From a virus, in the IMG/VR virus record IMGVR_UViG_3300008267_010368, positions 62,001 to 126,000 of that record: DNA of 64,000 bases; one strand, 5' to 3'. Positions 1 to 64,000 of the stretch are shown here, one piece after another. A model generated the notes under the pieces. The model searched no databases and was not told where the DNA came from. It saw only the letters and a list, made by a program, of their open reading frames with translations. The position numbers and the translations under genes are program-made. Position 1 is the first letter of the stretch. The number at the start of each line of letters is the position of its first letter.

Positions 1-3000
1 TACCTGATGGATTAAAAATTGTTTCAAATGCTCTAAATTGTGTAGTACCTCCTGTGTAGTTTTTGATAATATATTCTTTTGACAAATTGTTACTTATAGG
101 ATCATAATAATTTGTGTAATCAAAATCTTGCCAAACGTCATCAAGAATATCAAATGTTTTGTTTGATTCAATCCATGTTTTATATCTATGCCAAACAGCA
201 CCAATGTATAATAAATAATTGTAAGGTACTTGATTTATTGCTGAGTATTTACTTAAGATCCATCCTATATCACTATCAAGATAATTTAACTTTGTAACAT
301 TTACTAATGAGCTGCTCAAACTTTTTTGCGAAAATGAAGATAAATATATATACCCTAAAGCAATGTATGGATTAGTATCACCATTTTTTTCTTTTTCTAT
401 ACCTTTAAACAACGCATTTGTAAAAATTGGTGAATTCAATATTGTGGTAAATTGAGTTTCGATAACATTACCTGAATAAGAAGAATAATAAAATTCATCA
501 TTTGTTAAAAAGTTTTTTGATATATCTTCACCATAATTGACGTATGATTCTCTAAAGTAATCAATTAATGTTTGTCTATTTATTATTGGTGTTATTGTTA
601 TAGGTGTAACAAAAATTAAATTGTTATAGTTTTTGTAAGTGTCATTTATATCATAATCGTAATATGAAAGTTTTTCCCCTTTTGAATTTTCTTTTAAATT
701 TGCTAAAGTCTTTTTTTCATCTAAAAAAATTGTAATGTTTGTTGTATCGTTAAAGTATTCCGCTTCAAATTGAATTTTAGGAAAAACATCTAAATAATTA
801 TAAGGTGTTGTTTGAGTACTTTCTAAATATCTTTGAAAATTTTCTACAAGTGGTATTGCTGTTTCAATTTTTATTGAATTTCCAGCAATTGTATCCAAAC
901 TATATAATCCGTAATCTTTTTCTACTAAACTTTTTATATAGTCTTTTGTATAATAATCGTTATCAAAAAGTGCCCAATTATCAGTAGTTCCACTATTAGA
1001 TATTGATTTTATGTAATCAATTAATGTTGTGTAGTTTAATTTTATGTTTTTTAATGTTTCAAGTAATGTTGGGTTATCTGTACAAACTTGCACAATGTTT
1101 TGTGCTTCCATGTCAGATATAAATTTATCTACTTGTTCTGTTTTATAGTCACCTCTAAATATATTTGTATAGTGTGAAGTTAAAAACAATCTTTCAAAAA
1201 ATTCATAAAAGAAAGAAACTTCTGATGTGTCTTCATATGGTTGTGTTTCAAAAGGAAATTCCATAGCATTACAAGACGCATAGTTTGTATTTAGTTTTGG
1301 ATTTACGTAACTTGATAATAGAGTCAATGGTATTTTTCTAATCGAAGCATCCAAGTATTCTTCAGTAAAAAACACTTCAGGCCAAATCGAATAATTGAAT
1401 GCGTTTGTGGCACTTGCAAATTTAGGATCAGCCAAATACTGAACAGTATATTGTTGTCTACCATCCGCTAATTTTTCTAAAGTAAAGTACGTCGGCCAAG
1501 GATAAACTATATTTCTTTCATTCAATTCACCACTATAGTTTACTACATTTTTTGCTTCAGTACTAAAATTCTTATCAGGTGGTATTATTGATGTCAGTCT
1601 CTTGGGATCAGTTCTTTTACTCCAAGAATCTAAATGTGTTCTTTCCATTAATCGAAAAAACGTATCAACACCAGCAAGTAAGATAGCATAAACATTTCTA
1701 ATAGTAGGTACAAATCCTAAACCCGCATCATTTGCAATCAATTCTTGAGCCAACAATGTAGAAAAATTTTGTTCGATTTCTTCTTGTTTGGTTTTGAGTG
1801 TTGATAGTAAATTATTAATTTTATCTAAAAAACTATCCGTTTTGTAATTTGTTGTACCGACTTCTTTTTCTCCGTACTTAAAAAGTGTGGGAATTGAATT
1901 GACAAAAGTACCTGTTCCCTTGTCTAACCTTTTTGTATACAATTCAAAATCTTTTGTCAACTGCGCTTTAAATAATGCAATTTCATCATCTGTTGCACTT
2001 CTACCTAATCTTACTTCTAATGTTTTTTTATAATCCGCCTCAGTTAATTGGGTGTAATCAAATTCAACAAAAACGTCGTCAGGTTTCAAAATAACGTTGA
2101 TTTTTTGATCAGTAAATTCTTGTGAACCAACAAAATAAGAACCATTTTCACCAAAGGATGCGTTTTTTTTCAAATTATCAATTGCTCCAGTTATTTCTAT
2201 TTTTACATCATCAAATACTTTTTCTCTTACCGCAAAATCAATATTATTTTTGAATGCGTAGTATATTTCAGTATCATAAACAATAAAGTTGGAAGTATCT
2301 AGATATTTGTTTAAGACATTTGTATAAACTGTTTGTTTCAAAGAATCCAATACATCACGATATGATTGTATGTCATTTAGTACCGCAAAATCACCTTTTG
2401 CAATAGCATCTTTCATATTAGAATTGAAGTTGTCGCACCTCATAACAAATTCTTCAATTGTTAGATGCGGAAAGGTTTGAGGAATTAAACCTTTTGATTT
2501 GTAAATTTTATAAACCTCATCCAATTTTTGTTTTCCAACAGATGAAGTGGTTGTTTGTATTGATGTGTTTGATGCACCAGGATTACTGTTAGATGTTTGT
2601 ATTGTTGTTGGGAACATTTTTGGAGCTGTTTTAGCATAGTCCAAAAGAACATCACTCAATAATCCTGAGTATCTTCCCAAAAACGTTAAAGAAATATCAT
2701 AATTACCTGATGATTGATCAAAACTTGCATTAAACTTTGTAAGATTTAATGCATATCTAATAGATTTACCATAATAACCTTTTATGGTAAGATAAAACAT
2801 CGGGTATGGTAAATTAAAGAAAACCGAATAAATCGATTTTTCACCTTGTTCAAATAATGTTCTACCCTGAACATCAACTAAATTAACGCTAACACTTGTA
2901 ACACCAAACCCCTGATTTGTAACTTCAATACTAGTTATACCAAGCATTTGTGTGTCTGAATAATTATTTACACTTCTTGAAAATCGAGTAGTACCGTTAT

Positions 3001-3382
3001 TGTTTGTAACGGTTTCACTAGTTTGATTTAAACCTAAACCTTGTCTTGAACCCTTTCCTGTTATTTGATCAGTCCATGTTGTGTCAAATCGTGTTTTATC
3101 AAGTGGTTGTAAAAAATTTATAACGGTGGAAGGATCAGATACTGTACCTTTCATACTAGCCACCGTTGTGTTTACTACAGGACTATCAAAACTTTCACCA
3201 ATTGCAAGTTTTGTTCTAGGAATCACCCTTGTTTCTAAGTTAGCATAAAAAACCAACTCTTGATGATCTACCAATCTGTCTTTAACTTCATTGTTAACAA
3301 CAATTTTATTAGGATCGATCAAGACTATGTTGTCATAATCTGTTTCAACATATATTGGGTTTTTAGTAAGTCTATCTGCCAT
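1..3382 (-). CDS. Large baseplate/tail structural protein, C-terminus beyond the window
   Basis: An open frame runs on the minus strand from ATG at 3382 to the left edge, giving at least 1127 residues without a stop, so the protein is truncated by the window. It starts MADRLTKNPIYVETDYDN. It is rich in Tyr, Asn, Thr and Phe, with segments such as YPMFYLTIKGYYGKSIRYAL and FLGRYSGLLSDVLLDY near residues 190-240 that read as beta-structured virion protein. No enzyme motif is visible. Its start overlaps the end of the gp53/LysM-like gene by 11 nt, and it closes a run of tail genes in the same direction, so a baseplate or tail-periphery role is inferred. It is unrelated by eye to T4 gp6, gp7 or gp10, and I cannot name a family. 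Confidence 0.8.
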   Translation of the reverse strand, partial: MADRLTKNPIYVETDYDNIVLIDPNKIVVNNEVKDRLVDHQELVFYANLETRVIPRTKLAIGESFDSPVVNTTVASMKGTVSDPSTVINFLQPLDKTRFDTTWTDQITGKGSRQGLGLNQTSETVTNNNGTTRFSRSVNNYSDTQMLGITSIEVTNQGFGVTSVSVNLVDVQGRTLFEQGEKSIYSVFFNLPYPMFYLTIKGYYGKSIRYALNLTKFNASFDQSSGNYDISLTFLGRYSGLLSDVLLDYAKTAPKMFPTTIQTSNSNPGASNTSIQTTTSSVGKQKLDEVYKIYKSKGLIPQTFPHLTIEEFVMRCDNFNSNMKDAIAKGDFAVLNDIQSYRDVLDSLKQTVYTNVLNKYLDTSNFIVYDTEIYYAFKNNIDFAVREKVFDDVKIEITGAIDNLKKNASFGENGSYFVGSQEFTDQKINVILKPDDVFVEFDYTQLTEADYKKTLEVRLGRSATDDEIALFKAQLTKDFELYTKRLDKGTGTFVNSIPTLFKYGEKEVGTTNYKTDSFLDKINNLLSTLKTKQEEIEQNFSTLLAQELIANDAGLGFVPTIRNVYAILLAGVDTFFRLMERTHLDSWSKRTDPKRLTSIIPPDKNFSTEAKNVVNYSGELNERNIVYPWPTYFTLEKLADGRQQYTVQYLADPKFASATNAFNYSIWPEVFFTEEYLDASIRKIPLTLLSSYVNPKLNTNYASCNAMEFPFETQPYEDTSEVSFFYEFFERLFLTSHYTNIFRGDYKTEQVDKFISDMEAQNIVQVCTDNPTLLETLKNIKLNYTTLIDYIKSISNSGTTDNWALFDNDYYTKDYIKSLVEKDYGLYSLDTIAGNSIKIETAIPLVENFQRYLESTQTTPYNYLDVFPKIQFEAEYFNDTTNITIFLDEKKTLANLKENSKGEKLSYYDYDINDTYKNYNNLIFVTPITITPIINRQTLIDYFRESYVNYGEDISKNFLTNDEFYYSSYSGNVIETQFTTILNSPIFTNALFKGIEKEKNGDTNPYIALGYIYLSSFSQKSLSSSLVNVTKLNYLDSDIGWILSKYSAINQVPYNYLLYIGAVWHRYKTWIESNKTFDILDDVWQDFDYTNYYDPISNNLSKEYIIKNYTGGTTQFRAFETIFNPSG

Positions 3383-3689
3383 AATAAAAAATATGTGTAT
3401 CTATCGCATTTTTGTAGTCTAATAATGCACCCAACAACGGATAAGGTATATTTAATACCGCCCCGTCAGGTATATTAGTTTCTAATCCACCATAAATAGG
3501 GTTTGCCACAAGAATTAACCAACCAAAATAAGGAGTACCATATTTTTCAAAACTTATTTTATCAAGCCTACTTTGATTTTCACGATAGATATATCTTTGA
3601 TCAGTAGTCCTTGTTGATAACGTAACATATGGAACAACCGTCTGATTACCATTGATTAAAAAATTTTGATATCGGTTAAAGTATTGCAT
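3372..3689 (-). CDS. LysM-like / gp53-like baseplate wedge protein
   Basis: A 105-residue protein. Its core (residues about 42-83: RLDKISFEKYGTPYFGWLIL, then ANPI, then a turn and AVLNIPYP) has the LysM/phage tail protein X pattern: an Arg-Leu-Asp start, a Tyr-Gly followed by Trp-Leu-Ile-Leu-x-x-Asn, and a final V-L-x-I-P strand. The same pattern occurs in gp53-type baseplate wedge proteins of T4-like phages. It starts 1 nt below the 2009-aa structural gene and overlaps the next gene by 11 nt, which suggests translational coupling within a baseplate operon. It is shorter than T4 gp53 (about 196 aa), so it may be only the LysM-like core. Fold assignment is fairly secure; the specific T4 equivalence is inference. 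Confidence 0.6.
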   Translation of the reverse strand: MQYFNRYQNFLINGNQTVVPYVTLSTRTTDQRYIYRENQSRLDKISFEKYGTPYFGWLILVANPIYGGLETNIPDGAVLNIPYPLLGALLDYKNAIDTHIFYYGR

Positions 3690-3690
3690 T

Positions 3691-6600
3691 TTAATTCATT
3701 TTTTTCTTTAAGTTAAAGTCTTCACCCGTACTGTCAACTGTCGACCATAAAGCAAGTAAGTTTTGATCCGCTGGCGGCACCACAGGTAATTGCACTGATA
3801 AATCAAATACCCTATTTTTTGATTTAGAAAATGGAAGATATGTTCCATTTGGAAACTTGATATTATAAAAGTTATCTTTGAAATTTTTAAGATTTTGTTC
3901 TAATTTATCTTTAGAAGATTTGAACTGTTGATATAATCCTCCAGATATTTCCGCTGTAGGTTCCCCATTAAACGTCATTGTCGCATCGAATCCGAGGTTT
4001 TCATACAAAAATAAAATCCAATTATTTTTACTTATAACATCATTTGGAAGTGCCGCTAGTAATTCATCAACCAATTTAACCGTACCTCTATCTTCTAACA
4101 TTTCTTTACCGAAAATCATAAAGAAAACATTATTTTTATCACTACTTGCTGACAAAAACAAATCAAAATCAAACGATTCATTGTATTCTGTTGTTCCTGA
4201 AGGTATTAATTGATACTTACCAAGTTCAGAGTTTAAACTATTCAAGTCATCTTTAATAATCAAAAAGTCGTTTTGTAATTCTATGTACGTGTCAGCAGGT
4301 ACTGGGTTTGATTGTGGACTTACACCTGTAGTTCCAGAAATATTATATATTGTAACACCACCACTTTTGTTTTTATAACCATCAACTTGACTTAAAACAT
4401 AGTTAATTTGGTCACTATATTTTATAAAATTTAGTTGTGACTGTATCAACTTTGAAGTGTTTGTTTCAAGTGCCTGTAAATAATTATTTTTTCTGTCGTT
4501 TATTAAACTTTTTAGTTTGTTTTTGATTTTTCTAACTTCATTATTTGGAAAATTTTGTAATGAAATCCCACCAAGAATTGGTGATGTATCATCTTCCACA
4601 TCATCTTTTGCTTTTTTGAAAAGTTGATCTACCCTGTCTTGATAACCAACAGGTTTACCAAATATGTTAACTAAATTCGTAATGTTACCTAACAAGTAAT
4701 CAAATAATCCTGTTTTATATTTTCTTTCTGCGGTGTATAAAACAAGTCCACCCCATATTGTATCATTTTTAAGTTGTTCAATAGTTGAAAGAACCCCATT
4801 TGCATATTCTTGTGTTTTAGCAACCATTTCATCCATCACTTCTTTGTATCGTATAGTTCCAGTAATGGTATTAGTTTGTGGATCGACAAAAGTATTTTGA
4901 ACAATACCTATAGTTGCACCCCCATCATTTACTGCCGGTCTTTGTATATTATCAACTACACCTACTTCATTTTTGATTTGTTCAAAAATTTCACTATCAT
5001 ACTTTGACGTAAAGTCCTCTGTAACTTCCGCCCTTTCATCATAGATTTCAGTATTTGCATAATAATTAAAAGATAATGCATTTTGAAGGGAATTAATTGG
5101 TTCTCTTAAACCATGTCCACCAATCATTTTGAAACTTAACGTAACATCAACAAACATTGGTTGAACTCCAATTCCGTCAGCGTTCAAATCAAGTGTTTCA
5201 TATTTAAAATCTAAACTTTCAAAAACAACCTTTGTGTGATAAAAATCACCAACCCTCAAAATACATACGGGTGGTGAACCAAATGCACTATTTAATACAT
5301 CATTATATTGCAAACCTATTTCACCTTCACCTGATTCAACTGCCGTTGGTATTGTGTCACCAGGTCTCATACATTGTTGTAAAAATGTAAGTCTAGAATT
5401 CAAACCTTCAGGTGTCATAGAATGGAATGCAGGATGAAAGTTTTTTATTTTACTTTTTATTCCGTCATATATAAATGAATTTCTTTCTGAAATCATTTCA
5501 AAATAATCACATTCGGTAAGTAATTTTCTTAAAAGTCTTTTTGTCAAACCGTCCCTTATACCATTTGTTTTGTCTTCATTTTTTGTTTTTTGTACATAAG
5601 GGTTTGATAATAATTGTGTTTGTGTATTATCAACATTACTATTATCAGCAGCAAATGGATTAGCTAAATCACCTTCAGGTGGTGTTGTTGCTGTTGACGT
5701 ACCTTCTTGTCCGGTTCCTGGCGTAACATTTTGAATACTTACCTTTGTGGCTCGACACATATTTCCTTGAACGGAATTTTGAAAAACACCGTTATCTGAA
5801 AACCCTTTCGAACAATCAATACCCCTATAATTTTCTATGTTAATAACAGGTGTCCCCAAGTCTGTTGTGTTTAACGTAAGAAGTGGTGGACTTGATTCCA
5901 AAAATTTTGACATTTTATCATCACCTTCAGTATATTCTTCGATTGTTTTTTTAATAGAATTTGCACGTGTTAAACCAATACCCCCACCACCTTCGTTAAT
6001 ATTTGAGGAACCTTCAATAGAAATAGTGACTTTCGACCCATTTTTTAATGTATTAAGTACTTTAGACAACATATCTTTGAATAAATCATACTGTGTAGGT
6101 AAAAAATCAAATACTCCTTGTATTGAAGACTGTCTATCATCTACGTTATCTGCAAGTCCAAAATTTGCTGAAGGACCGACAATTTCAGTACCATCGTAAT
6201 TATAAATTTTATCACTTGCTAGATTAATAATTGTATTTTGTAATGAAATCAAACTATTGTAAACGCTATCGTAATTCTGATCAGTTATTGTATCTATACC
6301 AAACAATAATTGTATGTTCTGAAATTTGTCCTTATCTAACGTTTCAGTTGTTGTTGTTTGACTATTAGCCCCCGTATCTTGATTCGCTATGTTTGCATTT
6401 TGATCTATAGTAACATCACCTTGGATTGTTGCGTTTGACGTTTCTTTTACTAAAGTACTAAGAGCATCTGGATTCAATGCACTTATTACAGAAAAGACAT
6501 CACTCAAATTGAATTGTTTATATTTTTTTAATAAGTCATAAATGTCATATTTTAAACAACCCGCCATAAATGAATCAACCACTTTTGTTGCAGTAGATGA

Positions 6601-9600
6601 ATCTGCTCTTTCTAATTCTTTATTTACTATTATATTCAAAACTGATTGATGATCGACAATCATTTTGAACTTCAATGTACCTGTTCTTTCAGTGTCTTTG
6701 TAAGTGTAAATAGGTTCTGTCCTTCCTAAAAAAGTATTTGGATTCCAACCTGTTCTTGAAGTATCATCATATGATAATTCATAAGGCGGAAACCACATTA
6801 TTCTTCCTCCATTCGGTCCAACTTCACAAGTTGGTAAATCATCAACGGTAAACCCAGGACGGTTTGATGTTCTCCATGATAAATTTTCGATTGAAAACAT
6901 ATATTTTTTTACTTTACCATCGACAATATTTGATGATTCTACCCCACTAGCACCTTTCATTGGTGCAATATTTAAATTATATGAATTATTTAAAACTGAA
7001 TAAGACGCCTTTCTTCCTTGATAAACCATCCCATCTTTTTGTTGTAATTGTGAATAATTAGCAAAAGGACGATCTTTTGTAAAAAGTCTAGCAAATTCAT
7101 AACCTACTATGTCCTTAACCTTATTACCTTCTTGAATAGCATTTGGTGTTAGGTATCTTCTTACTCTTGAACCTTTAGTTAATTCTATATATCCATCATT
7201 AAAGACTTTACTAACTTGATTAATTGCATTTCCTACATGCCCTTTTGTGTTTGATGATTTTGCTCCCGCCTCAACTAATTTTTGTGTTATGTCTAAAATC
7301 GATCCGTCAGTAAAACTCAATTTTGATGAATCGGTTTCCGCAAATTGTCTTCTTAGTGTTGTATCTGATTCGAATTCTGTTTGTCCCGGAAAAACTTGAT
7401 TTTGAGGTCCAACTAATTGTCCAGGTTTTATATAATTTTTACTTTTTGGTGACCATGAAAAACCACCTTGTAGTCCACCTTGAGCGTCGTAGTAAGGGTA
7501 GGATTTCAATCCAAATAGTTTTCTTTGAACTTCACTACCTTCGTAGTCTTGCCCTATTAACCCATAGTCGAAAACAGGACCAACATTCTTTTTACCAAAA
7601 GCACCGTCAGCAATTTCATTAGCAGGACTGACAGTATCACTTACAAAGTTTTTAGTTTTACCTATATAAAAATTTTCTTTTGGTGCTGTTAGATTTGCAT
7701 TCGCCGAATCCAACCTGTAACGTGGTCGATATGTGTTGTAAAATAATTGCCCAAACAATAAACTTTTTGTTGCGTTAGATGTATTTGCAAGAAACCTTTC
7801 TGAACTTGAATCTATAAATGGCGTAACTAACGTATTCAACAACCCACCAACTCCTGATGTGAAAGCACCTATTGGATTTGTTCTAAGTTGATTCAAAAAG
7901 TTTCTATTTGGGTAATCAAAATATTCACCAGGTATTAATGAATACGGTGAATATAAACCTGCAAGTTTGGCCGCAAATCCTAACGCTTCTACCGCCACAT
8001 TCGCAGGTTCTGTAATTTTATAATTTTTTTCTATTAAAGGTATGTTGTTTGTAACAACACCTAATATATCAAAAGGATCGAAAGAAGGTTTTGGACTAAT
8101 TTCACCTGATATTGTTGTAACAGATGAGTTTGTTAAAATACTACTTCCTAATGTCTGTTGGAACAACTCAAGAGCAACTCGTGTTCTGAATTCTTTTTGA
8201 AGTTGTTTTGCCCCAAGTTTAGCCAAATCTGAATCTTGACTCAAAGGACCATCGGTTCCTGTAGGATTTTCTTCAGTTAAAATAGAAAGTGGTGAATATG
8301 TTGATGCTAAAAAATAAAAAGTAGTGTCACTATTGAAATAAGGAGCATTGATTGACGAAGGAAAAAGTTCTTCTATTGTTGTTTGTTCAAATTCACCTTC
8401 ACCACTATTAAATTTATTTTTTTGGTATCCGTATTGTTGCGACTGTTCCGTAGTTTTTCCTGGGCTTGATGCTGTGTAATCATATTCACCCTTATTTGAT
8501 TCTGTCTGATAATTTATATCAATGTCAACAATGGTACTTCCATATCCATTATCGTCATTAGGACCATATACGTTTGACACATAAGCAATTGTTCTTGATT
8601 GTTCTGCGGTTTGTGGAGGTCTTGATGATGTAAAACTATATAAACCTTGATTCGATCTTGTTTGAGCGTTTGCATTAATGTCTATGATTTCACCATAACC
8701 ATTTGGCGGTCCAAATATATTAACAACATACTGATTTGTTTGTGATTGTTCTGTTGTTAAAGTTGGTCCGTTTGACACATAATCATATTGTCCAGCATTG
8801 GATGATAGTGAAACTGTAGGAAAACTTACAGTATTTCCAAAACCTGTAGGTACGTTTTCAGGATTATATTTGTTGAGTGTTCTAAGAATAATTTCTTGTG
8901 AATCACCATTAAGTTCTAAAGTACTACCTACAGTACTATCAAATCCATAGTTACCTTCGTTTGCTAAAGTTTGTTTGTTATTATTAATGTTAACAACACC
9001 ACTACTTTGTCCTTGTATCGGGTTATATTGATTGACAATTAATAATTCGTCTTTTTTTACTATTCCGTTATTTTGTAACTTACTTTGTAAAGTACTTTTA
9101 TATTCATAGTGTCCTTTGTTTGCGTCAGTTTGAATATCATTATTAATATTAACTGTACTCCTATTGTCGTTTTCTGTTGGATTGTATTGGTTTTTTGTAA
9201 TTAATTCAACTTCTTTTTGTATTGCAAACGTTTCAAGTTTACTTCCAAAAGTCAAATTAAACCCATATAAACCTAAATTAGTATTTGTTGTAAGGTTTTT
9301 ATTAATATCAACGGTGTTACCATATGATGATGAAAAATCAACCGGACCGTATAAATTATTTACGTATAGTAACTTTTCTGAGTTGTTACCAATTGTTTCT
9401 AATACAGAACCAATCGTGTTTTTAAAACCGTAATTACCAAAATTTGTTTCATAGTTTTTGTCAGCATTAATGTCAATCACTAAACCAAATCCGTCGTTTG
9501 GGTTATATTTGTTTTTGGATATTATTTTTTTTTCTTGATTTTTTTGTTCTTTTTCAATTTCAGGTGAATCTATAACAGAATAGTCAACCAAAATAACTTC

Positions 9601-9720
9601 TTTTTTGTTTTCTAACTTTGGCACATTAAAAACACCATTCACTGAATAGGGTTGTAAATTTCTTACCAATAGTTTTTTTCTAAAGTTTTCACTTGAATTA
9701 AAAGACAATGGACTTTCCAT
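3691..9720 (-). CDS. Giant (2009 aa) tail/baseplate structural protein with N-terminal repeats
   Basis: A 2009-residue virion protein. Residues about 65-450 hold roughly seven or eight degenerate repeats of 45-55 residues built around YNP/YGP, a V-x-I-N strand and an N-x-G-x-Y-G-F motif. A middle part near residues 930-1060 contains FSIENLSWRTSNRPG and IMWFPPYELSYDD. Residues about 1225-1262 (VTISIEGSSN, then LTRANSIKKTI) recall the OmpA/MotB peptidoglycan-binding pattern in degenerate form. Later segments (FHSMTPEGLNSRLTFLQQCM, ILRVGDFYHTKVVFESLDFKYE) look like tail-tube/baseplate beta-barrel surroundings. It lies between the tape measure and the gp53-like gene, so a baseplate hub or wedge role is inferred. 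A TATTTAT element lies 16 nt upstream of the ATG. No homologue can be named with certainty. Confidence 0.8.
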   Translation of the reverse strand: MESPLSFNSSENFRKKLLVRNLQPYSVNGVFNVPKLENKKEVILVDYSVIDSPEIEKEQKNQEKKIISKNKYNPNDGFGLVIDINADKNYETNFGNYGFKNTIGSVLETIGNNSEKLLYVNNLYGPVDFSSSYGNTVDINKNLTTNTNLGLYGFNLTFGSKLETFAIQKEVELITKNQYNPTENDNRSTVNINNDIQTDANKGHYEYKSTLQSKLQNNGIVKKDELLIVNQYNPIQGQSSGVVNINNNKQTLANEGNYGFDSTVGSTLELNGDSQEIILRTLNKYNPENVPTGFGNTVSFPTVSLSSNAGQYDYVSNGPTLTTEQSQTNQYVVNIFGPPNGYGEIIDINANAQTRSNQGLYSFTSSRPPQTAEQSRTIAYVSNVYGPNDDNGYGSTIVDIDINYQTESNKGEYDYTASSPGKTTEQSQQYGYQKNKFNSGEGEFEQTTIEELFPSSINAPYFNSDTTFYFLASTYSPLSILTEENPTGTDGPLSQDSDLAKLGAKQLQKEFRTRVALELFQQTLGSSILTNSSVTTISGEISPKPSFDPFDILGVVTNNIPLIEKNYKITEPANVAVEALGFAAKLAGLYSPYSLIPGEYFDYPNRNFLNQLRTNPIGAFTSGVGGLLNTLVTPFIDSSSERFLANTSNATKSLLFGQLFYNTYRPRYRLDSANANLTAPKENFYIGKTKNFVSDTVSPANEIADGAFGKKNVGPVFDYGLIGQDYEGSEVQRKLFGLKSYPYYDAQGGLQGGFSWSPKSKNYIKPGQLVGPQNQVFPGQTEFESDTTLRRQFAETDSSKLSFTDGSILDITQKLVEAGAKSSNTKGHVGNAINQVSKVFNDGYIELTKGSRVRRYLTPNAIQEGNKVKDIVGYEFARLFTKDRPFANYSQLQQKDGMVYQGRKASYSVLNNSYNLNIAPMKGASGVESSNIVDGKVKKYMFSIENLSWRTSNRPGFTVDDLPTCEVGPNGGRIMWFPPYELSYDDTSRTGWNPNTFLGRTEPIYTYKDTERTGTLKFKMIVDHQSVLNIIVNKELERADSSTATKVVDSFMAGCLKYDIYDLLKKYKQFNLSDVFSVISALNPDALSTLVKETSNATIQGDVTIDQNANIANQDTGANSQTTTTETLDKDKFQNIQLLFGIDTITDQNYDSVYNSLISLQNTIINLASDKIYNYDGTEIVGPSANFGLADNVDDRQSSIQGVFDFLPTQYDLFKDMLSKVLNTLKNGSKVTISIEGSSNINEGGGGIGLTRANSIKKTIEEYTEGDDKMSKFLESSPPLLTLNTTDLGTPVINIENYRGIDCSKGFSDNGVFQNSVQGNMCRATKVSIQNVTPGTGQEGTSTATTPPEGDLANPFAADNSNVDNTQTQLLSNPYVQKTKNEDKTNGIRDGLTKRLLRKLLTECDYFEMISERNSFIYDGIKSKIKNFHPAFHSMTPEGLNSRLTFLQQCMRPGDTIPTAVESGEGEIGLQYNDVLNSAFGSPPVCILRVGDFYHTKVVFESLDFKYETLDLNADGIGVQPMFVDVTLSFKMIGGHGLREPINSLQNALSFNYYANTEIYDERAEVTEDFTSKYDSEIFEQIKNEVGVVDNIQRPAVNDGGATIGIVQNTFVDPQTNTITGTIRYKEVMDEMVAKTQEYANGVLSTIEQLKNDTIWGGLVLYTAERKYKTGLFDYLLGNITNLVNIFGKPVGYQDRVDQLFKKAKDDVEDDTSPILGGISLQNFPNNEVRKIKNKLKSLINDRKNNYLQALETNTSKLIQSQLNFIKYSDQINYVLSQVDGYKNKSGGVTIYNISGTTGVSPQSNPVPADTYIELQNDFLIIKDDLNSLNSELGKYQLIPSGTTEYNESFDFDLFLSASSDKNNVFFMIFGKEMLEDRGTVKLVDELLAALPNDVISKNNWILFLYENLGFDATMTFNGEPTAEISGGLYQQFKSSKDKLEQNLKNFKDNFYNIKFPNGTYLPFSKSKNRVFDLSVQLPVVPPADQNLLALWSTVDSTGEDFNLKKKMN
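8370..9520 (-). repeat. Degenerate 45-55 residue repeats in the giant structural protein
   Basis: About seven or eight imperfect repeats in the coding sequence. Each contains N-x-Y-N-P or V-Y-G-P, a short V-D-I-N strand, N-x-G-x-Y-x-F/Y and then a Thr/Ser-rich stretch. The first five carry T-x-x-S-x-L-E; the last three carry T-T-E-Q-S or T-A-E-Q-S instead. Divergence is high, so the DNA is not an obvious tandem repeat. Confidence 0.7.
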
Positions 9721-9736
9721 CTAATTTGTTTTAATA

Positions 9737-9743
9737 ATAAATA
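9737..9743 (-). promoter_or_regulatory. TATTTAT element (candidate late promoter)
   Basis: Reads TATTTAT on the minus strand, 16 nt before the ATG of the 2009-aa structural gene, in the context AATCTATTTATTATT. It shares AATCTATTTAT with the element before the tape-measure gene. Confidence 0.5.
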
Positions 9744-9759
9744 GATTTAAAACGATTTT

Positions 9760-11730
9760 TTATCTTTTAATAAATCTACCTTTACTTGTTTTTAATCTGT
9801 CTTGTTTATCTAAAGTGTCCATAACTTTATTTTCTAACTCTCTTACAGTCGATGGATTTTTAAATAACATATCTGATAGGTTGTTTGGTAGATTTTTTCC
9901 ATCAATATTTAGATTTATATTGAGATTAATGGTGTCCTCATTTTTATTAGTCGTTACAACATTTGTGTTTGTTTCTACTGTTTGTTTTGCTATTTCTCCT
10001 GTTTTTGTCGCCGATGGTTCGATTAATTTTACTTCTGAAGGTATTGATTTTGCCACACCCATTGTTTGCATATAAACATCTTTTAATATACCAAGATTTT
10101 CTATTGCATTTGGAGCAAAAATAGCCTCATCTTCTTTTATAAATTTAAACATTTCACCTTTACCCAAAGAAAGTACTTTGGTGTTAGTCGATCCAAACGC
10201 AGCATCTTCTTCATTAAGTACACCTGAAGCCGCATCAAATTTTAATGTTTTCAATTTTGCTTTACTTGCCCTTTTTTCAGCCGCAATTCTAACATCTTCC
10301 TTCGTTAATCCCAAATTACCTTCCACTTTAGTTTTTTCGGCATTAAAAAACTGTTGTAGTCCTCTAGCGGTTATAAATTCTTCAGCCCCTTTTCCCAATA
10401 CACCTGCAGTAGTTTCAAACTTACCACCTAACTCTTTTTGAGCATTAACCATATCTAGTAAAAGTTGATCTCTAGTAGTTTTTCCAAGATTTGTTAGTAC
10501 AACATCTCTAATTATACGGGTATCTATTTGTTGTAATTCTTCCAAATTCAAACTTTTTTCTGCCAAATCCCTATCAGACAATGCTGCCATTTCTTGATAT
10601 TTTTTCAAAGCATCAGTTAACTGTGTGGGATTTTTTTCAATCGCACTAACCAAATCGGTTTGTTCAAAACCAGGTATTCTTAATTCTAATTTACCTCCTT
10701 CACCAATTTCAGTCAAAGATTTCACAAGATTCATTTGTTCCTCTGATACTTTCGACAAATCAACACCAGACGATAAAAGTTTGTTTTGAACTAGTTGTTC
10801 TTTTGCTGCCGTTCTTCCAAGTGACATTAACTTTTCATAATCTCCCCCAGTCGATTCTATTTGAGCCCTTAACCGTTGTTGAGCAATAAAGTTTGTTTCA
10901 ATTTCTCCGGTTGCTTCATTGACTTTAAAGGCACCTTTTGCCATTTCTATCATTTTAGTTTGGAGATTTTCTACGTTGTTTGCTGCGTCATTCATTAAAG
11001 CAAATGGATTAGTCATTCCCTCAACCGCACCACCTATCATACTCATACTTGTTGCAACTTCAATTGCATTTTCTGGGTCTATTAATTTATCAGCCAAAGC
11101 AAATGCACCTATATCACTTAGTGTAGTATTTAACCTTTGTGCTTCTGCCGCCATTTTACTTAATCCATCTTTTCCATTTCTAAAATTGTACGAATTAACT
11201 TTAGCCAATTCAGTAGACATAGTATTCAAAAGAGTTTTAGCATCTAATCCGGTTTGTCTTGCAAGTTTTGCTATTTTAGACATTTCATTGATTGCGGTTT
11301 TTTGTCCAAAAGTCAATGTCATGAATTGTCCAACCATTTTACCTGTTTCTTTACTAGTTTGTCCTACCGCCTTTGAAAATTCTAACATCTTTGTTGTTGC
11401 TTGGGTTGAAGGTAAAGTCAATTTTTTTGTTTCAGCCACTAAATCACCAACTACATCTGTAACATCAGTAAAACTTAAACCTATCTCAACTACATTTTTA
11501 GAAATAGTAAATAACTGTTCCCTAAAGTCATCTGTATTTCCAACGACACCGCTACCTATTGTACGAGCAAGTTTTTTTGCTTCGTTGTCCATTGCGGTAA
11601 TAGTTGTAGTGGCAGTTTCAGGTACAATACCCTCTTTTAATGATAATCTTAATTGTTCGACAATCCCCATAAAAGTTTCACCTTTAGTTGAAAATTCACC
11701 AAGGGTTGGGTCTGTAAAAAATAGTAGCAT
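9760..11730 (-). CDS. Tail tape measure protein
   Basis: A 656-residue, largely helical protein. It has long amphipathic stretches rich in Ala, Lys, Glu and Thr (for example residues about 80-330 with repeated EMSKIAKLARQTG- and KMAAEAQRLNTTL-like helices). The C-terminus is charged and ends in DKQDRLKTSKGRFIKR. Tape measure proteins span the tail lumen and set tail length; 656 residues at roughly 0.15 nm each would give a tail near 98 nm, close to T4 (gp29, 590 aa). Its position directly after the gp26/gp51-like chaperone pair is the classic place for a tape measure. The start at 11730 is supported by a TATTTAT element 16 nt upstream. There is no visible lytic or peptidase domain. Confidence 0.72.
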   Translation of the reverse strand: MLLFFTDPTLGEFSTKGETFMGIVEQLRLSLKEGIVPETATTTITAMDNEAKKLARTIGSGVVGNTDDFREQLFTISKNVVEIGLSFTDVTDVVGDLVAETKKLTLPSTQATTKMLEFSKAVGQTSKETGKMVGQFMTLTFGQKTAINEMSKIAKLARQTGLDAKTLLNTMSTELAKVNSYNFRNGKDGLSKMAAEAQRLNTTLSDIGAFALADKLIDPENAIEVATSMSMIGGAVEGMTNPFALMNDAANNVENLQTKMIEMAKGAFKVNEATGEIETNFIAQQRLRAQIESTGGDYEKLMSLGRTAAKEQLVQNKLLSSGVDLSKVSEEQMNLVKSLTEIGEGGKLELRIPGFEQTDLVSAIEKNPTQLTDALKKYQEMAALSDRDLAEKSLNLEELQQIDTRIIRDVVLTNLGKTTRDQLLLDMVNAQKELGGKFETTAGVLGKGAEEFITARGLQQFFNAEKTKVEGNLGLTKEDVRIAAEKRASKAKLKTLKFDAASGVLNEEDAAFGSTNTKVLSLGKGEMFKFIKEDEAIFAPNAIENLGILKDVYMQTMGVAKSIPSEVKLIEPSATKTGEIAKQTVETNTNVVTTNKNEDTINLNINLNIDGKNLPNNLSDMLFKNPSTVRELENKVMDTLDKQDRLKTSKGRFIKR

Positions 11731-11746
11731 ACGTAAATCTTTTTAT

Positions 11747-11753
11747 ATAAATA
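11747..11753 (-). promoter_or_regulatory. TATTTAT element (candidate late promoter)
   Basis: Reads AATCTATTTATATAAAAAG on the minus strand, 16 nt before the tape-measure ATG, in the gap after the gp51-like small gene. Confidence 0.5.
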
Positions 11754-11760
11754 GATTTCT

Positions 11761-11886
11761 TTAATTTTTTTGAAAACTCTCGATTAGTTTGTCAATAAAA
11801 TATCTTCTTTCATATGTTGGCATATTTAATATGTCAGAATACGAAAAATTTGCATGTTTACACAAATAAAAAATTTCGTCAAGCAT
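11761..11886 (-). CDS. gp51-like small tail chaperone, possibly made by frameshifting
   Basis: A 41-residue protein, MLDEIFYLCKHANFSYSDIL, then NMPTYERRYFIDKLIE. It matches the short helical pattern (DEIFYL..H..W/FSY..I..M...ER..F...L) of gp51/DUF6760-type proteins found next to tail chaperones in T4-like phages and contractile injection systems. It sits between the gp26-like gene and the tape measure. The same frame stays open upstream to 11940, overlapping the end of the gp26-like gene in its +1 frame, so it may also be made as a frameshifted C-terminal extension. Its own ATG lies 13 nt after the upstream stop. Confidence 0.6.
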   Translation of the reverse strand: MLDEIFYLCKHANFSYSDILNMPTYERRYFIDKLIESFQKN

Positions 11887-11899
11887 ATTTTTTTTGTGA

Positions 11900-12652
11900 T
11901 CAGAAGAAAGGACGAAAAAATTCAACCCCAAAGGACATATTCACTGTTACCTTTTCTCCTGACGGGGCTATTACTGTTCTTTTTAAATCAAGTTTAGGTT
12001 CGCAAACATCAATGAATTTTTTTAGTTCTTTCGAATCCATTATTGGCATTTGTAAAATGAATTGTGATATATTACCTTTATCTTTTTCACCATCAATTTC
12101 AACAATATGTTTTTCTAATCTTTTTGTGACTGTAGGTGCAACCATTCCTTGTGGGTAACTTTTTGTGAAATTTTCTATTTCTTTTTCGTCTGCTAAAGAC
12201 AACAATTTAAATTTTACTTCTTTGTTACTCTTTGGTAGTTTGAAAGTAAATAAACCATTTTCGTCAGGAAATACCGTTTGTTTTTCAAAATCAATCGCAT
12301 CCATCATTAAGGTTGTTTCAAAGTATGTTCCTGTTACAGGATCTTTAACCGATATATTATATTCAGGTCCAAACGAAGTATTTCTTAAAAATATAAGAAT
12401 TGCTTGTACATCAGTATTTAACAACTGATTTATGTCAAATCCAGGTTCATATACTTTGTTTCTTAAAAGTGTTGTTATTAAATTGTCAGATGAACTATTT
12501 TGTGACATCAATAAATTTTCATCACTTGCCGTTAAATAACCTATTTTCAATGATTCTTTTTTTGGTTTATAAAATACACCTTTTGAAGGTAATTTTACAA
12601 CATCGTGTGGTAAGTTAAAATTTTGTTGTCCATATGCCGCTGTTTGATCCAT
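11900..12652 (-). CDS. gp26-like baseplate hub assembly / tail chaperone protein
   Basis: A 250-residue protein beginning MDQTAAYGQQNFNLPHDVVK, then LPSKGVFYKP. The pattern L-P-S-x-G-x-x-Y, then a strand and A-S-D-E-N-L-L and L-L-R-N-K, is typical of the T4 baseplate protein family that includes gp26 (PF12322-type). Such proteins act with the gp51-like partner as tape-measure chaperones or hub-assembly factors. The order gp26-like, gp51-like, tape measure agrees with this. No TATTTAT element is seen just upstream; a terminator of the tube gene lies between, so it may depend on read-through or an unrecognised promoter. Confidence 0.7.
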   Translation of the reverse strand: MDQTAAYGQQNFNLPHDVVKLPSKGVFYKPKKESLKIGYLTASDENLLMSQNSSSDNLITTLLRNKVYEPGFDINQLLNTDVQAILIFLRNTSFGPEYNISVKDPVTGTYFETTLMMDAIDFEKQTVFPDENGLFTFKLPKSNKEVKFKLLSLADEKEIENFTKSYPQGMVAPTVTKRLEKHIVEIDGEKDKGNISQFILQMPIMDSKELKKFIDVCEPKLDLKRTVIAPSGEKVTVNMSFGVEFFRPFF

Positions 12653-12697
12653 AGTTTTTATTTTAAGTATAAGTCTACAAGAATTTTATGTAAACAA

Positions 12698-12723
12698 AAA
12701 ACCCACCTTGATAGATGGGTTTT
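12698..12723 (-). terminator. Rho-independent terminator after the tail tube gene
   Basis: An 8-bp stem (AAAACCCA with TGGGTTTT) around a 10-nt loop. Read on the minus strand it is followed by a T-rich run (GGGTTTTTTGTTT). It lies 19 nt past the stop of the tube gene, which would allow the abundant tube mRNA to end separately. Confidence 0.7.
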
Positions 12724-12741
12724 GAAAAAATTTGTTTTGTT

Positions 12742-13230
12742 TTAGTAAACTAATATACATCTGTCAGGACGAAGTGTAGCATCAACAGTCATGATATCCG
12801 CTTTATCGTAACCTAAGTCACCAAATTTAACACCTTCTAAGAAACATCCTTGTAAAATCCATTTTTCAACAGCAACCCCCGTTGGGTCTAAAAGTTCCAA
12901 ATCAACATCTTTTTTATAACCAGCAGCATAACCCATACGTCCTGTTACTGATTCAGCGTGTAATCGAACCCATTCCATTAATGCTTGTGATGCAGAAGGT
13001 CCGATTGGATCTCTAAACTTTACATTAATTGTTTCCCATTCAAAAGTACTAGCAACATAAGTTTTAGTATTTAAGAAAGGAATATCTTTGGATTCTATTT
13101 TAATACTCGGTCGTGACGTACTTTCAACATACCAAGAGTTGATACCCAAGGATGTTGGGAAAGTAATTATAAATCGGTTAGCTCTTTTAGGTTCATACTG
13201 AAAGGGCATTTTCATTAACAAATCAGCCAT
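12742..13230 (-). CDS. Tail tube protein, gp19-like
   Basis: A 162-residue protein, almost the same length as T4 gp19 (163 aa). It starts MADLLMKMPFQYEPKRANRF and continues IITFPTSLGINSWYVESTSRPSI. It has the tube-family features: an N-terminal R-x-N-R-F strand, WYVES..RPS, a F-x-W-E-x-I-N-V-K-F-R-D-P strand and a C-terminal D-A-T-L-R-P-D. Hexameric rings stack to form the inner tail tube. It has its own upstream TATTTAT element 30 nt before the ATG and its own terminator, consistent with strong late monocistronic expression. Confidence 0.88.
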   Translation of the reverse strand: MADLLMKMPFQYEPKRANRFIITFPTSLGINSWYVESTSRPSIKIESKDIPFLNTKTYVASTFEWETINVKFRDPIGPSASQALMEWVRLHAESVTGRMGYAAGYKKDVDLELLDPTGVAVEKWILQGCFLEGVKFGDLGYDKADIMTVDATLRPDRCILVY

Positions 13231-13260
13231 TGTCTATTTTTTTTGTCTTTTATTTATTAG

Positions 13261-13267
13261 ATAAATA
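13261..13267 (-). promoter_or_regulatory. TATTTAT element upstream of tube gene
   Basis: Minus-strand context AAATATTTATCTAATAAATA, 30 nt before the tube ATG in a 99-bp gap that holds no other feature I can recognise. Confidence 0.45.
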
Positions 13268-13329
13268 TTTATTGTTTTATTTTTTTCTATTTACTTTTGT
13301 CTATTTTGAAAATATACTACTAGTATAAG

Positions 13330-14208
13330 TTATATTTCTTCTTTAGTACCTCCTTTAGTTAAATATGTTCTTACTGGTTTATCTGAATATTCCTTTTCTA
13401 AAAATTGTGACATTTTTTCTATATTTCTTGGATCGTCGTCTGAAAAACCTATAAATGGGATAATTTCATCGTTAACAACATCATTTTTGAACTTTCCTGG
13501 TTTTTTAATCATATTTGCCAATTCTTTACAATATGTAATAAATTTTCTCATTGCTTTGATTTTTCCTTCTTCAGGATTAGATGCACTTCCTTCACCATAA
13601 GAAACAGGAGCAAACATACACCTATCTAAATAACTTTCTAACAATTCTTTTCCGTTGAAATTTATGTCAACTTGCTCATTTACTGATTCAGACTGATTTA
13701 TTATTTGTTCATACTTTTTAAGGTTTTCTATCACTTCTTTGTAGTTGACTCCATTTTTGTTGGACACAATTAGATTTTTAACTGCTTCTTTTAACACTGA
13801 AGGTGTATGTCCTCTTGCTGTTATAATTGCAAATATTGAACCTCCATTGATGCATTCCACAAAATCATTCCACGAAGGACCGACAGGTGCTGTCATACAA
13901 TCAATAATAAATCTTTTGTCACCTTCTACACCAAAATATCTAAATGGATTAGGTGCATAATTCACAATAGTTGCCCCCTTATATTCAAAAGGTTCACTAC
14001 CTATTTGATGTCGGTGTTCTGCGAAATCTTCGGTAGACATTCCTATTTCTTCATCGTTGTCGGAAAGAACCATTATTTTCGTTGGCATAAACATAATGTT
14101 GTCGTCCCAATCAAAAGCATAATATTTTGTATCAGGTTCACCTTCAGACGTGAATCCCTCTGTAATTTTTTTCTTGTGGTATTCCAAAATATGTTTTCTA
14201 ATATCCAT
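13330..14208 (-). CDS. HAD-superfamily phosphatase-like protein
   Basis: A 292-residue protein with HAD signatures: motif I AFDWDDN (D33 as likely nucleophile and D35), motif II IITARG (T130), and motif IV FSDDDPRNI (D257-D259). These fit a Mg-dependent phosphohydrolase. The substrate is unknown; nucleic-acid ends or small phosphometabolites are possible. It lies between sheath and tube genes, which is unusual for an enzyme. The ATG at 14208 shares its A with the stop of the preceding 45-aa gene; a GTG one codon earlier (14211) is also possible. HAD fold is well supported, function is not. Confidence 0.75.
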   Translation of the reverse strand: MDIRKHILEYHKKKITEGFTSEGEPDTKYYAFDWDDNIMFMPTKIMVLSDNDEEIGMSTEDFAEHRHQIGSEPFEYKGATIVNYAPNPFRYFGVEGDKRFIIDCMTAPVGPSWNDFVECINGGSIFAIITARGHTPSVLKEAVKNLIVSNKNGVNYKEVIENLKKYEQIINQSESVNEQVDINFNGKELLESYLDRCMFAPVSYGEGSASNPEEGKIKAMRKFITYCKELANMIKKPGKFKNDVVNDEIIPFIGFSDDDPRNIEKMSQFLEKEYSDKPVRTYLTKGGTKEEI

Positions 14209-14345
14209 CACTTTTGAAGATTTTCCAATAACTTTTCAAGTTGTTTTTCTGAAATAACTATGTTTTGTTTATTTTTAGAAAATGTTTTTACGTGAATTGT
14301 TTTATCATTTAAACTTTCCTTAATGATTTTTTTTTCAATTTTCAT
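14208..14345 (-). CDS. Small 45-aa protein coupled to the HAD gene
   Basis: A 45-residue, Lys-rich protein (MKIEKKIIKESLNDKT..., ending EKQLEKLLENLQK) with a predicted short strand and a C-terminal helix. Its TGA overlaps the ATG of the HAD gene (TGATG), indicating translational coupling. I do not recognise a family. Confidence 0.5.
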   Translation of the reverse strand: MKIEKKIIKESLNDKTIHVKTFSKNKQNIVISEKQLEKLLENLQK

Positions 14346-14370
14346 ATCTATTAAATAAAAAATAAATTAT

Positions 14371-14388
14371 GGGGGTATTTCTACCCCC
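14371..14388 (-). terminator. Hairpin after the tail sheath gene
   Basis: A perfect 7-bp stem GGGGGTA-TTTC-TACCCCC, 8 nt past the sheath stop. On the plus strand it is followed directly by TTTTTT; on the minus strand, the direction of the sheath gene, it is followed by ATAATTTATTTTTT, a less regular T-tract. It probably ends sheath mRNA and may work in both directions. Confidence 0.65.
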
Positions 14389-14395
14389 TTTTTTA

Positions 14396-17300
14396 TTAAA
14401 CGTCATCAAATGATGCTCCTGTTGGTGTAATCACAAACTCGATGTCAATGTATTCTAACGCTCTTGTTGGTTTTAAGAAGATTTTACCTGTCAATGTATT
14501 TGAATCTAAATCTTCAGGTGTGTTAGAAACAGTTACTCTAAAGTCAATTAAACCTCTATCTCTTCTAATTGAATCCAAAATTGGGTTTACAGAATCCAAG
14601 AAGTCTTGTCTTACTTTATCATCGTTTTGTTCGAATAGTAATCTTACTGCTACTGCTGAAATTAGTTTTCTTGCTTGTAACAACAATCTTCTAACATTAA
14701 TTCTGTCAAGAGCAGACTCTCTAATTTGTAAAGTTTTGTTACCCCAAATTACTGTACCCACATCAGAAAAAGTAGCAATTGGATTGATTCTTCCTTTATA
14801 TAAAGTATCTCTATCTTCTTGTGTTAACTTCTTACGAGCTTTAATTGAATTTACTAAACCTCTTGTGTAACCTGCAGATGCGAACCAAGGGAATGCAATG
14901 TTATCAGTCAACGCCAAGTTTTTAGTTACTTCAGCAGTTGCTGGTAAATAAATCTGTGTGTTATTAACTGAATCCCTTGTCAATACCCAAGGATAATAGG
15001 TTGCTGTATAGTTTGAATCAATTCCTGTTTCTTCAAGGTTGTCTACCGCTTCTTGTGGATAAATTAAACCTTCTGTTACATCACTAAATGTTGGTAAGAA
15101 CAAGTTGAAATCAGGTGTAGTACATATGTAAATTGAATCCGCTCTATCTGTTTCAACCATATCAATCGCATCTTCAACAAGATTTGAGTTGTTAACATAA
15201 TCAATACCAGGTGTTGTAAATACGTTAATGTTTACCGCTTCAGGGTTAGCAAAAGTTGTTTGTCCCCATTTGTATGCGTAATAGTCAGTATTTGCCCACA
15301 CTTCTTGATTAGGACCTGAAATTTGTTTGAACGCTCCCCATCCTGTTGCTGTAGGGAATTGTGATGATGGTGCCGCACCATATTTATAACCTGTTTGTCC
15401 AAGAGCATATGTGTCACTGTTTGTTCTATATTCTCTATAGATATCCCATCCATCGAAACCACCATAAGGATACAAAGTAAATTTACGTGTGTTCAATCTG
15501 TAATAAGGGTTATCAGGATCAGTTGGTTCTGAATTAAAACTTCCAGCACCTACTTCAAACGCTTGTGTAGTTGCTGATGTTAATGTATCAAACATAGTTA
15601 CCACAGTTGCCCCACTATCCATGTGGAACCCTTTGATTTGATAAGTCCAACTTGGACCTGTAGTATCAGTTTCTAAATTAGCAGGTAATTGTTTACCTTT
15701 GTATTCAAAATAATCATAGTCAACACCAGTAATATTAGATATACCTAAGTATGCCTTTCTTGGGTTTTCACCGTTTGAAATAACAGGATTATCAGCTCCA
15801 CTTGTAGAACCAAATGGTGGGTTGTAAATAACGTCACCAGGTTGTAAGTATCTTGTTTTGTAAACTATAAATGGTGGTTGTGCTTGATTATAGTTTCTCA
15901 TAATGTAACCTTCAAATCCACAAGGAAGTGCATCTTCAGGTGCTTCATCACTCATTTCTAACATTATGTATTTAGAATTTAAGTTGTATTCACCATTAGC
16001 TGTACCTATTTTGTTTGCTACATAATTATTCAAAGATGGATTTAATGAACAATTCGTGAAACTTTCGATAACTCTTACGTTTTGATCGTTGTCATAGAAG
16101 TCTCTGACAAATACATCAAATGTTCCATTGTTAAAAGAAACGTTTCCAATTGAAATCTTAACAAGTCTGTTTGCAGCATTTCCATCAGAAATAAGTTTGA
16201 ACTTAAATAACTTATAAACTTTATTACCACGAAGTTCAGAAACCAAATAAGGGGTTTCTGGTGTTTGATATTGTTCTAAATAAAAACCTATTGAACCTGA
16301 TGCTTGTGAAACCGCACTATCCAATTCGATTAAATCACAATTCAAACCTCGTACCTTACCTTGTCTGTATCCGTTCAATAATAAACTTGAATAAACTTCT
16401 TCAACAAATAAAGGAACTTCAGTTCTATCTTTACCAAAGTTACTTCTTCCAAATACTTTAGAAAGATATTCAGTATCCGTACTTAACAATGATGTTTCAA
16501 AAGTGAACGTATCAGCATCTTTTGTAATACCACTTACAACAAATGTTGCATATGGGTCTTTAGTTACCGCCGAATATGAACCAGTACAAACCATTTGAAC
16601 ATCGGTTATACCTGTAACTTGATACAATGGCCCGTGTTGTGTTGAAGAATAGTTAGTGATACCTCTACTTCTTAAAGTTGCAATAACTAAATCATCCCAA
16701 CCTGAATACGGTGTACCTGAATATGTTGTACCTGAAATAATACAATAACCTGAATAAGAACCAACACCGATAGAATTGATTGCTCCTAAAGTAGTACCAA
16801 AACCATAACCATCGTAAGAACCAACACTTGCAACTTGTGAATAGTCAAATAATGCGTAGTACCAAGGATCGTTTGTTGTTGCTGATAAATTTGCTTGAGA
16901 TAATAATACATTACTTACACCAAAAGTTTCTGAATACGCACTTAATCCTGCACCAATTGTTGCACCTGTAACAGAGTTAAAAGTCGCATCACTTACTGTA
17001 CCCCAAAATAATGCGGTTGTACCTGATTGAGCATTTAAAGATGCGGTTGATTGGTAAACGATTTCGTTTGCAATAAACGATTGGAAATTAGCATTCAAAG
17101 AAGATGTACCCCCGTTGAATGTAGTGTATGGATTGTAAAAATCTGATGAAATAAGAGATGGTAATGTACCTGTAATAACAACGTTAGAACTTCCGCCTGT
17201 AGTTCCAGTAAAGTTAACGATTTGTACACCTGATGTATTTGCAGATAAACCAATAGTTCCTGGATCAACATTACCAATAGTTGTAATTGACCAAGACGGT

Positions 17301-17614
17301 CCAGCGTCATAACCTGACAAACCTAAAACTCTTGTAACAAATAATTGATTTGATTGTTGCAAATACGCTTTTGCAATATAAGATGTTTCGTATTTAGGTA
17401 TTTGTGTGTTTGTGAATTTTTCAGGACTTGTTCCACCGAAATATACTTGATATTCGTCGAAATTAGTTATGAAAATAGGTTCGAAGGCTGGACCCTGTAA
17501 GGTTTCACCAACAATCCCCAATGTAGTTACCCCCACACTTTGGGCAACAAAAGTTAAATCTCTTTCTGAAGTATAAACTCCAGGCGAAACGAATACTTTG
17601 TTTGTAGATGCCAT
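14396..17614 (-). CDS. Tail sheath protein, gp18-like, with large insertion
   Basis: A 1072-residue sheath protein. The N-terminus (VFVSPGVYTSERDLTFVAQS) and the C-terminal half (DRINVRRLLLQARKLISAVA, later RDRGLIDFRVTVSNTPEDLD and FLKPTRALEYIDIEFVITPTG) are diagnostic for contractile sheath proteins, which wrap the tube and shorten during injection. T4 gp18 has 659 residues. The extra roughly 400 residues lie mainly within residues 100-480, a Gly/Ser/Thr/Tyr-rich stretch probably exposed on the sheath surface. A TATTTAT element lies 33 nt upstream and a hairpin follows the stop. Confidence 0.9.
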   Translation of the reverse strand: MASTNKVFVSPGVYTSERDLTFVAQSVGVTTLGIVGETLQGPAFEPIFITNFDEYQVYFGGTSPEKFTNTQIPKYETSYIAKAYLQQSNQLFVTRVLGLSGYDAGPSWSITTIGNVDPGTIGLSANTSGVQIVNFTGTTGGSSNVVITGTLPSLISSDFYNPYTTFNGGTSSLNANFQSFIANEIVYQSTASLNAQSGTTALFWGTVSDATFNSVTGATIGAGLSAYSETFGVSNVLLSQANLSATTNDPWYYALFDYSQVASVGSYDGYGFGTTLGAINSIGVGSYSGYCIISGTTYSGTPYSGWDDLVIATLRSRGITNYSSTQHGPLYQVTGITDVQMVCTGSYSAVTKDPYATFVVSGITKDADTFTFETSLLSTDTEYLSKVFGRSNFGKDRTEVPLFVEEVYSSLLLNGYRQGKVRGLNCDLIELDSAVSQASGSIGFYLEQYQTPETPYLVSELRGNKVYKLFKFKLISDGNAANRLVKISIGNVSFNNGTFDVFVRDFYDNDQNVRVIESFTNCSLNPSLNNYVANKIGTANGEYNLNSKYIMLEMSDEAPEDALPCGFEGYIMRNYNQAQPPFIVYKTRYLQPGDVIYNPPFGSTSGADNPVISNGENPRKAYLGISNITGVDYDYFEYKGKQLPANLETDTTGPSWTYQIKGFHMDSGATVVTMFDTLTSATTQAFEVGAGSFNSEPTDPDNPYYRLNTRKFTLYPYGGFDGWDIYREYRTNSDTYALGQTGYKYGAAPSSQFPTATGWGAFKQISGPNQEVWANTDYYAYKWGQTTFANPEAVNINVFTTPGIDYVNNSNLVEDAIDMVETDRADSIYICTTPDFNLFLPTFSDVTEGLIYPQEAVDNLEETGIDSNYTATYYPWVLTRDSVNNTQIYLPATAEVTKNLALTDNIAFPWFASAGYTRGLVNSIKARKKLTQEDRDTLYKGRINPIATFSDVGTVIWGNKTLQIRESALDRINVRRLLLQARKLISAVAVRLLFEQNDDKVRQDFLDSVNPILDSIRRDRGLIDFRVTVSNTPEDLDSNTLTGKIFLKPTRALEYIDIEFVITPTGASFDDV

Positions 17615-17647
17615 TTTTAAAATTTATATATAGATTTATTTTACTAT

Positions 17648-17654
17648 ATAAATA
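17648..17654 (-). promoter_or_regulatory. TATTTAT element upstream of sheath gene
   Basis: Minus-strand context TGAACATATTTATATAGTAA, 33 nt before the sheath ATG. Confidence 0.5.
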
Positions 17655-17740
17655 TGTTCAAAATCTGTAAAAAACTTTGTTGATTATTTTATTAGGACAT
17701 ATAGTATGAAAAAATTCTACCTTTTTTCTACCTTAAAAAA

Positions 17741-17747
17741 TATTTAT
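17741..17747 (+). promoter_or_regulatory. TATTTAT element before the RHH gene
   Basis: AAATATTTATTAATATG: the element ends 4 nt before the ATG, so a transcript starting downstream of it would be leaderless or nearly so. Confidence 0.4.
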
Positions 17748-17751
17748 TAAT

Positions 17752-17901
17752 ATGAAAAAAATTAAAAATATAAAGATTTCAGAAGAAAGTCATTTTATGT
17801 TAAAAAAATACTGCGAAGCAAAAGGATTAAAAATTCACAAATTTATAGAAAGTCTTATAAGAAAAACTTGTGAAAAACCAAAAGACTTGTATGGTGAATA
17901 A
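17752..17901 (+). CDS. Small ribbon-helix-helix-like DNA-binding protein
   Basis: A 49-residue protein. The sequence KIKNIKISEESHFMLKKYC, then EAKGLKIHKFIESLIRKTCE, gives a short strand (residues 4-9), helix (10-23), Gly turn (25) and helix (28-41), the ribbon-helix-helix pattern of Arc/MetJ/CopG-type repressors. It is the only plus-strand gene inside the minus-strand tail block. Its stop (17899-17901) abuts the last base of the convergent gp15-like gene (17902). A phage transcription regulator or an anti-host factor are possible roles. Fold moderately sure, function unknown. Confidence 0.6.
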   Translation: MKKIKNIKISEESHFMLKKYCEAKGLKIHKFIESLIRKTCEKPKDLYGE

Positions 17902-19131
17902 TTAAATAAGTGACACTTTAGTTTTAATAATCGAAACTTCAGATGGGTTATTTTTGTAAGCAATTATTTTTAAGGTATCACCACTACTAATTTGTATCAC
18001 AGGAACATTATCTCCAATATAATTGTTGTTTATATACACAGAATAACTTGAAGCACAAGACACCCCTTCAGTAATTGTTCCACCCGATGAAACCGTGAAT
18101 GTTGGTGCTGTTGCTGATTTTACACATATAGTATTAGTATCACCTGAATTGGTTGGGACTGTAGTGATAACACCTGAACAATCAGTGTACGTTAGGGTGT
18201 TATTTGTTATTGAAGAATATGTTACTGAATAACAGTTATCTAAATTCACGATACTATCAACAACAATATCAGCATCATATCTAAAAACTTCAGTAAGTTG
18301 TGTGTTCCCTGTTACGAATGTAAAATCTAAATCGAAGTTTGTTGGATTTGACGGTTCAATTACTGCACGTTTTTTTCTATTGTTTGTTGTAAATTCAAAC
18401 AACGTTAGTTGCCTTGAAATTGCTGGTGTAACTTCAAATTCTTCTTCATCAATTAAAAGTCCCATCATCAAAATCTTATAACTTGCAATATAATATTTCC
18501 TTTTTTCTAATTCTTTAGCAGATTCATCACTAACATCTTCTAACGTTAATGGAATATAATGTCCTTTTATTTGTGTGTAAGCTTGTTTAGATGTGAAAGT
18601 CCTCATCAAAATTTTGTTGAACTCATTGACTTCACGCATTCTATTACAAAATAATTTAACCGTAAAGGTTAAGTCCACAGGGATTGGTTGTGGTATTTTA
18701 TAAACATCAGCACCTTTTCTTTGTCCGTCCCAAGTGGGTACTGTATAATAAAAAAATTGTCGTCTTTCAGGTATGTTTGCTCTACCCGCATTATTTGTAC
18801 CGTACTTTACTTCGGGAGCCCTTAATGTTGTGATAAAAGGTAACGTTATGTTTTTATCTAAATCTTGAAAATCCCAAGTTTGTGTAAATTGTGCCCAACT
18901 TTGGTTGGTAATGATTCTATCTATTGTTGGGACTTTTTTTTTGTCAACCACAAGCTCAAGTTTATCTTTAACAAAATCTAACATTCCTTTATCCAAGTCG
19001 GCATGTAAAACCCCTTTTGGAAGATAAGTCCCATCTTTTGTTATGTCTTGAAGTAATTCTTCCCTACGTTCCTTACCAGTTTTGGTAGGAATCAAAGGTA
19101 AAGTTTTTTTTATTTTTTTTGGTAAAGCCAT
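17902..19131 (-). CDS. gp15-like tail sheath terminator / completion protein
   Basis: A 409-residue protein. Residues about 85-255 resemble the core of T4 gp15, which caps the tail and stabilises the sheath: IPVDLTFTVKLFCNRM, then NEFNKILMRTFTSKQAY, a GHYIPLTLEDVS strand, and RKYYIASYKILMMGLLIDEE followed by a R-x-x-T-L-F-E-F strand. The C-terminal about 130 residues form a separate Thr/Ser-rich beta domain with Cys residues (NLDNCYSVTYSS...TDCSG...TICVK...GVSCASSYSVYINN), absent from T4 gp15. It begins 2 nt after the gp14-like gene. The assignment rests on pattern and synteny, so gp3-like is an alternative. Confidence 0.5.
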   Translation of the reverse strand: MALPKKIKKTLPLIPTKTGKERREELLQDITKDGTYLPKGVLHADLDKGMLDFVKDKLELVVDKKKVPTIDRIITNQSWAQFTQTWDFQDLDKNITLPFITTLRAPEVKYGTNNAGRANIPERRQFFYYTVPTWDGQRKGADVYKIPQPIPVDLTFTVKLFCNRMREVNEFNKILMRTFTSKQAYTQIKGHYIPLTLEDVSDESAKELEKRKYYIASYKILMMGLLIDEEEFEVTPAISRQLTLFEFTTNNRKKRAVIEPSNPTNFDLDFTFVTGNTQLTEVFRYDADIVVDSIVNLDNCYSVTYSSITNNTLTYTDCSGVITTVPTNSGDTNTICVKSATAPTFTVSSGGTITEGVSCASSYSVYINNNYIGDNVPVIQISSGDTLKIIAYKNNPSEVSIIKTKVSLI

Positions 19132-19133
19132 TA

Positions 19134-19649
19134 TTATAATCCTTTGAATTCATTTGTGTTAACAGGTGATGCCGTGATTGTTCTATAAAATCTTTTGTAT
19201 CCACCATATGTGTGCTTATTATCACCAAACACCCTTCCGTCATTTACAACAGAATAAAATCTTACAAAATCTTCCGTTTCGTAATAACCAATATAATCAC
19301 CAAATGATATTTCTATGTTCATGTCATCTAAATAACTTTGGTAAACACTGACTGTCAAATTACCTGGTTCTGATTGAGCAAGTTTAGAAGTACCCAAGTC
19401 GACATTAGTTGGTGCTTCTATTTTTACTAATCCTTTAAATTCGACAGGTGGTAAAAATTGTATACCGTCTTCCGTTGTTTCACCATAAACATCATCTTTA
19501 TCTGTTTTTTGTCTATCAACCCTATACAACACAAGTGTAAAATTCATATCACCATGCAACCATTCAGAACCCATTTCAATATCCAAATTGAAATCTTCTT
19601 CTGAAAAAAATTTATTTAATCTTGTAATTGGAACTTTATTTTGTGCCAT
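19134..19649 (-). CDS. Neck protein, gp14-like (tentative)
   Basis: A 171-residue beta-rich protein starting MAQNKVPITRLNKFFSEEDF. The segment NLTVSVYQSYLDDMNIEISFGDYIGYYETEDFVRFYSVVNDG, then YRTITASPVN, resembles the strand order of T4 gp14 neck proteins (a strand, then G-D-x-I-x-Y, then F-x-V/I). It stands first in the minus-strand neck/tail operon just ahead of the gp15-like gene, and the gp13-like gene lies 2.6 kb away on the other strand. It is shorter than T4 gp14 (256 aa). Confidence in a head-tail-joining role is moderate; in the exact equivalence, low. Confidence 0.4.
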   Translation of the reverse strand: MAQNKVPITRLNKFFSEEDFNLDIEMGSEWLHGDMNFTLVLYRVDRQKTDKDDVYGETTEDGIQFLPPVEFKGLVKIEAPTNVDLGTSKLAQSEPGNLTVSVYQSYLDDMNIEISFGDYIGYYETEDFVRFYSVVNDGRVFGDNKHTYGGYKRFYRTITASPVNTNEFKGL

Positions 19650-19653
19650 ATCT

Positions 19654-19660
19654 ATAAATA
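19654..19660 (-). promoter_or_regulatory. TATTTAT element before the gp14-like gene
   Basis: Minus-strand context AAAGTATTTATAGATATG, ending 4 nt before the ATG. It lies in a 58-bp divergent gap shared with the helicase gene. Confidence 0.4.
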
Positions 19661-19671
19661 CTTTAATTGAT

Positions 19672-19701
19672 TATTTATTAGAATTTACTATTTTTATTTA
19701 T
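19672..19701 (+). promoter_or_regulatory. Two TATTTAT elements before the helicase gene
   Basis: TATTTAT occurs at 19672-19678 and again at 19695-19701 on the plus strand, 29 and 6 nt before the ATG at 19708. Confidence 0.4.
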
Positions 19702-19707
19702 AGTGCA

Positions 19708-21471
19708 ATGGAAGAATTAGTATCATCTACACCAGAAAAAAAATCATTAGAAATATTAGAAGACTATAATGGGTCTAATAATTTTATATTGAATCTTAAG
19801 AACAAAAAACTAAATAGTAAGTCTTTTACTCCCACAAGAAGTCAAGCTGAGTATATTATCAACTATCAAAATACAACCCCGAAAGTTGCAAAAAAATGGG
19901 TTAAGTTAGATTCTTATTTTGGAAAAAAACTTAAAGAAGATAAAATGTATACAAAAGAACCAACAGAAATATATGTTGAAAAATTGTTGGTAGAAAAAGA
20001 CAAATCATATCATATTTGGGGAAAAATTTGGAGTGGTGAAACTATTCATGATTTTTGGTTACCAAAGTCGGCATTAATAAAAGACAATGAAGTTAAAAAC
20101 GTTGTTGTCGATTACGGAAAGTATAACCATAGACTTCCAATGGAACACCAAAAAGAAGCCATTCAAAAATTGGTAGGTAACAAAAAGTTTATTTTGGCAG
20201 ATGACATGGGACTTGGTAAAACAACATCAACAATTATATCTGCTCTTGAATCAGGAGCAAAGAAAATTTTAATTATTTGTCCCGCATCACTTAAAATAAA
20301 TTGGCAAAGAGAAATAGAAAATTATTCAGATAGAAGTGTATATATTTCAGAAGGAAAAAAATTTTCAACTGAATCTGATTTTGTGATTATTAACTACGAC
20401 ATTTTAAAAAACTTTCACGATCCGAAAAAGAAAGATGAATCAGTGATTTTAAATACTAAGTTTGATTTGGTAATAATGGATGAAGCTCACATGATTTCGA
20501 ATCCACAAGCTCAAAGAACAAAAATAGTCAATGACTTGTGTGACAAACTAGATAGGGTTTGGCTTTTAACAGGAACACCAATGACATCAAGACCGATGAA
20601 CTATTATAATTTATTAAAACTTGTTGAAAGTCCTGTTGCTGCAAATTGGATGGCATATGCTAAAAGGTATTGTAACGGATATCAATTTAGTGTGGGTAAT
20701 AGAAAAGTTTGGAACGTAACGGGAGCATCTAATCTTGATGAATTAAGGGAACGAACACAAACACATATCTTAAGAAGACTAAAAGAAGATGTTTTAGATT
20801 TACCCGATAAAATTATTACACCCGTTTATTTAAGATTAAAATCAAAAGAATATGAAGAATTGATGGGCGAATATTATAATTGGTATGATGGTAACTCCGA
20901 AGAATCTTCGTCACTTACAATTCAGTTTGGTAAATTAATGAAAGTAAGAAAAGTGTTGGCTGAAGAAAAAATTAAAAACACCATAGAACTTGCAGAAAAC
21001 ATTATTGAACAAGGAAAAAAAGTAATTATATTTACGAATTTTACAGATACGTTACGAACTATATATGAACACTTCGGAAAAGAAGCTGTTTATTTAGATG
21101 GTTCATGTTCAAAACCACATAGACAAAAGGCAGTTGACGACTTTCAAGAAAACGATAAAATAAAAGTATTTGTTGGTAACTTGAAAGCTGCGGGAGTTGG
21201 TATCACATTGACTTCCGCTGAAGCAGTAATCATGAATGATTTATCATTTGTTCCTGCTGAACACGCACAAGCTGAAGATAGATCACATAGAATCGGACAA
21301 AAAAAGTCAACTTCGGTTTATTATCCCCTATTTGAAAACACTATAGAAGGTGTAATATATGATATACTTAATAGAAAGAAAAAAATCATTTCAACCGTAA
21401 TGGGTGATGATATGTTAGATGATGCGTCAACAATAGAAGAAATGTTAAATATGATTTCGTATAGTAGGTGA
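19708..21471 (+). CDS. SNF2-family DNA helicase/translocase (UvsW-role candidate)
   Basis: A 587-residue SNF2-type ATPase. Walker A is DDMGLGKT (GKT at 170-172), motif II is DEAH (258-261), motif III LLTGTP, motif V GVGITLTSA and motif VI AEDRSHRIGQ (522-531). Its two RecA-like lobes and compact layout resemble SMARCAL1/HARP-type annealing translocases, which remodel forks and recombination intermediates, the job UvsW does in T4. I chose ATG 19708 because the open frame upstream (to 19588) overlaps the divergent gp14-like gene and because the TATTTAT elements lie just before 19708. Confidence 0.88.
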   Translation: MEELVSSTPEKKSLEILEDYNGSNNFILNLKNKKLNSKSFTPTRSQAEYIINYQNTTPKVAKKWVKLDSYFGKKLKEDKMYTKEPTEIYVEKLLVEKDKSYHIWGKIWSGETIHDFWLPKSALIKDNEVKNVVVDYGKYNHRLPMEHQKEAIQKLVGNKKFILADDMGLGKTTSTIISALESGAKKILIICPASLKINWQREIENYSDRSVYISEGKKFSTESDFVIINYDILKNFHDPKKKDESVILNTKFDLVIMDEAHMISNPQAQRTKIVNDLCDKLDRVWLLTGTPMTSRPMNYYNLLKLVESPVAANWMAYAKRYCNGYQFSVGNRKVWNVTGASNLDELRERTQTHILRRLKEDVLDLPDKIITPVYLRLKSKEYEELMGEYYNWYDGNSEESSSLTIQFGKLMKVRKVLAEEKIKNTIELAENIIEQGKKVIIFTNFTDTLRTIYEHFGKEAVYLDGSCSKPHRQKAVDDFQENDKIKVFVGNLKAAGVGITLTSAEAVIMNDLSFVPAEHAQAEDRSHRIGQKKSTSVYYPLFENTIEGVIYDILNRKKKIISTVMGDDMLDDASTIEEMLNMISYSR

Positions 21472-21482
21472 TATTTATTTAT
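21472..21482 (+). promoter_or_regulatory. Overlapping TATTTAT elements before the SOD gene
   Basis: TATTTATTTAT contains two overlapping copies and touches the ATG at 21483. It starts 1 nt after the helicase stop. Confidence 0.35.
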
Positions 21483-22196
21483 ATGCTATTAAAAAGTTTA
21501 CATAAAAAAATAGATATCATTGAATCTAAACTTGACGTTGTTTCACCAAAAAAACAAGATATCATTTCTGAAATCAAAAAAATAAGTATAGACAAACTTC
21601 CATACGAATACGATTCACTTGAAAGTTTTATTGATGCAGAAACAATGAAAACACATTATAGTAAACACTATAAAGGTTATGTTGATAAGTTGAATGTTGA
21701 ACTTGAAAAAGTTAAAGGTAAAGATTTAGATTTAGAACAAATCATTAAAAGTATATCCAAATTTAATGACAAAGTAAAAAACAATGGAGGTGGAGCATTT
21801 AATCATGCTTTATTTTGGAAAATGTTATCACCAAAAAAACAAAAATTTGAAGGACCGATTAAAGAAAAAATTGAAAAAACTTTTGGTTCATTTGACAATT
21901 TTAAAGAAGAATTTGAAGAATCAGCAAAAAATAGGTTTGGTTCAGGTTGGGTATGGTTAATTTTGAAAGATAATGGTAGATTAAAAATAGTAACAACTGC
22001 AAATCAAGACAACCCACTAATGAATACGGAAAAAGAAAGAGGTTATCCAATATTAGGCTTAGATGTTTGGGAACACGCATATTATTTAAAATACAAAAAT
22101 CAAAGGGATAAATACACTTCCAATTTTTGGAAAGTTGTAAATTGGGGATTTATCAATGATTTGTATACCACCCAAATTAAAAGAAACAAGTATTGA
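21483..22196 (+). CDS. Iron/manganese superoxide dismutase with N-terminal extension
   Basis: A 237-residue SOD. The four metal ligands are in place: H58 (KTHYSKHYKGY), H108 (GGGAFNHALFW), D194 and H198 (LDVWEHAYYLKYKNQR). FGSGWVWL and the final FWKVVNWGFINDLY are also canonical. The enzyme converts superoxide to peroxide and oxygen. The SOD fold begins at about LPYEYDSLE (residue 38), so an N-terminal extension of some 37 residues, Lys/Ile-rich and without a clear signal peptide or lipobox, precedes it. It lies between the helicase and the gp13-like neck gene. Fe versus Mn preference cannot be read with confidence. Confidence 0.93.
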   Translation: MLLKSLHKKIDIIESKLDVVSPKKQDIISEIKKISIDKLPYEYDSLESFIDAETMKTHYSKHYKGYVDKLNVELEKVKGKDLDLEQIIKSISKFNDKVKNNGGGAFNHALFWKMLSPKKQKFEGPIKEKIEKTFGSFDNFKEEFEESAKNRFGSGWVWLILKDNGRLKIVTTANQDNPLMNTEKERGYPILGLDVWEHAYYLKYKNQRDKYTSNFWKVVNWGFINDLYTTQIKRNKY

Positions 22197-22215
22197 ATAT
22201 TTTGATTTAGCAAAA

Positions 22216-22222
22216 TATTTAT
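22216..22222 (+). promoter_or_regulatory. TATTTAT element before the gp13-like gene
   Basis: Context GCAAAATATTTATACAAAAA, 12 nt before the ATG at 22235. Confidence 0.5.
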
Positions 22223-22234
22223 ACAAAAAAGTCT

Positions 22235-23353
22235 ATGACAACTACCATAATTACAGAACCAGAAAGAAGTAAACTTTACAAAAGAATTAAAAATCTTTTG
22301 GGTGCACCATTACGTTCAGTAGAACTTGAAGACGAAATGATGGATTCACTTCTTGAACTTTCCATACAAGATTATGCACAACACGTTAATGATTGGCTTA
22401 TTGAAAGTCAATGGTCATCATTATATGGTTTAAATTTGGATGAACAATCTGTAACAAGGGCTTTTACTACAAGAAGTATGGATTGGGAAACCCAATACAC
22501 TTACGCATATTCAAAGATAGTTGGACTTCAAGCTGGTGGTGATTCTGTATTAGAAAAAGATTATATTGATTTAATACCAGGTCAACAAATATATGAAATA
22601 CCTGCAGGAAGGGAACTTAATGAACTATTATGGTTCGCAAGACCTGAACTTGACGCAGCATATTTTGATCCGTTTATGGGTGGTTTTGGTGGTTTTGGTG
22701 GTATTGGACTTGGTGGTGGTGCCGGTTTTTCACAAATGGGAACTACTGGTAATTATTTTATCACACCAGCATTTGACATTCTTTTAAGAATGGCAGACAT
22801 TCAAATGAAAAGAAGAATCATAACAGGTGATTTAACATATAGGGTAACAGCACTTCCTGAAGGAAAAAAAGCAATACACTTAATGAATGTACCTGGAGGA
22901 AAGTTTGATTTTGGAAACATTCAAAGAAATCAATATCGTGTATGGTATTGGTATTACGATACTTTCGATAGGGAGGATTGTTTGAAGAAAAATCCCGACA
23001 TCGTAAGATTACCATCAGATGTTCCAATAGATGAAATATCTTGGGACGAATTAAATTCACCTGCTAAGACATGGGTAAGACGATGGTTTACCGCATATTG
23101 TAAAGAAACATTGGCAAGAGTAAGAGGTAAGTATAGCGGTAACTTAAAGACTCCGGATTCAGAACTTACCTTAGAATACACTTCACTTCAAACGGAAGCA
23201 AAAGATGAAAAAACAATATTGTGGGAAGAACTAAAATTAAGACTTGAAAGATTAAGACCTGAAAAACAATGGGAAATTAAAGGGTTACAAGCGGAAAATA
23301 TGAACAAGGCTTTAAAGTTCAGAGCGTTTACAAGTCCTTATAATGTTATTTAA
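22235..23353 (+). CDS. Neck / head-tail connector protein, gp13-like
   Basis: A 372-residue protein. The N-terminal helical module (KLYKRIKNLLGAPLRSVELE, then DEMMDSLLELSIQDYAQHVN, then W) matches the start of gp13-type neck proteins and other connector proteins. Next come a strand with IPGQQIYEIPAGRELNELLW, a Gly-rich loop of about 25 residues (FMGGFGGFGGIGLGGGAGF), and a C-terminal helical part (KTWVRRWFTAYCKETLARVR, then GKYSGNLKTPDSELTLEY). gp13 joins the filled head to the tail. The Gly-rich loop is longer than expected for the family. A TATTTAT element lies 12 nt upstream. Confidence 0.65.
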   Translation: MTTTIITEPERSKLYKRIKNLLGAPLRSVELEDEMMDSLLELSIQDYAQHVNDWLIESQWSSLYGLNLDEQSVTRAFTTRSMDWETQYTYAYSKIVGLQAGGDSVLEKDYIDLIPGQQIYEIPAGRELNELLWFARPELDAAYFDPFMGGFGGFGGIGLGGGAGFSQMGTTGNYFITPAFDILLRMADIQMKRRIITGDLTYRVTALPEGKKAIHLMNVPGGKFDFGNIQRNQYRVWYWYYDTFDREDCLKKNPDIVRLPSDVPIDEISWDELNSPAKTWVRRWFTAYCKETLARVRGKYSGNLKTPDSELTLEYTSLQTEAKDEKTILWEELKLRLERLRPEKQWEIKGLQAENMNKALKFRAFTSPYNVI

Positions 23354-23360
23354 AAACTTT

Positions 23361-23693
23361 ATGGCAATATTCAAATCAACACCTATTACAAGAACTGTAA
23401 ACGGAAAAGAAACTTTATCTTCTGAATCTGTAATTGTAAGTAATAGTCAATATGATACTAATGGTGAAAAATTCATAGTAGTAAAAGGTATTTCAGAATG
23501 TAACCTTTATTTGGATTCTAAAACATCTGACCACGTTATCGTAAAAGCACTTACGGTAATTAACATCACAAGTGACAAAAAAATAGATGAAGAGTTTGAC
23601 ATCATAGAACTTAATAAAGGAGCATGTGTAGAATTCAAACTAATTGGTGATTTTTGGTACATACTAAGTAGTGATGGTTTGAAAATGGATTAA
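23361..23693 (+). CDS. Small beta-rich protein, possibly virion
   Basis: A 110-residue protein (MAIFKSTPITRTVNGKETLS...) of alternating strands ending GDFWYILSSDGLKMD. No catalytic motif; the composition fits a small decoration or fibre-attachment protein. I chose ATG 23361, 7 nt after the gp13-like stop, over the ATG at 23343 inside that gene. The stop overlaps the stop of the convergent DNA polymerase gene (shared TTAA). Confidence 0.6.
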   Translation: MAIFKSTPITRTVNGKETLSSESVIVSNSQYDTNGEKFIVVKGISECNLYLDSKTSDHVIVKALTVINITSDKKIDEEFDIIELNKGACVEFKLIGDFWYILSSDGLKMD

Positions 23694-26590
23694 TCAAAAA
23701 TTAAAGAAGTTAAATCCGCTTCAGTATCAAACTCAAAAAATTCATCTTCATCAACCTTTGACACTTTTATTTCTTTTTCCATCAACTCTTTATTATTTTT
23801 AACTCTACTTTCATCAACTAAATTAATGGTATCATCTATGTACATATAGTACGGATCGATTCCAACTGACTGCCAAAATTTAATTTCCATATCAGATAGC
23901 GTTAACACCTCATCTAAATTGTCTTGATCCTTTTCTTTCATCGGAAATCCTCTACCCAATACAGTTTGTGACTTTGTAAAAATTGGTTGATCTTTAGGAT
24001 CTTCAATTAAAATATCTTTTCTAATATCAGGACTATAAACAACAAGTAACGGCTCAATTCTTTTGTTAAATGCCGCCAAGTATCTTGGAACATTATACTC
24101 ACCTAATAAATCAGGATTGTTTTCAATTTCTTTTTCATCAATCAAATAACAATTTAGAATCACTTCACTTTTAGATAACATTTCAGGAGGAACCTCTCCA
24201 TGAATATTCATATAATCTTCTATTTGTTTTTTTGTCATTTTTGTGGTTTTTTTCTGAACATCACCGTGTGATTTCTTTTCTCCATTATTAACATAATAGA
24301 TAGTATCTCCTAAACCTGGTTTTTTTCCTGCATTCATTAAAAGTTCCATATGTGCCTGTCTAGACATTAAACTTCCCGCCTTTGTTGTTTTTGTAATATG
24401 TACTTTATAATCATCTATTGATTGTTTAACACGGGATTTGTTTGCTATTTTTGCTAACGGAATTTTTTTATTATAAATTTTACTTACATACTCATAATAA
24501 AAATCTAAAAACTCACCACCTTTACCATCAAGTAACATTCTTAATCCTTTATCCAAAAACTCTGCAACATATGTTTGAAGTTTTTTAGACTTAATAGAGT
24601 TACCAGTAAGTTTAACTTTACCTTTATCTGTAAGAAGTGCATAGTTTTTACGTGCCACGTTGATTGTTGCCGGCCATACACCATCAATATCAAGACCCAT
24701 TTCATTTCGCATAAATAAGTCATTGTATTCTGCAACATCCGCTTCAGCACCCACATATTCTTTACCTTCTTTAACTAAACCATTAAGTCCTTTACCGATG
24801 TACTTATAGTTTTCTCTATCTTCAGGGGTTTCGAAGTTTACACCATCCGTGTCCATCACCAATGGAACATATCCACGTTTCATAAAGTACATAATCATCT
24901 GACGAAGATACTGTCTACCTGTACAAGTAATCTGTTCACCCATATCAATATCACCCCAAGGAAATACGTGAGGAGCAGATAACGAACCAAAGAATGCGTT
25001 GATAAAGATTTTAATTGGTAATTGTTTTCTATCGTATGAAATTGATGCTTTTAAATCTATTGATTTGTATTCCCCCGCCAAGTTTTTATATTTAATACGA
25101 GTATCACGGAAATACTTTAACATACTTTTCATTGCACCTGTAACATCACAAGCAGGAAACACATCATGTACCAACTGAATGGAAGGGTATAGTGAAGAGT
25201 AGTCAAGTTTTAATACGTTTCTTGAATACCCAACCTGAACCAACCTAGAAAGTCCTCCCGTAAATTTACGTTTTTCTTTCTTTTTAGGTAATGCCAAATT
25301 GTTTTTGTATGACCAAGCACACATAATCATTTTCCAAAGAGTTGCCGTACCCATAGTAGAAAGACGTTCGTATGTTGTTGGTACAAGTTTTGACAACAAG
25401 AAATTTGCTTGATTAAATTGCTCGTCAACAATCATTGTTTCATACAAGTCATCGTCCAAGTATTGTTCAATTATTTTGGAACCTGTTGTTTTATCATAGA
25501 CATCAGTTCTTCTACCACAAACTTCATCTATATTTTCATCCAAACCAACTTTTTTGTAGGCTCCGTTTTCTTTATTCATCCAATAATCCTCATTGTCAAA
25601 ATAAATTTTACCAATCTTATCTCCTTCAACATAAACACGATTTTGTTTTTCGGCTTCAATAAATTTGGTAATATACTTCAGAGACCAACTTTTAATATCT
25701 GAATTGATTGCTTGTGCCCTTCTTACTGCGTGTGCTATATCTATAATGTTGTAACCCCACATTTGTGTTTGTGTATAGGGTTCCATTTCATTTGCCAATT
25801 TCAATATTCCTTCTTTTTGTTTTAAAGTATAATCGGGGTTTAATGTTTTCGTTATTTTTTTAATGTTTAGATTTAATATTTCTGCTCTTTTTAGAATAAA
25901 AGGAAAGTCAAAGAATGCTGAGTTGTAACCACCAATAAGTGAAGGTTTTAATTCGTCGATTGTTTTGAAAAATTCGACAATCATCTTTCTTTCTTCATCA
26001 GGATTTTGTGCAGATAATAATTTCAAAAAACCACGATTGTCTTTCATTCCAATAAGGAATATACTACTTGATTTCGGATCAAGTCCCGTTGTTTCAATAT
26101 CGAATACGAATCTATGGATTTCATCGTATTCTTCAAACCCTTTAAAAAGTCTTTTGTTTTTTTGAATTAAGTATTGTTCCACTGGAGATAAAACAGTAAT
26201 ACAATCTGAATTGTCCCTCCCCCAAGGATCAAGCCCACCACCTTTGAAAAAGTTTATAAGGTTAGAATATGTTTTTGTGGTTTTAACAATAAATGTTAAA
26301 CCCGTTTTAAGTCTTTCATCACCGTGATCTTGAAGTTTTTCAATGATGATACCATTTTCAGACATTGCACGTTTTTGTGCATCTTTATTATTTTTATAAA
26401 AATTTTTACCTCTTAAATCACCAACCCAAGCAAACGGAATAAAAGTATCCATTCGTAAAAGTTTACCTTTTACAGGGTCCTGTATTACTTTAAAAATTTT
26501 GGATGTTTTGTAATCGTATTCGATAGATACGATATATTTTTCTTCGTCTTCACCTAATAAAAAGCGTTCGATTTCTTCTTGTGCTACCAT
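23690..26590 (-). CDS. Family B DNA polymerase with 3'-5' exonuclease (gp43-type)
   Basis: A 966-residue replicative polymerase. Proofreading domain: Exo I FDIETTG (D164, E166) and Exo II region IGGYNSAFFDFPFI. Polymerase domain: motif A KLDYSSLYPSIQ (D463), motif B region KIFINAFFGSLSAPHVFPW and motif C MDTDGVNF (D580 and D582). T4 gp43 is 898 residues. It copies the phage genome. The acidic C-terminus (KVDEDEFFEFDTEADLTSLIFD) could include a sliding-clamp-binding peptide, though the exact motif is not clear. No TATTTAT precedes it, unlike neighbouring virion genes, consistent with early or middle expression. It lies between structural blocks, unlike T4 order. Confidence 0.95.
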   Translation of the reverse strand: MVAQEEIERFLLGEDEEKYIVSIEYDYKTSKIFKVIQDPVKGKLLRMDTFIPFAWVGDLRGKNFYKNNKDAQKRAMSENGIIIEKLQDHGDERLKTGLTFIVKTTKTYSNLINFFKGGGLDPWGRDNSDCITVLSPVEQYLIQKNKRLFKGFEEYDEIHRFVFDIETTGLDPKSSSIFLIGMKDNRGFLKLLSAQNPDEERKMIVEFFKTIDELKPSLIGGYNSAFFDFPFILKRAEILNLNIKKITKTLNPDYTLKQKEGILKLANEMEPYTQTQMWGYNIIDIAHAVRRAQAINSDIKSWSLKYITKFIEAEKQNRVYVEGDKIGKIYFDNEDYWMNKENGAYKKVGLDENIDEVCGRRTDVYDKTTGSKIIEQYLDDDLYETMIVDEQFNQANFLLSKLVPTTYERLSTMGTATLWKMIMCAWSYKNNLALPKKKEKRKFTGGLSRLVQVGYSRNVLKLDYSSLYPSIQLVHDVFPACDVTGAMKSMLKYFRDTRIKYKNLAGEYKSIDLKASISYDRKQLPIKIFINAFFGSLSAPHVFPWGDIDMGEQITCTGRQYLRQMIMYFMKRGYVPLVMDTDGVNFETPEDRENYKYIGKGLNGLVKEGKEYVGAEADVAEYNDLFMRNEMGLDIDGVWPATINVARKNYALLTDKGKVKLTGNSIKSKKLQTYVAEFLDKGLRMLLDGKGGEFLDFYYEYVSKIYNKKIPLAKIANKSRVKQSIDDYKVHITKTTKAGSLMSRQAHMELLMNAGKKPGLGDTIYYVNNGEKKSHGDVQKKTTKMTKKQIEDYMNIHGEVPPEMLSKSEVILNCYLIDEKEIENNPDLLGEYNVPRYLAAFNKRIEPLLVVYSPDIRKDILIEDPKDQPIFTKSQTVLGRGFPMKEKDQDNLDEVLTLSDMEIKFWQSVGIDPYYMYIDDTINLVDESRVKNNKELMEKEIKVSKVDEDEFFEFDTEADLTSLIFD

Positions 26591-26676
26591 AAATATATTT
26601 TAAGTTTGGTCTATTAGCTGTTACACATGGGTAACATTTACCTTCGTCTTAAATATAAGATTAATTCTTACTCTTG
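26591..26676 (-). other. Intergenic gap upstream of the polymerase
   Basis: An 86-bp AT-rich gap between the polymerase start and the BppU-like gene end. It contains GTTACCCATGTGTAAC (minus strand), an imperfect palindrome that could be an operator or weak hairpin. No TATTTAT element is present. Confidence 0.3.
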
Positions 26677-27030
26677 TCAAACAATATTGATATAAAGATT
26701 TTCTCTAATTGGTGATATTAGTTCTCCGTTAGGTAACAGTATACAAAATTCACCAACGTATCTTCCTTTTATTTTAGTATCATTTGCATTCCATTTGTAG
26801 TAAATATAGTATTCTTTTGGTGCGTTTGGTTGGATATTAAACTTTTGTACAACATAGGCTGGATTCATGAAGATTTTCTGAATACCATTGTCAATATTCT
26901 TCATTGAAAATCTTATGTTTGAATTATATAAGACAGAATAGAAATTATTTGCAGCGTCTGTTCTACCATCTTTTACTACATCCATTTTTAAAATTGGCAA
27001 AGAAGCTCCTTGTTGAATAAAAAATTCCAT
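26677..27030 (-). CDS. BppU-like N-terminal domain protein (baseplate/fibre attachment)
   Basis: A 117-residue beta-sandwich-like protein. The pattern FFIQQGASLPIL, a V-K-D-G-R-T-D turn, then IRFSMKNID, YYIYYKWNANDT and GRYVGEFCILLPNGELISPI matches the BppU N-terminal domain type seen in fibres and upper baseplate proteins (G-x-Y-x-x-E-F-x-x-x-x-P-D/N-G). It is the last gene of the minus-strand adhesion block. Likely a small structural adaptor; no partner can be named. Confidence 0.5.
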   Translation of the reverse strand: MEFFIQQGASLPILKMDVVKDGRTDAANNFYSVLYNSNIRFSMKNIDNGIQKIFMNPAYVVQKFNIQPNAPKEYYIYYKWNANDTKIKGRYVGEFCILLPNGELISPIRENLYINIV

Positions 27031-27040
27031 TTATTTTTTG

Positions 27041-27283
27041 TTATTTGTTTTTCAATAAATTTAAAAGTTCTTTTCTTTCTTCTTTTGAAACAGGTTTACT
27101 TTTTGAGTAATCTATCATTTCTTTTATCTGTTCTTGGGAATATGTATTTAAAAGATTTTCTTTTATTGTTTCACATTCTTTAAATGTCATAATTAATGCA
27201 TCGTTAGAGTTATCCACCCAAGTATCCAATTCTAATGATTGTAAAAATTTATTGTCTGTTGTTCTTTTAATTATTTTTACCAT
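27041..27283 (-). CDS. Small helical protein of unknown function
   Basis: An 80-residue charged protein (MVKIIKRTTDNKFLQSLELD...), ending in two probable helices with SKPVSKEERKELLNLLKNK. It starts 11 nt after the upstream fibre-like gene and ends 10 nt before the BppU-like gene, so it belongs to the adhesion operon. Family not recognised. Confidence 0.6.
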   Translation of the reverse strand: MVKIIKRTTDNKFLQSLELDTWVDNSNDALIMTFKECETIKENLLNTYSQEQIKEMIDYSKSKPVSKEERKELLNLLKNK

Positions 27284-27294
27284 ATTTCTTATTT

Positions 27295-28254
27295 TTAATC
27301 GCTGTATACCTCAAAAGTTAATGTTCCACTTGAACAGAATCTATTTTTAAGATTTGTTGGTATTGTCAAATAAATGTCAGTACCGTCTTCAGAATATGTC
27401 CCCAAGAAACTTGTTTGAATATTACTATTTAAAACATTTACCAATTCTGGTAAATCATTGACTGTGATATTATCACCAACAAAAACATCAACATAATTTC
27501 CGTTACAATTCAATTGTATACTTGGATAACTAAATGAATAAGGAACTGTGACAGAACCATTAATTGTTAAAGGGGTTGTATCCAAATCTTGTTTAATATT
27601 TATTTCAATGGGAGTGTAAAATAAAGTATCATCAACAGAAAGTTGGGTGTCTGAGTTCCAAGCCTGAAAAATAATAATATCATCTAAAGAGTTAAATGAA
27701 GTTGGTTGGGAATAATATTTTACATAATCCAAATCTAACGCCAACCCAATTAATGTTTGTTGAGTTGCAACTGAAACCTTTCTCCTTGGAAAACCGTTAT
27801 ATTTCGGTCCAATATTTTGAGGATATGCTATATAAAATCCTGGTATAAAAAACATACTCCATTCGAGATCATAACCTAAACTATTTTCTATAACGTCGAC
27901 TACTAAATTCCCTGAAGATATTAATTCAGAATTACTAGACCAATCGTTTGGACAACACCCCGTTGCAATAAAAACACAACCAGCTTGATTTATTGTTCCA
28001 CTTTGGACATCAGCAACATTTGAAAAATCGTCACCGTTATTGTATGTATTTATTGTGTAAGTTTCACCAACAATTAACGAAAGGTTAAATGTGTTTAAAT
28101 TAAAACCTGATATTGGAGCAGTTTGAGTTAAAAGTGCCTTGTAAGTTGCTACACCACTTGTTGTACTACCAGTCACACTCAAATTACCATTTATGGTAAT
28201 ATCACCTGTTATTGTTTGTCCCGATACGTTATCTACTATATATTTTGTTGCCAT
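27295..28254 (-). CDS. Tail-fibre-like beta-structured protein
   Basis: A 319-residue protein. The N-terminus, MATKYIVDNVSGQTITGDIT followed by INGNLSVTGSTTSGVATYKA, has the short-strand I-x-G-x-I-x-I-N-G-x-L-S-V-T-G pattern common at the start of fibre and virion-attachment proteins. The middle holds a module with VGETYTINTYNNGDDFSNVA, then GCVFIATGCCPNDW, which I have seen as a repeated style of domain in phage fibre proteins. The C-terminus is Asn/Thr-rich beta sequence. Lies 11 nt from the CxxC protein gene. No enzymatic motif. Confidence 0.6.
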   Translation of the reverse strand: MATKYIVDNVSGQTITGDITINGNLSVTGSTTSGVATYKALLTQTAPISGFNLNTFNLSLIVGETYTINTYNNGDDFSNVADVQSGTINQAGCVFIATGCCPNDWSSNSELISSGNLVVDVIENSLGYDLEWSMFFIPGFYIAYPQNIGPKYNGFPRRKVSVATQQTLIGLALDLDYVKYYSQPTSFNSLDDIIIFQAWNSDTQLSVDDTLFYTPIEINIKQDLDTTPLTINGSVTVPYSFSYPSIQLNCNGNYVDVFVGDNITVNDLPELVNVLNSNIQTSFLGTYSEDGTDIYLTIPTNLKNRFCSSGTLTFEVYSD

Positions 28255-28265
28255 TTTTTTTAATT

Positions 28266-28832
28266 TTATTTAGGAACATTTATAGTTCTATTGTTTATAT
28301 ATTCATTATAGTTATCTCTAAGAAGTTGTTGTTTTTGTTGAAACCCCGCATTGTTATTTCTTTCTTCTAAAGCCAAATCAAAAGGTGAAGGACTACATTC
28401 TTCACAAGTATTGAATTCTTCAGGTATACCTGAAAAAGTAGAACTTCCAGGATTATTAAAATTTTGTTCTGTAAATTCGTAACATTTTGGTTCAACATCT
28501 TCATCAATTAACATTTGATAAACTTTATTAATTGTAGGTAAAGTTAAAAAATTAGTAGAATTTATTTTGTAAATGTTTTCTGGAAATTCACATTCTGTAA
28601 AAGAAAATGAAGGGTTGAAAACACCAAAACATTCTATGCAATCGGGAAATACTTGACTTCCTTCGAAAGCGGTTGGTTGTAAGTCTGTTTGTTCAATAAT
28701 AGAAAAACACCCCAAGTCAAAACCATTTCCGGCAACTAAAATAACCCCTCCAATGTTAAAAGTTTCTTTTTGTTCCGCAACAACATAAGTTTCACTAGGA
28801 TTTATACAATTTTGTACTATAAAATTTGCCAT
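28266..28832 (-). CDS. CxxC-containing virion-associated protein with internal duplication
   Basis: A 188-residue protein with two similar halves: GCFSIIEQTDLQPTAFEGSQ, then CIEC (C65, C68), and KCYEFTEQNFNNPGSSTFSG, then CEEC (C143, C146). Each half starts G/K-C-F/Y-x-x-x-E-Q and ends C-x-E-C, which points to an internal duplication and perhaps metal-binding or disulfide sites. The C-terminal 40 residues are helical and Asn/Gln-rich. It starts 2 nt past the large beta-helix fibre gene, so it may be a fibre partner, cap or chaperone. Confidence 0.6.
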   Translation of the reverse strand: MANFIVQNCINPSETYVVAEQKETFNIGGVILVAGNGFDLGCFSIIEQTDLQPTAFEGSQVFPDCIECFGVFNPSFSFTECEFPENIYKINSTNFLTLPTINKVYQMLIDEDVEPKCYEFTEQNFNNPGSSTFSGIPEEFNTCEECSPSPFDLALEERNNNAGFQQKQQLLRDNYNEYINNRTINVPK

Positions 28833-28834
28833 AA

Positions 28835-31800
28835 TTAATTATCTATATTTGTTATATTTAATACATCTGAATTATCATAATATGATAATCTTGGTGTTCC
28901 GTCTTGTCTATCGAAAATGTTTTTGTTCATGTTACTATCATATACATAAGTAGACATAGTAAAGTCATAACCATATACTTGTGTCGATGTAATTATATTT
29001 TTAGTAAATCCACTACCAACGGTATTTCCTCCGAAATTGTTTGTACCATCATTACCAAAATTATTTCCAATTTGATTGTTTGTAAAATCATCACCAATTT
29101 GGTTATCGCCATTTGCATTTCCAAAAAAATCACCTACCACATTTTTTTGAAAACTATTTCCAATAGTTGAAAATGCAAAATAATTTCCGATTTTGTTACT
29201 TGAAAAATTATTACCTAAATCGTTTGTAACATAAACGTTGCCGATTTGGTTGTCTGAAAATCCAGTCAGGATAGTATTAAAAATAAATGAATTACCTATT
29301 ACGTTGTTAGAAAAATTTTCATCACATGCGTTGAAGTAAAAATTATCCCCGATTGTATTGTTTTGAAAACCGTTATTGATTACATTTCCTCCGTCAGTAT
29401 TTGTTCCATCGTTACCAAAATAATTTCCTATCTTGTTAAATTTGAAATCATTAATAATTGTGTTTTGAATGTTACCTCCATTTTGTCCAAAATAGTCACC
29501 AATTGTATTACTTTCAAATCCATCACCAATTGTGTTTCCTATAAAATAATTTTTAATTGTGTTGTTTTCAAAATAATCACCAACTAAATTATTTGTATAA
29601 TAATTACCTATGTTATTATTGTACATAAACGCCCCAACTTCGTTGAACTCAAAACGATCTAAAATTACATTACCATAAGGTGTACCACCACCAAAACCAA
29701 AATCGTTTCCAATTATGTTGTTGTAAAAATTGTTACCAATTTTGTTATATGCAAATCTTTCACCGTTATTTGGTTGTGTATATATTGAATTCCATGTTGT
29801 CCCACTTGGTGATATACCTCCATTCCAAGATACTTCTGTAACAGTGTTATAGATACCATTTTGATTACTTCTAGTGATTTCAACAACCCCAGGGACTATC
29901 ACATCCACTTCAGAACCATTATTTGTTTTAGTAAAATAAATTGTTGGACCGATATTATTTCCTGATGAATCTATTTCAGTTCTTTCCCACTGAAACCCAC
30001 CACCATTACCGTTTTGTGTCCATTGGGTAATTTTAATTTTAAAATATTGTGAAGTTGGTACAACTTGCATAACAAGTTCTTTGCCTAATACTTTACGTCC
30101 TATTTGTCCTCCACCTACAACTTGATTGAAAACGTCAAAAGTTCTTGATGTTACAGTACTCAAATCAAACCAACTTGAAAGAGTGAAATTGGACGGTTTA
30201 TTACTTTCGAAGTACTCACCAATATTGTTAGAAAAAAAGGAGTTACTCACTCGATTACTACGAAAATAATATTTTGTTGAATTTTGATAAAAACTGTCGT
30301 TTACTACGTTTTGATTAAATCCGTTTCCAATTTCGTTAAGATTGAAATATGCACCTACTGTGTTATTATTAAATCCATTTAATATTGTATTACCAACAAA
30401 TTCTCCATTAATTGTGTTATTTTGATAGTTTGTACCTATTTGATTATTTTGGAATGTTTGTCGTATAGTATTATTATTGAAGTTATTTCTGATATAATTC
30501 CTATAAAATTCGAAGTCAGTCAAGTTACCAAAGTCTCCGATAGTATTATTATTAAATTCGTCTAATATTTCATTTTTATAAAACCAAGAGTAAATGGTAT
30601 TGTTATTGAAATTATTACCAATAATGTTACTATCAAAAGAATCATTATTTTCCGCTAATAATTGATTATTATAAAAATAGTTACCAATCTGATTGTTTAT
30701 TAGATTGACATTTAATAAATTTCTATAAAAATAATGACCGATGAAATTATCATCAATATCATTTGTTGATACGTTTTCATAACAATAGTCCCCCCAAACG
30801 TTGTTTTGGTTATCAGTACCAAAAGTATTATTATAACAATAATCACCAAATTTATTACTTTCGTATTGACCTTCTAAAAATACATTGTTAGATAATAAGA
30901 AAGTTCCTGAACCTGCATTTTGATAGTTGTTTGCATAATTTCCTATGTAATTATTTTTTGCATAACTGTTTGAAAGTGCATCACCAAAAGTTGTGTATTC
31001 AGCAAAATCATCACTATATACATTTGTTTGTTTGAAACTGAAGTATCCCGTTCCGTTTGTTTCTTCTATTGCCTTATAGAAAGATGAACAACATCCAAAC
31101 GATGATATAGTATCACCCGAAACATTCATAGTAGTATTATCGGTAATTCCTGTAATTTCGTAGAACAAAGAATTTCCATCCATATAAATTATATCACCAA
31201 CAGTTAAACCCGTAAAGTATGTATTTGTACCAAGTACAGTACCATCGGATTGTAGTTCTATTGAACCATTTAATTGTTGTCCAGGTCTAATAGTATATAA
31301 TTTATATCTTTTAAATAAAACATTTCTGTGGTCATAATCAGTTCTGTTATTAAACTCATCAATTCTTTCAGTGATTCTACCAAAAGCAACTCCACCAGTA
31401 ACCTCAGTTGTATTCCAAGTCCAGTCATATAATATTCTATCTTTAGGGTAAGATGGTTGATAAGCAATCTCACTGATTGTGTTTGCACTTGTTGCTAAAA
31501 CTAAAATAGGTTCAACAGGACCTTGTTTGTAATTACCTGTTGTTATAGGGCTACCATTATAATCAAAATCAGGTTGATCGTAACAAGTTTGGTAATCTGT
31601 TATTAAATAATATTTTCCTTCACAAAGAGTCCCACCCGTTATATTATCAACTAATTCAGAATAGGTTACAGATTCAGAATTACAAGGTAAATTTTGATAT
31701 GTTGTTGCGGAAATAGTTGATGCAGTTAAACCTGAAGGAAAGAATGTTTCACCACTTACTGTACCTCCTGTAAATGTTGTACCACCGCCTTCAAAATTTA

Positions 31801-31954
31801 TTGTATTACCACTCGGATCTAATCCTTCTAAATTATTAGTGAACGGATCGAATCCTAAAAAATAGGTGTTAGTTTGAGCGGACAACCCCGAAAAAGATAG
31901 TCCATTTATAAATTGAGTTTCAAAACCGTTATTTCTTAAAATTAATTTTCCCAT
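28835..31954 (-). CDS. Large tail fibre with pentapeptide-like beta-helix repeats
   Basis: A 1039-residue fibre protein. The N-terminus (LILRNNGFETQFINGLSFSG, later FTGGTVSGETFFPSGLTAST) shares the G-G-T-V/I-S-G-E-T-F module with the 1456-aa fibre. Residues about 340-1000 consist of Asn/Phe/Ile-rich coils of about 10-11 residues with the pattern N-N-x-I-G-N-x-F-x-x-N, a layout expected of a parallel beta-helix. The repeat is broken by a non-repeat domain of about 150 residues (residues near 590-740) holding GGFQWERTEIDSSGNNIGPT and VDVIVPGVVEITRSNQNGIY. Likely a receptor-binding or side fibre. A TATTTAT element lies 14 nt upstream. Confidence 0.75.
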   Translation of the reverse strand: MGKLILRNNGFETQFINGLSFSGLSAQTNTYFLGFDPFTNNLEGLDPSGNTINFEGGGTTFTGGTVSGETFFPSGLTASTISATTYQNLPCNSESVTYSELVDNITGGTLCEGKYYLITDYQTCYDQPDFDYNGSPITTGNYKQGPVEPILVLATSANTISEIAYQPSYPKDRILYDWTWNTTEVTGGVAFGRITERIDEFNNRTDYDHRNVLFKRYKLYTIRPGQQLNGSIELQSDGTVLGTNTYFTGLTVGDIIYMDGNSLFYEITGITDNTTMNVSGDTISSFGCCSSFYKAIEETNGTGYFSFKQTNVYSDDFAEYTTFGDALSNSYAKNNYIGNYANNYQNAGSGTFLLSNNVFLEGQYESNKFGDYCYNNTFGTDNQNNVWGDYCYENVSTNDIDDNFIGHYFYRNLLNVNLINNQIGNYFYNNQLLAENNDSFDSNIIGNNFNNNTIYSWFYKNEILDEFNNNTIGDFGNLTDFEFYRNYIRNNFNNNTIRQTFQNNQIGTNYQNNTINGEFVGNTILNGFNNNTVGAYFNLNEIGNGFNQNVVNDSFYQNSTKYYFRSNRVSNSFFSNNIGEYFESNKPSNFTLSSWFDLSTVTSRTFDVFNQVVGGGQIGRKVLGKELVMQVVPTSQYFKIKITQWTQNGNGGGFQWERTEIDSSGNNIGPTIYFTKTNNGSEVDVIVPGVVEITRSNQNGIYNTVTEVSWNGGISPSGTTWNSIYTQPNNGERFAYNKIGNNFYNNIIGNDFGFGGGTPYGNVILDRFEFNEVGAFMYNNNIGNYYTNNLVGDYFENNTIKNYFIGNTIGDGFESNTIGDYFGQNGGNIQNTIINDFKFNKIGNYFGNDGTNTDGGNVINNGFQNNTIGDNFYFNACDENFSNNVIGNSFIFNTILTGFSDNQIGNVYVTNDLGNNFSSNKIGNYFAFSTIGNSFQKNVVGDFFGNANGDNQIGDDFTNNQIGNNFGNDGTNNFGGNTVGSGFTKNIITSTQVYGYDFTMSTYVYDSNMNKNIFDRQDGTPRLSYYDNSDVLNITNIDN
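28990..30920 (-). repeat. N-N-x-I-G-N-x-F coil repeats encoding a beta-helix
   Basis: Dozens of 10-11-residue units of the type IGNYFENNTIKNYF in two blocks separated by an insertion at about 29740-30190. The encoded consensus is strong although the DNA is divergent, so selection acts on the protein. Confidence 0.75.
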
Positions 31955-31968
31955 TTTTTCTTTTTACT

Positions 31969-31975
31969 ATAAATA
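31969..31975 (-). promoter_or_regulatory. TATTTAT element before the beta-helix fibre gene
   Basis: Minus-strand context ATAGATATTTATAGTAAAAA, 14 nt before the ATG at 31954. It heads the run of closely spaced genes down to 26677. Confidence 0.5.
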
Positions 31976-32056
31976 TCTATTTTATACGTAATTGTTGATG
32001 GGAAAGAAAATTAATTTAAAATCAGTTAAAAAAGTAAATAAAAAAAGAAAAATATT

Positions 32057-32935
32057 TTATATGGATTCTAAAACATTTTCGATATCAAACATTTCATCCA
32101 AACTATAGTATGGACATTCGTGGCTTATACCTTCAAATGAATAATCAAATAAGTAAGCATCAATTAATTTAGTAGTACCTGATGGTTTTTTTGCCACAAT
32201 ATTGTTATGTAAAGAATAACCAAAGTTTTCAGGTGATGTTCCAATCCAAAAAACGGTAGAAGGTAGATTTAAAGCCGCAGCAGCATGTTGTAAACAAGAA
32301 TCAATAAGTATTCTTTTATCACTCGCTATTAGTAATCCGAAAAGTTCCATAGAAGAAATTTGATGTTCGACTATTTCACAGTCAGGCAACTTCATTGATC
32401 TTGGTTTACAAACTTGCACAATATGGTGTGAATCTTTGTATTTTTCAACTATTTGTAAAGCAATACTATATGGTAAATCTCTTGTCCATGAATATGGTTG
32501 ATTACTTTGTAAAAATCCACCATTAGTTTGTATAACAAGTATAGGTTTGTTTCTTTCCCAATTTAAAACATTTCTTTGTTGTATGAAATTAAAATTCAAA
32601 ATTGGTAATTGAAAATTATAATCAATTCCCATTATTTTACACCAATTTGAAATCAAATGTTTTTGTTTCAAAATATGTTGAGTTTCGTAATACGGTTCGT
32701 GTTTGAACACTAAGGTATCTTTATCTTTGATATAATCGTCATAAAAATACTGTGTAGAACCTAACTTATAAACTCTGTAAACAGAAGGTAAATTTAAAAA
32801 TATTTCAGGGTATGACGCGACAACAACTATTTTTCTGTCGTTGTATTTTTCTTTAAGTGATTTTAATAATGCTGTTGCTGCTATATTTTTTCCTAAACCA
32901 CCTTCTATATGCCAAACTAAATATTTTTCTTCCAT
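32057..32935 (-). CDS. GT9-like (heptosyltransferase-fold) glycosyltransferase
   Basis: A 292-residue protein with the GT-B, family 9-like layout. The N-terminal GGLGKNIAATALLKSLKEKY loop and helix is like ADP-heptose:LPS heptosyltransferases (x-G-x-G-D/N-x-x-x-x-x-P-x-x-x-x-L). The C-terminal half has LLIASDKRILIDSCLQHAAA, the equivalent of the V-D-T-G/S-x-x-H-x-A-A-A donor-site motif (here IDSCLQHAAA). It transfers sugars from nucleotide donors, normally to lipid A core; here it lies between fibre genes and a sulfotransferase. Some 60 residues shorter than typical cellular enzymes. Target unknown. Confidence 0.7.
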   Translation of the reverse strand: MEEKYLVWHIEGGLGKNIAATALLKSLKEKYNDRKIVVVASYPEIFLNLPSVYRVYKLGSTQYFYDDYIKDKDTLVFKHEPYYETQHILKQKHLISNWCKIMGIDYNFQLPILNFNFIQQRNVLNWERNKPILVIQTNGGFLQSNQPYSWTRDLPYSIALQIVEKYKDSHHIVQVCKPRSMKLPDCEIVEHQISSMELFGLLIASDKRILIDSCLQHAAAALNLPSTVFWIGTSPENFGYSLHNNIVAKKPSGTTKLIDAYLFDYSFEGISHECPYYSLDEMFDIENVLESI

Positions 32936-32957
32936 AAGAAAAATGTAAGAAGTTAAA

Positions 32958-33200
32958 TTATGAAATAAATAATTTACCGTTTTCTATTGATAAATCAATA
33001 TCGTTTTTTTGTTCTGTAGATAATGCTTCAGAAAACCAATCTTTACTCATCATAACTTCTAAATGTTCAAAATTACGTTTTACTGTGTTTTTATTTTCCT
33101 CATTTTTTTCTGTTGTCAACAAATTGTTTATTAAGTTAACAGAATCAAATGCTGCTAAAATACTACTTTGGATTTGTTCTTGTGTTAATTCTTCTTTCAT
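32958..33200 (-). CDS. Small helical protein of unknown function
   Basis: An 80-residue acidic, helical protein (MKEELTQEQIQSSILAAFDS...), without Cys, signal or membrane segment. It lies between the sulfotransferase and the GT9-like gene with gaps of 22 and 27 bp. The pattern resembles small helical proteins seen beside fibre genes, but I do not recognise a family. Confidence 0.6.
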   Translation of the reverse strand: MKEELTQEQIQSSILAAFDSVNLINNLLTTEKNEENKNTVKRNFEHLEVMMSKDWFSEALSTEQKNDIDLSIENGKLFIS

Positions 33201-33227
33201 TTTTTTATTTTTTTATGTTTTATTTTA

Positions 33228-34049
33228 TTATATATAGTTAAATATTCTAAAATACCAATCATAATGTTGTTTCAATCTATCACAATTTTCTTGTCCTAAA
33301 ATTTCGACATAATCATTTTTAATTGGTTCTACTTTAGGTTTAATTTTGTGATCTCCAAAAATACCGTGAATAACATCATTTTCATGTGTCAATTGTTGAA
33401 CATTGTTGAAATCGTGATTGAAGTGTGGGAGTTTTAAATAATTATAAATTTTTTTGACTTCAGTTTCGGGGTCAGTTGTCAAATCTTCAAAACGTATAAA
33501 TAAAATATCATTGTTTTGTCCTCTTTGAAAAGTTTCTGATAACCATTCTAATGAAGGCCCGATTGGAGGTGCAACCGAAAAATGATCGATTCTAGACGTA
33601 GTTGTCATGTTTTTTAACTCAATAGTGTTAATAATATTAGCATCTTTGTCAGGATTTTTTCTGAAGTTTTTTTCCATAGATGCAAATATTCCTCTTAAAT
33701 CACGAACCATACAAATCATTTTTGGTTTTTCTCCCATAAAAAATTCTACAAAATCTTGATACCCGAGCCATCCTCTACTTTTTTCTATTACATAAGGTCT
33801 GTCAGTTACTCCATTATAAAAACCATATAAACCTTTTAAACAAAAGTTTTTGAATCCTAATTTCATGGTTTCGGGATCTTGAGCCTTGAAAGCGTCGTTA
33901 TTTGTGTAAATTGTTCTGGCGGTTGATAATAATTCTATTATTCCTGATGTAGGAGTTGAATATATATCAGGATTTTGCATTAATATATTTTGTATTAATG
34001 TTGAACCCGCTCTTGGGAGTGAAGTATTAAAAAAAATCTTTTGTACCAT
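33228..34049 (-). CDS. P-loop sulfotransferase (PAPS-dependent)
   Basis: A 273-residue sulfotransferase-fold protein. The 5'-phosphosulfate loop is NTSLPRAGSTLIQNIL (residues 8-23) and the 3'-phosphate motif is MVRDLRGIFASMEK (R116, D117, S124). IRFEDLTTDPETEVKKIYNY later in the protein is the usual sulfotransferase helix signature. Such enzymes move sulfate from PAPS to carbohydrate, lipid or peptide hydroxyls, including Tyr. It lies 38 bp past the repeat-fibre gene, in the same direction. PAPS must come from the host, as I see no ATP-sulfurylase or APS kinase here. Confidence 0.82.
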   Translation of the reverse strand: MVQKIFFNTSLPRAGSTLIQNILMQNPDIYSTPTSGIIELLSTARTIYTNNDAFKAQDPETMKLGFKNFCLKGLYGFYNGVTDRPYVIEKSRGWLGYQDFVEFFMGEKPKMICMVRDLRGIFASMEKNFRKNPDKDANIINTIELKNMTTTSRIDHFSVAPPIGPSLEWLSETFQRGQNNDILFIRFEDLTTDPETEVKKIYNYLKLPHFNHDFNNVQQLTHENDVIHGIFGDHKIKPKVEPIKNDYVEILGQENCDRLKQHYDWYFRIFNYI

Positions 34050-34087
34050 TGAATTAAGTTTATAAAAGAAAATAAGTGTAAAGAAAA

Positions 34088-37000
34088 TTAAGCCAATAGT
34101 AATTTATACAAATTACCATTTACCCTAATTTGCCAAGTTTTACTTGATGTACACGCTTCGGTTGTAATTGTCCCTAATGGTGTCCCTACACTACCAACAA
34201 CAAATTCATTATTTGCACTTGCGGTTGCGCCAGCACCTAAAATTACAGAGTTAGAAAAATTACCGGTTTGTGTTAGACAACCTATGGCAACATTTGTTGA
34301 ACCTGTGACATTACTACAAGAACTACTCAAACCAATTGCAATGTTATTACATCCTGTTGTGTTGTTAAGTAGAGAACCTTGACTTAACGATATATTGTAA
34401 CATCCTGTAGTATTTTGTGTAAGTGACTGATAACCTATGGATAAATTACTATTACCATAGGTATTATATTGAAGAGAAGATACACCTATAGAAATATTGT
34501 GTGAACCTTGGAGATTATTTTGTAGTGAAAGAGTACCCAAAGATAAATTGTAAGAACCGCTAGCGTTACATTGAAGTGAATTTGTACCCAAAGCAATGTT
34601 ATTGACACCTAATGTATTTGATTGTAGTGATTGTTTTCCTAAAGCAATATTGCTACCACCAACACTATATCCATTAACACCATAGAGTGATTTTTCACCA
34701 ATTGCAATATTATTATCTGCACTTGAATTATACTTCAAAGAATTTTTACCCAAGGATATATTATTACAACCTGTTAAATTTTGAAGTAACGAATTGTAAC
34801 CGAAGGCAAGGTTATGATTACCAATTGTGTTTGTACTCAAAGCTGCCGGTCCTATTGATACGTTGTTACTTCCTGTTGTGTTTGAAAATAGAGATGCGAT
34901 TCCAATAGCAACATTATTATTACCCGTAACATTTGAGTTCAATGTTAATCTACCTATTGCTGTATTATAGATTCCTCCAGTGTTAGAATAAAGTGATTTA
35001 TAACCTAATGCAACATTGTCACAACCTGAAACATTTTTGAACAAAGAACTTCTACCGATTGCTACATTTTGATTTCCAGTAGTGTTATCACGAAGAGAAT
35101 TTAATCCTAAAGATACGTTGTTATTACCTGTCGTGTTTGAACGAAGTGAACTTTGACCCAACGAAACGTTATCACATCCAATAGTGTTGCAGTATAAAGA
35201 ACGATACCCAATACCAATATTATGACATCCCGTAGTGTTTAATCCGAGTGAATATGAACCTATTGAGACGTTGTTCAATCCATATGTATTCGATCCTAAA
35301 GTGCTACATCCTATAGCAACATTATTACATCCTGTCGTGTTCCTTCCTAAAGAACACCTACCCAACGACACGTTGTTATTTCCTGTTGTATTACAACATA
35401 AAGAAGCATAACCTAAAGATACATTGTGACATCCCGTTGTATTAAATCGTAGTGAATTACAACCCAACGATATGTTGTAAATTCCTGTTGTGTTTGAACA
35501 AAGTGAACTTCCACCCAAAGATACGTTGTTAACTCCGGTTGTATTCAACAATAACGATCTATATCCTAATGATATGTTGTTACCGCCCGTTGTGTTAGAT
35601 TGGAGTGAACTTGTACCCAACGATACGTTGTTAGATCCGGTTGTGTTGAACCGTAGAGGATTATATCCTAATGCCACATTGTTAGAACCGGTAGTGTTGG
35701 AAAAGAGAGGTAATCTACCAATACCAACATTAAAATTCCCAATTGAGTTATTAAATAAACTAGATGTACCCAATGCAATGTTATAACATCCAATTGTATT
35801 ACAACGCATGGATGTGTTCCCTACCGCAAAATTACCGGACCCAGTTGTGTTTGCTAATAATGAACATACACCTAACGACACGTTATTATATGAAGTTGTA
35901 TTATTCAAAAGAGCATTACAACCTATAGCAATATGATTACCACCAGTAGTGTTACATCGAAGGGCGTTTGTCCCTATCGCAATATTAGGTGTACCCGTAG
36001 TATTACGATACAAAGCCTGTGATCCGATTCCTATATTAAAACTTGCAGTTGTATTACACCTTAAAGCGTAAAATCCAACAGCAACATTACTTCCTCCCGT
36101 TGTGTTAGATTGTAAAGTATTCGCCCCGATGACAACATTACCCGGACCGGTTGTGTTTGATCGAAGTGATGATTTTCCTAAAGATACATTATTACTACCC
36201 GTTGTATTACCTAACATGGCAGCATCACCTATAGCAATATTGTAACATCCTGTAGAATTTGTACATAAAGAAGTTCTTCCCATTGCAAGGTTACTAAATC
36301 CTGTTGTGTTACTACGTAAAGCACCCTGTCCAACTCCAAAATTTTGGGTTCCCGTTGTGTTATTTCTTAATGTTTGATCACCAAATGCGATATTATAACC
36401 ACCAGTAGTATTACCAAACAATGCTTGATACCCAACCGCTAAATTCTTACTTCCCGTTGTATTTCTAGATAAAGTATTCCAACCAATACCAACATTACCA
36501 TTTGATAAATTACAACATAATGATGCATAACCAATACCTATGTTGTTATTTCCTGTTGTGTTATATTGTAAAGAAAATCTACCCAACGCAACGTTTTGAA
36601 ATCCCGTGGTGTTACATCGAAGTGAACTTGTACCCAACGATACGTTATTACCTCCTGTTGTGTTAGATTGGAGTGAACTTTGACCTAATGATATGTTATT
36701 ACCTCCTGTTGTATTTGAATAAAGTGAATTTGCACCCAACGATACATTGTTACTTCCTGATGTGTTACAAAATAGTGTTTGATACCCTAATGATACATTA
36801 TTACTACCAGTAGTGTTGAATCGTATAGAGTTTCCACCCAACGACACGTTGTTATTACCGGTTGTATTTTTATACAATGAAAATATTCCCAATGACACGT
36901 TTTGACATCCTGTTGTGTTATTATACAATGATAATGTACCCAAACCAACGTTGTTTTGTCCTGTTGTGTTTTTAGATAAAGAACCAGTTCCAAGTGCCAA

Positions 37001-38458
37001 ATTATTTATTCCTGTTGTGTTTGAACATAAAGCGAATCTACCAACAGCAACATTATAATTTCCTTGTGTATTATTTAATAAACTTCTTTCACCAATTCCA
37101 ATATTACCCGTTCCTCCTGTGTTGTTTTGGAGTGCTAAAAATCCTAAAGACACATTACGACTACCTGTTGTATTGTTCACAAGTGATTGAGTACCAAGTG
37201 ATATGTTATTATTACCGGAAGTGTTAGATTGAAGAGATTGGTTACCCAATGAAATGTTGTTATAACCTGATGTATTGGATAATAAAGAACATTGTCCCAA
37301 TGATACGTTGTTGTTTCCTGTTGTGTTTGAACATAAATTATTTTTTCCTATCGCCACATTTGTATTTCCATCGGTGTTCGAATATAACGCCCTATATCCT
37401 ATAGCGACGTTATCGTATCCACAACCATTATTTCTTAAAGTGTTTCTACCAAGAGCAACATTTCTACCACCCGTTGTGTTTTGAACCATAGATTCATCAC
37501 CTATCGCAACGTTGAAATTACCACTATTATTATTATACAATGAAATACCTCCAATTGCGATATTTTTACAACCAGTTGAGTTGCTTTGAAGTGAAGAAAT
37601 TCCAATAGAAATATTTGAATTGATGTTTCCAGCACCAATACCTAATTTTAAACTATTAACAGTATTTGCGGTAACTCCTTGAGTGAAAATAGTGTTACCT
37701 GTAACTGTGCCACCACTCAAAGGTAAAAACTCACCCCCTAATAAATTTTGAATATTTGTTCCGTTTAAATAAAAAGTTTCACCACTAATAGTCGACCCAC
37801 TTAATCCTTCATGAAAATTTGAAAAACTTAAAATATTAATTGGAGAACAACCAGATATTGAATCAGTAAAAAGGGTTCCATTGGTTGCACATAAATCAAT
37901 TGTATTTGCAGTAATTGAAGTTGCCGATAATGAGTTTGTTGATAAGTTATTTACATTACCACCTGTAAAAGACAGTGATGATAAATCTGTTTCAAACGGT
38001 ACGAATCCAAAATTACCTGTAAATGATAATTTTTTTGTATTTGAATCGAGTGTTGCGTTAGTTAAGAAAGTGTTATATTCAGGTAATGTGATTGAATAAG
38101 TTAATCCTGAATTATTTATTGTTCCTCCACTTACTATTATTGCACCATTCAACACAACTAGTTCGGCACCATTTTCAATATTTAATTCACCTTGAACTAC
38201 TAAATCACCAAAAATTAAATTTTGATAATCTTCATATATTGTTATAGATGTCCCTGATGGAATGAAGTTTCTTGTAAAAGATTCGATTACAGTTTCAATA
38301 GTACCACCCGTAGGGTTAGTCAAAATCAATGTATTATTTTCATAAGTTCCACCTGTATAACCGATACTCTGTAAGAAGTATAAGTTATTATCCATTTGTG
38401 CAAAACTCAACTTTGATCCTTGTGCATCAGGTCCTATCGATCTAGTTATTAACGCCAT
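34088..38458 (-). CDS. Giant repeat fibre/adhesin with 66 YadA-like 17-residue units
   Basis: A 1456-residue protein. Residues 1-280 form an N-terminal attachment region containing SGSTISGETFYLNG and LSGGTVTGNTIFTQGVTANT modules shared with the 1039-aa fibre. About 66 tandem units of 17 residues follow, consensus N-N-V-S-L-G-x-x-S-L-x-x-N-T-T-G-x, the style of YadA/trimeric autotransporter head repeats that stack as a beta-roll. The C-terminus, NNEFVVGSVGTPLGTI and TWQIRVNGNLYKLLLA, looks like a short trimerising or capping end. Many units carry Cys at the x positions. It is the probable main receptor-binding fibre. A TATTTAT element lies 16 nt upstream. Confidence 0.85.
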   Translation of the reverse strand: MALITRSIGPDAQGSKLSFAQMDNNLYFLQSIGYTGGTYENNTLILTNPTGGTIETVIESFTRNFIPSGTSITIYEDYQNLIFGDLVVQGELNIENGAELVVLNGAIIVSGGTINNSGLTYSITLPEYNTFLTNATLDSNTKKLSFTGNFGFVPFETDLSSLSFTGGNVNNLSTNSLSATSITANTIDLCATNGTLFTDSISGCSPINILSFSNFHEGLSGSTISGETFYLNGTNIQNLLGGEFLPLSGGTVTGNTIFTQGVTANTVNSLKLGIGAGNINSNISIGISSLQSNSTGCKNIAIGGISLYNNNSGNFNVAIGDESMVQNTTGGRNVALGRNTLRNNGCGYDNVAIGYRALYSNTDGNTNVAIGKNNLCSNTTGNNNVSLGQCSLLSNTSGYNNISLGNQSLQSNTSGNNNISLGTQSLVNNTTGSRNVSLGFLALQNNTGGTGNIGIGERSLLNNTQGNYNVAVGRFALCSNTTGINNLALGTGSLSKNTTGQNNVGLGTLSLYNNTTGCQNVSLGIFSLYKNTTGNNNVSLGGNSIRFNTTGSNNVSLGYQTLFCNTSGSNNVSLGANSLYSNTTGGNNISLGQSSLQSNTTGGNNVSLGTSSLRCNTTGFQNVALGRFSLQYNTTGNNNIGIGYASLCCNLSNGNVGIGWNTLSRNTTGSKNLAVGYQALFGNTTGGYNIAFGDQTLRNNTTGTQNFGVGQGALRSNTTGFSNLAMGRTSLCTNSTGCYNIAIGDAAMLGNTTGSNNVSLGKSSLRSNTTGPGNVVIGANTLQSNTTGGSNVAVGFYALRCNTTASFNIGIGSQALYRNTTGTPNIAIGTNALRCNTTGGNHIAIGCNALLNNTTSYNNVSLGVCSLLANTTGSGNFAVGNTSMRCNTIGCYNIALGTSSLFNNSIGNFNVGIGRLPLFSNTTGSNNVALGYNPLRFNTTGSNNVSLGTSSLQSNTTGGNNISLGYRSLLLNTTGVNNVSLGGSSLCSNTTGIYNISLGCNSLRFNTTGCHNVSLGYASLCCNTTGNNNVSLGRCSLGRNTTGCNNVAIGCSTLGSNTYGLNNVSIGSYSLGLNTTGCHNIGIGYRSLYCNTIGCDNVSLGQSSLRSNTTGNNNVSLGLNSLRDNTTGNQNVAIGRSSLFKNVSGCDNVALGYKSLYSNTGGIYNTAIGRLTLNSNVTGNNNVAIGIASLFSNTTGSNNVSIGPAALSTNTIGNHNLAFGYNSLLQNLTGCNNISLGKNSLKYNSSADNNIAIGEKSLYGVNGYSVGGSNIALGKQSLQSNTLGVNNIALGTNSLQCNASGSYNLSLGTLSLQNNLQGSHNISIGVSSLQYNTYGNSNLSIGYQSLTQNTTGCYNISLSQGSLLNNTTGCNNIAIGLSSSCSNVTGSTNVAIGCLTQTGNFSNSVILGAGATASANNEFVVGSVGTPLGTITTEACTSSKTWQIRVNGNLYKLLLA
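34240..37620 (-). repeat. About 66 tandem 51-bp coding repeats
   Basis: Each 51-bp unit encodes 17 residues of the type NNVSLGxxSLxxNTTGx. Units differ in sequence, with many synonymous changes; one unit has 16 residues (near unit 23) and one is lengthened by a GYSVGG segment (near unit 58). The array is in frame throughout. Confidence 0.9.
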
Positions 38459-38474
38459 TTTTTAATTTTATTAT

Positions 38475-38481
38475 ATAAATA
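38475..38481 (-). promoter_or_regulatory. TATTTAT element before the repeat-fibre gene
   Basis: Minus-strand context CTTTATATTTATATAATAAA, 16 nt before the ATG at 38458, in the 29-bp gap after the 649-aa gene. Confidence 0.45.
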
Positions 38482-38487
38482 TAAAGT

Positions 38488-40437
38488 TTATTGATTAAAT
38501 TGTGGATCATAATATTGTGGTTCAATATAAAGATAATCAGTATATAGATAAATTAATGGAAGACAATCCAAACACCAGTAGTCAATCAAATCATATTTAT
38601 CCTTAATTATTCTGTAGTTATGTTGAATTTGTGTAAAATCTAATGGTTCTGTATACATTCTAAATTGTGAAATTCCACCCATAAAGGTTCCACCAAAATT
38701 TTGTTCAAGTAAAATATCAGTTGTTAATCCACTTAAAGTCGTTGCTGAAAGTATATTGTTAGGAAACAATTCAGGATCTTGTATATAAGGTCCATAAGGT
38801 GTCGTACAAGAAGAAAAAATTAAGTTTTCATGTAACCCTTGTGTTCCACCACCGAAAGATATATTATATGGTACGCCGATTTGTTTTTCTTTTTCGGTAT
38901 TTAATTCTCTTGGAATTATTTCTTCAAAGTTTCGAATTATCATAAAAAGATAACCGTTAACAAATATTTTTAAATCACCAAGTCTATATCTTACCTCATC
39001 ATACCATTTTCTGTTAAAATTAATAATATGTATTTTTTGTTCTTTTGTTCCACCTGTATGTGTTTGAGGAGGACTTATTAATTTATATGACATACCATCC
39101 AAAGAAGATTGATATGTTTCTTTTCTTATATCATTAATTCCACCTTTATTTAATAAGTCGCAATCTTCCAAGTATTCATACCTTTCAAATACCGCACTGA
39201 CATAAACCCATCTTTCTTCAGTGTTATCATCACAATTGTAATTACAAGTACCATAGATTGGTGATGATACATATTCATCAAATGTGTATCCTGTACTATA
39301 TGTTAATCCTGTAGTTGAGCAAGAACCTGTTGTGATACAAGATCCCGTTGTCACAATTGATTTTACAACCAATACGGGATTCACTGCACAACCACTTAAT
39401 CTAATTGATAGTGCATTAGATAGTACATCTATTTTAGGATCGTAAGGTTTTGATGTAATGTCTATTGTTTCACTTAAACATCCACAATCACAATTTTTTG
39501 AATGAGTTTTAGATGTTGTTGATTGAGGATACACACCAAAACAGTTTGAATTTGTCACCGCTGAATTTGCACATGCACAAGTTTCAATACAAGTAAGTCC
39601 ACTTGTTATTCTACTATAACCTGAAAAACTTTCTGATGTTCCCGTTGCATAATGATAAAATTTATTTTCAGCTCTTGCGCCAAAATAAAAAAATGTTCCA
39701 GCATTTTCAGGATAAACATCATTCAAATATTCTTCGGTATCAGTATCAATTTCATAGTCGTCAAATTGTCTTGGTTTGATGACGGCTTCCATTGTCCAAC
39801 CTTTGTTGACTCTTTCGGGAAAAACTTCATAATCATAACCTTTCAATTTGTAAAATCCTTGATAAAACCCACCATAAAGTTCTTGATAATATCCTACGGT
39901 ACTTGCAGACTTTGACTCAATATTATATATAGTATTTTTAGGTCTACCTGAAAAAACAACGTTTGGTTGTCTTGTGTATCCGGTTACGGGAACCATTTTG
40001 AATCTTCTATCACGGTAATGTGGATTGAATTTATAATCATCACGAATACCCATAGAATAGTATAATGTTTGTCCCGTTAAACCAGTGTATAAACCATTAT
40101 CGGTTCCAACAAGTCCAACGTCACATAATCCTGTAAATGCTGAATAACAATTCAAATCTACATTATTTGGATTGTAAAAATTACTTGATACTAATGTGTT
40201 TGATTGATTATATTCACCAAATTGTATTACATTTTGTGGATTATTATTTGAAGAAGATAAATCAATTTTAATTGGTAATATTGTTCCGTTATTTGACGCT
40301 ATCAAATCATTTGAAAACACCACTTCTTCATCATAATCCCTTTCATCTGAAGCAAGTGTCAAATCAAAATAGTTTGAACTATTAAGTAACACCTTATATT
40401 TTTTGTAATAATACGAATTCAGATTTTGTGTTGGCAT
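38488..40437 (-). CDS. Large virion protein with Cys clusters and LamG-like domain
   Basis: A 649-residue protein. The part from GWTMEAVIKPRQFDDYEID through WVYVSAVFERYEY to LGDLKIFVNGYLFMIIRNFE and GGISQFRMYTEPLDFTQIQ has the order of a concanavalin/LamG-like beta-sandwich (W-T-x-E-x-x-I-K, W-x-Y-V, K-I-F-V-N-G, F-R-x-Y). Inside it, near residues 278-322, is a Cys-dense insertion (TCIETCACA, later NCDCGCL), and a second set near residues 355-400 (GSCITTGSCSTTG, GTCNYNC). It is the first gene of the minus-strand adhesion block with its own TATTTAT element. A carbohydrate-binding fibre or collar protein is inferred. Confidence 0.65.
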   Translation of the reverse strand: MPTQNLNSYYYKKYKVLLNSSNYFDLTLASDERDYDEEVVFSNDLIASNNGTILPIKIDLSSSNNNPQNVIQFGEYNQSNTLVSSNFYNPNNVDLNCYSAFTGLCDVGLVGTDNGLYTGLTGQTLYYSMGIRDDYKFNPHYRDRRFKMVPVTGYTRQPNVVFSGRPKNTIYNIESKSASTVGYYQELYGGFYQGFYKLKGYDYEVFPERVNKGWTMEAVIKPRQFDDYEIDTDTEEYLNDVYPENAGTFFYFGARAENKFYHYATGTSESFSGYSRITSGLTCIETCACANSAVTNSNCFGVYPQSTTSKTHSKNCDCGCLSETIDITSKPYDPKIDVLSNALSIRLSGCAVNPVLVVKSIVTTGSCITTGSCSTTGLTYSTGYTFDEYVSSPIYGTCNYNCDDNTEERWVYVSAVFERYEYLEDCDLLNKGGINDIRKETYQSSLDGMSYKLISPPQTHTGGTKEQKIHIINFNRKWYDEVRYRLGDLKIFVNGYLFMIIRNFEEIIPRELNTEKEKQIGVPYNISFGGGTQGLHENLIFSSCTTPYGPYIQDPELFPNNILSATTLSGLTTDILLEQNFGGTFMGGISQFRMYTEPLDFTQIQHNYRIIKDKYDLIDYWCLDCLPLIYLYTDYLYIEPQYYDPQFNQ

Positions 40438-40449
40438 TCTTTTTTAATG

Positions 40450-40456
40450 ATAAATA
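40450..40456 (-). promoter_or_regulatory. TATTTAT element, minus arm of a divergent promoter
   Basis: Minus-strand context AAACTATTTATCATTAAAAA, 12 nt before the ATG at 40437. Confidence 0.5.
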
Positions 40457-40468
40457 GTTTAGTTGAAG

Positions 40469-40475
40469 TATTTAT
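40469..40475 (+). promoter_or_regulatory. TATTTAT element, plus arm of a divergent promoter
   Basis: Context GTTGAAGTATTTATAGGTAA, 14 nt before the ATG at 40490. The 52-bp gap holds one element per strand, each pointing at its own gene. Confidence 0.5.
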
Positions 40476-40489
40476 AGGTAAAAGCCTAT

Positions 40490-41206
40490 ATGAAATCATA
40501 TAAATATTCTACAAAGGATAGAGCATTAAGAGTAGCAAGGACTTTGGGTTGTGATGGATATCATTCACATGAAGTCGATGGTAGAAAAAAATTTATGCCT
40601 TGTAAAAGTCATAAAATATTTTTATCCAAAACAAAAAAAGAAAATAATAAAAAAGAAGAAGATGGTGAAGTTACAGAGCTTGTAGATTATGATGGTACAT
40701 GGTTAACTTCAAGTATTGGACTTCAAGATCCAGCATCTACGGTTCAAGGTTTTACAAGCACAGAAAAAACTGTTGCAATGTCAAGAAACCCAAGAGATCC
40801 ACTACTTCGTGGATGGTACGGATATTACGGTGAAGGTCACGTAAAAGAGGAAGATATGTCAAAAGCATTCGGATATAAAAAGACAAAAGATTTAGACGCT
40901 AAAGAAACAATTAAATTTTATAAAAAAAAATTAGGTGACGAACAAAAGGCAAAAGATAGAGCAAAAGAATTAGGAAAAGATTTAAAATTTGAAAAAAATG
41001 CTTCGAAAAAAATTAAAAATAAAAAAGATTTTGTAACTAGAGGTATAATAAAAGAAAAAGATGTTAATGACATTTCCGAAGACAAGTTATTACATAAAAA
41101 AGAATATAGTAATATTTTAAAAAAGAATGTAAGGGCATTAAAAAATATGGCAGATAAACAAGGAATTAGTATTGATGACTTAATAAGTCTTTTAAAAGAT
41201 GAATAA
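40490..41206 (+). CDS. Conserved-looking phage protein of unknown function
   Basis: A 238-residue, Lys-rich protein. An N-terminal compact region (RALRVARTLGCDGYHSHEVD, then GRKKFMPCKSHKIF) with one Cys and two His plus a second Cys-x-x-H could bind a metal ion. The middle holds TAMSRNPRDPLLRGWYGYYG-like sequence (residues about 100-120) and the C-terminal 130 residues are highly charged helices. It leads a five-gene plus-strand operon ending in a terminator. Could be a minor head or scaffold-related protein, but this is only context. Confidence 0.6.
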   Translation: MKSYKYSTKDRALRVARTLGCDGYHSHEVDGRKKFMPCKSHKIFLSKTKKENNKKEEDGEVTELVDYDGTWLTSSIGLQDPASTVQGFTSTEKTVAMSRNPRDPLLRGWYGYYGEGHVKEEDMSKAFGYKKTKDLDAKETIKFYKKKLGDEQKAKDRAKELGKDLKFEKNASKKIKNKKDFVTRGIIKEKDVNDISEDKLLHKKEYSNILKKNVRALKNMADKQGISIDDLISLLKDE

Positions 41207-41645
41207 AAATCTTTACGATAGAAAAGCAAAATTACCTGATTCTTTAATAAAACATTTAAAGGATTGTTTTAATTCTGTTGAAGCCGATTCAAACACTGAA
41301 GGTTACAATAGAAACCAAGATTTGGTGGACAATGGTTACGTTACTTATCAACAAATTAAAAGAATTAAAAATTGGTTTGATGAATATAGTGGTAACGAAG
41401 AAGACGCTCCATTTGTTTTGAATGGAAAATACAGAATGAAAAATTGGTGTGATGAAGTTTTAAGAGTTTGGAGGGATAATGATTCAAATAGTAAAGACAC
41501 TAAACAAGATGCTGGAATGCAAAATACACACCTTTCTTCACATGAAAAAAACAGTTTTAATTTAAATGATAAACATGGGACAACTGTGGATGATTTAAAA
41601 GAAGAAGTAATTAAAATAAATAAACTGATAAAAAAAATAATATAA
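41199..41645 (+). CDS. Unknown 148-aa phage protein
   Basis: Begins MNKNLYDRKAKLPDSLIKHL and overlaps the previous gene by 8 nt. Residues about 10-90 are helical with conserved-looking GYVTYQQIKRIKNWFDEYSG and YRMKNWCDEVLRVWRD. The C-terminus is a short coiled-coil-like helix (DDLKEEVIKINKLIKKII). The middle part is polar and probably disordered. I do not recognise a family; repeated Trp in the helices suggests protein or DNA contact. Confidence 0.6.
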   Translation: MNKNLYDRKAKLPDSLIKHLKDCFNSVEADSNTEGYNRNQDLVDNGYVTYQQIKRIKNWFDEYSGNEEDAPFVLNGKYRMKNWCDEVLRVWRDNDSNSKDTKQDAGMQNTHLSSHEKNSFNLNDKHGTTVDDLKEEVIKINKLIKKII

Positions 41646-41646
41646 A

Positions 41647-41940
41647 ATGGCAGTACAATCAGATAAGTTAGATTTTTCACAACCTGAAAATGAAATGTCA
41701 AGAATCGCCGAAGAACAAAGAAAAAAATTGTTCCCAAGAAATGATTTCAAACCAACCGATCCTTATTCATCTGTACATCCCGACGCATTGGCAAACGGTG
41801 ATAAAATTGGTAGAGGAACAGGTGGTGATTTAGATATTTACAACCAAAATGCAGGAACAAGTGTTGATAAGCAAGAAAGAATTGAAGACATCAAAGTTAA
41901 CAAGTACACAAGTAATAATCCATATTATACAGTAACGTGA
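41647..41940 (+). CDS. Unknown 97-aa polar protein
   Basis: Starts 1 nt after the previous stop (MAVQSDKLDFSQPENEMSRI...). Polar, Pro/Asp/Asn-rich, largely without predicted secondary structure: FPRNDFKPTDPYSSVHPDAL, then GDKIGRGTGGDLDIYNQNAG. Its TGA overlaps the ATG of the next gene (ATG at 41937). Possibly a disordered head or core protein. Confidence 0.6.
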   Translation: MAVQSDKLDFSQPENEMSRIAEEQRKKLFPRNDFKPTDPYSSVHPDALANGDKIGRGTGGDLDIYNQNAGTSVDKQERIEDIKVNKYTSNNPYYTVT

Positions 41941-42338
41941 AACTTTTAGGTAACTTAAAACATATAATTAACGAAATTGCATCAATAAATGATTTACAAG
42001 ATAGTATCAAAAAGAAAAAACTTGTAATAATTTATTATGATGGAAAAGATAATGGGGGTAAAGGTTTAAGAACCATTGAACCGGTATGCTTGGGTTACAG
42101 TAAAAAAGGTAATTTAGTTTTAAGAGCATGGGAACGTGAGGGTGCATCCTATAGCGAAAAAAATGAAAACAACATATTACCAGGATGGAGGTTATTCAGA
42201 TTAGATAAAATATTTACATTATCACCAACAATGGATAATTTTTATGAAATGAGACCGAACTACAACCCTAATGGTGACAAATCAATGACAAGGGTTTTAG
42301 TGAACGCAAAATTTAATAATGAAGAAAATATAACATAA
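41937..42338 (+). CDS. WYL-domain-like small protein
   Basis: A 133-residue protein with a WYL-like core: KKKLVIIYYDGKDN, then RTIEPVCLGYSKKGNLVLRA, a polar loop, and PGWRLFRLDKIFTLSP. The order (I-x-Y, R-x-I-E-P, G-x-L-V-L-R-A, W-R-x-F-R-L-D-K-I) is that of WYL domains, ligand-binding modules of bacterial regulators and some nuclease accessory factors. No helix-turn-helix precedes it, so it acts either alone or with a partner. Confidence 0.65.
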   Translation: MKLLGNLKHIINEIASINDLQDSIKKKKLVIIYYDGKDNGGKGLRTIEPVCLGYSKKGNLVLRAWEREGASYSEKNENNILPGWRLFRLDKIFTLSPTMDNFYEMRPNYNPNGDKSMTRVLVNAKFNNEENIT

Positions 42339-42344
42339 CATAAC

Positions 42345-42983
42345 ATGGGATCAGCAGAAGAGTTAATGCAAAGACTTGCAGTTTCAAAAAAAATAATGGA
42401 ACGACAAGAACAAATTAAACCAGGTTCTATTGATAATAGAAGAATCAATACTCCAATGGTAGACAATTTTGAGCCGGTGGCAGCAAATTATAATTTACCA
42501 CAAGAATTTTTAAGTGAACAAAAACCACAAAGACAATTCGACCCAACAAAACCAATAGAAGAAACAAAGATTATCAATTCCAAATTACCAGACGAAATAA
42601 AAAGATTAATGATTGAACAACCAATTGTTCAACCGTCTAGTGTAGGAACAACTGTAATTTCAGATGATATCATCGAAGGTGCTCAAAGATTAATGAAAAT
42701 GGGTAATAATAAAATTACAGATTACCCCGAAAACGTAAAAACACAACAACCAACAAAAATGCCAGTTTCAGAAAGTTATAGTTCAAATATAAATGTTTCA
42801 GAAATCAAAAGTATGATAAGGGATGTTGTAAGAGACACTGTTAGGGATGTTGTAAGAGAAGAACTAAAAGATGCAGGAATGATTGTTGAATCCACAGAAA
42901 ATTTAAATGAAGTTATTCAATTTAAAGTGGGGCAACATTTATTCATAGGAAAAGTTACCAAAGTAAAAAAGTTACAAAAGTAA
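42345..42983 (+). CDS. Unknown 212-aa protein with C-terminal helix and short SH3-like end
   Basis: The N-terminal two-thirds are Pro/Gln/Asn-rich and probably disordered (QPIVQPSSVGTTVISDDIIE...). Residues about 150-175 form a charged helix with a repeated pattern MIRDVVRDTVRDVVREELKD. The end, FKVGQHLFIGKVTKVKKLQ, resembles a small beta hairpin found in other large-phage proteins. A clear terminator follows. Role unknown. Confidence 0.6.
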   Translation: MGSAEELMQRLAVSKKIMERQEQIKPGSIDNRRINTPMVDNFEPVAANYNLPQEFLSEQKPQRQFDPTKPIEETKIINSKLPDEIKRLMIEQPIVQPSSVGTTVISDDIIEGAQRLMKMGNNKITDYPENVKTQQPTKMPVSESYSSNINVSEIKSMIRDVVRDTVRDVVREELKDAGMIVESTENLNEVIQFKVGQHLFIGKVTKVKKLQK

Positions 42984-42989
42984 AAATAG

Positions 42990-43010
42990 AATCCACCAAA
43001 TAGGTGGATT
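42990..43010 (+). terminator. Rho-independent terminator of the 40.5-43.0 kb operon
   Basis: An 8-bp stem AATCCACC / GGTGGATT with a 5-nt AAATA loop, followed by TTTTATTTTA on the plus strand. It lies 6 nt past the stop of the 212-aa gene and separates this operon from the glycosyltransferase cluster. Confidence 0.85.
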
Positions 43011-43053
43011 TTTTATTTTATTAAACTTATATTTTACTTAAAACAAATTTCAA

Positions 43054-44268
43054 ATGAGTAAAATAAAAGTTTTAGTTCTTCCTTCAGACCGTACAGGTGT
43101 TGGAAAATTCCGTTCAGTAGATCCACATATCATGTTACAAAATAGTCATTCTGATGATTTTCATGTTGACATTGATTATGAACCAAAAATTAATGATATA
43201 AATTATTGGAAAAATTATGATATTGTACATTTTCACCGTTCAATTGGAAATGATTACAATCAATCAGTGTCAATTATTCAAAATTTAAACAATATGGGTA
43301 TTGTCACAATAATGGATTTAGATGACTATTGGTTACCTACAAAGGAACACCCTATTCATCAGTTGGTTATTCAACATAAATTACATGAAAAAATTATTGC
43401 AAATTTAAAAGTTGCAAGATATGTGACAACAACAACTAGCGTTTTTGCAACCGAAATTTCTAAGTTGAATAAAAATGTGTTTGTATTACCAAACGCAATC
43501 AATCCAAAAGAACCACAATTTTCACAAGAAACGGAAAAATCAGATAAGTTAAGATTCGGTTGGCTTGGTGGTTCTTCACATTTGCATGACTTGAAACTTT
43601 TGGATGGTACGTTTAGCAAGTTATCCACATTAAAAGACAAGTTTAGTGTATATCTTTGTGGTTTTGACACAAGAGGTACTGTGACTGAAATCAATAAAGA
43701 TACAGGAGAACAAAAACAGCGAGAAATTAAACCTGAAGAAACGGTATGGGCAAGATATGAAGAAATTTTTACAAACAACTATAAATTGGTAAGTCCTGAA
43801 CATAAAAATTTACTTATGAAATTTGAACAAAGTGATTTGATTTCAAAGGATGAATATTTTTACAACCGTGTTTGGACAAAACCTGTAACAACATATGCAT
43901 CAAACTACAGATGGTTTGACGTGTCACTTGCACCAATTAAAAATCATATATTTAATAGAGTTAAATCACAACTTAAAGTTATTGAAGCGGGGTTTTATAA
44001 AAAAGCAATAATTGCATCGAATATCGGTCCTTACACTATTGATTTAAAACACGCACTTAATCAAGGAAACTTTACAGATGGTAACGCACTTTTAGTAGAC
44101 GAAGTTAAAAACCATTCAGATTGGGCGAAATACATGAAAAAATTAATTGAAAATCCAAATTGGGCGTTTGATTTAGGTGAAAGATTGTATGAAACCGTTA
44201 AAGACACTTATGATTTAAATAAAGTAACATCCGATAGAGCAGAACTTTATAAACAACTTGTAAAATGA
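43054..44268 (+). CDS. GT4-like glycosyltransferase
   Basis: A 404-residue GT-B protein. The N-terminal domain starts VLVLPSDRTGVGKFRSVDPH and has FHRSIGN and TIMDLDDYWLP. The C-terminal domain contains RFGWLGGSSHLHDLKLL (the donor-domain start), LAPIKNHIFNRVKSQLKVIE and AIIASNIGPY, the equivalent of the E-x7-E donor-binding area in altered form. It first appears after the terminator and overlaps the next gene by 4 nt (ATGA). The G-x-G-K-F-R-S opening suggests a large-phage-type glycosyltransferase. Acceptor and sugar unknown. Confidence 0.75.
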   Translation: MSKIKVLVLPSDRTGVGKFRSVDPHIMLQNSHSDDFHVDIDYEPKINDINYWKNYDIVHFHRSIGNDYNQSVSIIQNLNNMGIVTIMDLDDYWLPTKEHPIHQLVIQHKLHEKIIANLKVARYVTTTTSVFATEISKLNKNVFVLPNAINPKEPQFSQETEKSDKLRFGWLGGSSHLHDLKLLDGTFSKLSTLKDKFSVYLCGFDTRGTVTEINKDTGEQKQREIKPEETVWARYEEIFTNNYKLVSPEHKNLLMKFEQSDLISKDEYFYNRVWTKPVTTYASNYRWFDVSLAPIKNHIFNRVKSQLKVIEAGFYKKAIIASNIGPYTIDLKHALNQGNFTDGNALLVDEVKNHSDWAKYMKKLIENPNWAFDLGERLYETVKDTYDLNKVTSDRAELYKQLVK

Positions 44269-44987
44269 TTAATATACCAATTACCAAAATTTTGTTTATG
44301 GACATTGAAACAGTTGGTGGGTGTCCTGATTATGAATCTTGTATTAGATTTAATCCTGAATTAGCCAATCAATATAAGAAATATTTTGATTGGTTTTTGA
44401 AAAGGTTTCCAGAAGAATCAGAAAATAATGGGTGGAGTGAAGAAGAACATATGAATCATGTTTTTCAGTCAAGAGCAGCACTTGTTCCCGAATTTGCAAA
44501 AATTGTTTGTGTTTCTTTGGCGTTTGTTTTAGAAAATGGAGAAACCAAAAAACAAACTTTTTCAGGTGATAGTGAAAAAGAATTATTACTACAAGTAAGA
44601 AATCTATTGGATAGATGTCATAAATTGGATTTTTATCTTTGTGGACACAACCTTAAGAATTTTGATATTCCGATGTTAGCAAAAAGAATGATTATCAATG
44701 GAATTATGCCATCAAAAATTCTTCCATCATATGACACAAAACCATGGGAAGTAAAAGCTATTGACACAAAAGAAATTTGGCAATATGGTTCATACTCTTC
44801 TATTGGTTCATTAGATTTACTTTGTGCATGTTTGGATATACCAACACCAAAAGATGGTGAAGTGAATGGAGGAATGGTACATCAAGCATATTGGGGTAAT
44901 AATAGATTACAAGAAATTGCAGATTACTGTGAAAAAGATGTTGAAGTTTTAATTGAAACAATAAAAAAATTAAAAAGTTTAGAATAA
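44265..44987 (+). CDS. DEDDy-type 3'-5' exonuclease (PolB exonuclease-like)
   Basis: A 240-residue exonuclease domain. Exo I is FMDIETVGG (D13, E15), Exo II CGHNLKNFDIPML, Exo III IADYCEKDVEVL (Y221, D225). This resembles the stand-alone PolB-like exonucleases (PF10108 type) rather than the polymerase's own domain. It may trim DNA ends in replication or repair. It lies between a glycosyltransferase and dUTPase and overlaps the former by 4 nt. Confidence 0.82.
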   Translation: MINIPITKILFMDIETVGGCPDYESCIRFNPELANQYKKYFDWFLKRFPEESENNGWSEEEHMNHVFQSRAALVPEFAKIVCVSLAFVLENGETKKQTFSGDSEKELLLQVRNLLDRCHKLDFYLCGHNLKNFDIPMLAKRMIINGIMPSKILPSYDTKPWEVKAIDTKEIWQYGSYSSIGSLDLLCACLDIPTPKDGEVNGGMVHQAYWGNNRLQEIADYCEKDVEVLIETIKKLKSLE

Positions 44988-44988
44988 T

Positions 44989-45591
44989 ATGCAAGAAGAT
45001 TTAAATGAAATAACACAAAACCTTAAACTACTTAAGGATTTACAAGAAAATATGAATGATTTTGATATGGATAACCCTGAATCAATATTAGAATCATTAG
45101 GAATAACTGAAGAAGAACTTTCAAATATGTTCTTACAATCTATGGATAATCATAAAATAGATTTAGGATTCATTAACAAATCAGATTCTGATAATCCAAA
45201 ATATGAACATTTGTCTGATTCAGGTTTTGATTTGAGAGCGTCGGAAGAAGTTTGGATTCAAGCTAATGATAGAAAACTTATACCGACAGGACTTGTGTTA
45301 GATATTCCTGATGGACATGAAATTCAAATTCGTTCAAAAAGTGGATTAGCCCTTAATCAAGGACTTATGGTTTTAAATTCACCAGGAACTGTAGATAGTG
45401 GTTACTTGGGGGAAATCAAAGTAATTTTATTCAATACCACATCAGAAAGAATTAAAATTTCCAAAGGACAAAAAATTGCACAAGCAGTACTTTGTCCTGT
45501 AATTTCGGGAAAATGGATTAATTTTGTAGAACTTTCTGAAGTGGGAACAAAAGACAGAAACGATAACGGATTTGGAAGTACTGGGTTATGA
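44989..45591 (+). CDS. dut: dUTPase (deoxyuridine triphosphatase)
   Basis: A 200-residue trimeric-type dUTPase. Motifs: I SGFDLRA (D81), II near IPTGLVLDIPDG, III RSKSGLA (115-121), IV-like GTVDSGYLGEIKV (D136) and V DNGFGSTG at the C-terminus. It hydrolyses dUTP to dUMP, limiting uracil in phage DNA and feeding dTMP synthesis. An N-terminal acidic helical extension of about 58 residues precedes the enzyme core. Its stop overlaps the next start by 4 nt. Confidence 0.94.
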   Translation: MQEDLNEITQNLKLLKDLQENMNDFDMDNPESILESLGITEEELSNMFLQSMDNHKIDLGFINKSDSDNPKYEHLSDSGFDLRASEEVWIQANDRKLIPTGLVLDIPDGHEIQIRSKSGLALNQGLMVLNSPGTVDSGYLGEIKVILFNTTSERIKISKGQKIAQAVLCPVISGKWINFVELSEVGTKDRNDNGFGSTGL

Positions 45592-47225
45592 TTACAATAG
45601 GATTTTCAACAAGAAAAATAGATTCTGATTTTGTATCAATGTTGAAAAAAACATCAGGGGTATCTAATTTGGAAATAGTTCCTGTGGAAAATAATGGTGA
45701 ATATTCTTTGACTGAAGTATACAACAAAATACTCGAAAATTCTAAAAATGACGTTGTTGTGTTATGTCACGATGATATATATTTCGATTCAAAGAATTGG
45801 GGACAAAAGATATTAAATCATTTCAAAAGAAATTCTAATTATGGTGTTTTAGGTTTAGCAGGTTCTACTTTGTTACCTAAAAGTGCAAAGTGGTGGGAAG
45901 ACTTTTCCAAAATGAAAGGAATAGTAAACCATGAACATGAAGGAAAAAAATGGGAATCAAAGTATTCAAACAGTAAGGGAAATCAGTTAGATGATGTTGT
46001 TTTAGTTGATGGTTTGTTTATTGTAGTTAATAAAAAAAATATCCAACACAATTTTAATGAAGAAATAAAAGGGTTTCATTTCTACGATGTTGATTTTTCA
46101 TTTAGAAATTTTATGTCTGATGTGAAAATTGGTGTAATGTACGATGTTAGAGTCACACACAAGTCGATTGGACAAACAAATGAACAATGGGAAAAAAATA
46201 GAGAATTGTTTGCAGAAAACTACAAAGAAGTTTTACCTATAAAAATTAAAAGAAATTTAAATTTAGAATCCCCCATCAAAGTTTTGTTATCGTGTTTGTT
46301 TTTCAAAACATATACTGGTTCAGAAATGTATGTTTATGAATTAGCAAGAGGACTTAAAAAATTAAATTGTGACGTGACGGTATTGTCGGATATCAACGGA
46401 CCTTTATCTAAAATAGCACAACAACAAGGAATAAAAACATTACCATTTAATGAACCACCTGGTTATAAATTAGGTGATGGAAAATGGGGATTTAAAACAC
46501 CACAAGGAAATCAAGTATCACAACCAAACTTAATGTACAAAACAGGTGATGTTGATTTTGATATAATTCACACACAACATTTACCAGTTACAAATAAAAT
46601 TTGTGAATTATATCCTAATATCGATAAAATTAGTACAATACATTCAGAAGTAATTGAATTAGAAAATCCAGTTATAAATGAAAAAATAAAAAAATATATT
46701 TGTATCAGACCTGAAATTCAAAAACATATTGTTCAAAATTTTAATATTCCTACTGAATCCACTGAAGTCATATATAATCCAATTGACTCTGATAGGTTTA
46801 ATACCAAAAATATAAAAGATAATGATTATGTATTATTTGTTGGTACAATTGATTATTTAAGAGAAAACGCAATAAAAGATTTGTTATTTTACACAAAATC
46901 AATAGGAAAAGAATTTTGGATTGTTGGGGAAAATAAATCGAATTATTTAAATGATTTATTAATTTATAATCATGTCAAACATTTTGAACCGACACAAAAA
47001 ATTGAAAAGTATGTGAAAAATTGTTCTGAAACTGCAGGAATACTTTTAGGTAGAACAACAATTGAAGGGTGGATGTGTGGGAAATACGGTTGGATTTATA
47101 ATGTAGATAACAATGGTACTATCTTGGAAAAGAAAAGATATTCAGTTCCTAATGATACTGATAAATTCAATTACATAGAAGTTGCAAAAAAAATTAAAAC
47201 TGAATACATAAAAATATTAAATTAA
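45588..47225 (+). CDS. Two-domain GT2-GT4 glycosyltransferase fusion
   Basis: A 545-residue protein. Residues 1-215 are a GT-A/GT2-like domain: IGFSTRKIDSDFVSML, VVVLCHDDIYFDSKNW (DDxxF in place of DxD), FHFYDVDFSFRNF. Residues about 225-545 are a GT-B/GT4-like domain: KVLLSCLFFKTYTGSEMYVY, DIIHTQHLP, IYNPIDSDRFNT, DYVLFVGTIDYLRENAIKDL and GILLGRTTIEGWMCG. The two domains probably add successive sugars. Overlaps dUTPase by 4 nt, and its last A is the first base of the next ATG. Confidence 0.78.
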   Translation: MITIGFSTRKIDSDFVSMLKKTSGVSNLEIVPVENNGEYSLTEVYNKILENSKNDVVVLCHDDIYFDSKNWGQKILNHFKRNSNYGVLGLAGSTLLPKSAKWWEDFSKMKGIVNHEHEGKKWESKYSNSKGNQLDDVVLVDGLFIVVNKKNIQHNFNEEIKGFHFYDVDFSFRNFMSDVKIGVMYDVRVTHKSIGQTNEQWEKNRELFAENYKEVLPIKIKRNLNLESPIKVLLSCLFFKTYTGSEMYVYELARGLKKLNCDVTVLSDINGPLSKIAQQQGIKTLPFNEPPGYKLGDGKWGFKTPQGNQVSQPNLMYKTGDVDFDIIHTQHLPVTNKICELYPNIDKISTIHSEVIELENPVINEKIKKYICIRPEIQKHIVQNFNIPTESTEVIYNPIDSDRFNTKNIKDNDYVLFVGTIDYLRENAIKDLLFYTKSIGKEFWIVGENKSNYLNDLLIYNHVKHFEPTQKIEKYVKNCSETAGILLGRTTIEGWMCGKYGWIYNVDNNGTILEKKRYSVPNDTDKFNYIEVAKKIKTEYIKILN

Positions 47226-48289
47226 TGAAAAACATAATTACAGTTACGGGTATTCGTCCAGATTTTATAAGAATGTCTGAAATCTTTAAAAAATTAGACA
47301 AAGAGTTTAATCACGTATTAATTCACACAGGACAACATTTCGATAGACTTTTGTCTGACGTTTTTTTTGAAGAGTTACAAATCAGGGAACCCGATTATAA
47401 TTTAAATATTGGGGGTGTAGGTAAAGAACACTTCCATCAAACATCGGAACTTTCCATTAAATTAATTGAATTAATTAGAAATGAAAATTTAAATCCAGAT
47501 ATTATAATATTTTTGGGAGATTCAAATTCTGTGGTTTCTTCAGTTTCTTTAAAAAAAGAAGGTTACAAAATCGGTCACATTGAAGCTGGAATGAGATCAT
47601 ACGACAAAAGGATGTTAGAAGAAATAAATAGAATCGTATGTGATCATTGCAGTGATTTTTTATTTGTTTATCATGATAATTACAAAAATAAAGCAATTAA
47701 AGAAAACATTGATAGTGACTCAATTTATGTTGTAGGTAATACCATTGTTGAAGTGGTGAATAAATTTAAACCGTTAAGAAAAAAACTTAATGACAAAATA
47801 ATTTTAGACATACATAGACCAGAAAATTTCAAACATAAAGAAAGATTAGAAAATATAATAGAATACTCAAAACTCATGTCATTAGAACATAATTTACCTT
47901 TGTATATGTTAGGGTTTAAAAGAACAATAGACTACATTAAAGAATTTAAAATTGATTTAGGGGATATGCAAGTTATTGACTTACTTCCATTTAAAAAGTA
48001 TATTGATTATGTATACGATTCTAAATTCATAATTTCAGATTCTGGTACAGCACAAGAGGAGCCTGCACTTTTAGACACTCCCGTTATAGTGCCTAGGGAT
48101 TTTACTGAAAGACCAGAATCTATCGATAATTATTGTTCTTTTATGATTGACGTTAATAAAAACAACGATAAATCTTGGTATAATAGTAAAAAATGGTTGA
48201 CTGAATATAGTAATAAAAAAAATACAGAATGGTTAGGTAATGGGAAAACTTCCGATATAATTGTAAAAATATTAAAAAATTTAGAATAA
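47225..48289 (+). CDS. wecB: UDP-N-acetylglucosamine 2-epimerase
   Basis: A 354-residue enzyme with the family signatures: MKNIITVTGIRPDFIRMSEI (the T-G-x-R-P-E/D start), HTGQHFDRLLSDVFFEEL, FLGDSNSVVSS, HIEAGMRSYDKRMLEEINRI and VVGNTIVEVV. The C-terminal half has ILDIHRPENFKHKERL and ISDSGTAQEEPALL. It interconverts UDP-GlcNAc and UDP-ManNAc or works on a related 6-deoxy substrate (FnlC/CapG-like). Its start overlaps the preceding stop by one base (TAATG), as does the next gene. Length is near the usual 370-380. Confidence 0.88.
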   Translation: MKNIITVTGIRPDFIRMSEIFKKLDKEFNHVLIHTGQHFDRLLSDVFFEELQIREPDYNLNIGGVGKEHFHQTSELSIKLIELIRNENLNPDIIIFLGDSNSVVSSVSLKKEGYKIGHIEAGMRSYDKRMLEEINRIVCDHCSDFLFVYHDNYKNKAIKENIDSDSIYVVGNTIVEVVNKFKPLRKKLNDKIILDIHRPENFKHKERLENIIEYSKLMSLEHNLPLYMLGFKRTIDYIKEFKIDLGDMQVIDLLPFKKYIDYVYDSKFIISDSGTAQEEPALLDTPVIVPRDFTERPESIDNYCSFMIDVNKNNDKSWYNSKKWLTEYSNKKNTEWLGNGKTSDIIVKILKNLE

Positions 48290-49095
48290 TGAAAATTTCA
48301 ATAGTAACATCATATTACAATAGAAAAAAACAATTAATAAATACTTTAAATACAATACAAAAGTCAAAACACGTAGACAATGTAGAGTTTATTATTACAG
48401 ACGATTGCTCTTCATTAGAACATGATATTACAGATATCCCCGAAATTTTTCCATTCGTAAAAGTACTTAAAGTATTACCAACAGAAAGATGGTACACAAA
48501 TCCTTGCGTTCCTTTTAATAAATCAATAAATGAAGCAACCGGAGATATTATAATTTTACAAAATCCAGAATGTTTGCATGTTGGGGACATATTAGATGAT
48601 ATTGTAAATAATATAAATGATGAAAACTATTTAACGTATGCGGTCTATTCATTAAACAAAACCAAAACAGAACAACTACAAAATTTAGACTTCAGTTATG
48701 ATGATATTTTTGATAAAATTATAAATGTATCACTACCATTTAATAATATTAATTATGTTAGAGAGGGTGAGTCTTGTTGGTATAACCATTCAATTTATAG
48801 ACCCGCTCATTATCATTTTTTGTCCGCAATTACAAAAAAAAATATGGATAAATTAGGGGGGTTCGATGAAAGATTTTCTAATGGAATTGGGTTTGATGAT
48901 GATGAGTTACTACATAGAATTAAACTATTAGGTTTAGAATTAAAAATACAAGACACTCCATTTGCAATTCATCAATGGCATTATAGTGAAAATAATTTTT
49001 TTGCTAAATCACATAATATAATGGAATCAATCAGAAAAAATCAAAACCTTTTTGAAAATATTACAAAAAATTTAATTAATCCTCATGTTAACTAA
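48289..49095 (+). CDS. GT2-family glycosyltransferase
   Basis: A 268-residue GT-A protein. It opens KISIVTSYYNRKKQLINTLN, then EFIITDDCSS; GDIIILQNPECLHVGDIL replaces the usual D-x-D strand (N-P-E); the C-terminal part has LGGFDERFSNGIGFDDDELL and AIHQWHY. It is clearly related to the gene at 51402 (same length, same blocks), so the pair arose by duplication. It likely adds one sugar in a glycan. Its end overlaps the next gene by 11 nt. Confidence 0.82.
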   Translation: MKISIVTSYYNRKKQLINTLNTIQKSKHVDNVEFIITDDCSSLEHDITDIPEIFPFVKVLKVLPTERWYTNPCVPFNKSINEATGDIIILQNPECLHVGDILDDIVNNINDENYLTYAVYSLNKTKTEQLQNLDFSYDDIFDKIINVSLPFNNINYVREGESCWYNHSIYRPAHYHFLSAITKKNMDKLGGFDERFSNGIGFDDDELLHRIKLLGLELKIQDTPFAIHQWHYSENNFFAKSHNIMESIRKNQNLFENITKNLINPHVN

Positions 49096-49891
49096 AATTC
49101 CTAAAATTATGCATTTTTATTGGGACAAATCTAAATTGTCTTATCTTCAATACATGACAATAGTAAGTTTCAATAAATTTAACCCTGATTGGCAAATTAT
49201 TTTACATGAACCTAAGAAACCATTTTATGGGGATATTACTTGGAAAACCGGAGAGCAAGAATTAAAATATGATGGGTATAATTGGTACTACGATTTAAAG
49301 AATTTAAAATACATTAATTTCAATGAAGTGGATTTTGAAAAAATTGGTTTTACTAATGAAATACCTGAAATTTATAAATCAGATTTTTTGAGATGGTACT
49401 TGTTAAGTACTGACGGTGGTGGTTGGTCAGATATGGATATTTTATATCTAAAGCCCTTGGATTTTTTAAATGTCGGGGATTCAGATACTGTAATTTGTTT
49501 AAGAAAAGATATTCACATAATTGGGTTCTTTTTATCTATCCCAAATAACATTTATTTTAAAAAAATAGTAAATTTAATTGACGTAAATTTTGATAGGACA
49601 AAGTACCAATCTATTGGTTCTACTTTACTTAATCAACTTTACCCAAAAGGGTTTGATAAAAATTTACCTAATAAAATGAAAATTATTAATCCGACCTGTT
49701 TTTACCCATTTAGTGATACTGAAATAGAAAAAATATTTTCAGGTATAAATTTGGGAAATTTGTCGGACGACACCATTGGTATCCATTGGTATAATGGATC
49801 TAATATAAGTAAAAAATTTAATAATTTTTACAATTACAAAACAAAAAATATTAATAACACAATAACAGAATTAATAAATAAATTTATATGA
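49085..49891 (+). CDS. GT32-like glycosyltransferase
   Basis: A 268-residue protein with the family 32 pattern: IPKIMHFYWDKSKLSYLQYM, then NPDWQIILHEP, YKSDFLRWYLLSTDGGGWSDMDILYLKPLD (D100 in the S-D-x-x-R-x-x-x-L block, D-x-D at 116-118) and a terminal IGIHWYNGSN. Such enzymes (for example the Och1/capsular polysaccharide type) transfer mannose or related sugars with a metal bound at D-x-D. Overlaps both neighbours by 11 and 4 nt. Confidence 0.82.
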   Translation: MLTKIPKIMHFYWDKSKLSYLQYMTIVSFNKFNPDWQIILHEPKKPFYGDITWKTGEQELKYDGYNWYYDLKNLKYINFNEVDFEKIGFTNEIPEIYKSDFLRWYLLSTDGGGWSDMDILYLKPLDFLNVGDSDTVICLRKDIHIIGFFLSIPNNIYFKKIVNLIDVNFDRTKYQSIGSTLLNQLYPKGFDKNLPNKMKIINPTCFYPFSDTEIEKIFSGINLGNLSDDTIGIHWYNGSNISKKFNNFYNYKTKNINNTITELINKFI

Positions 49892-51405
49892 AAATAGTTG
49901 GTTTTACACAATTAAGAAATGAACTTTCTAAAGGAAATTTAGAAAATTGGTTTAAACAAATGTCAGTTTGTGATTATATCTATGTATTCGATCAAAATTC
50001 TGACGATGGTAGTTTAGAATACTATAAACAATTTAAAAATTGTGTGGTTATTGAGTCTCCGACAAATAGATTTAATGAAGAATTAATTTGTAAAAAGGAA
50101 TTGCTGGAAAAATTATTATCTGAACACCCTGACACTGATTGGATTCTTTGGTTAGATGGCGATTTATTATTGGATGGTAGATTATTAAAGAACAATGGGG
50201 AAGAATTAAAAAATATGTGTCAATTAGGGACAAATTATGGAATTGATGGATTTTTTTTCAATCACTACAATCTTTGGAGAAGTGATATACATTATAGAAT
50301 AGATGATTCATATCATTCTTTAAATGGCGGTTGGTGCCCATTATGGAGAAATAATGGTAAACTTAATTTTCAACCATTGTCCGGTTTACATTTACCGCAA
50401 TATCCTAATGGTATTCAAAAAGTAAGTAAAACCGATTTTTCGGTTGTACATCGAGGATTTGCCACTGACTATCAGATAATAACAAAATATAATGTTTACA
50501 AGTCTAACGGACAAAATGGATGGAAACTTGAAAGGTTATTAAATGAAATGACTTTGAAAGTAGAAGAATTAGATAAAAATTTATTACCCGATTGGTTTAT
50601 AATTACAGATGATATAAATCCAAAAAATAAAAAACTTATTAGAGAAATTTATAATGAAAATAATGGATTAATAACTAATGAAAAAAAAGAAATAGAAGTA
50701 ATTAGTCTTATTTTTAAATCAGAAGATTATTTAAATTTGATACATAATGAAATGAAAAGCAAAAAATCAAAAGTTTTTGGTTGGGATGTAAAATTTAGAA
50801 TTGTTGCAAATGACGCTACTGAAGAAATCATAGAAAAATTAAAATCTTTAGATATCCCATACTCAATTTACAACGATCCAAATCCCAATGATTATTATTT
50901 AAATAGGGTTTATAGATGTTGGAATTTTGCAGGAAAAACAAGTCAATACGATAACATATGTTTTGTAAATTCGGACATGGTTTTTAGTGATGGGTGGCTT
51001 TCTAACTTGTTGAAACACCATGATGGTAAAAATATACCTTGCTCTAGATTAGTGGAAAGTGGTAAATTATTAAGTGGACAACACGCAATTAGTTATAATT
51101 GTGGTAAAACACCTAATGAAATTGATTATAAAAAGTGGCACGATGTTGTAGATAAACTCACAAACGAGTCAATTCAAAACGGAGGGTTATTTATGCCGTG
51201 TGTTTTTGAAACTAAAAAATTTATAGAGTCTGGTATGTATCCTGAAGGTAATATATACAGGGATGGTATTGGTACTTTAAATGGTTTTGTACAATCAGGA
51301 GATGATTGGTTTTTTAAAAAATTAGAAAAAGATTATGGAATGAAACATATAACTGTTTTTGATTCTTTAGTGTACCACATACAAGAAGGAGAAAAAGATT
51401 CATGA
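49888..51405 (+). CDS. Two-domain GT-A glycosyltransferase-like protein
   Basis: A 505-residue protein with two GT-A-like parts. Residues 1-230: MKIVGFTQLRNELSKGNLEN, YIYVFDQNSDDGSLEYY, DWILWLDGDLLLDGR (D-G-D) and GGWCPLWRNN. Residues about 270-505: EVISLIFKSEDYL, KFRIVANDATEEI, YDNICFVNSDMVFSDGWLSN (N-S-D-M) and SGDDWFFKKLE. Both parts keep a metal-binding-type acid pair, so it may make two linkages. Overlaps the previous and next genes by 4 nt each. Confidence 0.72.
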   Translation: MKIVGFTQLRNELSKGNLENWFKQMSVCDYIYVFDQNSDDGSLEYYKQFKNCVVIESPTNRFNEELICKKELLEKLLSEHPDTDWILWLDGDLLLDGRLLKNNGEELKNMCQLGTNYGIDGFFFNHYNLWRSDIHYRIDDSYHSLNGGWCPLWRNNGKLNFQPLSGLHLPQYPNGIQKVSKTDFSVVHRGFATDYQIITKYNVYKSNGQNGWKLERLLNEMTLKVEELDKNLLPDWFIITDDINPKNKKLIREIYNENNGLITNEKKEIEVISLIFKSEDYLNLIHNEMKSKKSKVFGWDVKFRIVANDATEEIIEKLKSLDIPYSIYNDPNPNDYYLNRVYRCWNFAGKTSQYDNICFVNSDMVFSDGWLSNLLKHHDGKNIPCSRLVESGKLLSGQHAISYNCGKTPNEIDYKKWHDVVDKLTNESIQNGGLFMPCVFETKKFIESGMYPEGNIYRDGIGTLNGFVQSGDDWFFKKLEKDYGMKHITVFDSLVYHIQEGEKDS

Positions 51406-52211
51406 AAAAAAAAGTTTCCATAATTTTACCTTACTACAACAGAAAAGAATTAATTTTAAATACTTTAAAAAGTTTTGAATTTTTTTATTCAAACTATGAT
51501 AATTTAGAAATAATTATAGTCGACGATTTTTCTTCTGAAAACGAAAGATTAGATAACGTTTTGAATTTCAATTTAAATATAAAATTAATAAGATTAAAAA
51601 CAAAAAATGGTATTAATCCTTGTTATCCGTATAATGTTGGTGTTAGAAATTCAGTAGGGGATATTATAATATTAAGTTCCCCAGAAACTTTTCATACTAC
51701 AAATATGTTTGAACTAACTAATAATTTTGAAAATTTAAACGATTCAACTTATATATTGATGTCTGTGTTTTGTTTAACTGATTTAACTTTGATTAAAGAT
51801 TTATTGGTTAATTTCGAAGATAATATAGAAAATTTTAATCTGAATAAGGAATTTTTTGAAAAAAATTTGGGTGAATTGGGTTATTCGTTTAATAACAAAC
51901 TTGGTTCATGGTATTTACATTCTATCCATAAACCATCTGGATTAAATTTTTTATCGGCAATATCAAGAAATACTTATTTTGAATTATCCGGGTTTGACGA
52001 AAGATTTAGATTTGGTACTGGGTATGATGATGACGAATTTAAAGAAAGGTTACTTGAAAATAATTTAGATTTTATCTATTATGATAATATATGTGCAATC
52101 CATGTTAACCATGAAATTGTTAATAATTTACCTCCTACCACAAATTATAATCTTTTTATTCAAACAAAAAAAAATAAATATTTAAAAAATAATTCATGGG
52201 GAATAAATTGA
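51402..52211 (+). CDS. GT2-family glycosyltransferase, paralogue of the 48289 gene
   Basis: A 269-residue GT-A protein: VSIILPYYNRKELILNTLKS, EIIIVDDFSSEN, VGDIIILSSPETFHTTNMF (S-P-E in place of D-x-D), LSGFDERFRFGTGYDDDEFK and AIHVNHE. Blocks align one to one with the gene at 48289. The G-F-D-E-R/D-D-D-E part is the galactosyltransferase-like C-terminal block. It overlaps the next gene by 16 nt, the longest overlap in the cluster. Confidence 0.82.
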   Translation: MKKKVSIILPYYNRKELILNTLKSFEFFYSNYDNLEIIIVDDFSSENERLDNVLNFNLNIKLIRLKTKNGINPCYPYNVGVRNSVGDIIILSSPETFHTTNMFELTNNFENLNDSTYILMSVFCLTDLTLIKDLLVNFEDNIENFNLNKEFFEKNLGELGYSFNNKLGSWYLHSIHKPSGLNFLSAISRNTYFELSGFDERFRFGTGYDDDEFKERLLENNLDFIYYDNICAIHVNHEIVNNLPPTTNYNLFIQTKKNKYLKNNSWGIN

Positions 52212-53236
52212 AAATTGGGCAAATTGTTTCTTTTGGTGTTGGTGGGGCTGACAAATGTGCCTTAAACTTGATAAAAGGATTATTAAATTTAGAAACTGAT
52301 ATAACAGTATTTTACAATAAGTATTCACACCCAAGAATTGATGAGTCTGAAACCAACCCTAGTCGTTTCGATGAATACAAAACCTTACCAATAAAAATGA
52401 TAGAGTTTAATCATGTATCAGAATTAAATAATTACGACATAGATATTTTACAAACACATAGATCAGGGAATGATACTTGGTTTTTACCTGATTTCGAAAC
52501 AACAGAATTTAAATTTAAAGTTGTTGAGACAAACTTTCATGGTTATAATCAAACTAAATCAGATTTTAGAATTTATCCTTCAATAACATTAACAAATCAT
52601 CTGCAAAAAACAAATATACCGTATGTTGTAATCCCTAACCCAATTAATACAACCATAACAAATCAAAATTTACGTGATGAATTAAATTTAAAACATAAAT
52701 TTATTTACGGAAGAATTGGTAGACCTGACAGTAATATATATAGTGATATAAATTTAAGAGCATATAAAAAAATTGAGTCTAACGATACGTGTTTTCTTTA
52801 TATGGCACCAAATCAGAAAGCGATTGAGGATGCCAAAAAATTAGAAATAAATAATATTATTTTTTTAAAACCTTCATCAAACGAATTGGATGTTTCTAAA
52901 TTTTACAATACCATTGATGTTTTATGTCATAGTAATTCTTTAGGTGAAACTTTTGGGAATACTATCGCAGAAGCAATGATTAATAAAAAACCCGTAATAA
53001 CCCATGTCGGTATGGAATCTTGGCCACAAGCACATAGAGAGTTGGTGGGTGATTTCACGGAGTTGTTTGTGTCGGATAATATAGTTGAAAACTATTCAAA
53101 TTTAATGTTAAAATTGAAAAATGATTCCAGTTACTATAAAATGGTATCGGATTATTTGAAAACTAGATCTGATGATCTTTACGATTACATTAATGTATCA
53201 AAAAAGTATCTTAAACTATATAAAAATTTATTATGA
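52196..53236 (+). CDS. GT4-like glycosyltransferase
   Basis: A 346-residue GT-B protein. The N-terminus KIGQIVSFGVGGADKCALNL is the usual G-G-A-x-x-x acceptor loop of GT4 enzymes. The donor domain contains FIYGRIGRPDSNIYSDINLR, NNIIFLKPSSNELDVSKFYN, and SLGETFGNTIAEAMINKKPV, the E-x-F-G-x-x-x-x-E-A family signature. Family sure, sugar unknown. Overlaps the FkbM gene by 4 nt. Confidence 0.85.
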   Translation: MGNKLKIGQIVSFGVGGADKCALNLIKGLLNLETDITVFYNKYSHPRIDESETNPSRFDEYKTLPIKMIEFNHVSELNNYDIDILQTHRSGNDTWFLPDFETTEFKFKVVETNFHGYNQTKSDFRIYPSITLTNHLQKTNIPYVVIPNPINTTITNQNLRDELNLKHKFIYGRIGRPDSNIYSDINLRAYKKIESNDTCFLYMAPNQKAIEDAKKLEINNIIFLKPSSNELDVSKFYNTIDVLCHSNSLGETFGNTIAEAMINKKPVITHVGMESWPQAHRELVGDFTELFVSDNIVENYSNLMLKLKNDSSYYKMVSDYLKTRSDDLYDYINVSKKYLKLYKNLL

Positions 53237-53862
53237 GATTAGAAATTAATATGCAACAATTTGTAGATATTACAAAAAAATATTTCAAAGATGATGAAAT
53301 AAAAAACATAATGGAAATTGGTTCATTACATGGCAAAGATTCTTTATTTTTCAAAACTTGTTTTCCAAACTCGAACGTTTATTGTATTGAAGGGTTACCT
53401 GATAATTATGAAAAATATTTGAAAAACTTATCAGAAATAATACCTATAAATATTGTCGTTGCTGATTATGATGGTAAAATTGAATATTATAAAAAAAACA
53501 TAAATGGTTTACATGGTATACGTAATCGAGGTAATGAATATGGTAGTGAAATATTATTATTGAAATGTAAAACAATAAAAACAATATGTGACGATTATAA
53601 TATTCCTAATATAGACTTGGTAAAGATAGATGTTGAAGGGGCAACTTATGAAATATTATTTAGTATGTCAGACATAATTAATAATATTAAAATAATGCAT
53701 ATTGAAACTGAATCATACCCTTTTTTTGAAAACCAAAAATTACACAAAGATGTTGTGAATTTTTTGACAAAAAAAGGATTTAGTATGGTTGATATGACAA
53801 GTGTCACTATAAACGGACAACAACAACATGATTCTGTTTGGATAAATAATAATTTTTTATGA
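53233..53862 (+). CDS. FkbM-family SAM-dependent methyltransferase
   Basis: A 209-residue methyltransferase: NIMEIGSLHGKDSLFFKTCF (SAM-binding E-I-G-S-x-x-G), VYCIEGLPDNYEKY, INIVVADYDGKIEYY and NIDLVKIDVEGATYEILFSM, the FkbM signature. Members O-methylate sugars or polyketides, so capping of the glycan is likely. Met7 is an alternative start. The stop overlaps the next ATG. Confidence 0.85.
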   Translation: MRLEINMQQFVDITKKYFKDDEIKNIMEIGSLHGKDSLFFKTCFPNSNVYCIEGLPDNYEKYLKNLSEIIPINIVVADYDGKIEYYKKNINGLHGIRNRGNEYGSEILLLKCKTIKTICDDYNIPNIDLVKIDVEGATYEILFSMSDIINNIKIMHIETESYPFFENQKLHKDVVNFLTKKGFSMVDMTSVTINGQQQHDSVWINNNFL

Positions 53863-54776
53863 AAAAAGGATGGTTAGTTAACGACACATTAACTTGTATA
53901 CCAAATACAAAAACATTCTGGCATGATTTGTTAGAATGGATACCTAATTTAGAAGACAAATGTAACGGTTACACACCTTTTCATGTCTTACCTAATAATA
54001 TTGAATTTGATGCCTTAAATAATGGTGTACCTGACTATATAATAAGGAATGCAACATATTTCAGACAAATGAATATACCGACTAAAACTATTAGTTTGTT
54101 ACAAGATTTGACACCTAATAATTATGAACAAATTAAAGTTTGTAATAATTCCGATATTGTAGTTTTTAATTCACCATATACTCAATCACATTATGAAAAT
54201 TTAATAACAAGTAAAACTGTCATGATACCTCTAGGTGTCGATTTCAACAAATTTAAACCTTTGAATTATAATTTCACTGATAATTTAGGATTATTACCAA
54301 ATTCAATCCTTTTTATTGGGGCGGACAATATTACACCAAAAGGTTTTGACATTATGATTAATATCATTGAAAATACTAATTATAATTTTTGTTTAGTAAT
54401 GAAAGATGATTTTTCGATTAAAAATGAAAGAGTCAAAGTTTTTAACCGCATCGATCATGATTTGCTGGTAAAAATCATGAATTCTTGTCAACTTTTGGTT
54501 TGTACTTCAAGAGTAGAAACTTTACATTTAGCGGGAGTAGAAGCTGCCGCATGCGGTTTACCATTAGTCACGTCAAATGTAGGTATATATTATAATAAAC
54601 CAAATGGGAAATGGGGTAGAAACACAAAATCATTTGATTACAAAGATTTTATACGTGAAATTAATTACGTTATAAATAATAAAACTGAATTCGACCCTAG
54701 AAAAGACTTTATTGAAATGGGATTAACTACCGATTTTTGTAAGGAAACATGGTTGAATTTAATAAATTCATTATAA
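53859..54776 (+). CDS. GT4-like glycosyltransferase
   Basis: A 305-residue protein. The donor domain is clear: TVMIPLGVDFNKFKPLNYN, SILFIGADNITPKGFDIMIN, RVKVFNRIDHDLLVKIMNSC and CTSRVETLHLAGVEAAACGL, equal to the GT4 E-x7-E block. The N-terminal acceptor domain is short (about 130 residues). A 40-bp gap with a repeated ATGTTTACAA at its two ends follows before the next gene. Confidence 0.8.
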   Translation: MKKGWLVNDTLTCIPNTKTFWHDLLEWIPNLEDKCNGYTPFHVLPNNIEFDALNNGVPDYIIRNATYFRQMNIPTKTISLLQDLTPNNYEQIKVCNNSDIVVFNSPYTQSHYENLITSKTVMIPLGVDFNKFKPLNYNFTDNLGLLPNSILFIGADNITPKGFDIMINIIENTNYNFCLVMKDDFSIKNERVKVFNRIDHDLLVKIMNSCQLLVCTSRVETLHLAGVEAAACGLPLVTSNVGIYYNKPNGKWGRNTKSFDYKDFIREINYVINNKTEFDPRKDFIEMGLTTDFCKETWLNLINSL

Positions 54777-54816
54777 ATAATGTTTACAAAAAATTAAAAA
54801 CAATCATGTTTACAAC
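54777..54816 (+). repeat. Short direct repeat in the gap before the methyltransferase
   Basis: ATGTTTACAA occurs twice, 26 nt apart (start to start about 29), in the only gap of this size within the cluster apart from the start region. It might be an operator for a promoter inside the cluster. Evidence is weak. Confidence 0.25.
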
Positions 54817-55398
54817 ATGGATTATTTAGAAACCTATAGTAAACTTTTTAGTCAAAAATATAACGAGTATGGGGGAAGCCCTGTGAGTGGTAAATATTCG
54901 ATTGACTTTATTAAAAAAAACAACATAAAATCCATAATTGATATAAGCACGGGTACTGGAACTTTTTTAAAATTACTTTCAAGTGAAGTTTCGGATATAC
55001 AAATAACTTGTACAGATTTGAATAAATTTAATAATTTGGATTACGAATTTATAAGTTTGGATTTATCAAATGATAAAGACTTTGAAAAAATTAAAAAGAA
55101 TAGTTACGAACTATTAACTTGTTTAGATGTTTTAGAGCACTTAGATAAGTCATTTATTGAAAATGTTTTAAACAATTTTGCACAAATATCTAAAAATGTT
55201 ATTTTAACAATAGCAAATCATCATGATATACAGAATGGTGTTGAATTACATACAATTATAGAAGATATGAATTATTGGGAACCTATCATTAGTAAATATT
55301 TTTATGTAGTTCATCAGGAAACCCATGAATTCCGGCAGGTTAATAATAACATTAACTATCTATATGTTTTAACTTTAGATAGTAAAATAATAGAATAA
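54817..55398 (+). CDS. Class I SAM-dependent methyltransferase
   Basis: A 193-residue protein: KSIIDISTGTGTFLKLLSSE (motif I, D-I-S-T-G-T-G), ITCTDLNKFN, YELLTCLDVLEHLDKSFIEN (the D-V-L-E-H motif) and KNVILTIANHHD. It resembles small sugar or lipid methyltransferases (UbiG/Methyltransf_11-23 style). Beside deoxysugar genes, sugar C-, N- or O-methylation is possible. It has its own leader. Confidence 0.8.
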   Translation: MDYLETYSKLFSQKYNEYGGSPVSGKYSIDFIKKNNIKSIIDISTGTGTFLKLLSSEVSDIQITCTDLNKFNNLDYEFISLDLSNDKDFEKIKKNSYELLTCLDVLEHLDKSFIENVLNNFAQISKNVILTIANHHDIQNGVELHTIIEDMNYWEPIISKYFYVVHQETHEFRQVNNNINYLYVLTLDSKIIE

Positions 55399-55410
55399 AA
55401 TTTTAAAAAA

Positions 55411-56370
55411 ATGAAAAAAAAAGTATTGTTATGTGGAGGAGCAGGTTATATTGGTGGGTTGACTTGTGACTATCTAATTAGAGACGGATTTGAAGTAACT
55501 GTTTTTGATAATTTATTGTACGAAAATAGGTTCTTAAAAGACATAAATTTTATTTATGGGGATATTAGGGATACTGAAAAACTATATAACGTATCCAAAA
55601 ATTTTGATATAATAGTTTTAATGTCTGCACTTGTTGGTGATCCAGCATGTAGTGTCGATCAACACCTTACTGAAGAAATAAATTACAAATCAATTAAAGA
55701 CTTTTGTGATGTGGTTTTACCTAACAAACATTTAGTTTTTATGTCTACTTGTTCCGTTTATGGTGCACAAAATGGATGGTTAAATGAAGAAAGTGAAACA
55801 AACCCATTATCGTCATATGCCTCGACAAAATTAGCCGCAGAAAAATACATTTTACAAAAAGGTGGTACTGTTTTTAGATTGGGCACCGTATTTGGTTTAG
55901 GTGACACCTATAGTCGTTTAAGGATGGATTTAGTTGTAAATGTTTTGACAATGAAAGCAGTTAAAGAAAAAGAAATAACAATAAATGGTGGTGAACAATG
56001 GAGACCAATAATAGCGGTGAAAGACATCGCCGAATATGTTACTGAAGCTTGTAAAGAAAAATATTCAGGAATATTTGTTTTAGCAAAAGAAAATGTTATA
56101 ATTAAAGAACTAGGTGAAAGGGTAGCTAAATTGATTCCAGGAACTAAAATAAACTACACTGAAATTAGTTTTCAAGATGCAAGAAATTATAAAGTTGATA
56201 ATTCAAAGTCATTAAAAGTTTTTAAATATAAACCACAGGTAACCGTAGAAGACGAAGTTATCAGAATGGTAAAAATGTTTAATGAAAATAGAGTATCAAA
56301 TCCAGAAGATAAAGTATATCATAATGGGGCATATCTAAAAAATAAAAAAGAAAAAAATGAATTAGTATGA
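55411..56370 (+). CDS. NAD-dependent epimerase/dehydratase (extended SDR)
   Basis: A 319-residue sugar-nucleotide enzyme: CGGAGYIGG (NAD loop, residues 8-16), NFIYGDIRDTEKLYN, MSALVGDPACSVDQHLTEEI, VFMSTCSVYGAQ (S112, T113) and SSYASTKLAAEKY with Y136-x3-K140. It likely acts as C4-epimerase, 4,6-dehydratase or 4-reductase on a nucleotide sugar. The block MSALVGDPAC is of a type often found in deoxysugar and O-antigen gene sets. Its stop overlaps the cupin start. Confidence 0.85.
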   Translation: MKKKVLLCGGAGYIGGLTCDYLIRDGFEVTVFDNLLYENRFLKDINFIYGDIRDTEKLYNVSKNFDIIVLMSALVGDPACSVDQHLTEEINYKSIKDFCDVVLPNKHLVFMSTCSVYGAQNGWLNEESETNPLSSYASTKLAAEKYILQKGGTVFRLGTVFGLGDTYSRLRMDLVVNVLTMKAVKEKEITINGGEQWRPIIAVKDIAEYVTEACKEKYSGIFVLAKENVIIKELGERVAKLIPGTKINYTEISFQDARNYKVDNSKSLKVFKYKPQVTVEDEVIRMVKMFNENRVSNPEDKVYHNGAYLKNKKEKNELV

Positions 56371-56786
56371 ATGGTACAAAATTAATAAATGGTGGTATTT
56401 CTGTTGATGATAGAGGTACTGTGCGTTTTGTTAACGACTTCAATTTCCAAAATGTAAAAAGATTTTATCACGTAGAAAACCACAGTAAAGGGTTTATAAG
56501 GGCTTGGCACGGACATAAAAAAGAAGGTAAATATGTTTATGTCGCATCGGGTTCGGCACTAATTGGTGTTGTAAATATGGAAACCAATGAAATTTCAAAA
56601 TACATTTTATCAGATAAATCACCTAAAGTACTTTTTATCCCACCAGGTAATTTTAACGGATTCAAATCATTAGAAGAAAACACTAAATTGTTATTTTTTT
56701 CAACGACAACATTGTCTGAAAGTTTAGACGATGATATAAGAGAAGAACACAATAAATGGAATATCTGGGAAGAAAATTATAGATAA
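56367..56786 (+). CDS. RmlC-like cupin, sugar epimerase or isomerase
   Basis: A 139-residue cupin: ISVDDRGTVRFVNDF (the D-x-R-G start of RmlC-type enzymes), VKRFYHVENHSKGFIRAWHG, HKKEGKYVYVASGSALIGVV and VLFIPPGNFNGFKSLEEN. It resembles dTDP-4-dehydrorhamnose 3,5-epimerase and FdtA/WxcM-like isomerases. The usual catalytic His of RmlC may be H49 or H51 in RAWHGH. It forms a block with the two SDR genes. Overlap of 4 nt with the upstream gene. Confidence 0.78.
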   Translation: MNGTKLINGGISVDDRGTVRFVNDFNFQNVKRFYHVENHSKGFIRAWHGHKKEGKYVYVASGSALIGVVNMETNEISKYILSDKSPKVLFIPPGNFNGFKSLEENTKLLFFSTTTLSESLDDDIREEHNKWNIWEENYR

Positions 56787-56798
56787 AAAATAAAAATT

Positions 56799-57617
56799 AT
56801 GAAAGTTTACATTATAGGAAATACAGGAATGTTAGGTAACTATGTATCAACATATTTATCTGAATTTTATGAAATAGTTAATGTTGGAAGGAAAGAAATT
56901 GACGCATCAAAAATTGACGAAAATAAATTAAAAAGTCAATTAATTAATATTGACATAAAAGAAAATGACATTTTAATTAATTGTGCAGGAACTATCAAAC
57001 CAAGGGTAGACGAATTAGGAGATTTGAATGCAATTTTAGTCAATTCTGTTTTCCCAAGAATGTTGTCCAATGTTTGTAAATTGTTGGGTGTTAAAATGAT
57101 TCATCCTACTACGGATTGTGTTTATACGGGTAATAAAGGAAAATATAACGAAAACGATAAATACGATGTTAGCGATGTGTATGGTATGTCAAAAGCACTG
57201 GGTGAGCCCGATAATTGCACCGTAATAAGAACATCAATTATTGGTGAAGAAATAAATCAAGGTAGATCTTTAGTCGAGTGGATTAAATCCGAAAAAAACA
57301 ACACGGTAAACGGATTTACTAATCATTTTTGGAACGGTATGACGTGTTTACAATTTGCAAAAATTTGTAAAAAAATTATTGACGAAAATCTTTTTTGGAA
57401 TGGGATTAAACATATTCATTCTAACACAGTTAATAAAAAAGATTTGGTAGAATTAATCAGTGAAATATACGGATTAAACTTAAAGGTGGTTCCTGTGGAA
57501 GCTACAAATTTTTGTGACAGAAGTATTACGTCTATTTATGATAAATTTGTAGACGTACCAAATCTAAAACAACAAATTGAAGAAATGAAAAATTTTTCAC
57601 AAAAGTTGTATAAATAA
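56799..57617 (+). CDS. RmlD-like dTDP-sugar reductase (SDR)
   Basis: A 272-residue SDR. The NAD(P) loop is IIGNTGMLGNY (residues 5-15); LINCAGTIKPRVDELGDLNA, VNSVFPRMLSNVC, HPTTDCVYTGNKGKYNE (T104, T105) and VYGMSKALGEP (Y128, K132) match RmlD/dTDP-4-dehydrorhamnose reductase and CapF/FnlB-type reductases. It likely completes a deoxysugar by reducing a 4-keto group. Gap to the cupin is 12 bp. Confidence 0.83.
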   Translation: MKVYIIGNTGMLGNYVSTYLSEFYEIVNVGRKEIDASKIDENKLKSQLINIDIKENDILINCAGTIKPRVDELGDLNAILVNSVFPRMLSNVCKLLGVKMIHPTTDCVYTGNKGKYNENDKYDVSDVYGMSKALGEPDNCTVIRTSIIGEEINQGRSLVEWIKSEKNNTVNGFTNHFWNGMTCLQFAKICKKIIDENLFWNGIKHIHSNTVNKKDLVELISEIYGLNLKVVPVEATNFCDRSITSIYDKFVDVPNLKQQIEEMKNFSQKLYK

Positions 57618-57630
57618 GAAAAATTTCATA

Positions 57631-58368
57631 ATGACAAGAAAAAAACCACAAACTCAAAGTGAAGAACCTGAAGGTAAACCGTTTTCAAGAAAAGACTTCA
57701 TAAATTCTGTTATTAAGAAAAAACAAAAAAATAAGTTTTTATCACCAAATCAAGAAGATTACTACAATATCCTCAAAGAAAATCAAATCACAATTTGTTC
57801 AGGACCTGCAGGTGTAGGTAAAAGTTACATAGCAATGAAAGCTGCGGTTGATTTACTTATGGATTCCTCGAATAGTTATGAAAAAATTATTATTGTACGT
57901 CCAGCGGTTGAAGCCGAAGAAAAATTAGGCTCATTACCCGGTAATTTAGAAGAAAAGTTAGATCCATATATTTTTCCATCCTACTACCTTTTAAATAAAA
58001 TTATTGGGAAAGATGCCCGTGAAAAATTAAAAGATGCTGAAGTTATAGAAGTTTTTGCATTAGCATACATGCGTGGTATGAACATAGACAATTCTATTTT
58101 GATTTTTGAAGAAGCACAAAACGCAACACCAAATCAAATGAAATTACTATTGACAAGAATCGGTTATAATAGTAAATTCTTTATATCTGGTGACTTGGAA
58201 CAAACCGATAGATATAAAGATAAAAAACAATCGGGATTGTACGACGCACTTCAAAGATTTAATAATATAAACGATATTGGTGTGTATGATTTTAGAAACG
58301 CTAAAAACGTTAGAAATCCTTTGATTGGAAAAATTCTTGAAAAATACGATGAAGAAAATAGGAATTGA
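57631..58368 (+). CDS. phoH: PhoH-like ATPase
   Basis: A 245-residue P-loop protein: ITICSGPAGVGKSYIAMKAA (Walker A at 58-65), IIIVRPAVEAEEKLGSLPGN (the PhoH V-R-P-x-V... L-G-x-L-P-G signature), ILIFEEAQNATPNQMKLLLT (Walker B, E160/E161) and FFISGDLEQTDR. PhoH proteins are common in marine and T4-like phages; the role, perhaps RNA-related or phosphate-stress-linked, is not settled. It overlaps the next gene by 20 nt. Confidence 0.92.
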   Translation: MTRKKPQTQSEEPEGKPFSRKDFINSVIKKKQKNKFLSPNQEDYYNILKENQITICSGPAGVGKSYIAMKAAVDLLMDSSNSYEKIIIVRPAVEAEEKLGSLPGNLEEKLDPYIFPSYYLLNKIIGKDAREKLKDAEVIEVFALAYMRGMNIDNSILIFEEAQNATPNQMKLLLTRIGYNSKFFISGDLEQTDRYKDKKQSGLYDALQRFNNINDIGVYDFRNAKNVRNPLIGKILEKYDEENRN

Positions 58369-59002
58369 AGTTAATGGTGTTTTACGTGATACTATTGGTA
58401 AATTTAAACAATTATATGAAAAACATATGATTGATGAAAAAACTGACGATGACATTGTATCATATGAAATTGACGAATCAGGAAACACTAGTCAGGTATT
58501 ACAACAAGAAGTATTCAACTATGAAATCATTAGTGATGTTACATCATTAGATTTAACAAATCATTTTAGATTTAAAAATGAAGAAGAACTATATAGTTTT
58601 ATGTATGAAGATTTTGCAATGCAAATTTTTGGACATGCCGGTTCTACAGAAACTTTTACTTTTAACGACTTGAATGAATTTTATTTGAAATATAGGGATG
58701 AATATGAAATTTTGATTGTTTCAGATGAGGTTGGTAAATCCAAACCTGCAACATTATTTTTCTTATCAAAGTTTGGTTGTTTAATTGAAAAGATAAAATT
58801 TTATTCAAAATCAACAATTCAAACAATGTGGGATGAGGTAGACATTTTACTTACGGCAAATCCTGATTATATTACAAATACACCTGAAGGTAAAACAATA
58901 GTAAAATACAAAACAGAATACAATAAAAATATCGAAACTAAATACGAAATAGATGTTCTAAAAGGGTTCGATGAAATAATACAAAAAATGACAGTATGTT
59001 AA
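58349..59002 (+). CDS. Degenerate HAD-like / 5'-nucleotidase-like protein
   Basis: A 217-residue protein whose start IGIEVNGVLRDTIGKFKQLY has the layout of HAD motif I (I-G-I-D-x-D-G-V-L-R-D-T) but with E7 and N9 in place of the two catalytic Asp. The rest resembles the HAD-fold 5'-nucleotidases of large phages: ILIVSDEVGKSKPATLFFLS (S154 region with K), IEKIKFYSKS and WDEVDILLTANPDY. The catalytic centre appears lost, so a binding or regulatory job is likely. I chose ATG 58349; an upstream ATG at 58325 would lengthen the phoH overlap. Confidence 0.7.
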   Translation: MKKIGIEVNGVLRDTIGKFKQLYEKHMIDEKTDDDIVSYEIDESGNTSQVLQQEVFNYEIISDVTSLDLTNHFRFKNEEELYSFMYEDFAMQIFGHAGSTETFTFNDLNEFYLKYRDEYEILIVSDEVGKSKPATLFFLSKFGCLIEKIKFYSKSTIQTMWDEVDILLTANPDYITNTPEGKTIVKYKTEYNKNIETKYEIDVLKGFDEIIQKMTVC

Positions 59003-59280
59003 AATTTTTAGGAGAAAATTATTATTTAGACATCGACGAAATCGAAAAACGTGTAAGTTTTGAAGGAACACAAAACAAAGAAGAAAATTTCAGTGGTACA
59101 CCCGAACAACAAATAAGTGTTACCAAGTATGAAATTTTAAAAGGTATGGTTGATGTTATTCTAACAGAAAGGGAAGACATTGACGAAGGACTTGGAGCAC
59201 ATGCTGGTAAAGACTTATCCATACCATTCAAATTTGCATTTAATACACTATTAATAAACCGTATAATTAAAAATTTATAA
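58996..59280 (+). CDS. Small unknown protein
   Basis: A 94-residue protein (MLKFLGENYYLDIDEIEKRV...). The first part is beta-like; the second, YEILKGMVDVILTEREDIDE, is helical. It overlaps the previous gene by 7 nt and lies 5 bp before the next glycosyltransferase. Not recognised; the pattern is typical of small conserved phage proteins. Confidence 0.65.
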   Translation: MLKFLGENYYLDIDEIEKRVSFEGTQNKEENFSGTPEQQISVTKYEILKGMVDVILTEREDIDEGLGAHAGKDLSIPFKFAFNTLLINRIIKNL

Positions 59281-59285
59281 ATAAA

Positions 59286-60344
59286 ATGGAATTAGAAAAA
59301 ATTCAAAAAATTGAACAATCGGTATCAAACCTTGAAAACAAACAATCAAGAATTTATTTTTTGGTTCAAGATACCAAAGGTAACCCAAGAGCGGGTATCA
59401 GACACATTTATGACATGGCACTTGTGTTAAGAAAAAATGGTTACAACTCAATTATCATGCACGAAACAAGTGAATATAAAGGTGTTTCTGAATGGTTAGG
59501 TGAAGAATATATGGAAATACCACACCAAGTAATTGAAGGACAAAACTTACCAATAGCACCTGAAGATTTTGTAATAATACCTGAAATCTATGGGCACGTT
59601 ATGGAACAAATTAAAAATTTACCATGTGCAAAAATTGTCCTATGTCAATCGTATGATTATATGTTGGAAACATTACCACCTGGTGTGAATTGGAGTCAAT
59701 ACGGTTTTATGAAATGTATTACCACTTCAGAATACCAAAAAAATTATATCAATCAAATTATGAGAAATGTAAGTATTGATGTATTATCTATTAATATTCC
59801 TGAAGTATTCACTAAAAAAGAAAAACCATCAAAACCAATTATTGCAATTCATACAAGAGAACCAAGAGATACAGCAAAAATTATTAAAACCTTTTATTTA
59901 AAGTATCCTCAATTTAGATGGATAACATTTAGAGACATGCGAGGTATTACACAAAAAGATTTTGCAAACTTTTTAAAAGATTCATTCGTATCTGTATGGG
60001 TAGACAATGAATCAGCCTTTGGGACTTTTCCTTTAGAATCAATGCTTTCAGGTACACCAGTAATTGGTAAAATACCATCATTGAAACCTGATTGGATGAC
60101 AGAAAATAACGGAGTATGGACTTATCAGTTTAATGAAATTGTAGACATTCTTTCAACTTTTACACAAAATTGGCTCGAAGATAATATTTCTGAAAATTTA
60201 TATGAAGAAATGTCTAACACAGCAAAAGAATTTCAAAATAGAGAATCTTATGAATCAAATATTGTGACTTTGTTTGATTCATATTTTACAAAAAGATTAG
60301 AGTCGTTTTCTGAACAATTAGAAAAAATAAAAGTAGAACAATAA
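59286..60344 (+). CDS. GT-B glycosyltransferase-like protein
   Basis: A 352-residue protein. A short coiled start (KIQKIEQSVSNLENKQSRIY) leads into a GT-B acceptor domain, FLVQDTKGNPRAGIRHIYDM, and a donor domain with KPIIAIHTREPRDTAKIIKT, FRWITFRDMRGIT, FVSVWVDNESAFGTFPLESM (matching the E-x-F-G-x-x-x-x-E block) and LSGTPVIGKIPSLKPDWM. Family GT4-like by pattern, a virus-type branch. It is separated from the main GT run by phoH and two small genes. Confidence 0.72.
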   Translation: MELEKIQKIEQSVSNLENKQSRIYFLVQDTKGNPRAGIRHIYDMALVLRKNGYNSIIMHETSEYKGVSEWLGEEYMEIPHQVIEGQNLPIAPEDFVIIPEIYGHVMEQIKNLPCAKIVLCQSYDYMLETLPPGVNWSQYGFMKCITTSEYQKNYINQIMRNVSIDVLSINIPEVFTKKEKPSKPIIAIHTREPRDTAKIIKTFYLKYPQFRWITFRDMRGITQKDFANFLKDSFVSVWVDNESAFGTFPLESMLSGTPVIGKIPSLKPDWMTENNGVWTYQFNEIVDILSTFTQNWLEDNISENLYEEMSNTAKEFQNRESYESNIVTLFDSYFTKRLESFSEQLEKIKVEQ

Positions 60345-60353
60345 AAAAATATT

Positions 60354-61163
60354 ATGGAAATGAATAAATTTAATGTATCAGTAATTTTACCAGTTAGTTC
60401 TTCAAATGTAAGGGATTTTGATAGTCTATTTGAAAGAAGTATACAATCAATTAAAAATCAAACAGTCAAAATTAATGAATTAATCATTGTACATTCACAA
60501 GACGAAACACTTAAAAATAAGTTGGATTCTATTGACTTTGAAAACATAAATGTTGTCAAGATTGAAAATACTGGTGATACTGACTTTTCATCACAAGTTA
60601 ATTTGGGTGTAAAAAATGCTACAAGTAAGTGGGTGTCTGTTTTGGAATTTGATGATGAATACTCTGCAATTTGGTTTAAAAATGTGAAACGGTTTGAAGA
60701 ATCATATCCTGAAGTTGATACTTTTTTACCGTTAGTTGTTGATACTGATGATAAAGGTGTGTTTGCTGGATTTACAAACGAAGCAACTTTTGCAGTGAGT
60801 ATTAATACAGAAATGGGATATCTTACAAATGATTTACTTTTAAATTATCAAAATTTTCAAACCAGTGGTATGGTAATTAAAAAATCAGTGTTTGAAGACA
60901 ATGGGGGATTTAAACCATCTATTAAACTTACATTTGTATATGAATTCCTTTTAAGACTTACATATAATTCGGTAAAAATTATGACAATTCCAAGAATCGG
61001 TTATAAACATACGAACATGAGGGAAGGTTCTATTTTTTGGAATTACAAATTTAGCGACGAAAGAATTTCAGACACTGAAGTTAGTTTTTGGTTAGAAACG
61101 GCAAAAAAAGAATACTTTTTCACTACCGATAGAAACATAAAATTCGAACCACAAGAAGTTTAA
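60354..61163 (+). CDS. GT2-family glycosyltransferase-like protein
   Basis: A 269-residue GT-A protein: FNVSVILPVSSSNVRDFDSL, INELIIVHSQDETLKN, SKWVSVLEFDDEYSAIWFKN (E-F-D-D as the D-x-D equivalent) and a C-terminal helical part. Met3 is an alternative start. Its stop overlaps the start of the sigma gene by one base (TAATG). The close tie to transcription genes hints that it is expressed with them. Confidence 0.7.
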   Translation: MEMNKFNVSVILPVSSSNVRDFDSLFERSIQSIKNQTVKINELIIVHSQDETLKNKLDSIDFENINVVKIENTGDTDFSSQVNLGVKNATSKWVSVLEFDDEYSAIWFKNVKRFEESYPEVDTFLPLVVDTDDKGVFAGFTNEATFAVSINTEMGYLTNDLLLNYQNFQTSGMVIKKSVFEDNGGFKPSIKLTFVYEFLLRLTYNSVKIMTIPRIGYKHTNMREGSIFWNYKFSDERISDTEVSFWLETAKKEYFFTTDRNIKFEPQEV

Positions 61164-61909
61164 TGTTTATTTCAGGTGAAAATGAAACAACCAGTATAGA
61201 ATTTAAAAAGACGAATAAAGTAAAAAAAAATAATTACTTTGACGTTCGTGAAGAGCAGGCAGTTAAAGATTACCTTTTATCTAACTCTCGTGAAGAAAAA
61301 GAATTTATCTATAATACGTGTCTTCGGGAACCATTGAACAAAATGATAGAGTCAATTATCCGAAGATACAAATTATATAGAAGAGATATGAATTTTGAAG
61401 ATAATCATTCAGACACACATTCTTTTCTAATGACAAAAATTGATAAATTTAAACCGGCAAAAAATAAGAAGGCGTATTCTTATTTTGGTACTATTTGTAA
61501 AAACTATCTTATGGGGCAAATCCAAAAAGATCAGAAAGACACAAATAGAAAAATTTCTTATGAAGATATTTCATCAACATTAGAAAATCGTCCTGATATG
61601 ATTTATTATTTGGAATTTGAAAAAATTGATGCCGAAAAAGTTATAGATACATTTTTGAGTGACTTAAGACTTTACGTTCACAATAAAATAGAAAATGAAA
61701 ATGAATTAAAACTAGGTCACGCACTTATTGAATTATTTGACAATTATGGAAATATTTTCATTGGTAATGATAATAATAAATTCAACAAAAACATTGTATT
61801 GTTATCGTTAAGAGAAATGACTAATCTAAACACTAAAGAAATTAGAATTTACTTAAAAAAATACAAAACTTTATATTTAGACACACTCAAAAGAATTCAC
61901 AATTCATAA
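61163..61909 (+). CDS. Late sigma factor, gp55-like
   Basis: A 248-residue protein with a sigma region 2-like core at residues about 45-130: EEKEFIYNTCLREPLNKMIE, IRRYKLYRRDMNFEDN, and the diagnostic KFKPAKNKKAYSYFGTICKN followed by YLMGQIQKDQKDTNRKISYE. In T4, gp55 (185 aa) is a reduced sigma-70 relative which directs host RNA polymerase to late promoters; the K-F-x-P-x-K-N-x-x-A-Y-x-Y-F-x-x-I block is its best-conserved part. The C-terminal half (REMTNLNTKEIRIYLKKYKT) could be a second helical DNA-binding module. I infer it reads the TATTTAT elements. Confidence 0.78.
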   Translation: MFISGENETTSIEFKKTNKVKKNNYFDVREEQAVKDYLLSNSREEKEFIYNTCLREPLNKMIESIIRRYKLYRRDMNFEDNHSDTHSFLMTKIDKFKPAKNKKAYSYFGTICKNYLMGQIQKDQKDTNRKISYEDISSTLENRPDMIYYLEFEKIDAEKVIDTFLSDLRLYVHNKIENENELKLGHALIELFDNYGNIFIGNDNNKFNKNIVLLSLREMTNLNTKEIRIYLKKYKTLYLDTLKRIHNS

Positions 61910-61922
61910 ATGATAAAATAAA

Positions 61923-61929
61923 TATTTAT
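61923..61929 (+). promoter_or_regulatory. TATTTAT element before the 123-aa gene
   Basis: Context AAATAAATATTTATTATTATG, 4 nt before the ATG at 61934, in the 24-bp gap just after the sigma gene. Confidence 0.45.
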
Positions 61930-61933
61930 TATT

Positions 61934-62305
61934 ATGAACAGGACAAGAAAAAAAGAAATTACACTTAACAAAGATTCTGTGTTAAGTTTGATGCAAGAAA
62001 TTTATAATGAACTAGTTGAACAAAGAGCAACCGCTTTAAGAATTCAAAACAAAATGCTTTCACTTTTGAAAGATGCCGAAGATATGACTGTTATCGGTCC
62101 AATTATCAAAGAACAACAAAAAATCATAAACGACACAATAGAAAAAAAATTAAGTCTTTCTAAACTTCAATCCACAATATGGGAAAAGAGTAATAGTAGT
62201 AAAGATGAATCTTTCACTTTAAATGATGTTGATGACGACATAATTCAAAATTTAATCAAAAGAGATGTCGATAAAAGTAGTGATCAAAAATATACTTTAG
62301 ATTAA
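61934..62305 (+). CDS. Small helical protein of unknown function
   Basis: A 123-residue mostly helical protein: LMQEIYNELVEQRATALRIQ, then NKMLSLLKDAEDM and IKEQQKIINDTIEKKLSLSK, forming two likely coiled coils. It is 2 bp ahead of the large partial gene. Likely a virion-associated or assembly protein, given the TATTTAT element. Family not recognised. Confidence 0.65.
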   Translation: MNRTRKKEITLNKDSVLSLMQEIYNELVEQRATALRIQNKMLSLLKDAEDMTVIGPIIKEQQKIINDTIEKKLSLSKLQSTIWEKSNSSKDESFTLNDVDDDIIQNLIKRDVDKSSDQKYTLD

Positions 62306-62307
62306 TT

Positions 62308-64000
62308 ATGTCTACAAGAAAAAAATATGATGACGCCAAAAGCAAAGTGGATTCTTATAAAACTGTAAGAGATCAGAAAAGAAAAGAAGCCCAAGAAAGA
62401 AGGCAAGCATCAAAAGAAAATTTAGATCAACGAAAACAAGATGCAGTAAAACAGATTAATGACTTTAAAAAAGATGCAAAAAATAAAGTCAAAGAAATTA
62501 AATCACAAGTAAAAAATCAGTTAGAAGAACTGTTAGATATATACAAACAAATACTTCCAAGTGGTGGTGGAACAGGTAATGGGCTTTCAACATTAAGTGT
62601 TTTATTTTTAGAAGCATGTGAAAACACCAAAAATAGAATGCAAGAAATACTTGTAGAGGAAATAATATCTACTATTGGGTGTTCAGAAGAACAAAATTTT
62701 CAAGCAGATATTCCTATTTACATCAAAGTAAGTCAAATAGATTTATTCAAAATATTAAAAGACGGTCCTGATGGTGAATTTGCCAAATTTTATTATGAAA
62801 AGGCAGACACACCTAATGGTACTTTACCTTATTCAATGAATAGAGAACTATATAAAAGGTTACAATCACCACAATCCTTTGTACAAGAATATGGTAGTAG
62901 GTATATTGGCTCATCTGGTGCTGGATTGTTTAACATTAGATATGTCGATCAATACACAGATGCAAATAACGTAGTTCAATATGGTGATTTTTATGAAGTC
63001 ACAGTATCATCACAACCAAATGGAAACATATCTATTACTAATTTTCTTTTTGATTATTTTGAAAGTATTCAGTTATTTAACATAGAAGACATTGCAACAA
63101 ATTTATTAAATTATTTTTTAGGTTCATTAAGTTTTGGACTTGAAACATCAAAAGCAGATTTAACAGAATTAGAAAAATTCTTTAAAATCATAATGCGTAT
63201 TATGGGACTTTGTTTCGATCCAACAAAAAAAATAGATGTTGCAGGAACCGCAAAATTACCTGAATTTGACATTATAGATGATGATTTTTTTGAAGTTACA
63301 AATCAAGAATTAAGACAAATTGAATATAATGTTGAACTTACAGTTAATGGTTTGGTTGAGTTTGAGGATTGTGGTAACGTTCAATTACCAGTTAACCCTC
63401 AAGCAACTGTCAATATTTTAGAAGAAATAATAACAGAGGTTACAATACCTAACAAAATCAAAAAACTATTTAAGGGATTAAATGATACCGCAAATGATCC
63501 TAATTGGCAAAATCTTATCGCACCAACAGTAGATATCAACGCTAATTTATTATTGAATTTAATTAAAAGTTTACCAATGTTACTTGTTAAAATAATTCTT
63601 TCACCAAAAGTAATGTTGGGTTTTATTGTCATGTTAAAATCTATAGTGGCAAACATTGAATTAAATTATTCTAATCTTGAAGAATTTTTAAAAGTATTCA
63701 AAAAATTTATAGTTAATTTTTCTAGAAGAATTTTTGCAATATTCATTGAAGAAATATTCAATATAATAAAAAGAGAGATTAAGTTGTTAGTAGAAAGTCT
63801 TATTCTTGATATCGTAAAAGAAGCAAAAGATAAAAGAATTCAGATGTATTCGACAATTATTTATATTTTACAACAACTTGTTCAGGCATTTATAGATTTT
63901 AGAAGTTGTAAAAGTGTTATTGATGAAATATTAAAACTATTGAATTTAGGACTTAGTCAACTTAATTTAGGTTTACCACTGTTTGTACTTGCTGCTGCCG
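62308..64000 (+). CDS. Large protein running off the right edge, probably virion
   Basis: An open frame from ATG 62308 to the right edge gives at least 564 residues. The start, MSTRKKYDDAKSKVDSYKTV, leads into a charged coiled coil (residues about 10-80). Then comes a mixed alpha/beta domain (DIPIYIKVSQIDLFKILKDG..., SRYIGSSGAGLFNIRYVDQY), and finally long hydrophobic helical stretches: LLNLIKSLPMLLVKIILSPK, VMLGFIVMLKSIVANIEL and IIYILQQLVQAFIDF. The latter could be membrane-active or packed helices. Follows the helical protein by 2 bp. Perhaps a large head- or tail-associated protein; no family recognised. Confidence 0.75.
   Translation, partial: MSTRKKYDDAKSKVDSYKTVRDQKRKEAQERRQASKENLDQRKQDAVKQINDFKKDAKNKVKEIKSQVKNQLEELLDIYKQILPSGGGTGNGLSTLSVLFLEACENTKNRMQEILVEEIISTIGCSEEQNFQADIPIYIKVSQIDLFKILKDGPDGEFAKFYYEKADTPNGTLPYSMNRELYKRLQSPQSFVQEYGSRYIGSSGAGLFNIRYVDQYTDANNVVQYGDFYEVTVSSQPNGNISITNFLFDYFESIQLFNIEDIATNLLNYFLGSLSFGLETSKADLTELEKFFKIIMRIMGLCFDPTKKIDVAGTAKLPEFDIIDDDFFEVTNQELRQIEYNVELTVNGLVEFEDCGNVQLPVNPQATVNILEEIITEVTIPNKIKKLFKGLNDTANDPNWQNLIAPTVDINANLLLNLIKSLPMLLVKIILSPKVMLGFIVMLKSIVANIELNYSNLEEFLKVFKKFIVNFSRRIFAIFIEEIFNIIKREIKLLVESLILDIVKEAKDKRIQMYSTIIYILQQLVQAFIDFRSCKSVIDEILKLLNLGLSQLNLGLPLFVLAAA

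Follow-up and report, generated by a model that had tools for sequence, protein, structure and literature searches.

Late transcription in phage T4 is a textbook system. The stretch of virus DNA analysed here (64,000 nt of a 142.7-kb record, hereafter the window) raises the question of whether a system of this kind can operate from a different promoter sequence: the heptamer TATTTAT lies shortly ahead of many of its genes, including those for the tail tube and tail sheath, and a gene for a gp55-like sigma factor lies in the same window.

TATTTAT sites in the window

A preliminary description listed 15 copies of TATTTAT, and all 15 are close to a start and on the strand of its gene; one further copy, at 32965, had been missed. 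The sites and the proposed reader are given below with the position of the first base relative to the start codon and the proportion of gene family members carrying the element.

9737..9743, minus strand: TATTTAT, -23 of gene 3691-9720; 21/21
11747..11753, minus strand: TATTTAT, -23 of gene 9760-11730; 24/24
13261..13267, minus strand: TATTTAT, -37 of tail tube gene 12742-13230; 26/28
17648..17654, minus strand: TATTTAT, -40 of tail sheath gene 14396-17614; 29/30
17741..17747, plus strand: TATTTAT, weaker site, -11 of 49-aa ORF 17752-17901; 16/30
19654..19660, minus strand: TATTTAT, -11 of gene 19134-19649 (leaderless class; some relatives have a terminator-like hairpin ahead of it); 22/23
19672..19678, plus strand: second TATTTAT copy, weaker site, -36 of helicase gene 19708-21471; poorly conserved
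19695..19701, plus strand: TATTTAT, -13 of helicase gene 19708-21471; 10/16
21472..21478, plus strand: TATTTAT (overlapping copy at 21476), -11 of superoxide dismutase gene 21483-22196; 17/17
22216..22222, plus strand: TATTTAT, -19 of gene 22235-23353, head-tail adaptor-like match; 17/17
31969..31975, minus strand: TATTTAT, -21 of gene 28835-31954; 0 relatives in comparison set
32965..32971, minus strand: TATTTAT, missed previously, may be chance, -36 of gene 32057-32935; 0 relatives in comparison set
38475..38481, minus strand: TATTTAT, -23 of gene 34088-38458; 0 relatives in comparison set
40450..40456, minus strand: TATTTAT, -19 of gene 38488-40437; 0 relatives in comparison set
40469..40475, plus strand: TATTTAT, -21 of gene 40490-41206, divergent from the 40450 site; 0 relatives in comparison set
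61163..61909, plus strand: gp55-like late sigma gene, 248 aa, proposed TATTTAT reader; PHROG_234 match (E 0.016 for this member)
61923..61929, plus strand: TATTTAT, -11 of gene 61934-62305, which comes after the sigma gene; 42/45

The dismutase gene family has a median length of 361 aa against 237 aa in the record, so its members need not all be dismutases.

Enrichment at gene starts

It had been cautioned that a 7-mer of this composition is not rare in AT-rich DNA, and the window does contain TATTTAT at the level expected by chance (53 copies, shuffle mean 53.2), so that the signal lies in position and strand. With genes called by our own caller (ATG starts only), 28 of the 128 starts in the whole record have a copy within 40 nt, compared with a mean of 4.68 in shuffled controls (sd 2.03, maximum 12; 0/1000 as high), and the window alone gives 15 of 56 called starts (shuffle mean 1.85, maximum 8; 0/1000 as high). 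Among 7-mers with at least six leader copies, TATTTAT is the most leader-enriched over coding sense (30-fold): 32 copies lie within 45 nt of starts and 26 inside coding regions, while the runner-up of like composition has 14 leaders against 28. Just one additional gene of the record has the element solely at -41 to -80. Across the record the reverse complement, ATAAATA, stays at the level of the shuffles (11/128 starts, 8.98 expected), with all 11 starts inside the window, where there is mild enrichment (11/56 against 5.0; 8/1000 shuffles reach 11). The T4-type consensus TATAAATA is not enriched on the sense strand: TATAAAT was observed seven times in the 128 record leaders, with 6.2 expected.

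Which genes carry the element

Conservation of TATTTAT across 117 non-redundant related loci is close to all-or-none by gene, with at least 90% of members carrying it in 15 of 81 families and fewer than 10% in 50 of 81 (families were built by single linkage, and their member counts are non-independent events). In a set of 1316 starts the element lies within 40 nt of 353, against 25/1316 at -80 to -41. Among the related loci it precedes 137 of the 244 same-strand heads with gaps of 15-29 nt and 64 of the 120 divergent starts with gaps of 30-59 nt, but just 19 of 1202 tightly packed genes. TATTTAT thus marks the heads of transcription units rather than virion genes as such. The preliminary description had it marking virion gene starts, which is true of four of the nine annotated virion genes of the record. 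However, three of 18 other annotated genes carry it too, and two helicase genes and the superoxide dismutase gene are among the carriers in the record, while the element is absent from major capsid leaders (0/18, with 109-700 nt of leader covered) and from hub leaders (0/28 within 45 nt). A clear virion bias is seen only in the cultured Flavobacterium phage immuto (19/29 virion against 11/68 other heads, p = 5e-6, in regions drawn by hand by the analyst). The family of the 494-aa product of L005:4061-5545 has TATTTAT in 41 of 45 members; this product has scattered Foldseek matches (beta-sandwich, Ig-like) and no PHROG match, and so cannot be called a virion protein.

The DNA polymerase gene had been described as lacking the element, and none of its nine family members has a copy wholly upstream within 45 nt, the copy in the record (26589-26595) overlapping the start codon. 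Four of the nine have TATTTAT at -68 or -69, where the others have a host-like TATATTTA, suggesting that the element may serve another promoter type too. Heads lacking the motif form 12 related sets, nine of which were viewed. RNAalifold found no structure in the DNA polymerase leader, and no Rfam family was found within the window.

The element in other phages

That TATTTAT may be a new late promoter, as was proposed, fits an enriched, promoter-like element in a phage with a gp55-type sigma; the element is not, however, confined to this phage. In immuto it is found at 31 of 103 heads against one of 86 tight genes. In Rhodothermus phage RM378 the commonest leader 7-mer is TATTTAA (35/137), a form showing no enrichment in the record's own phage family. 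Microcystis phage Mel-JY01 has TATTTAT at 12/91, farther upstream and ahead of Shine-Dalgarno leaders: of 14 copies in the last 60 nt ahead of starts, eight sit 41-50 nt upstream, and at the tube and portal genes a Shine-Dalgarno-like or purine stretch lies between element and start. The sheath, tube and portal genes are preceded by TATTTAT in immuto and by TATTTAA in RM378; in Mel-JY01 TATTTAT precedes tube and portal, and the sheath leader is without it. LR756508 has a clear gp55-like homologue, yet TATTTAT at only 1/102 starts, and LR756511 has it at 0/61.

That the pattern is an artefact of base composition in AT-rich leaders would agree with the chance-level total in the window. It is already refuted by the shuffles, none of which reached the observed number, by gene-wise conservation and by RM378, where TATTTAA dominates the leaders despite 42.7% G+C in the first 50 kb, and we give it practically no credence.

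As a control, TATAAAT was recovered at 11 of 39 T4 starts, those of sheath, tube and portal as well, with TATAAATA at these three genes lying in sense in the same pre-start region as TATTTAT elsewhere. The preliminary description held the orientation to be opposite to that of T4. This is literally true of the letters, TATTTATA being the exact reverse complement of TATAAATA, but misleading, since both elements are read in sense at the same genes; TATTTAT is therefore better read as a change from TAT-AA-AT to TAT-TT-AT in the same orientation. The letters, and the many sites in divergent regions, could also be taken to mean that what functions is TATAAATA on the opposite strand, with antisense or divergent RNA running away from the gene. 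Same-strand heads carry TATTTAT too, though, and it is the distance to the downstream ATG that is constrained; with the sense use of TATAAATA in T4, we reject this as extremely improbable.

No relative emerged from the sheath search of genome contigs, and the only guides to the host are therefore leaders, promoters and kinship to immuto; phages of this group probably infect Bacteroidota.

Spacing, leaders and hairpins

Counting one vote per family, spacing of TATTTAT peaks at -11/-12 and at -21, with none at -9 and -10. Classed by the commonest position in each family, 31 of 110 motif-bearing families have leaderless or near-leaderless spacing, while the predicted 5' leader is about 6-14 nt in 41/110 and about 20-30 nt in 21/110, sheath and tube included. 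Upstream of 645 occurrences in the 110 families the flanks hold only a weak T-tract, 14-18 nt ahead of the first base, and no conserved -35 element, leaving a -10-like element only. Shine-Dalgarno-like leaders are few (119/2759).

A terminator-like hairpin with a T-run lies upstream of TATTTAT at 17 close-class starts in five families, its stem ending 8-19 nt before the element in 13 of the 14 close-class starts listed, which leaves scant room for another promoter. None of 1230 internal genes has such a hairpin, though hairpins are no commoner with the motif (26/591 motif starts) than at motif-less heads (25/482).

The tight placement relative to ATG might suggest instead an RNA element for translation, recognised at the start in hosts that do without Shine-Dalgarno sequences (as described in passages of PMC6847099), and no promoter. 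We reject this reading and think it very unlikely: tightly packed genes need translation too, yet almost never have TATTTAT; the spacing is multimodal; hairpins lie close ahead of it in some families; in Mel-JY01 it sits far upstream with a Shine-Dalgarno-like or purine stretch intervening; and the Flavobacterium translation determinant given in those passages is an A at -3 (PMC6847099).

Candidate sigma factors

The window does encode a gp55-like sigma, as had been noted. Members of its family match the PHROG_234 late sigma in 27 of 31 cases at E<=0.1 (best 1.1e-4), and the widened profile finds T4 gp55 (E 3.2e-4) as the best T4 ORF in the two stretches searched. Profile searches found a gp55 homologue in the record's family, immuto, Mel-JY01, RM378 and T4, and outdid hhalign and BLASTP for sigma homologies: hhalign of the narrow alignment gave a weak match to T4 gp55 (E 0.0083, probability 4.8%) and nothing against RM378 p144, and PDB sequences gave no match at E<=1. 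The structure model is moderate (pLDDT 73). VIA-align placed T4 gp55 (7d7c_F) third (Z 8.9, rmsd 5.1, 130/137 residues, model 24-223), a Z common for helical models, and the 50 matches listed are sigma factors; Foldseek gave nothing under E 0.001. According to PMC7892883, T4 gp55 Y97 stacks on A-12, with H95 assigned to A-9 and T99 to A-8. In our alignment the Y97 position is Tyr in all five homologues, and the H95 and T99 positions are changed.

The record has a second, SigA-like sigma (L001:9772-10587) with regions 1.2 (just below cut-off), 2 and 4 and 45 family members in the comparison set. This protein might read TATTTAT as a late promoter with a modified host -7 box, the gp55-like protein doing something else. 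TATTTAT resembles the beginning of the host box TAnnTTTG as given in passages of PMC6847099: like the Bacteroidota sigma-A promoter (TTTG / TAnnTTTG), it begins TA, is T-rich and has a similar place relative to the presumed start. It lacks, however, the -33 TTTG and the terminal TTTG and has A where the -7 box has T; its leaders show no TTTG-like column. The host-type TTG-N17-20-TAnnTTT is commoner at motif-less heads (11.7%) than at TATTTAT genes (5.4%) or internal genes (1.2%). Moreover, immuto and RM378 have the element and a gp55 homologue, but the SigA-like profile has no match in their full stretches (best E 0.054 and 0.26), and in BLASTP the SigA-like protein reaches only E 0.22 against RM378 p144. 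A SigA-like reader is thus rejected as unlikely. Profile searches found no clear sliding clamp (PF02916 best E 0.033, below cut-off; PF09116 none) in a record that may be a fragment.

A candidate late promoter

Very probably, TATTTAT belongs to a late promoter of the T4 type that has drifted from TATAAATA in its specificity, and is its only conserved element, similar to a -10 box. It would be read in sense by host RNA polymerase with the phage gp55-like sigma, presumably late in infection, and RNA would begin some 11-13 nt downstream from the first base of the element. For roughly one in four motif-bearing families this predicted RNA start would coincide with the start codon, making these mRNAs leaderless or nearly so. 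With T4 spacing (element from -13), RNA of the -11 class would begin within the ATG, which calls for a spacing shifted by about 2 nt.

The T4 late promoter (TATAAATA; gp55, gp33, gp45) likewise has a single -10-like element, no -35 box and sense direction, heads units including sheath, tube and portal, and comes with an encoded gp55 homologue. It differs in that TATTTAT (TATTTAA in RM378) here replaces TATAAATA, often nearer the ATG, with predicted leaderless mRNAs and few Shine-Dalgarno-like leaders. AR9 and phiKZ, also large phages, have a phage-specific late consensus, but according to passages of PMC5312081 theirs (AACA-(6N)-TA/G and TATG) is read by phage multisubunit RNA polymerases, and AR9 leaders span 26-491 nt. 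For T4-related phages, passages of a review describe no consensus other than close variants of TATAAATA (PMC2988020). Among the matches listed in a literature search, no title or abstract opening describes a TATTTAT element; subscription journals mostly lay outside the search, and absence from print is not implied.

Against a gp55-read late promoter we count the capsid and hub leaders without TATTTAT, the helicase and dismutase genes with it, and LR756508, together with the mild ATAAATA enrichment in the window, the hairpin frequencies, the DNA polymerase copies at -68 or -69, the spacing shifted from that of T4, the lack of a clear clamp, the moderate model and its Foldseek result.

More broadly, we see an even chance that there is a widespread clade of T4-like phages, probably on Bacteroidota, whose late promoters are recognised by a gp55 homologue with changed specificity and in which between roughly one quarter and one third of transcription units begin at the AUG or beside it, giving a leaderless-reliant late regulon. 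In this type of host leaderless mRNAs are a small minority, put at 5.5% in F. psychrophilum in passages of PMC9723704. With these phages, translation of leaderless late mRNAs could be tested directly in hosts not using Shine-Dalgarno sequences. A clade that includes the cultured immuto and RM378, in which a diverged gp55 goes with TATTTAT or TATTTAA ahead of the same genes, would form a natural series on how a minimal sigma factor shifts its specificity. The element would also provide a means of calling late operons across hundreds of contigs from uncultured phages: a separate sheath search gave 449 matches, some on contigs of more than 200 kb.

TATTTAT at gene starts

The virus record is 142,668 bases long; the window comprises bases 62001-126000 and the remainder was read as five stretches. 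Genes were called from hexamer usage, allowing only ATG as start codon, which gave 128 starts with 80-nt leaders across the whole record. All of the coordinates at which the preliminary description had placed TATTTAT are indeed coding-strand copies near a start. Raw abundance in the window is not above chance (53 observed, 53.2 in shuffles), yet the 7-mer lies within 40 nt of the start in 28 of the record's 128 genes against 4.68 expected, so the signal is one of placement. Dinucleotide shuffles of the same leaders (mean 4.68, sd 2.03, maximum 12) reached 28 in none of 1000 trials. TATTTAT is also the most leader-enriched of the 7-mers with at least six leader copies (30-fold over coding sense), and just one additional gene has a copy solely at -41 to -80. 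In the 128 leaders, the reverse complement ATAAATA (11 observed, 8.98 expected) and TATAAAT (7 observed, 6.2 expected) stay near expectation, the former being mildly enriched in the window alone (11/56 against 5.0; 8 of 1000 shuffles reach 11).

Distribution among relatives

Relatives were collected in three scans of IMG/VR (queries: sheath, gp55-like protein, second sigma), which gave 240 loci (best 80 of 449, best 80 of 266 and best 80 of 176 matches), of which a non-redundant subset of 117 (2.2 Mb) yielded 2759 starts including the record's own. The features concerned are:

12742-13230, tube gene
14396-17614, sheath gene
61163-61909 (+), gp55-like protein, 248 aa
L001:9772-10587 (-), part of the record outside the window, SigA-like sigma, 271 aa

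The share of members carrying the motif is bimodal among the 81 families with at least six members in the 117-locus set (best 80 matches per scan), with 15 at 90% or more and 50 below 10%.

Members with TATTTAT, by family, among the loci listed
Sheath: 29/30
Tube: 26/28
Gene 9760-11730: 24/24
Gene 61934-62305: 42/45
Hub: 0/28
Capsid: 0/18

The DNA polymerase lacks the element within 45 nt of its start, as first described (0/9 family members among the loci listed); four of the nine have a copy at -68 or -69. The proposal that TATTTAT marks virion genes survives in part: in this record it precedes 4/9 annotated virion genes, but also 3/18 others, and is missing from capsid and hub, so that the designation 'late' rests on the comparison with immuto and T4. 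Leaders of relatives retain TATTTAT, with much variation in the sequence around it. Among single-base variants in the window family, TACTTAT and TATTTGT are most prominent, with few cases each, and TATTTAA does not stand out.

Motif frequency by same-strand gap to the upstream gene (2759 starts)
4 nt or less: 19/1202
5-14 nt: 41/246
15-29 nt: 137/244
30-59 nt: 89/260
60-119 nt: 78/264
120 nt or more: 48/181

This dependence on the gap indicates that TATTTAT marks the heads of transcription units. TATTTAT is a real, family-wide promoter-like element.

Several individual leaders deserve mention. This phage carries a gene for an iron/manganese superoxide dismutase (21483-22196, +), with TATTTAT at -11. 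Major capsid leaders (family of L005:16883-18559, outside the window) contain no TATTTAT within the 109-700 nt of upstream sequence examined; the copies viewed share a recurrent AATAAACT and an A-rich stretch in a 30-40 nt gap. Divergent from the sheath gene is a conserved 49-aa ORF (17752-17901, +), ribbon-helix-helix-like by eye and preceded by two TTCTACC-type repeats in most of 12 copies viewed, possibly a small regulator with its operator.

Spacing to the start codon

Position of the first base of TATTTAT relative to ATG (each family counted once; 645 occurrences in 110 families, loci listed)
-5, overlapping ATG: 6/110
-8: 2/110
-9 or -10: 0/110
-11 or -12: 26/110
-13: 5/110
-14 or -15: 4/110
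-18: 3/110
-19 to -25: 41/110
-26 or -27: 2/110
-32 to -43: 21/110

Immuto has a single copy at -9 and another at -10. At -10 elements generally, transcripts begin 11-13 nt beyond the first base; if so here, the close class would be leaderless or nearly so, and by its spacing TATTTAT would often be placed to give leaderless mRNA. The close-class ATGs are backed in two families by a third-position excess after ATG (0.37 against 0.13 and 0.09; 0.57 against 0.30 and 0.18), the contrast being weak or absent in four others tested. Upstream of TATTTAT at 17 close-class starts in five families is a terminator-like hairpin with a T-run, whose stem ends 8-19 nt before the element in 13 of 14 printed cases (49 nt in the remaining one), leaving little room for another promoter. 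Hairpins called by that same perfect-stem rule precede 26/591 motif starts, 25/482 heads without the motif and 0/1230 internal genes.

The two sigma factors

The record encodes two sigmas. The SigA-like protein has regions 2 and 4, with region 1.2 just under cut-off, and 45 family members among the loci listed. The gp55-like sigma noticed earlier is upheld by PHROG_234 'late sigma transcription factor', which matches 27/31 members (E at most 0.1); Pfam region 2 matches weakly, below cut-off (E 0.0073). Its profile finds LR756508 (6.2e-19), Mel-JY01 (4.5e-16) and immuto gp118 (3.4e-19) and, more distantly, RM378 p020 (1.1e-5) and T4 gp55 (0.0063); once the three closer homologues are added to the profile, the last two score 6.3e-14 and 3.2e-4. 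The predicted structure (pLDDT 73) aligns to T4 gp55 (7d7c_F) with Z 8.9 over 130/137 residues, such Z being common for helical models; this alignment covers model residues 24-223, other well-superposed sigmas mainly 24-130. RM378 p020 (L251:17032-17826), annotated as a hypothetical protein, is a gp55 homologue (6.3e-14), and the annotated RM378 sigma p144 shows no match to the gp55-like alignment.

The SigA-like profile finds no match in immuto (best E 0.054) or RM378 (best E 0.26). Since immuto has TATTTAT with only a gp55-like protein, the latter is the better candidate reader. LR756508 retains a gp55-like protein though nearly without TATTTAT. No clear sliding clamp was found in the record with profiles PF02916 (best E 0.033, below cut-off) and PF09116.

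Comparison with other phages

In the cultured Flavobacterium phage immuto, TATTTAT occurs in 34/218 leaders of 50 nt, in 31/103 heads against 1/86 tight genes, and in 19/29 virion-region against 11/68 early-region heads (Fisher p 5e-6, omitting six intermediate-region heads, one with the motif). Rhodothermus phage RM378 has TATTTAA in 35/137 leaders. In the 90 kb covered of the 190-kb Microcystis phage Mel-JY01, TATTTAT occurs in 12/91 leaders of 50 nt; of 14 copies no farther than 60 nt from a start, 8 sit 41-50 nt upstream, and the sheath leader has no TATTTA-type element. Counts are 1/102 in LR756508 (90 of 484 kb read) and 0/61 in LR756511 (50 of 595 kb read). T4, treated identically as a control, has TATAAAT in 11/39 and ATAAATA in 12/39 starts on the sense strand, and TATTTAT in 4/39. 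The opposite orientation first suggested is a property of the letters and misleading as to function: T4 TATAAATA and the TATTTA-type elements are both sense and occupy the same region, at sheath, tube and portal.

The T4 late element begins at -13 (PMC2988020), and gp55 captures A-12, A-9 and A-8 via Y97, N13 with H95, and T99, respectively (PMC7892883). In a low-identity alignment of five homologues, Y97 is Tyr in all, H95 becomes Tyr or Phe and T99 becomes Gly, Gln or Ser. Were A-12 the anchor, -10 and -9 would be the sole positions at which TATTTAT departs from TATAAAT, which would fit. On sequence grounds TATTTAT is most likely a T4-type late promoter of changed specificity, read by the gp55 homologue.

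Immuto leaders (L255-L256, 1-78000) contain another motif as well, centred on TTTAGGTAT and CAATAATTAA; TTTAGG occurs in 17/68 early-half and 1/29 virion-region heads. The 484-kb phage LR756508 (L249, L260), with its gp55-like gene, has ACTTAAA-like leader words in place of TATTTAT, possibly a promoter drifted further.

Other leaders and the host

Of 461 heads that lack TATTTAT and stand 45 nt or more from the preceding gene, 11.7% have TTG-N17-20-TAnnTTT, an enrichment over internal genes (1.2%) and TATTTAT genes (5.4%). It resembles the Flavobacterium promoter, TTTG / TAnnTTTG (PMC6847099, PMC9723704). Shine-Dalgarno-like letters occur in 119/2759 leaders of the window family, 10/218 of immuto, 29/137 of RM378 and 38/91 of Mel-JY01. 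The host-like promoters, rare Shine-Dalgarno leaders and relation to immuto suggest a Bacteroidota host; genome contigs scanned with the sheath gave no direct host evidence.

The DNA polymerase leader (26591-26672, -) and its counterparts in relatives (L018, L020, L024, L041, L044, L065, L084) read TTGACA-N17-TATATTTA followed by a hairpin, e.g. TGTTAC-CCATGT-GTAACA. RNAalifold returned no structure from a MAFFT alignment of this leader that appears off by one column; by eye, there are paired changes between relatives. T4 gp43 has a translational operator, and by analogy this hairpin is perhaps one too.
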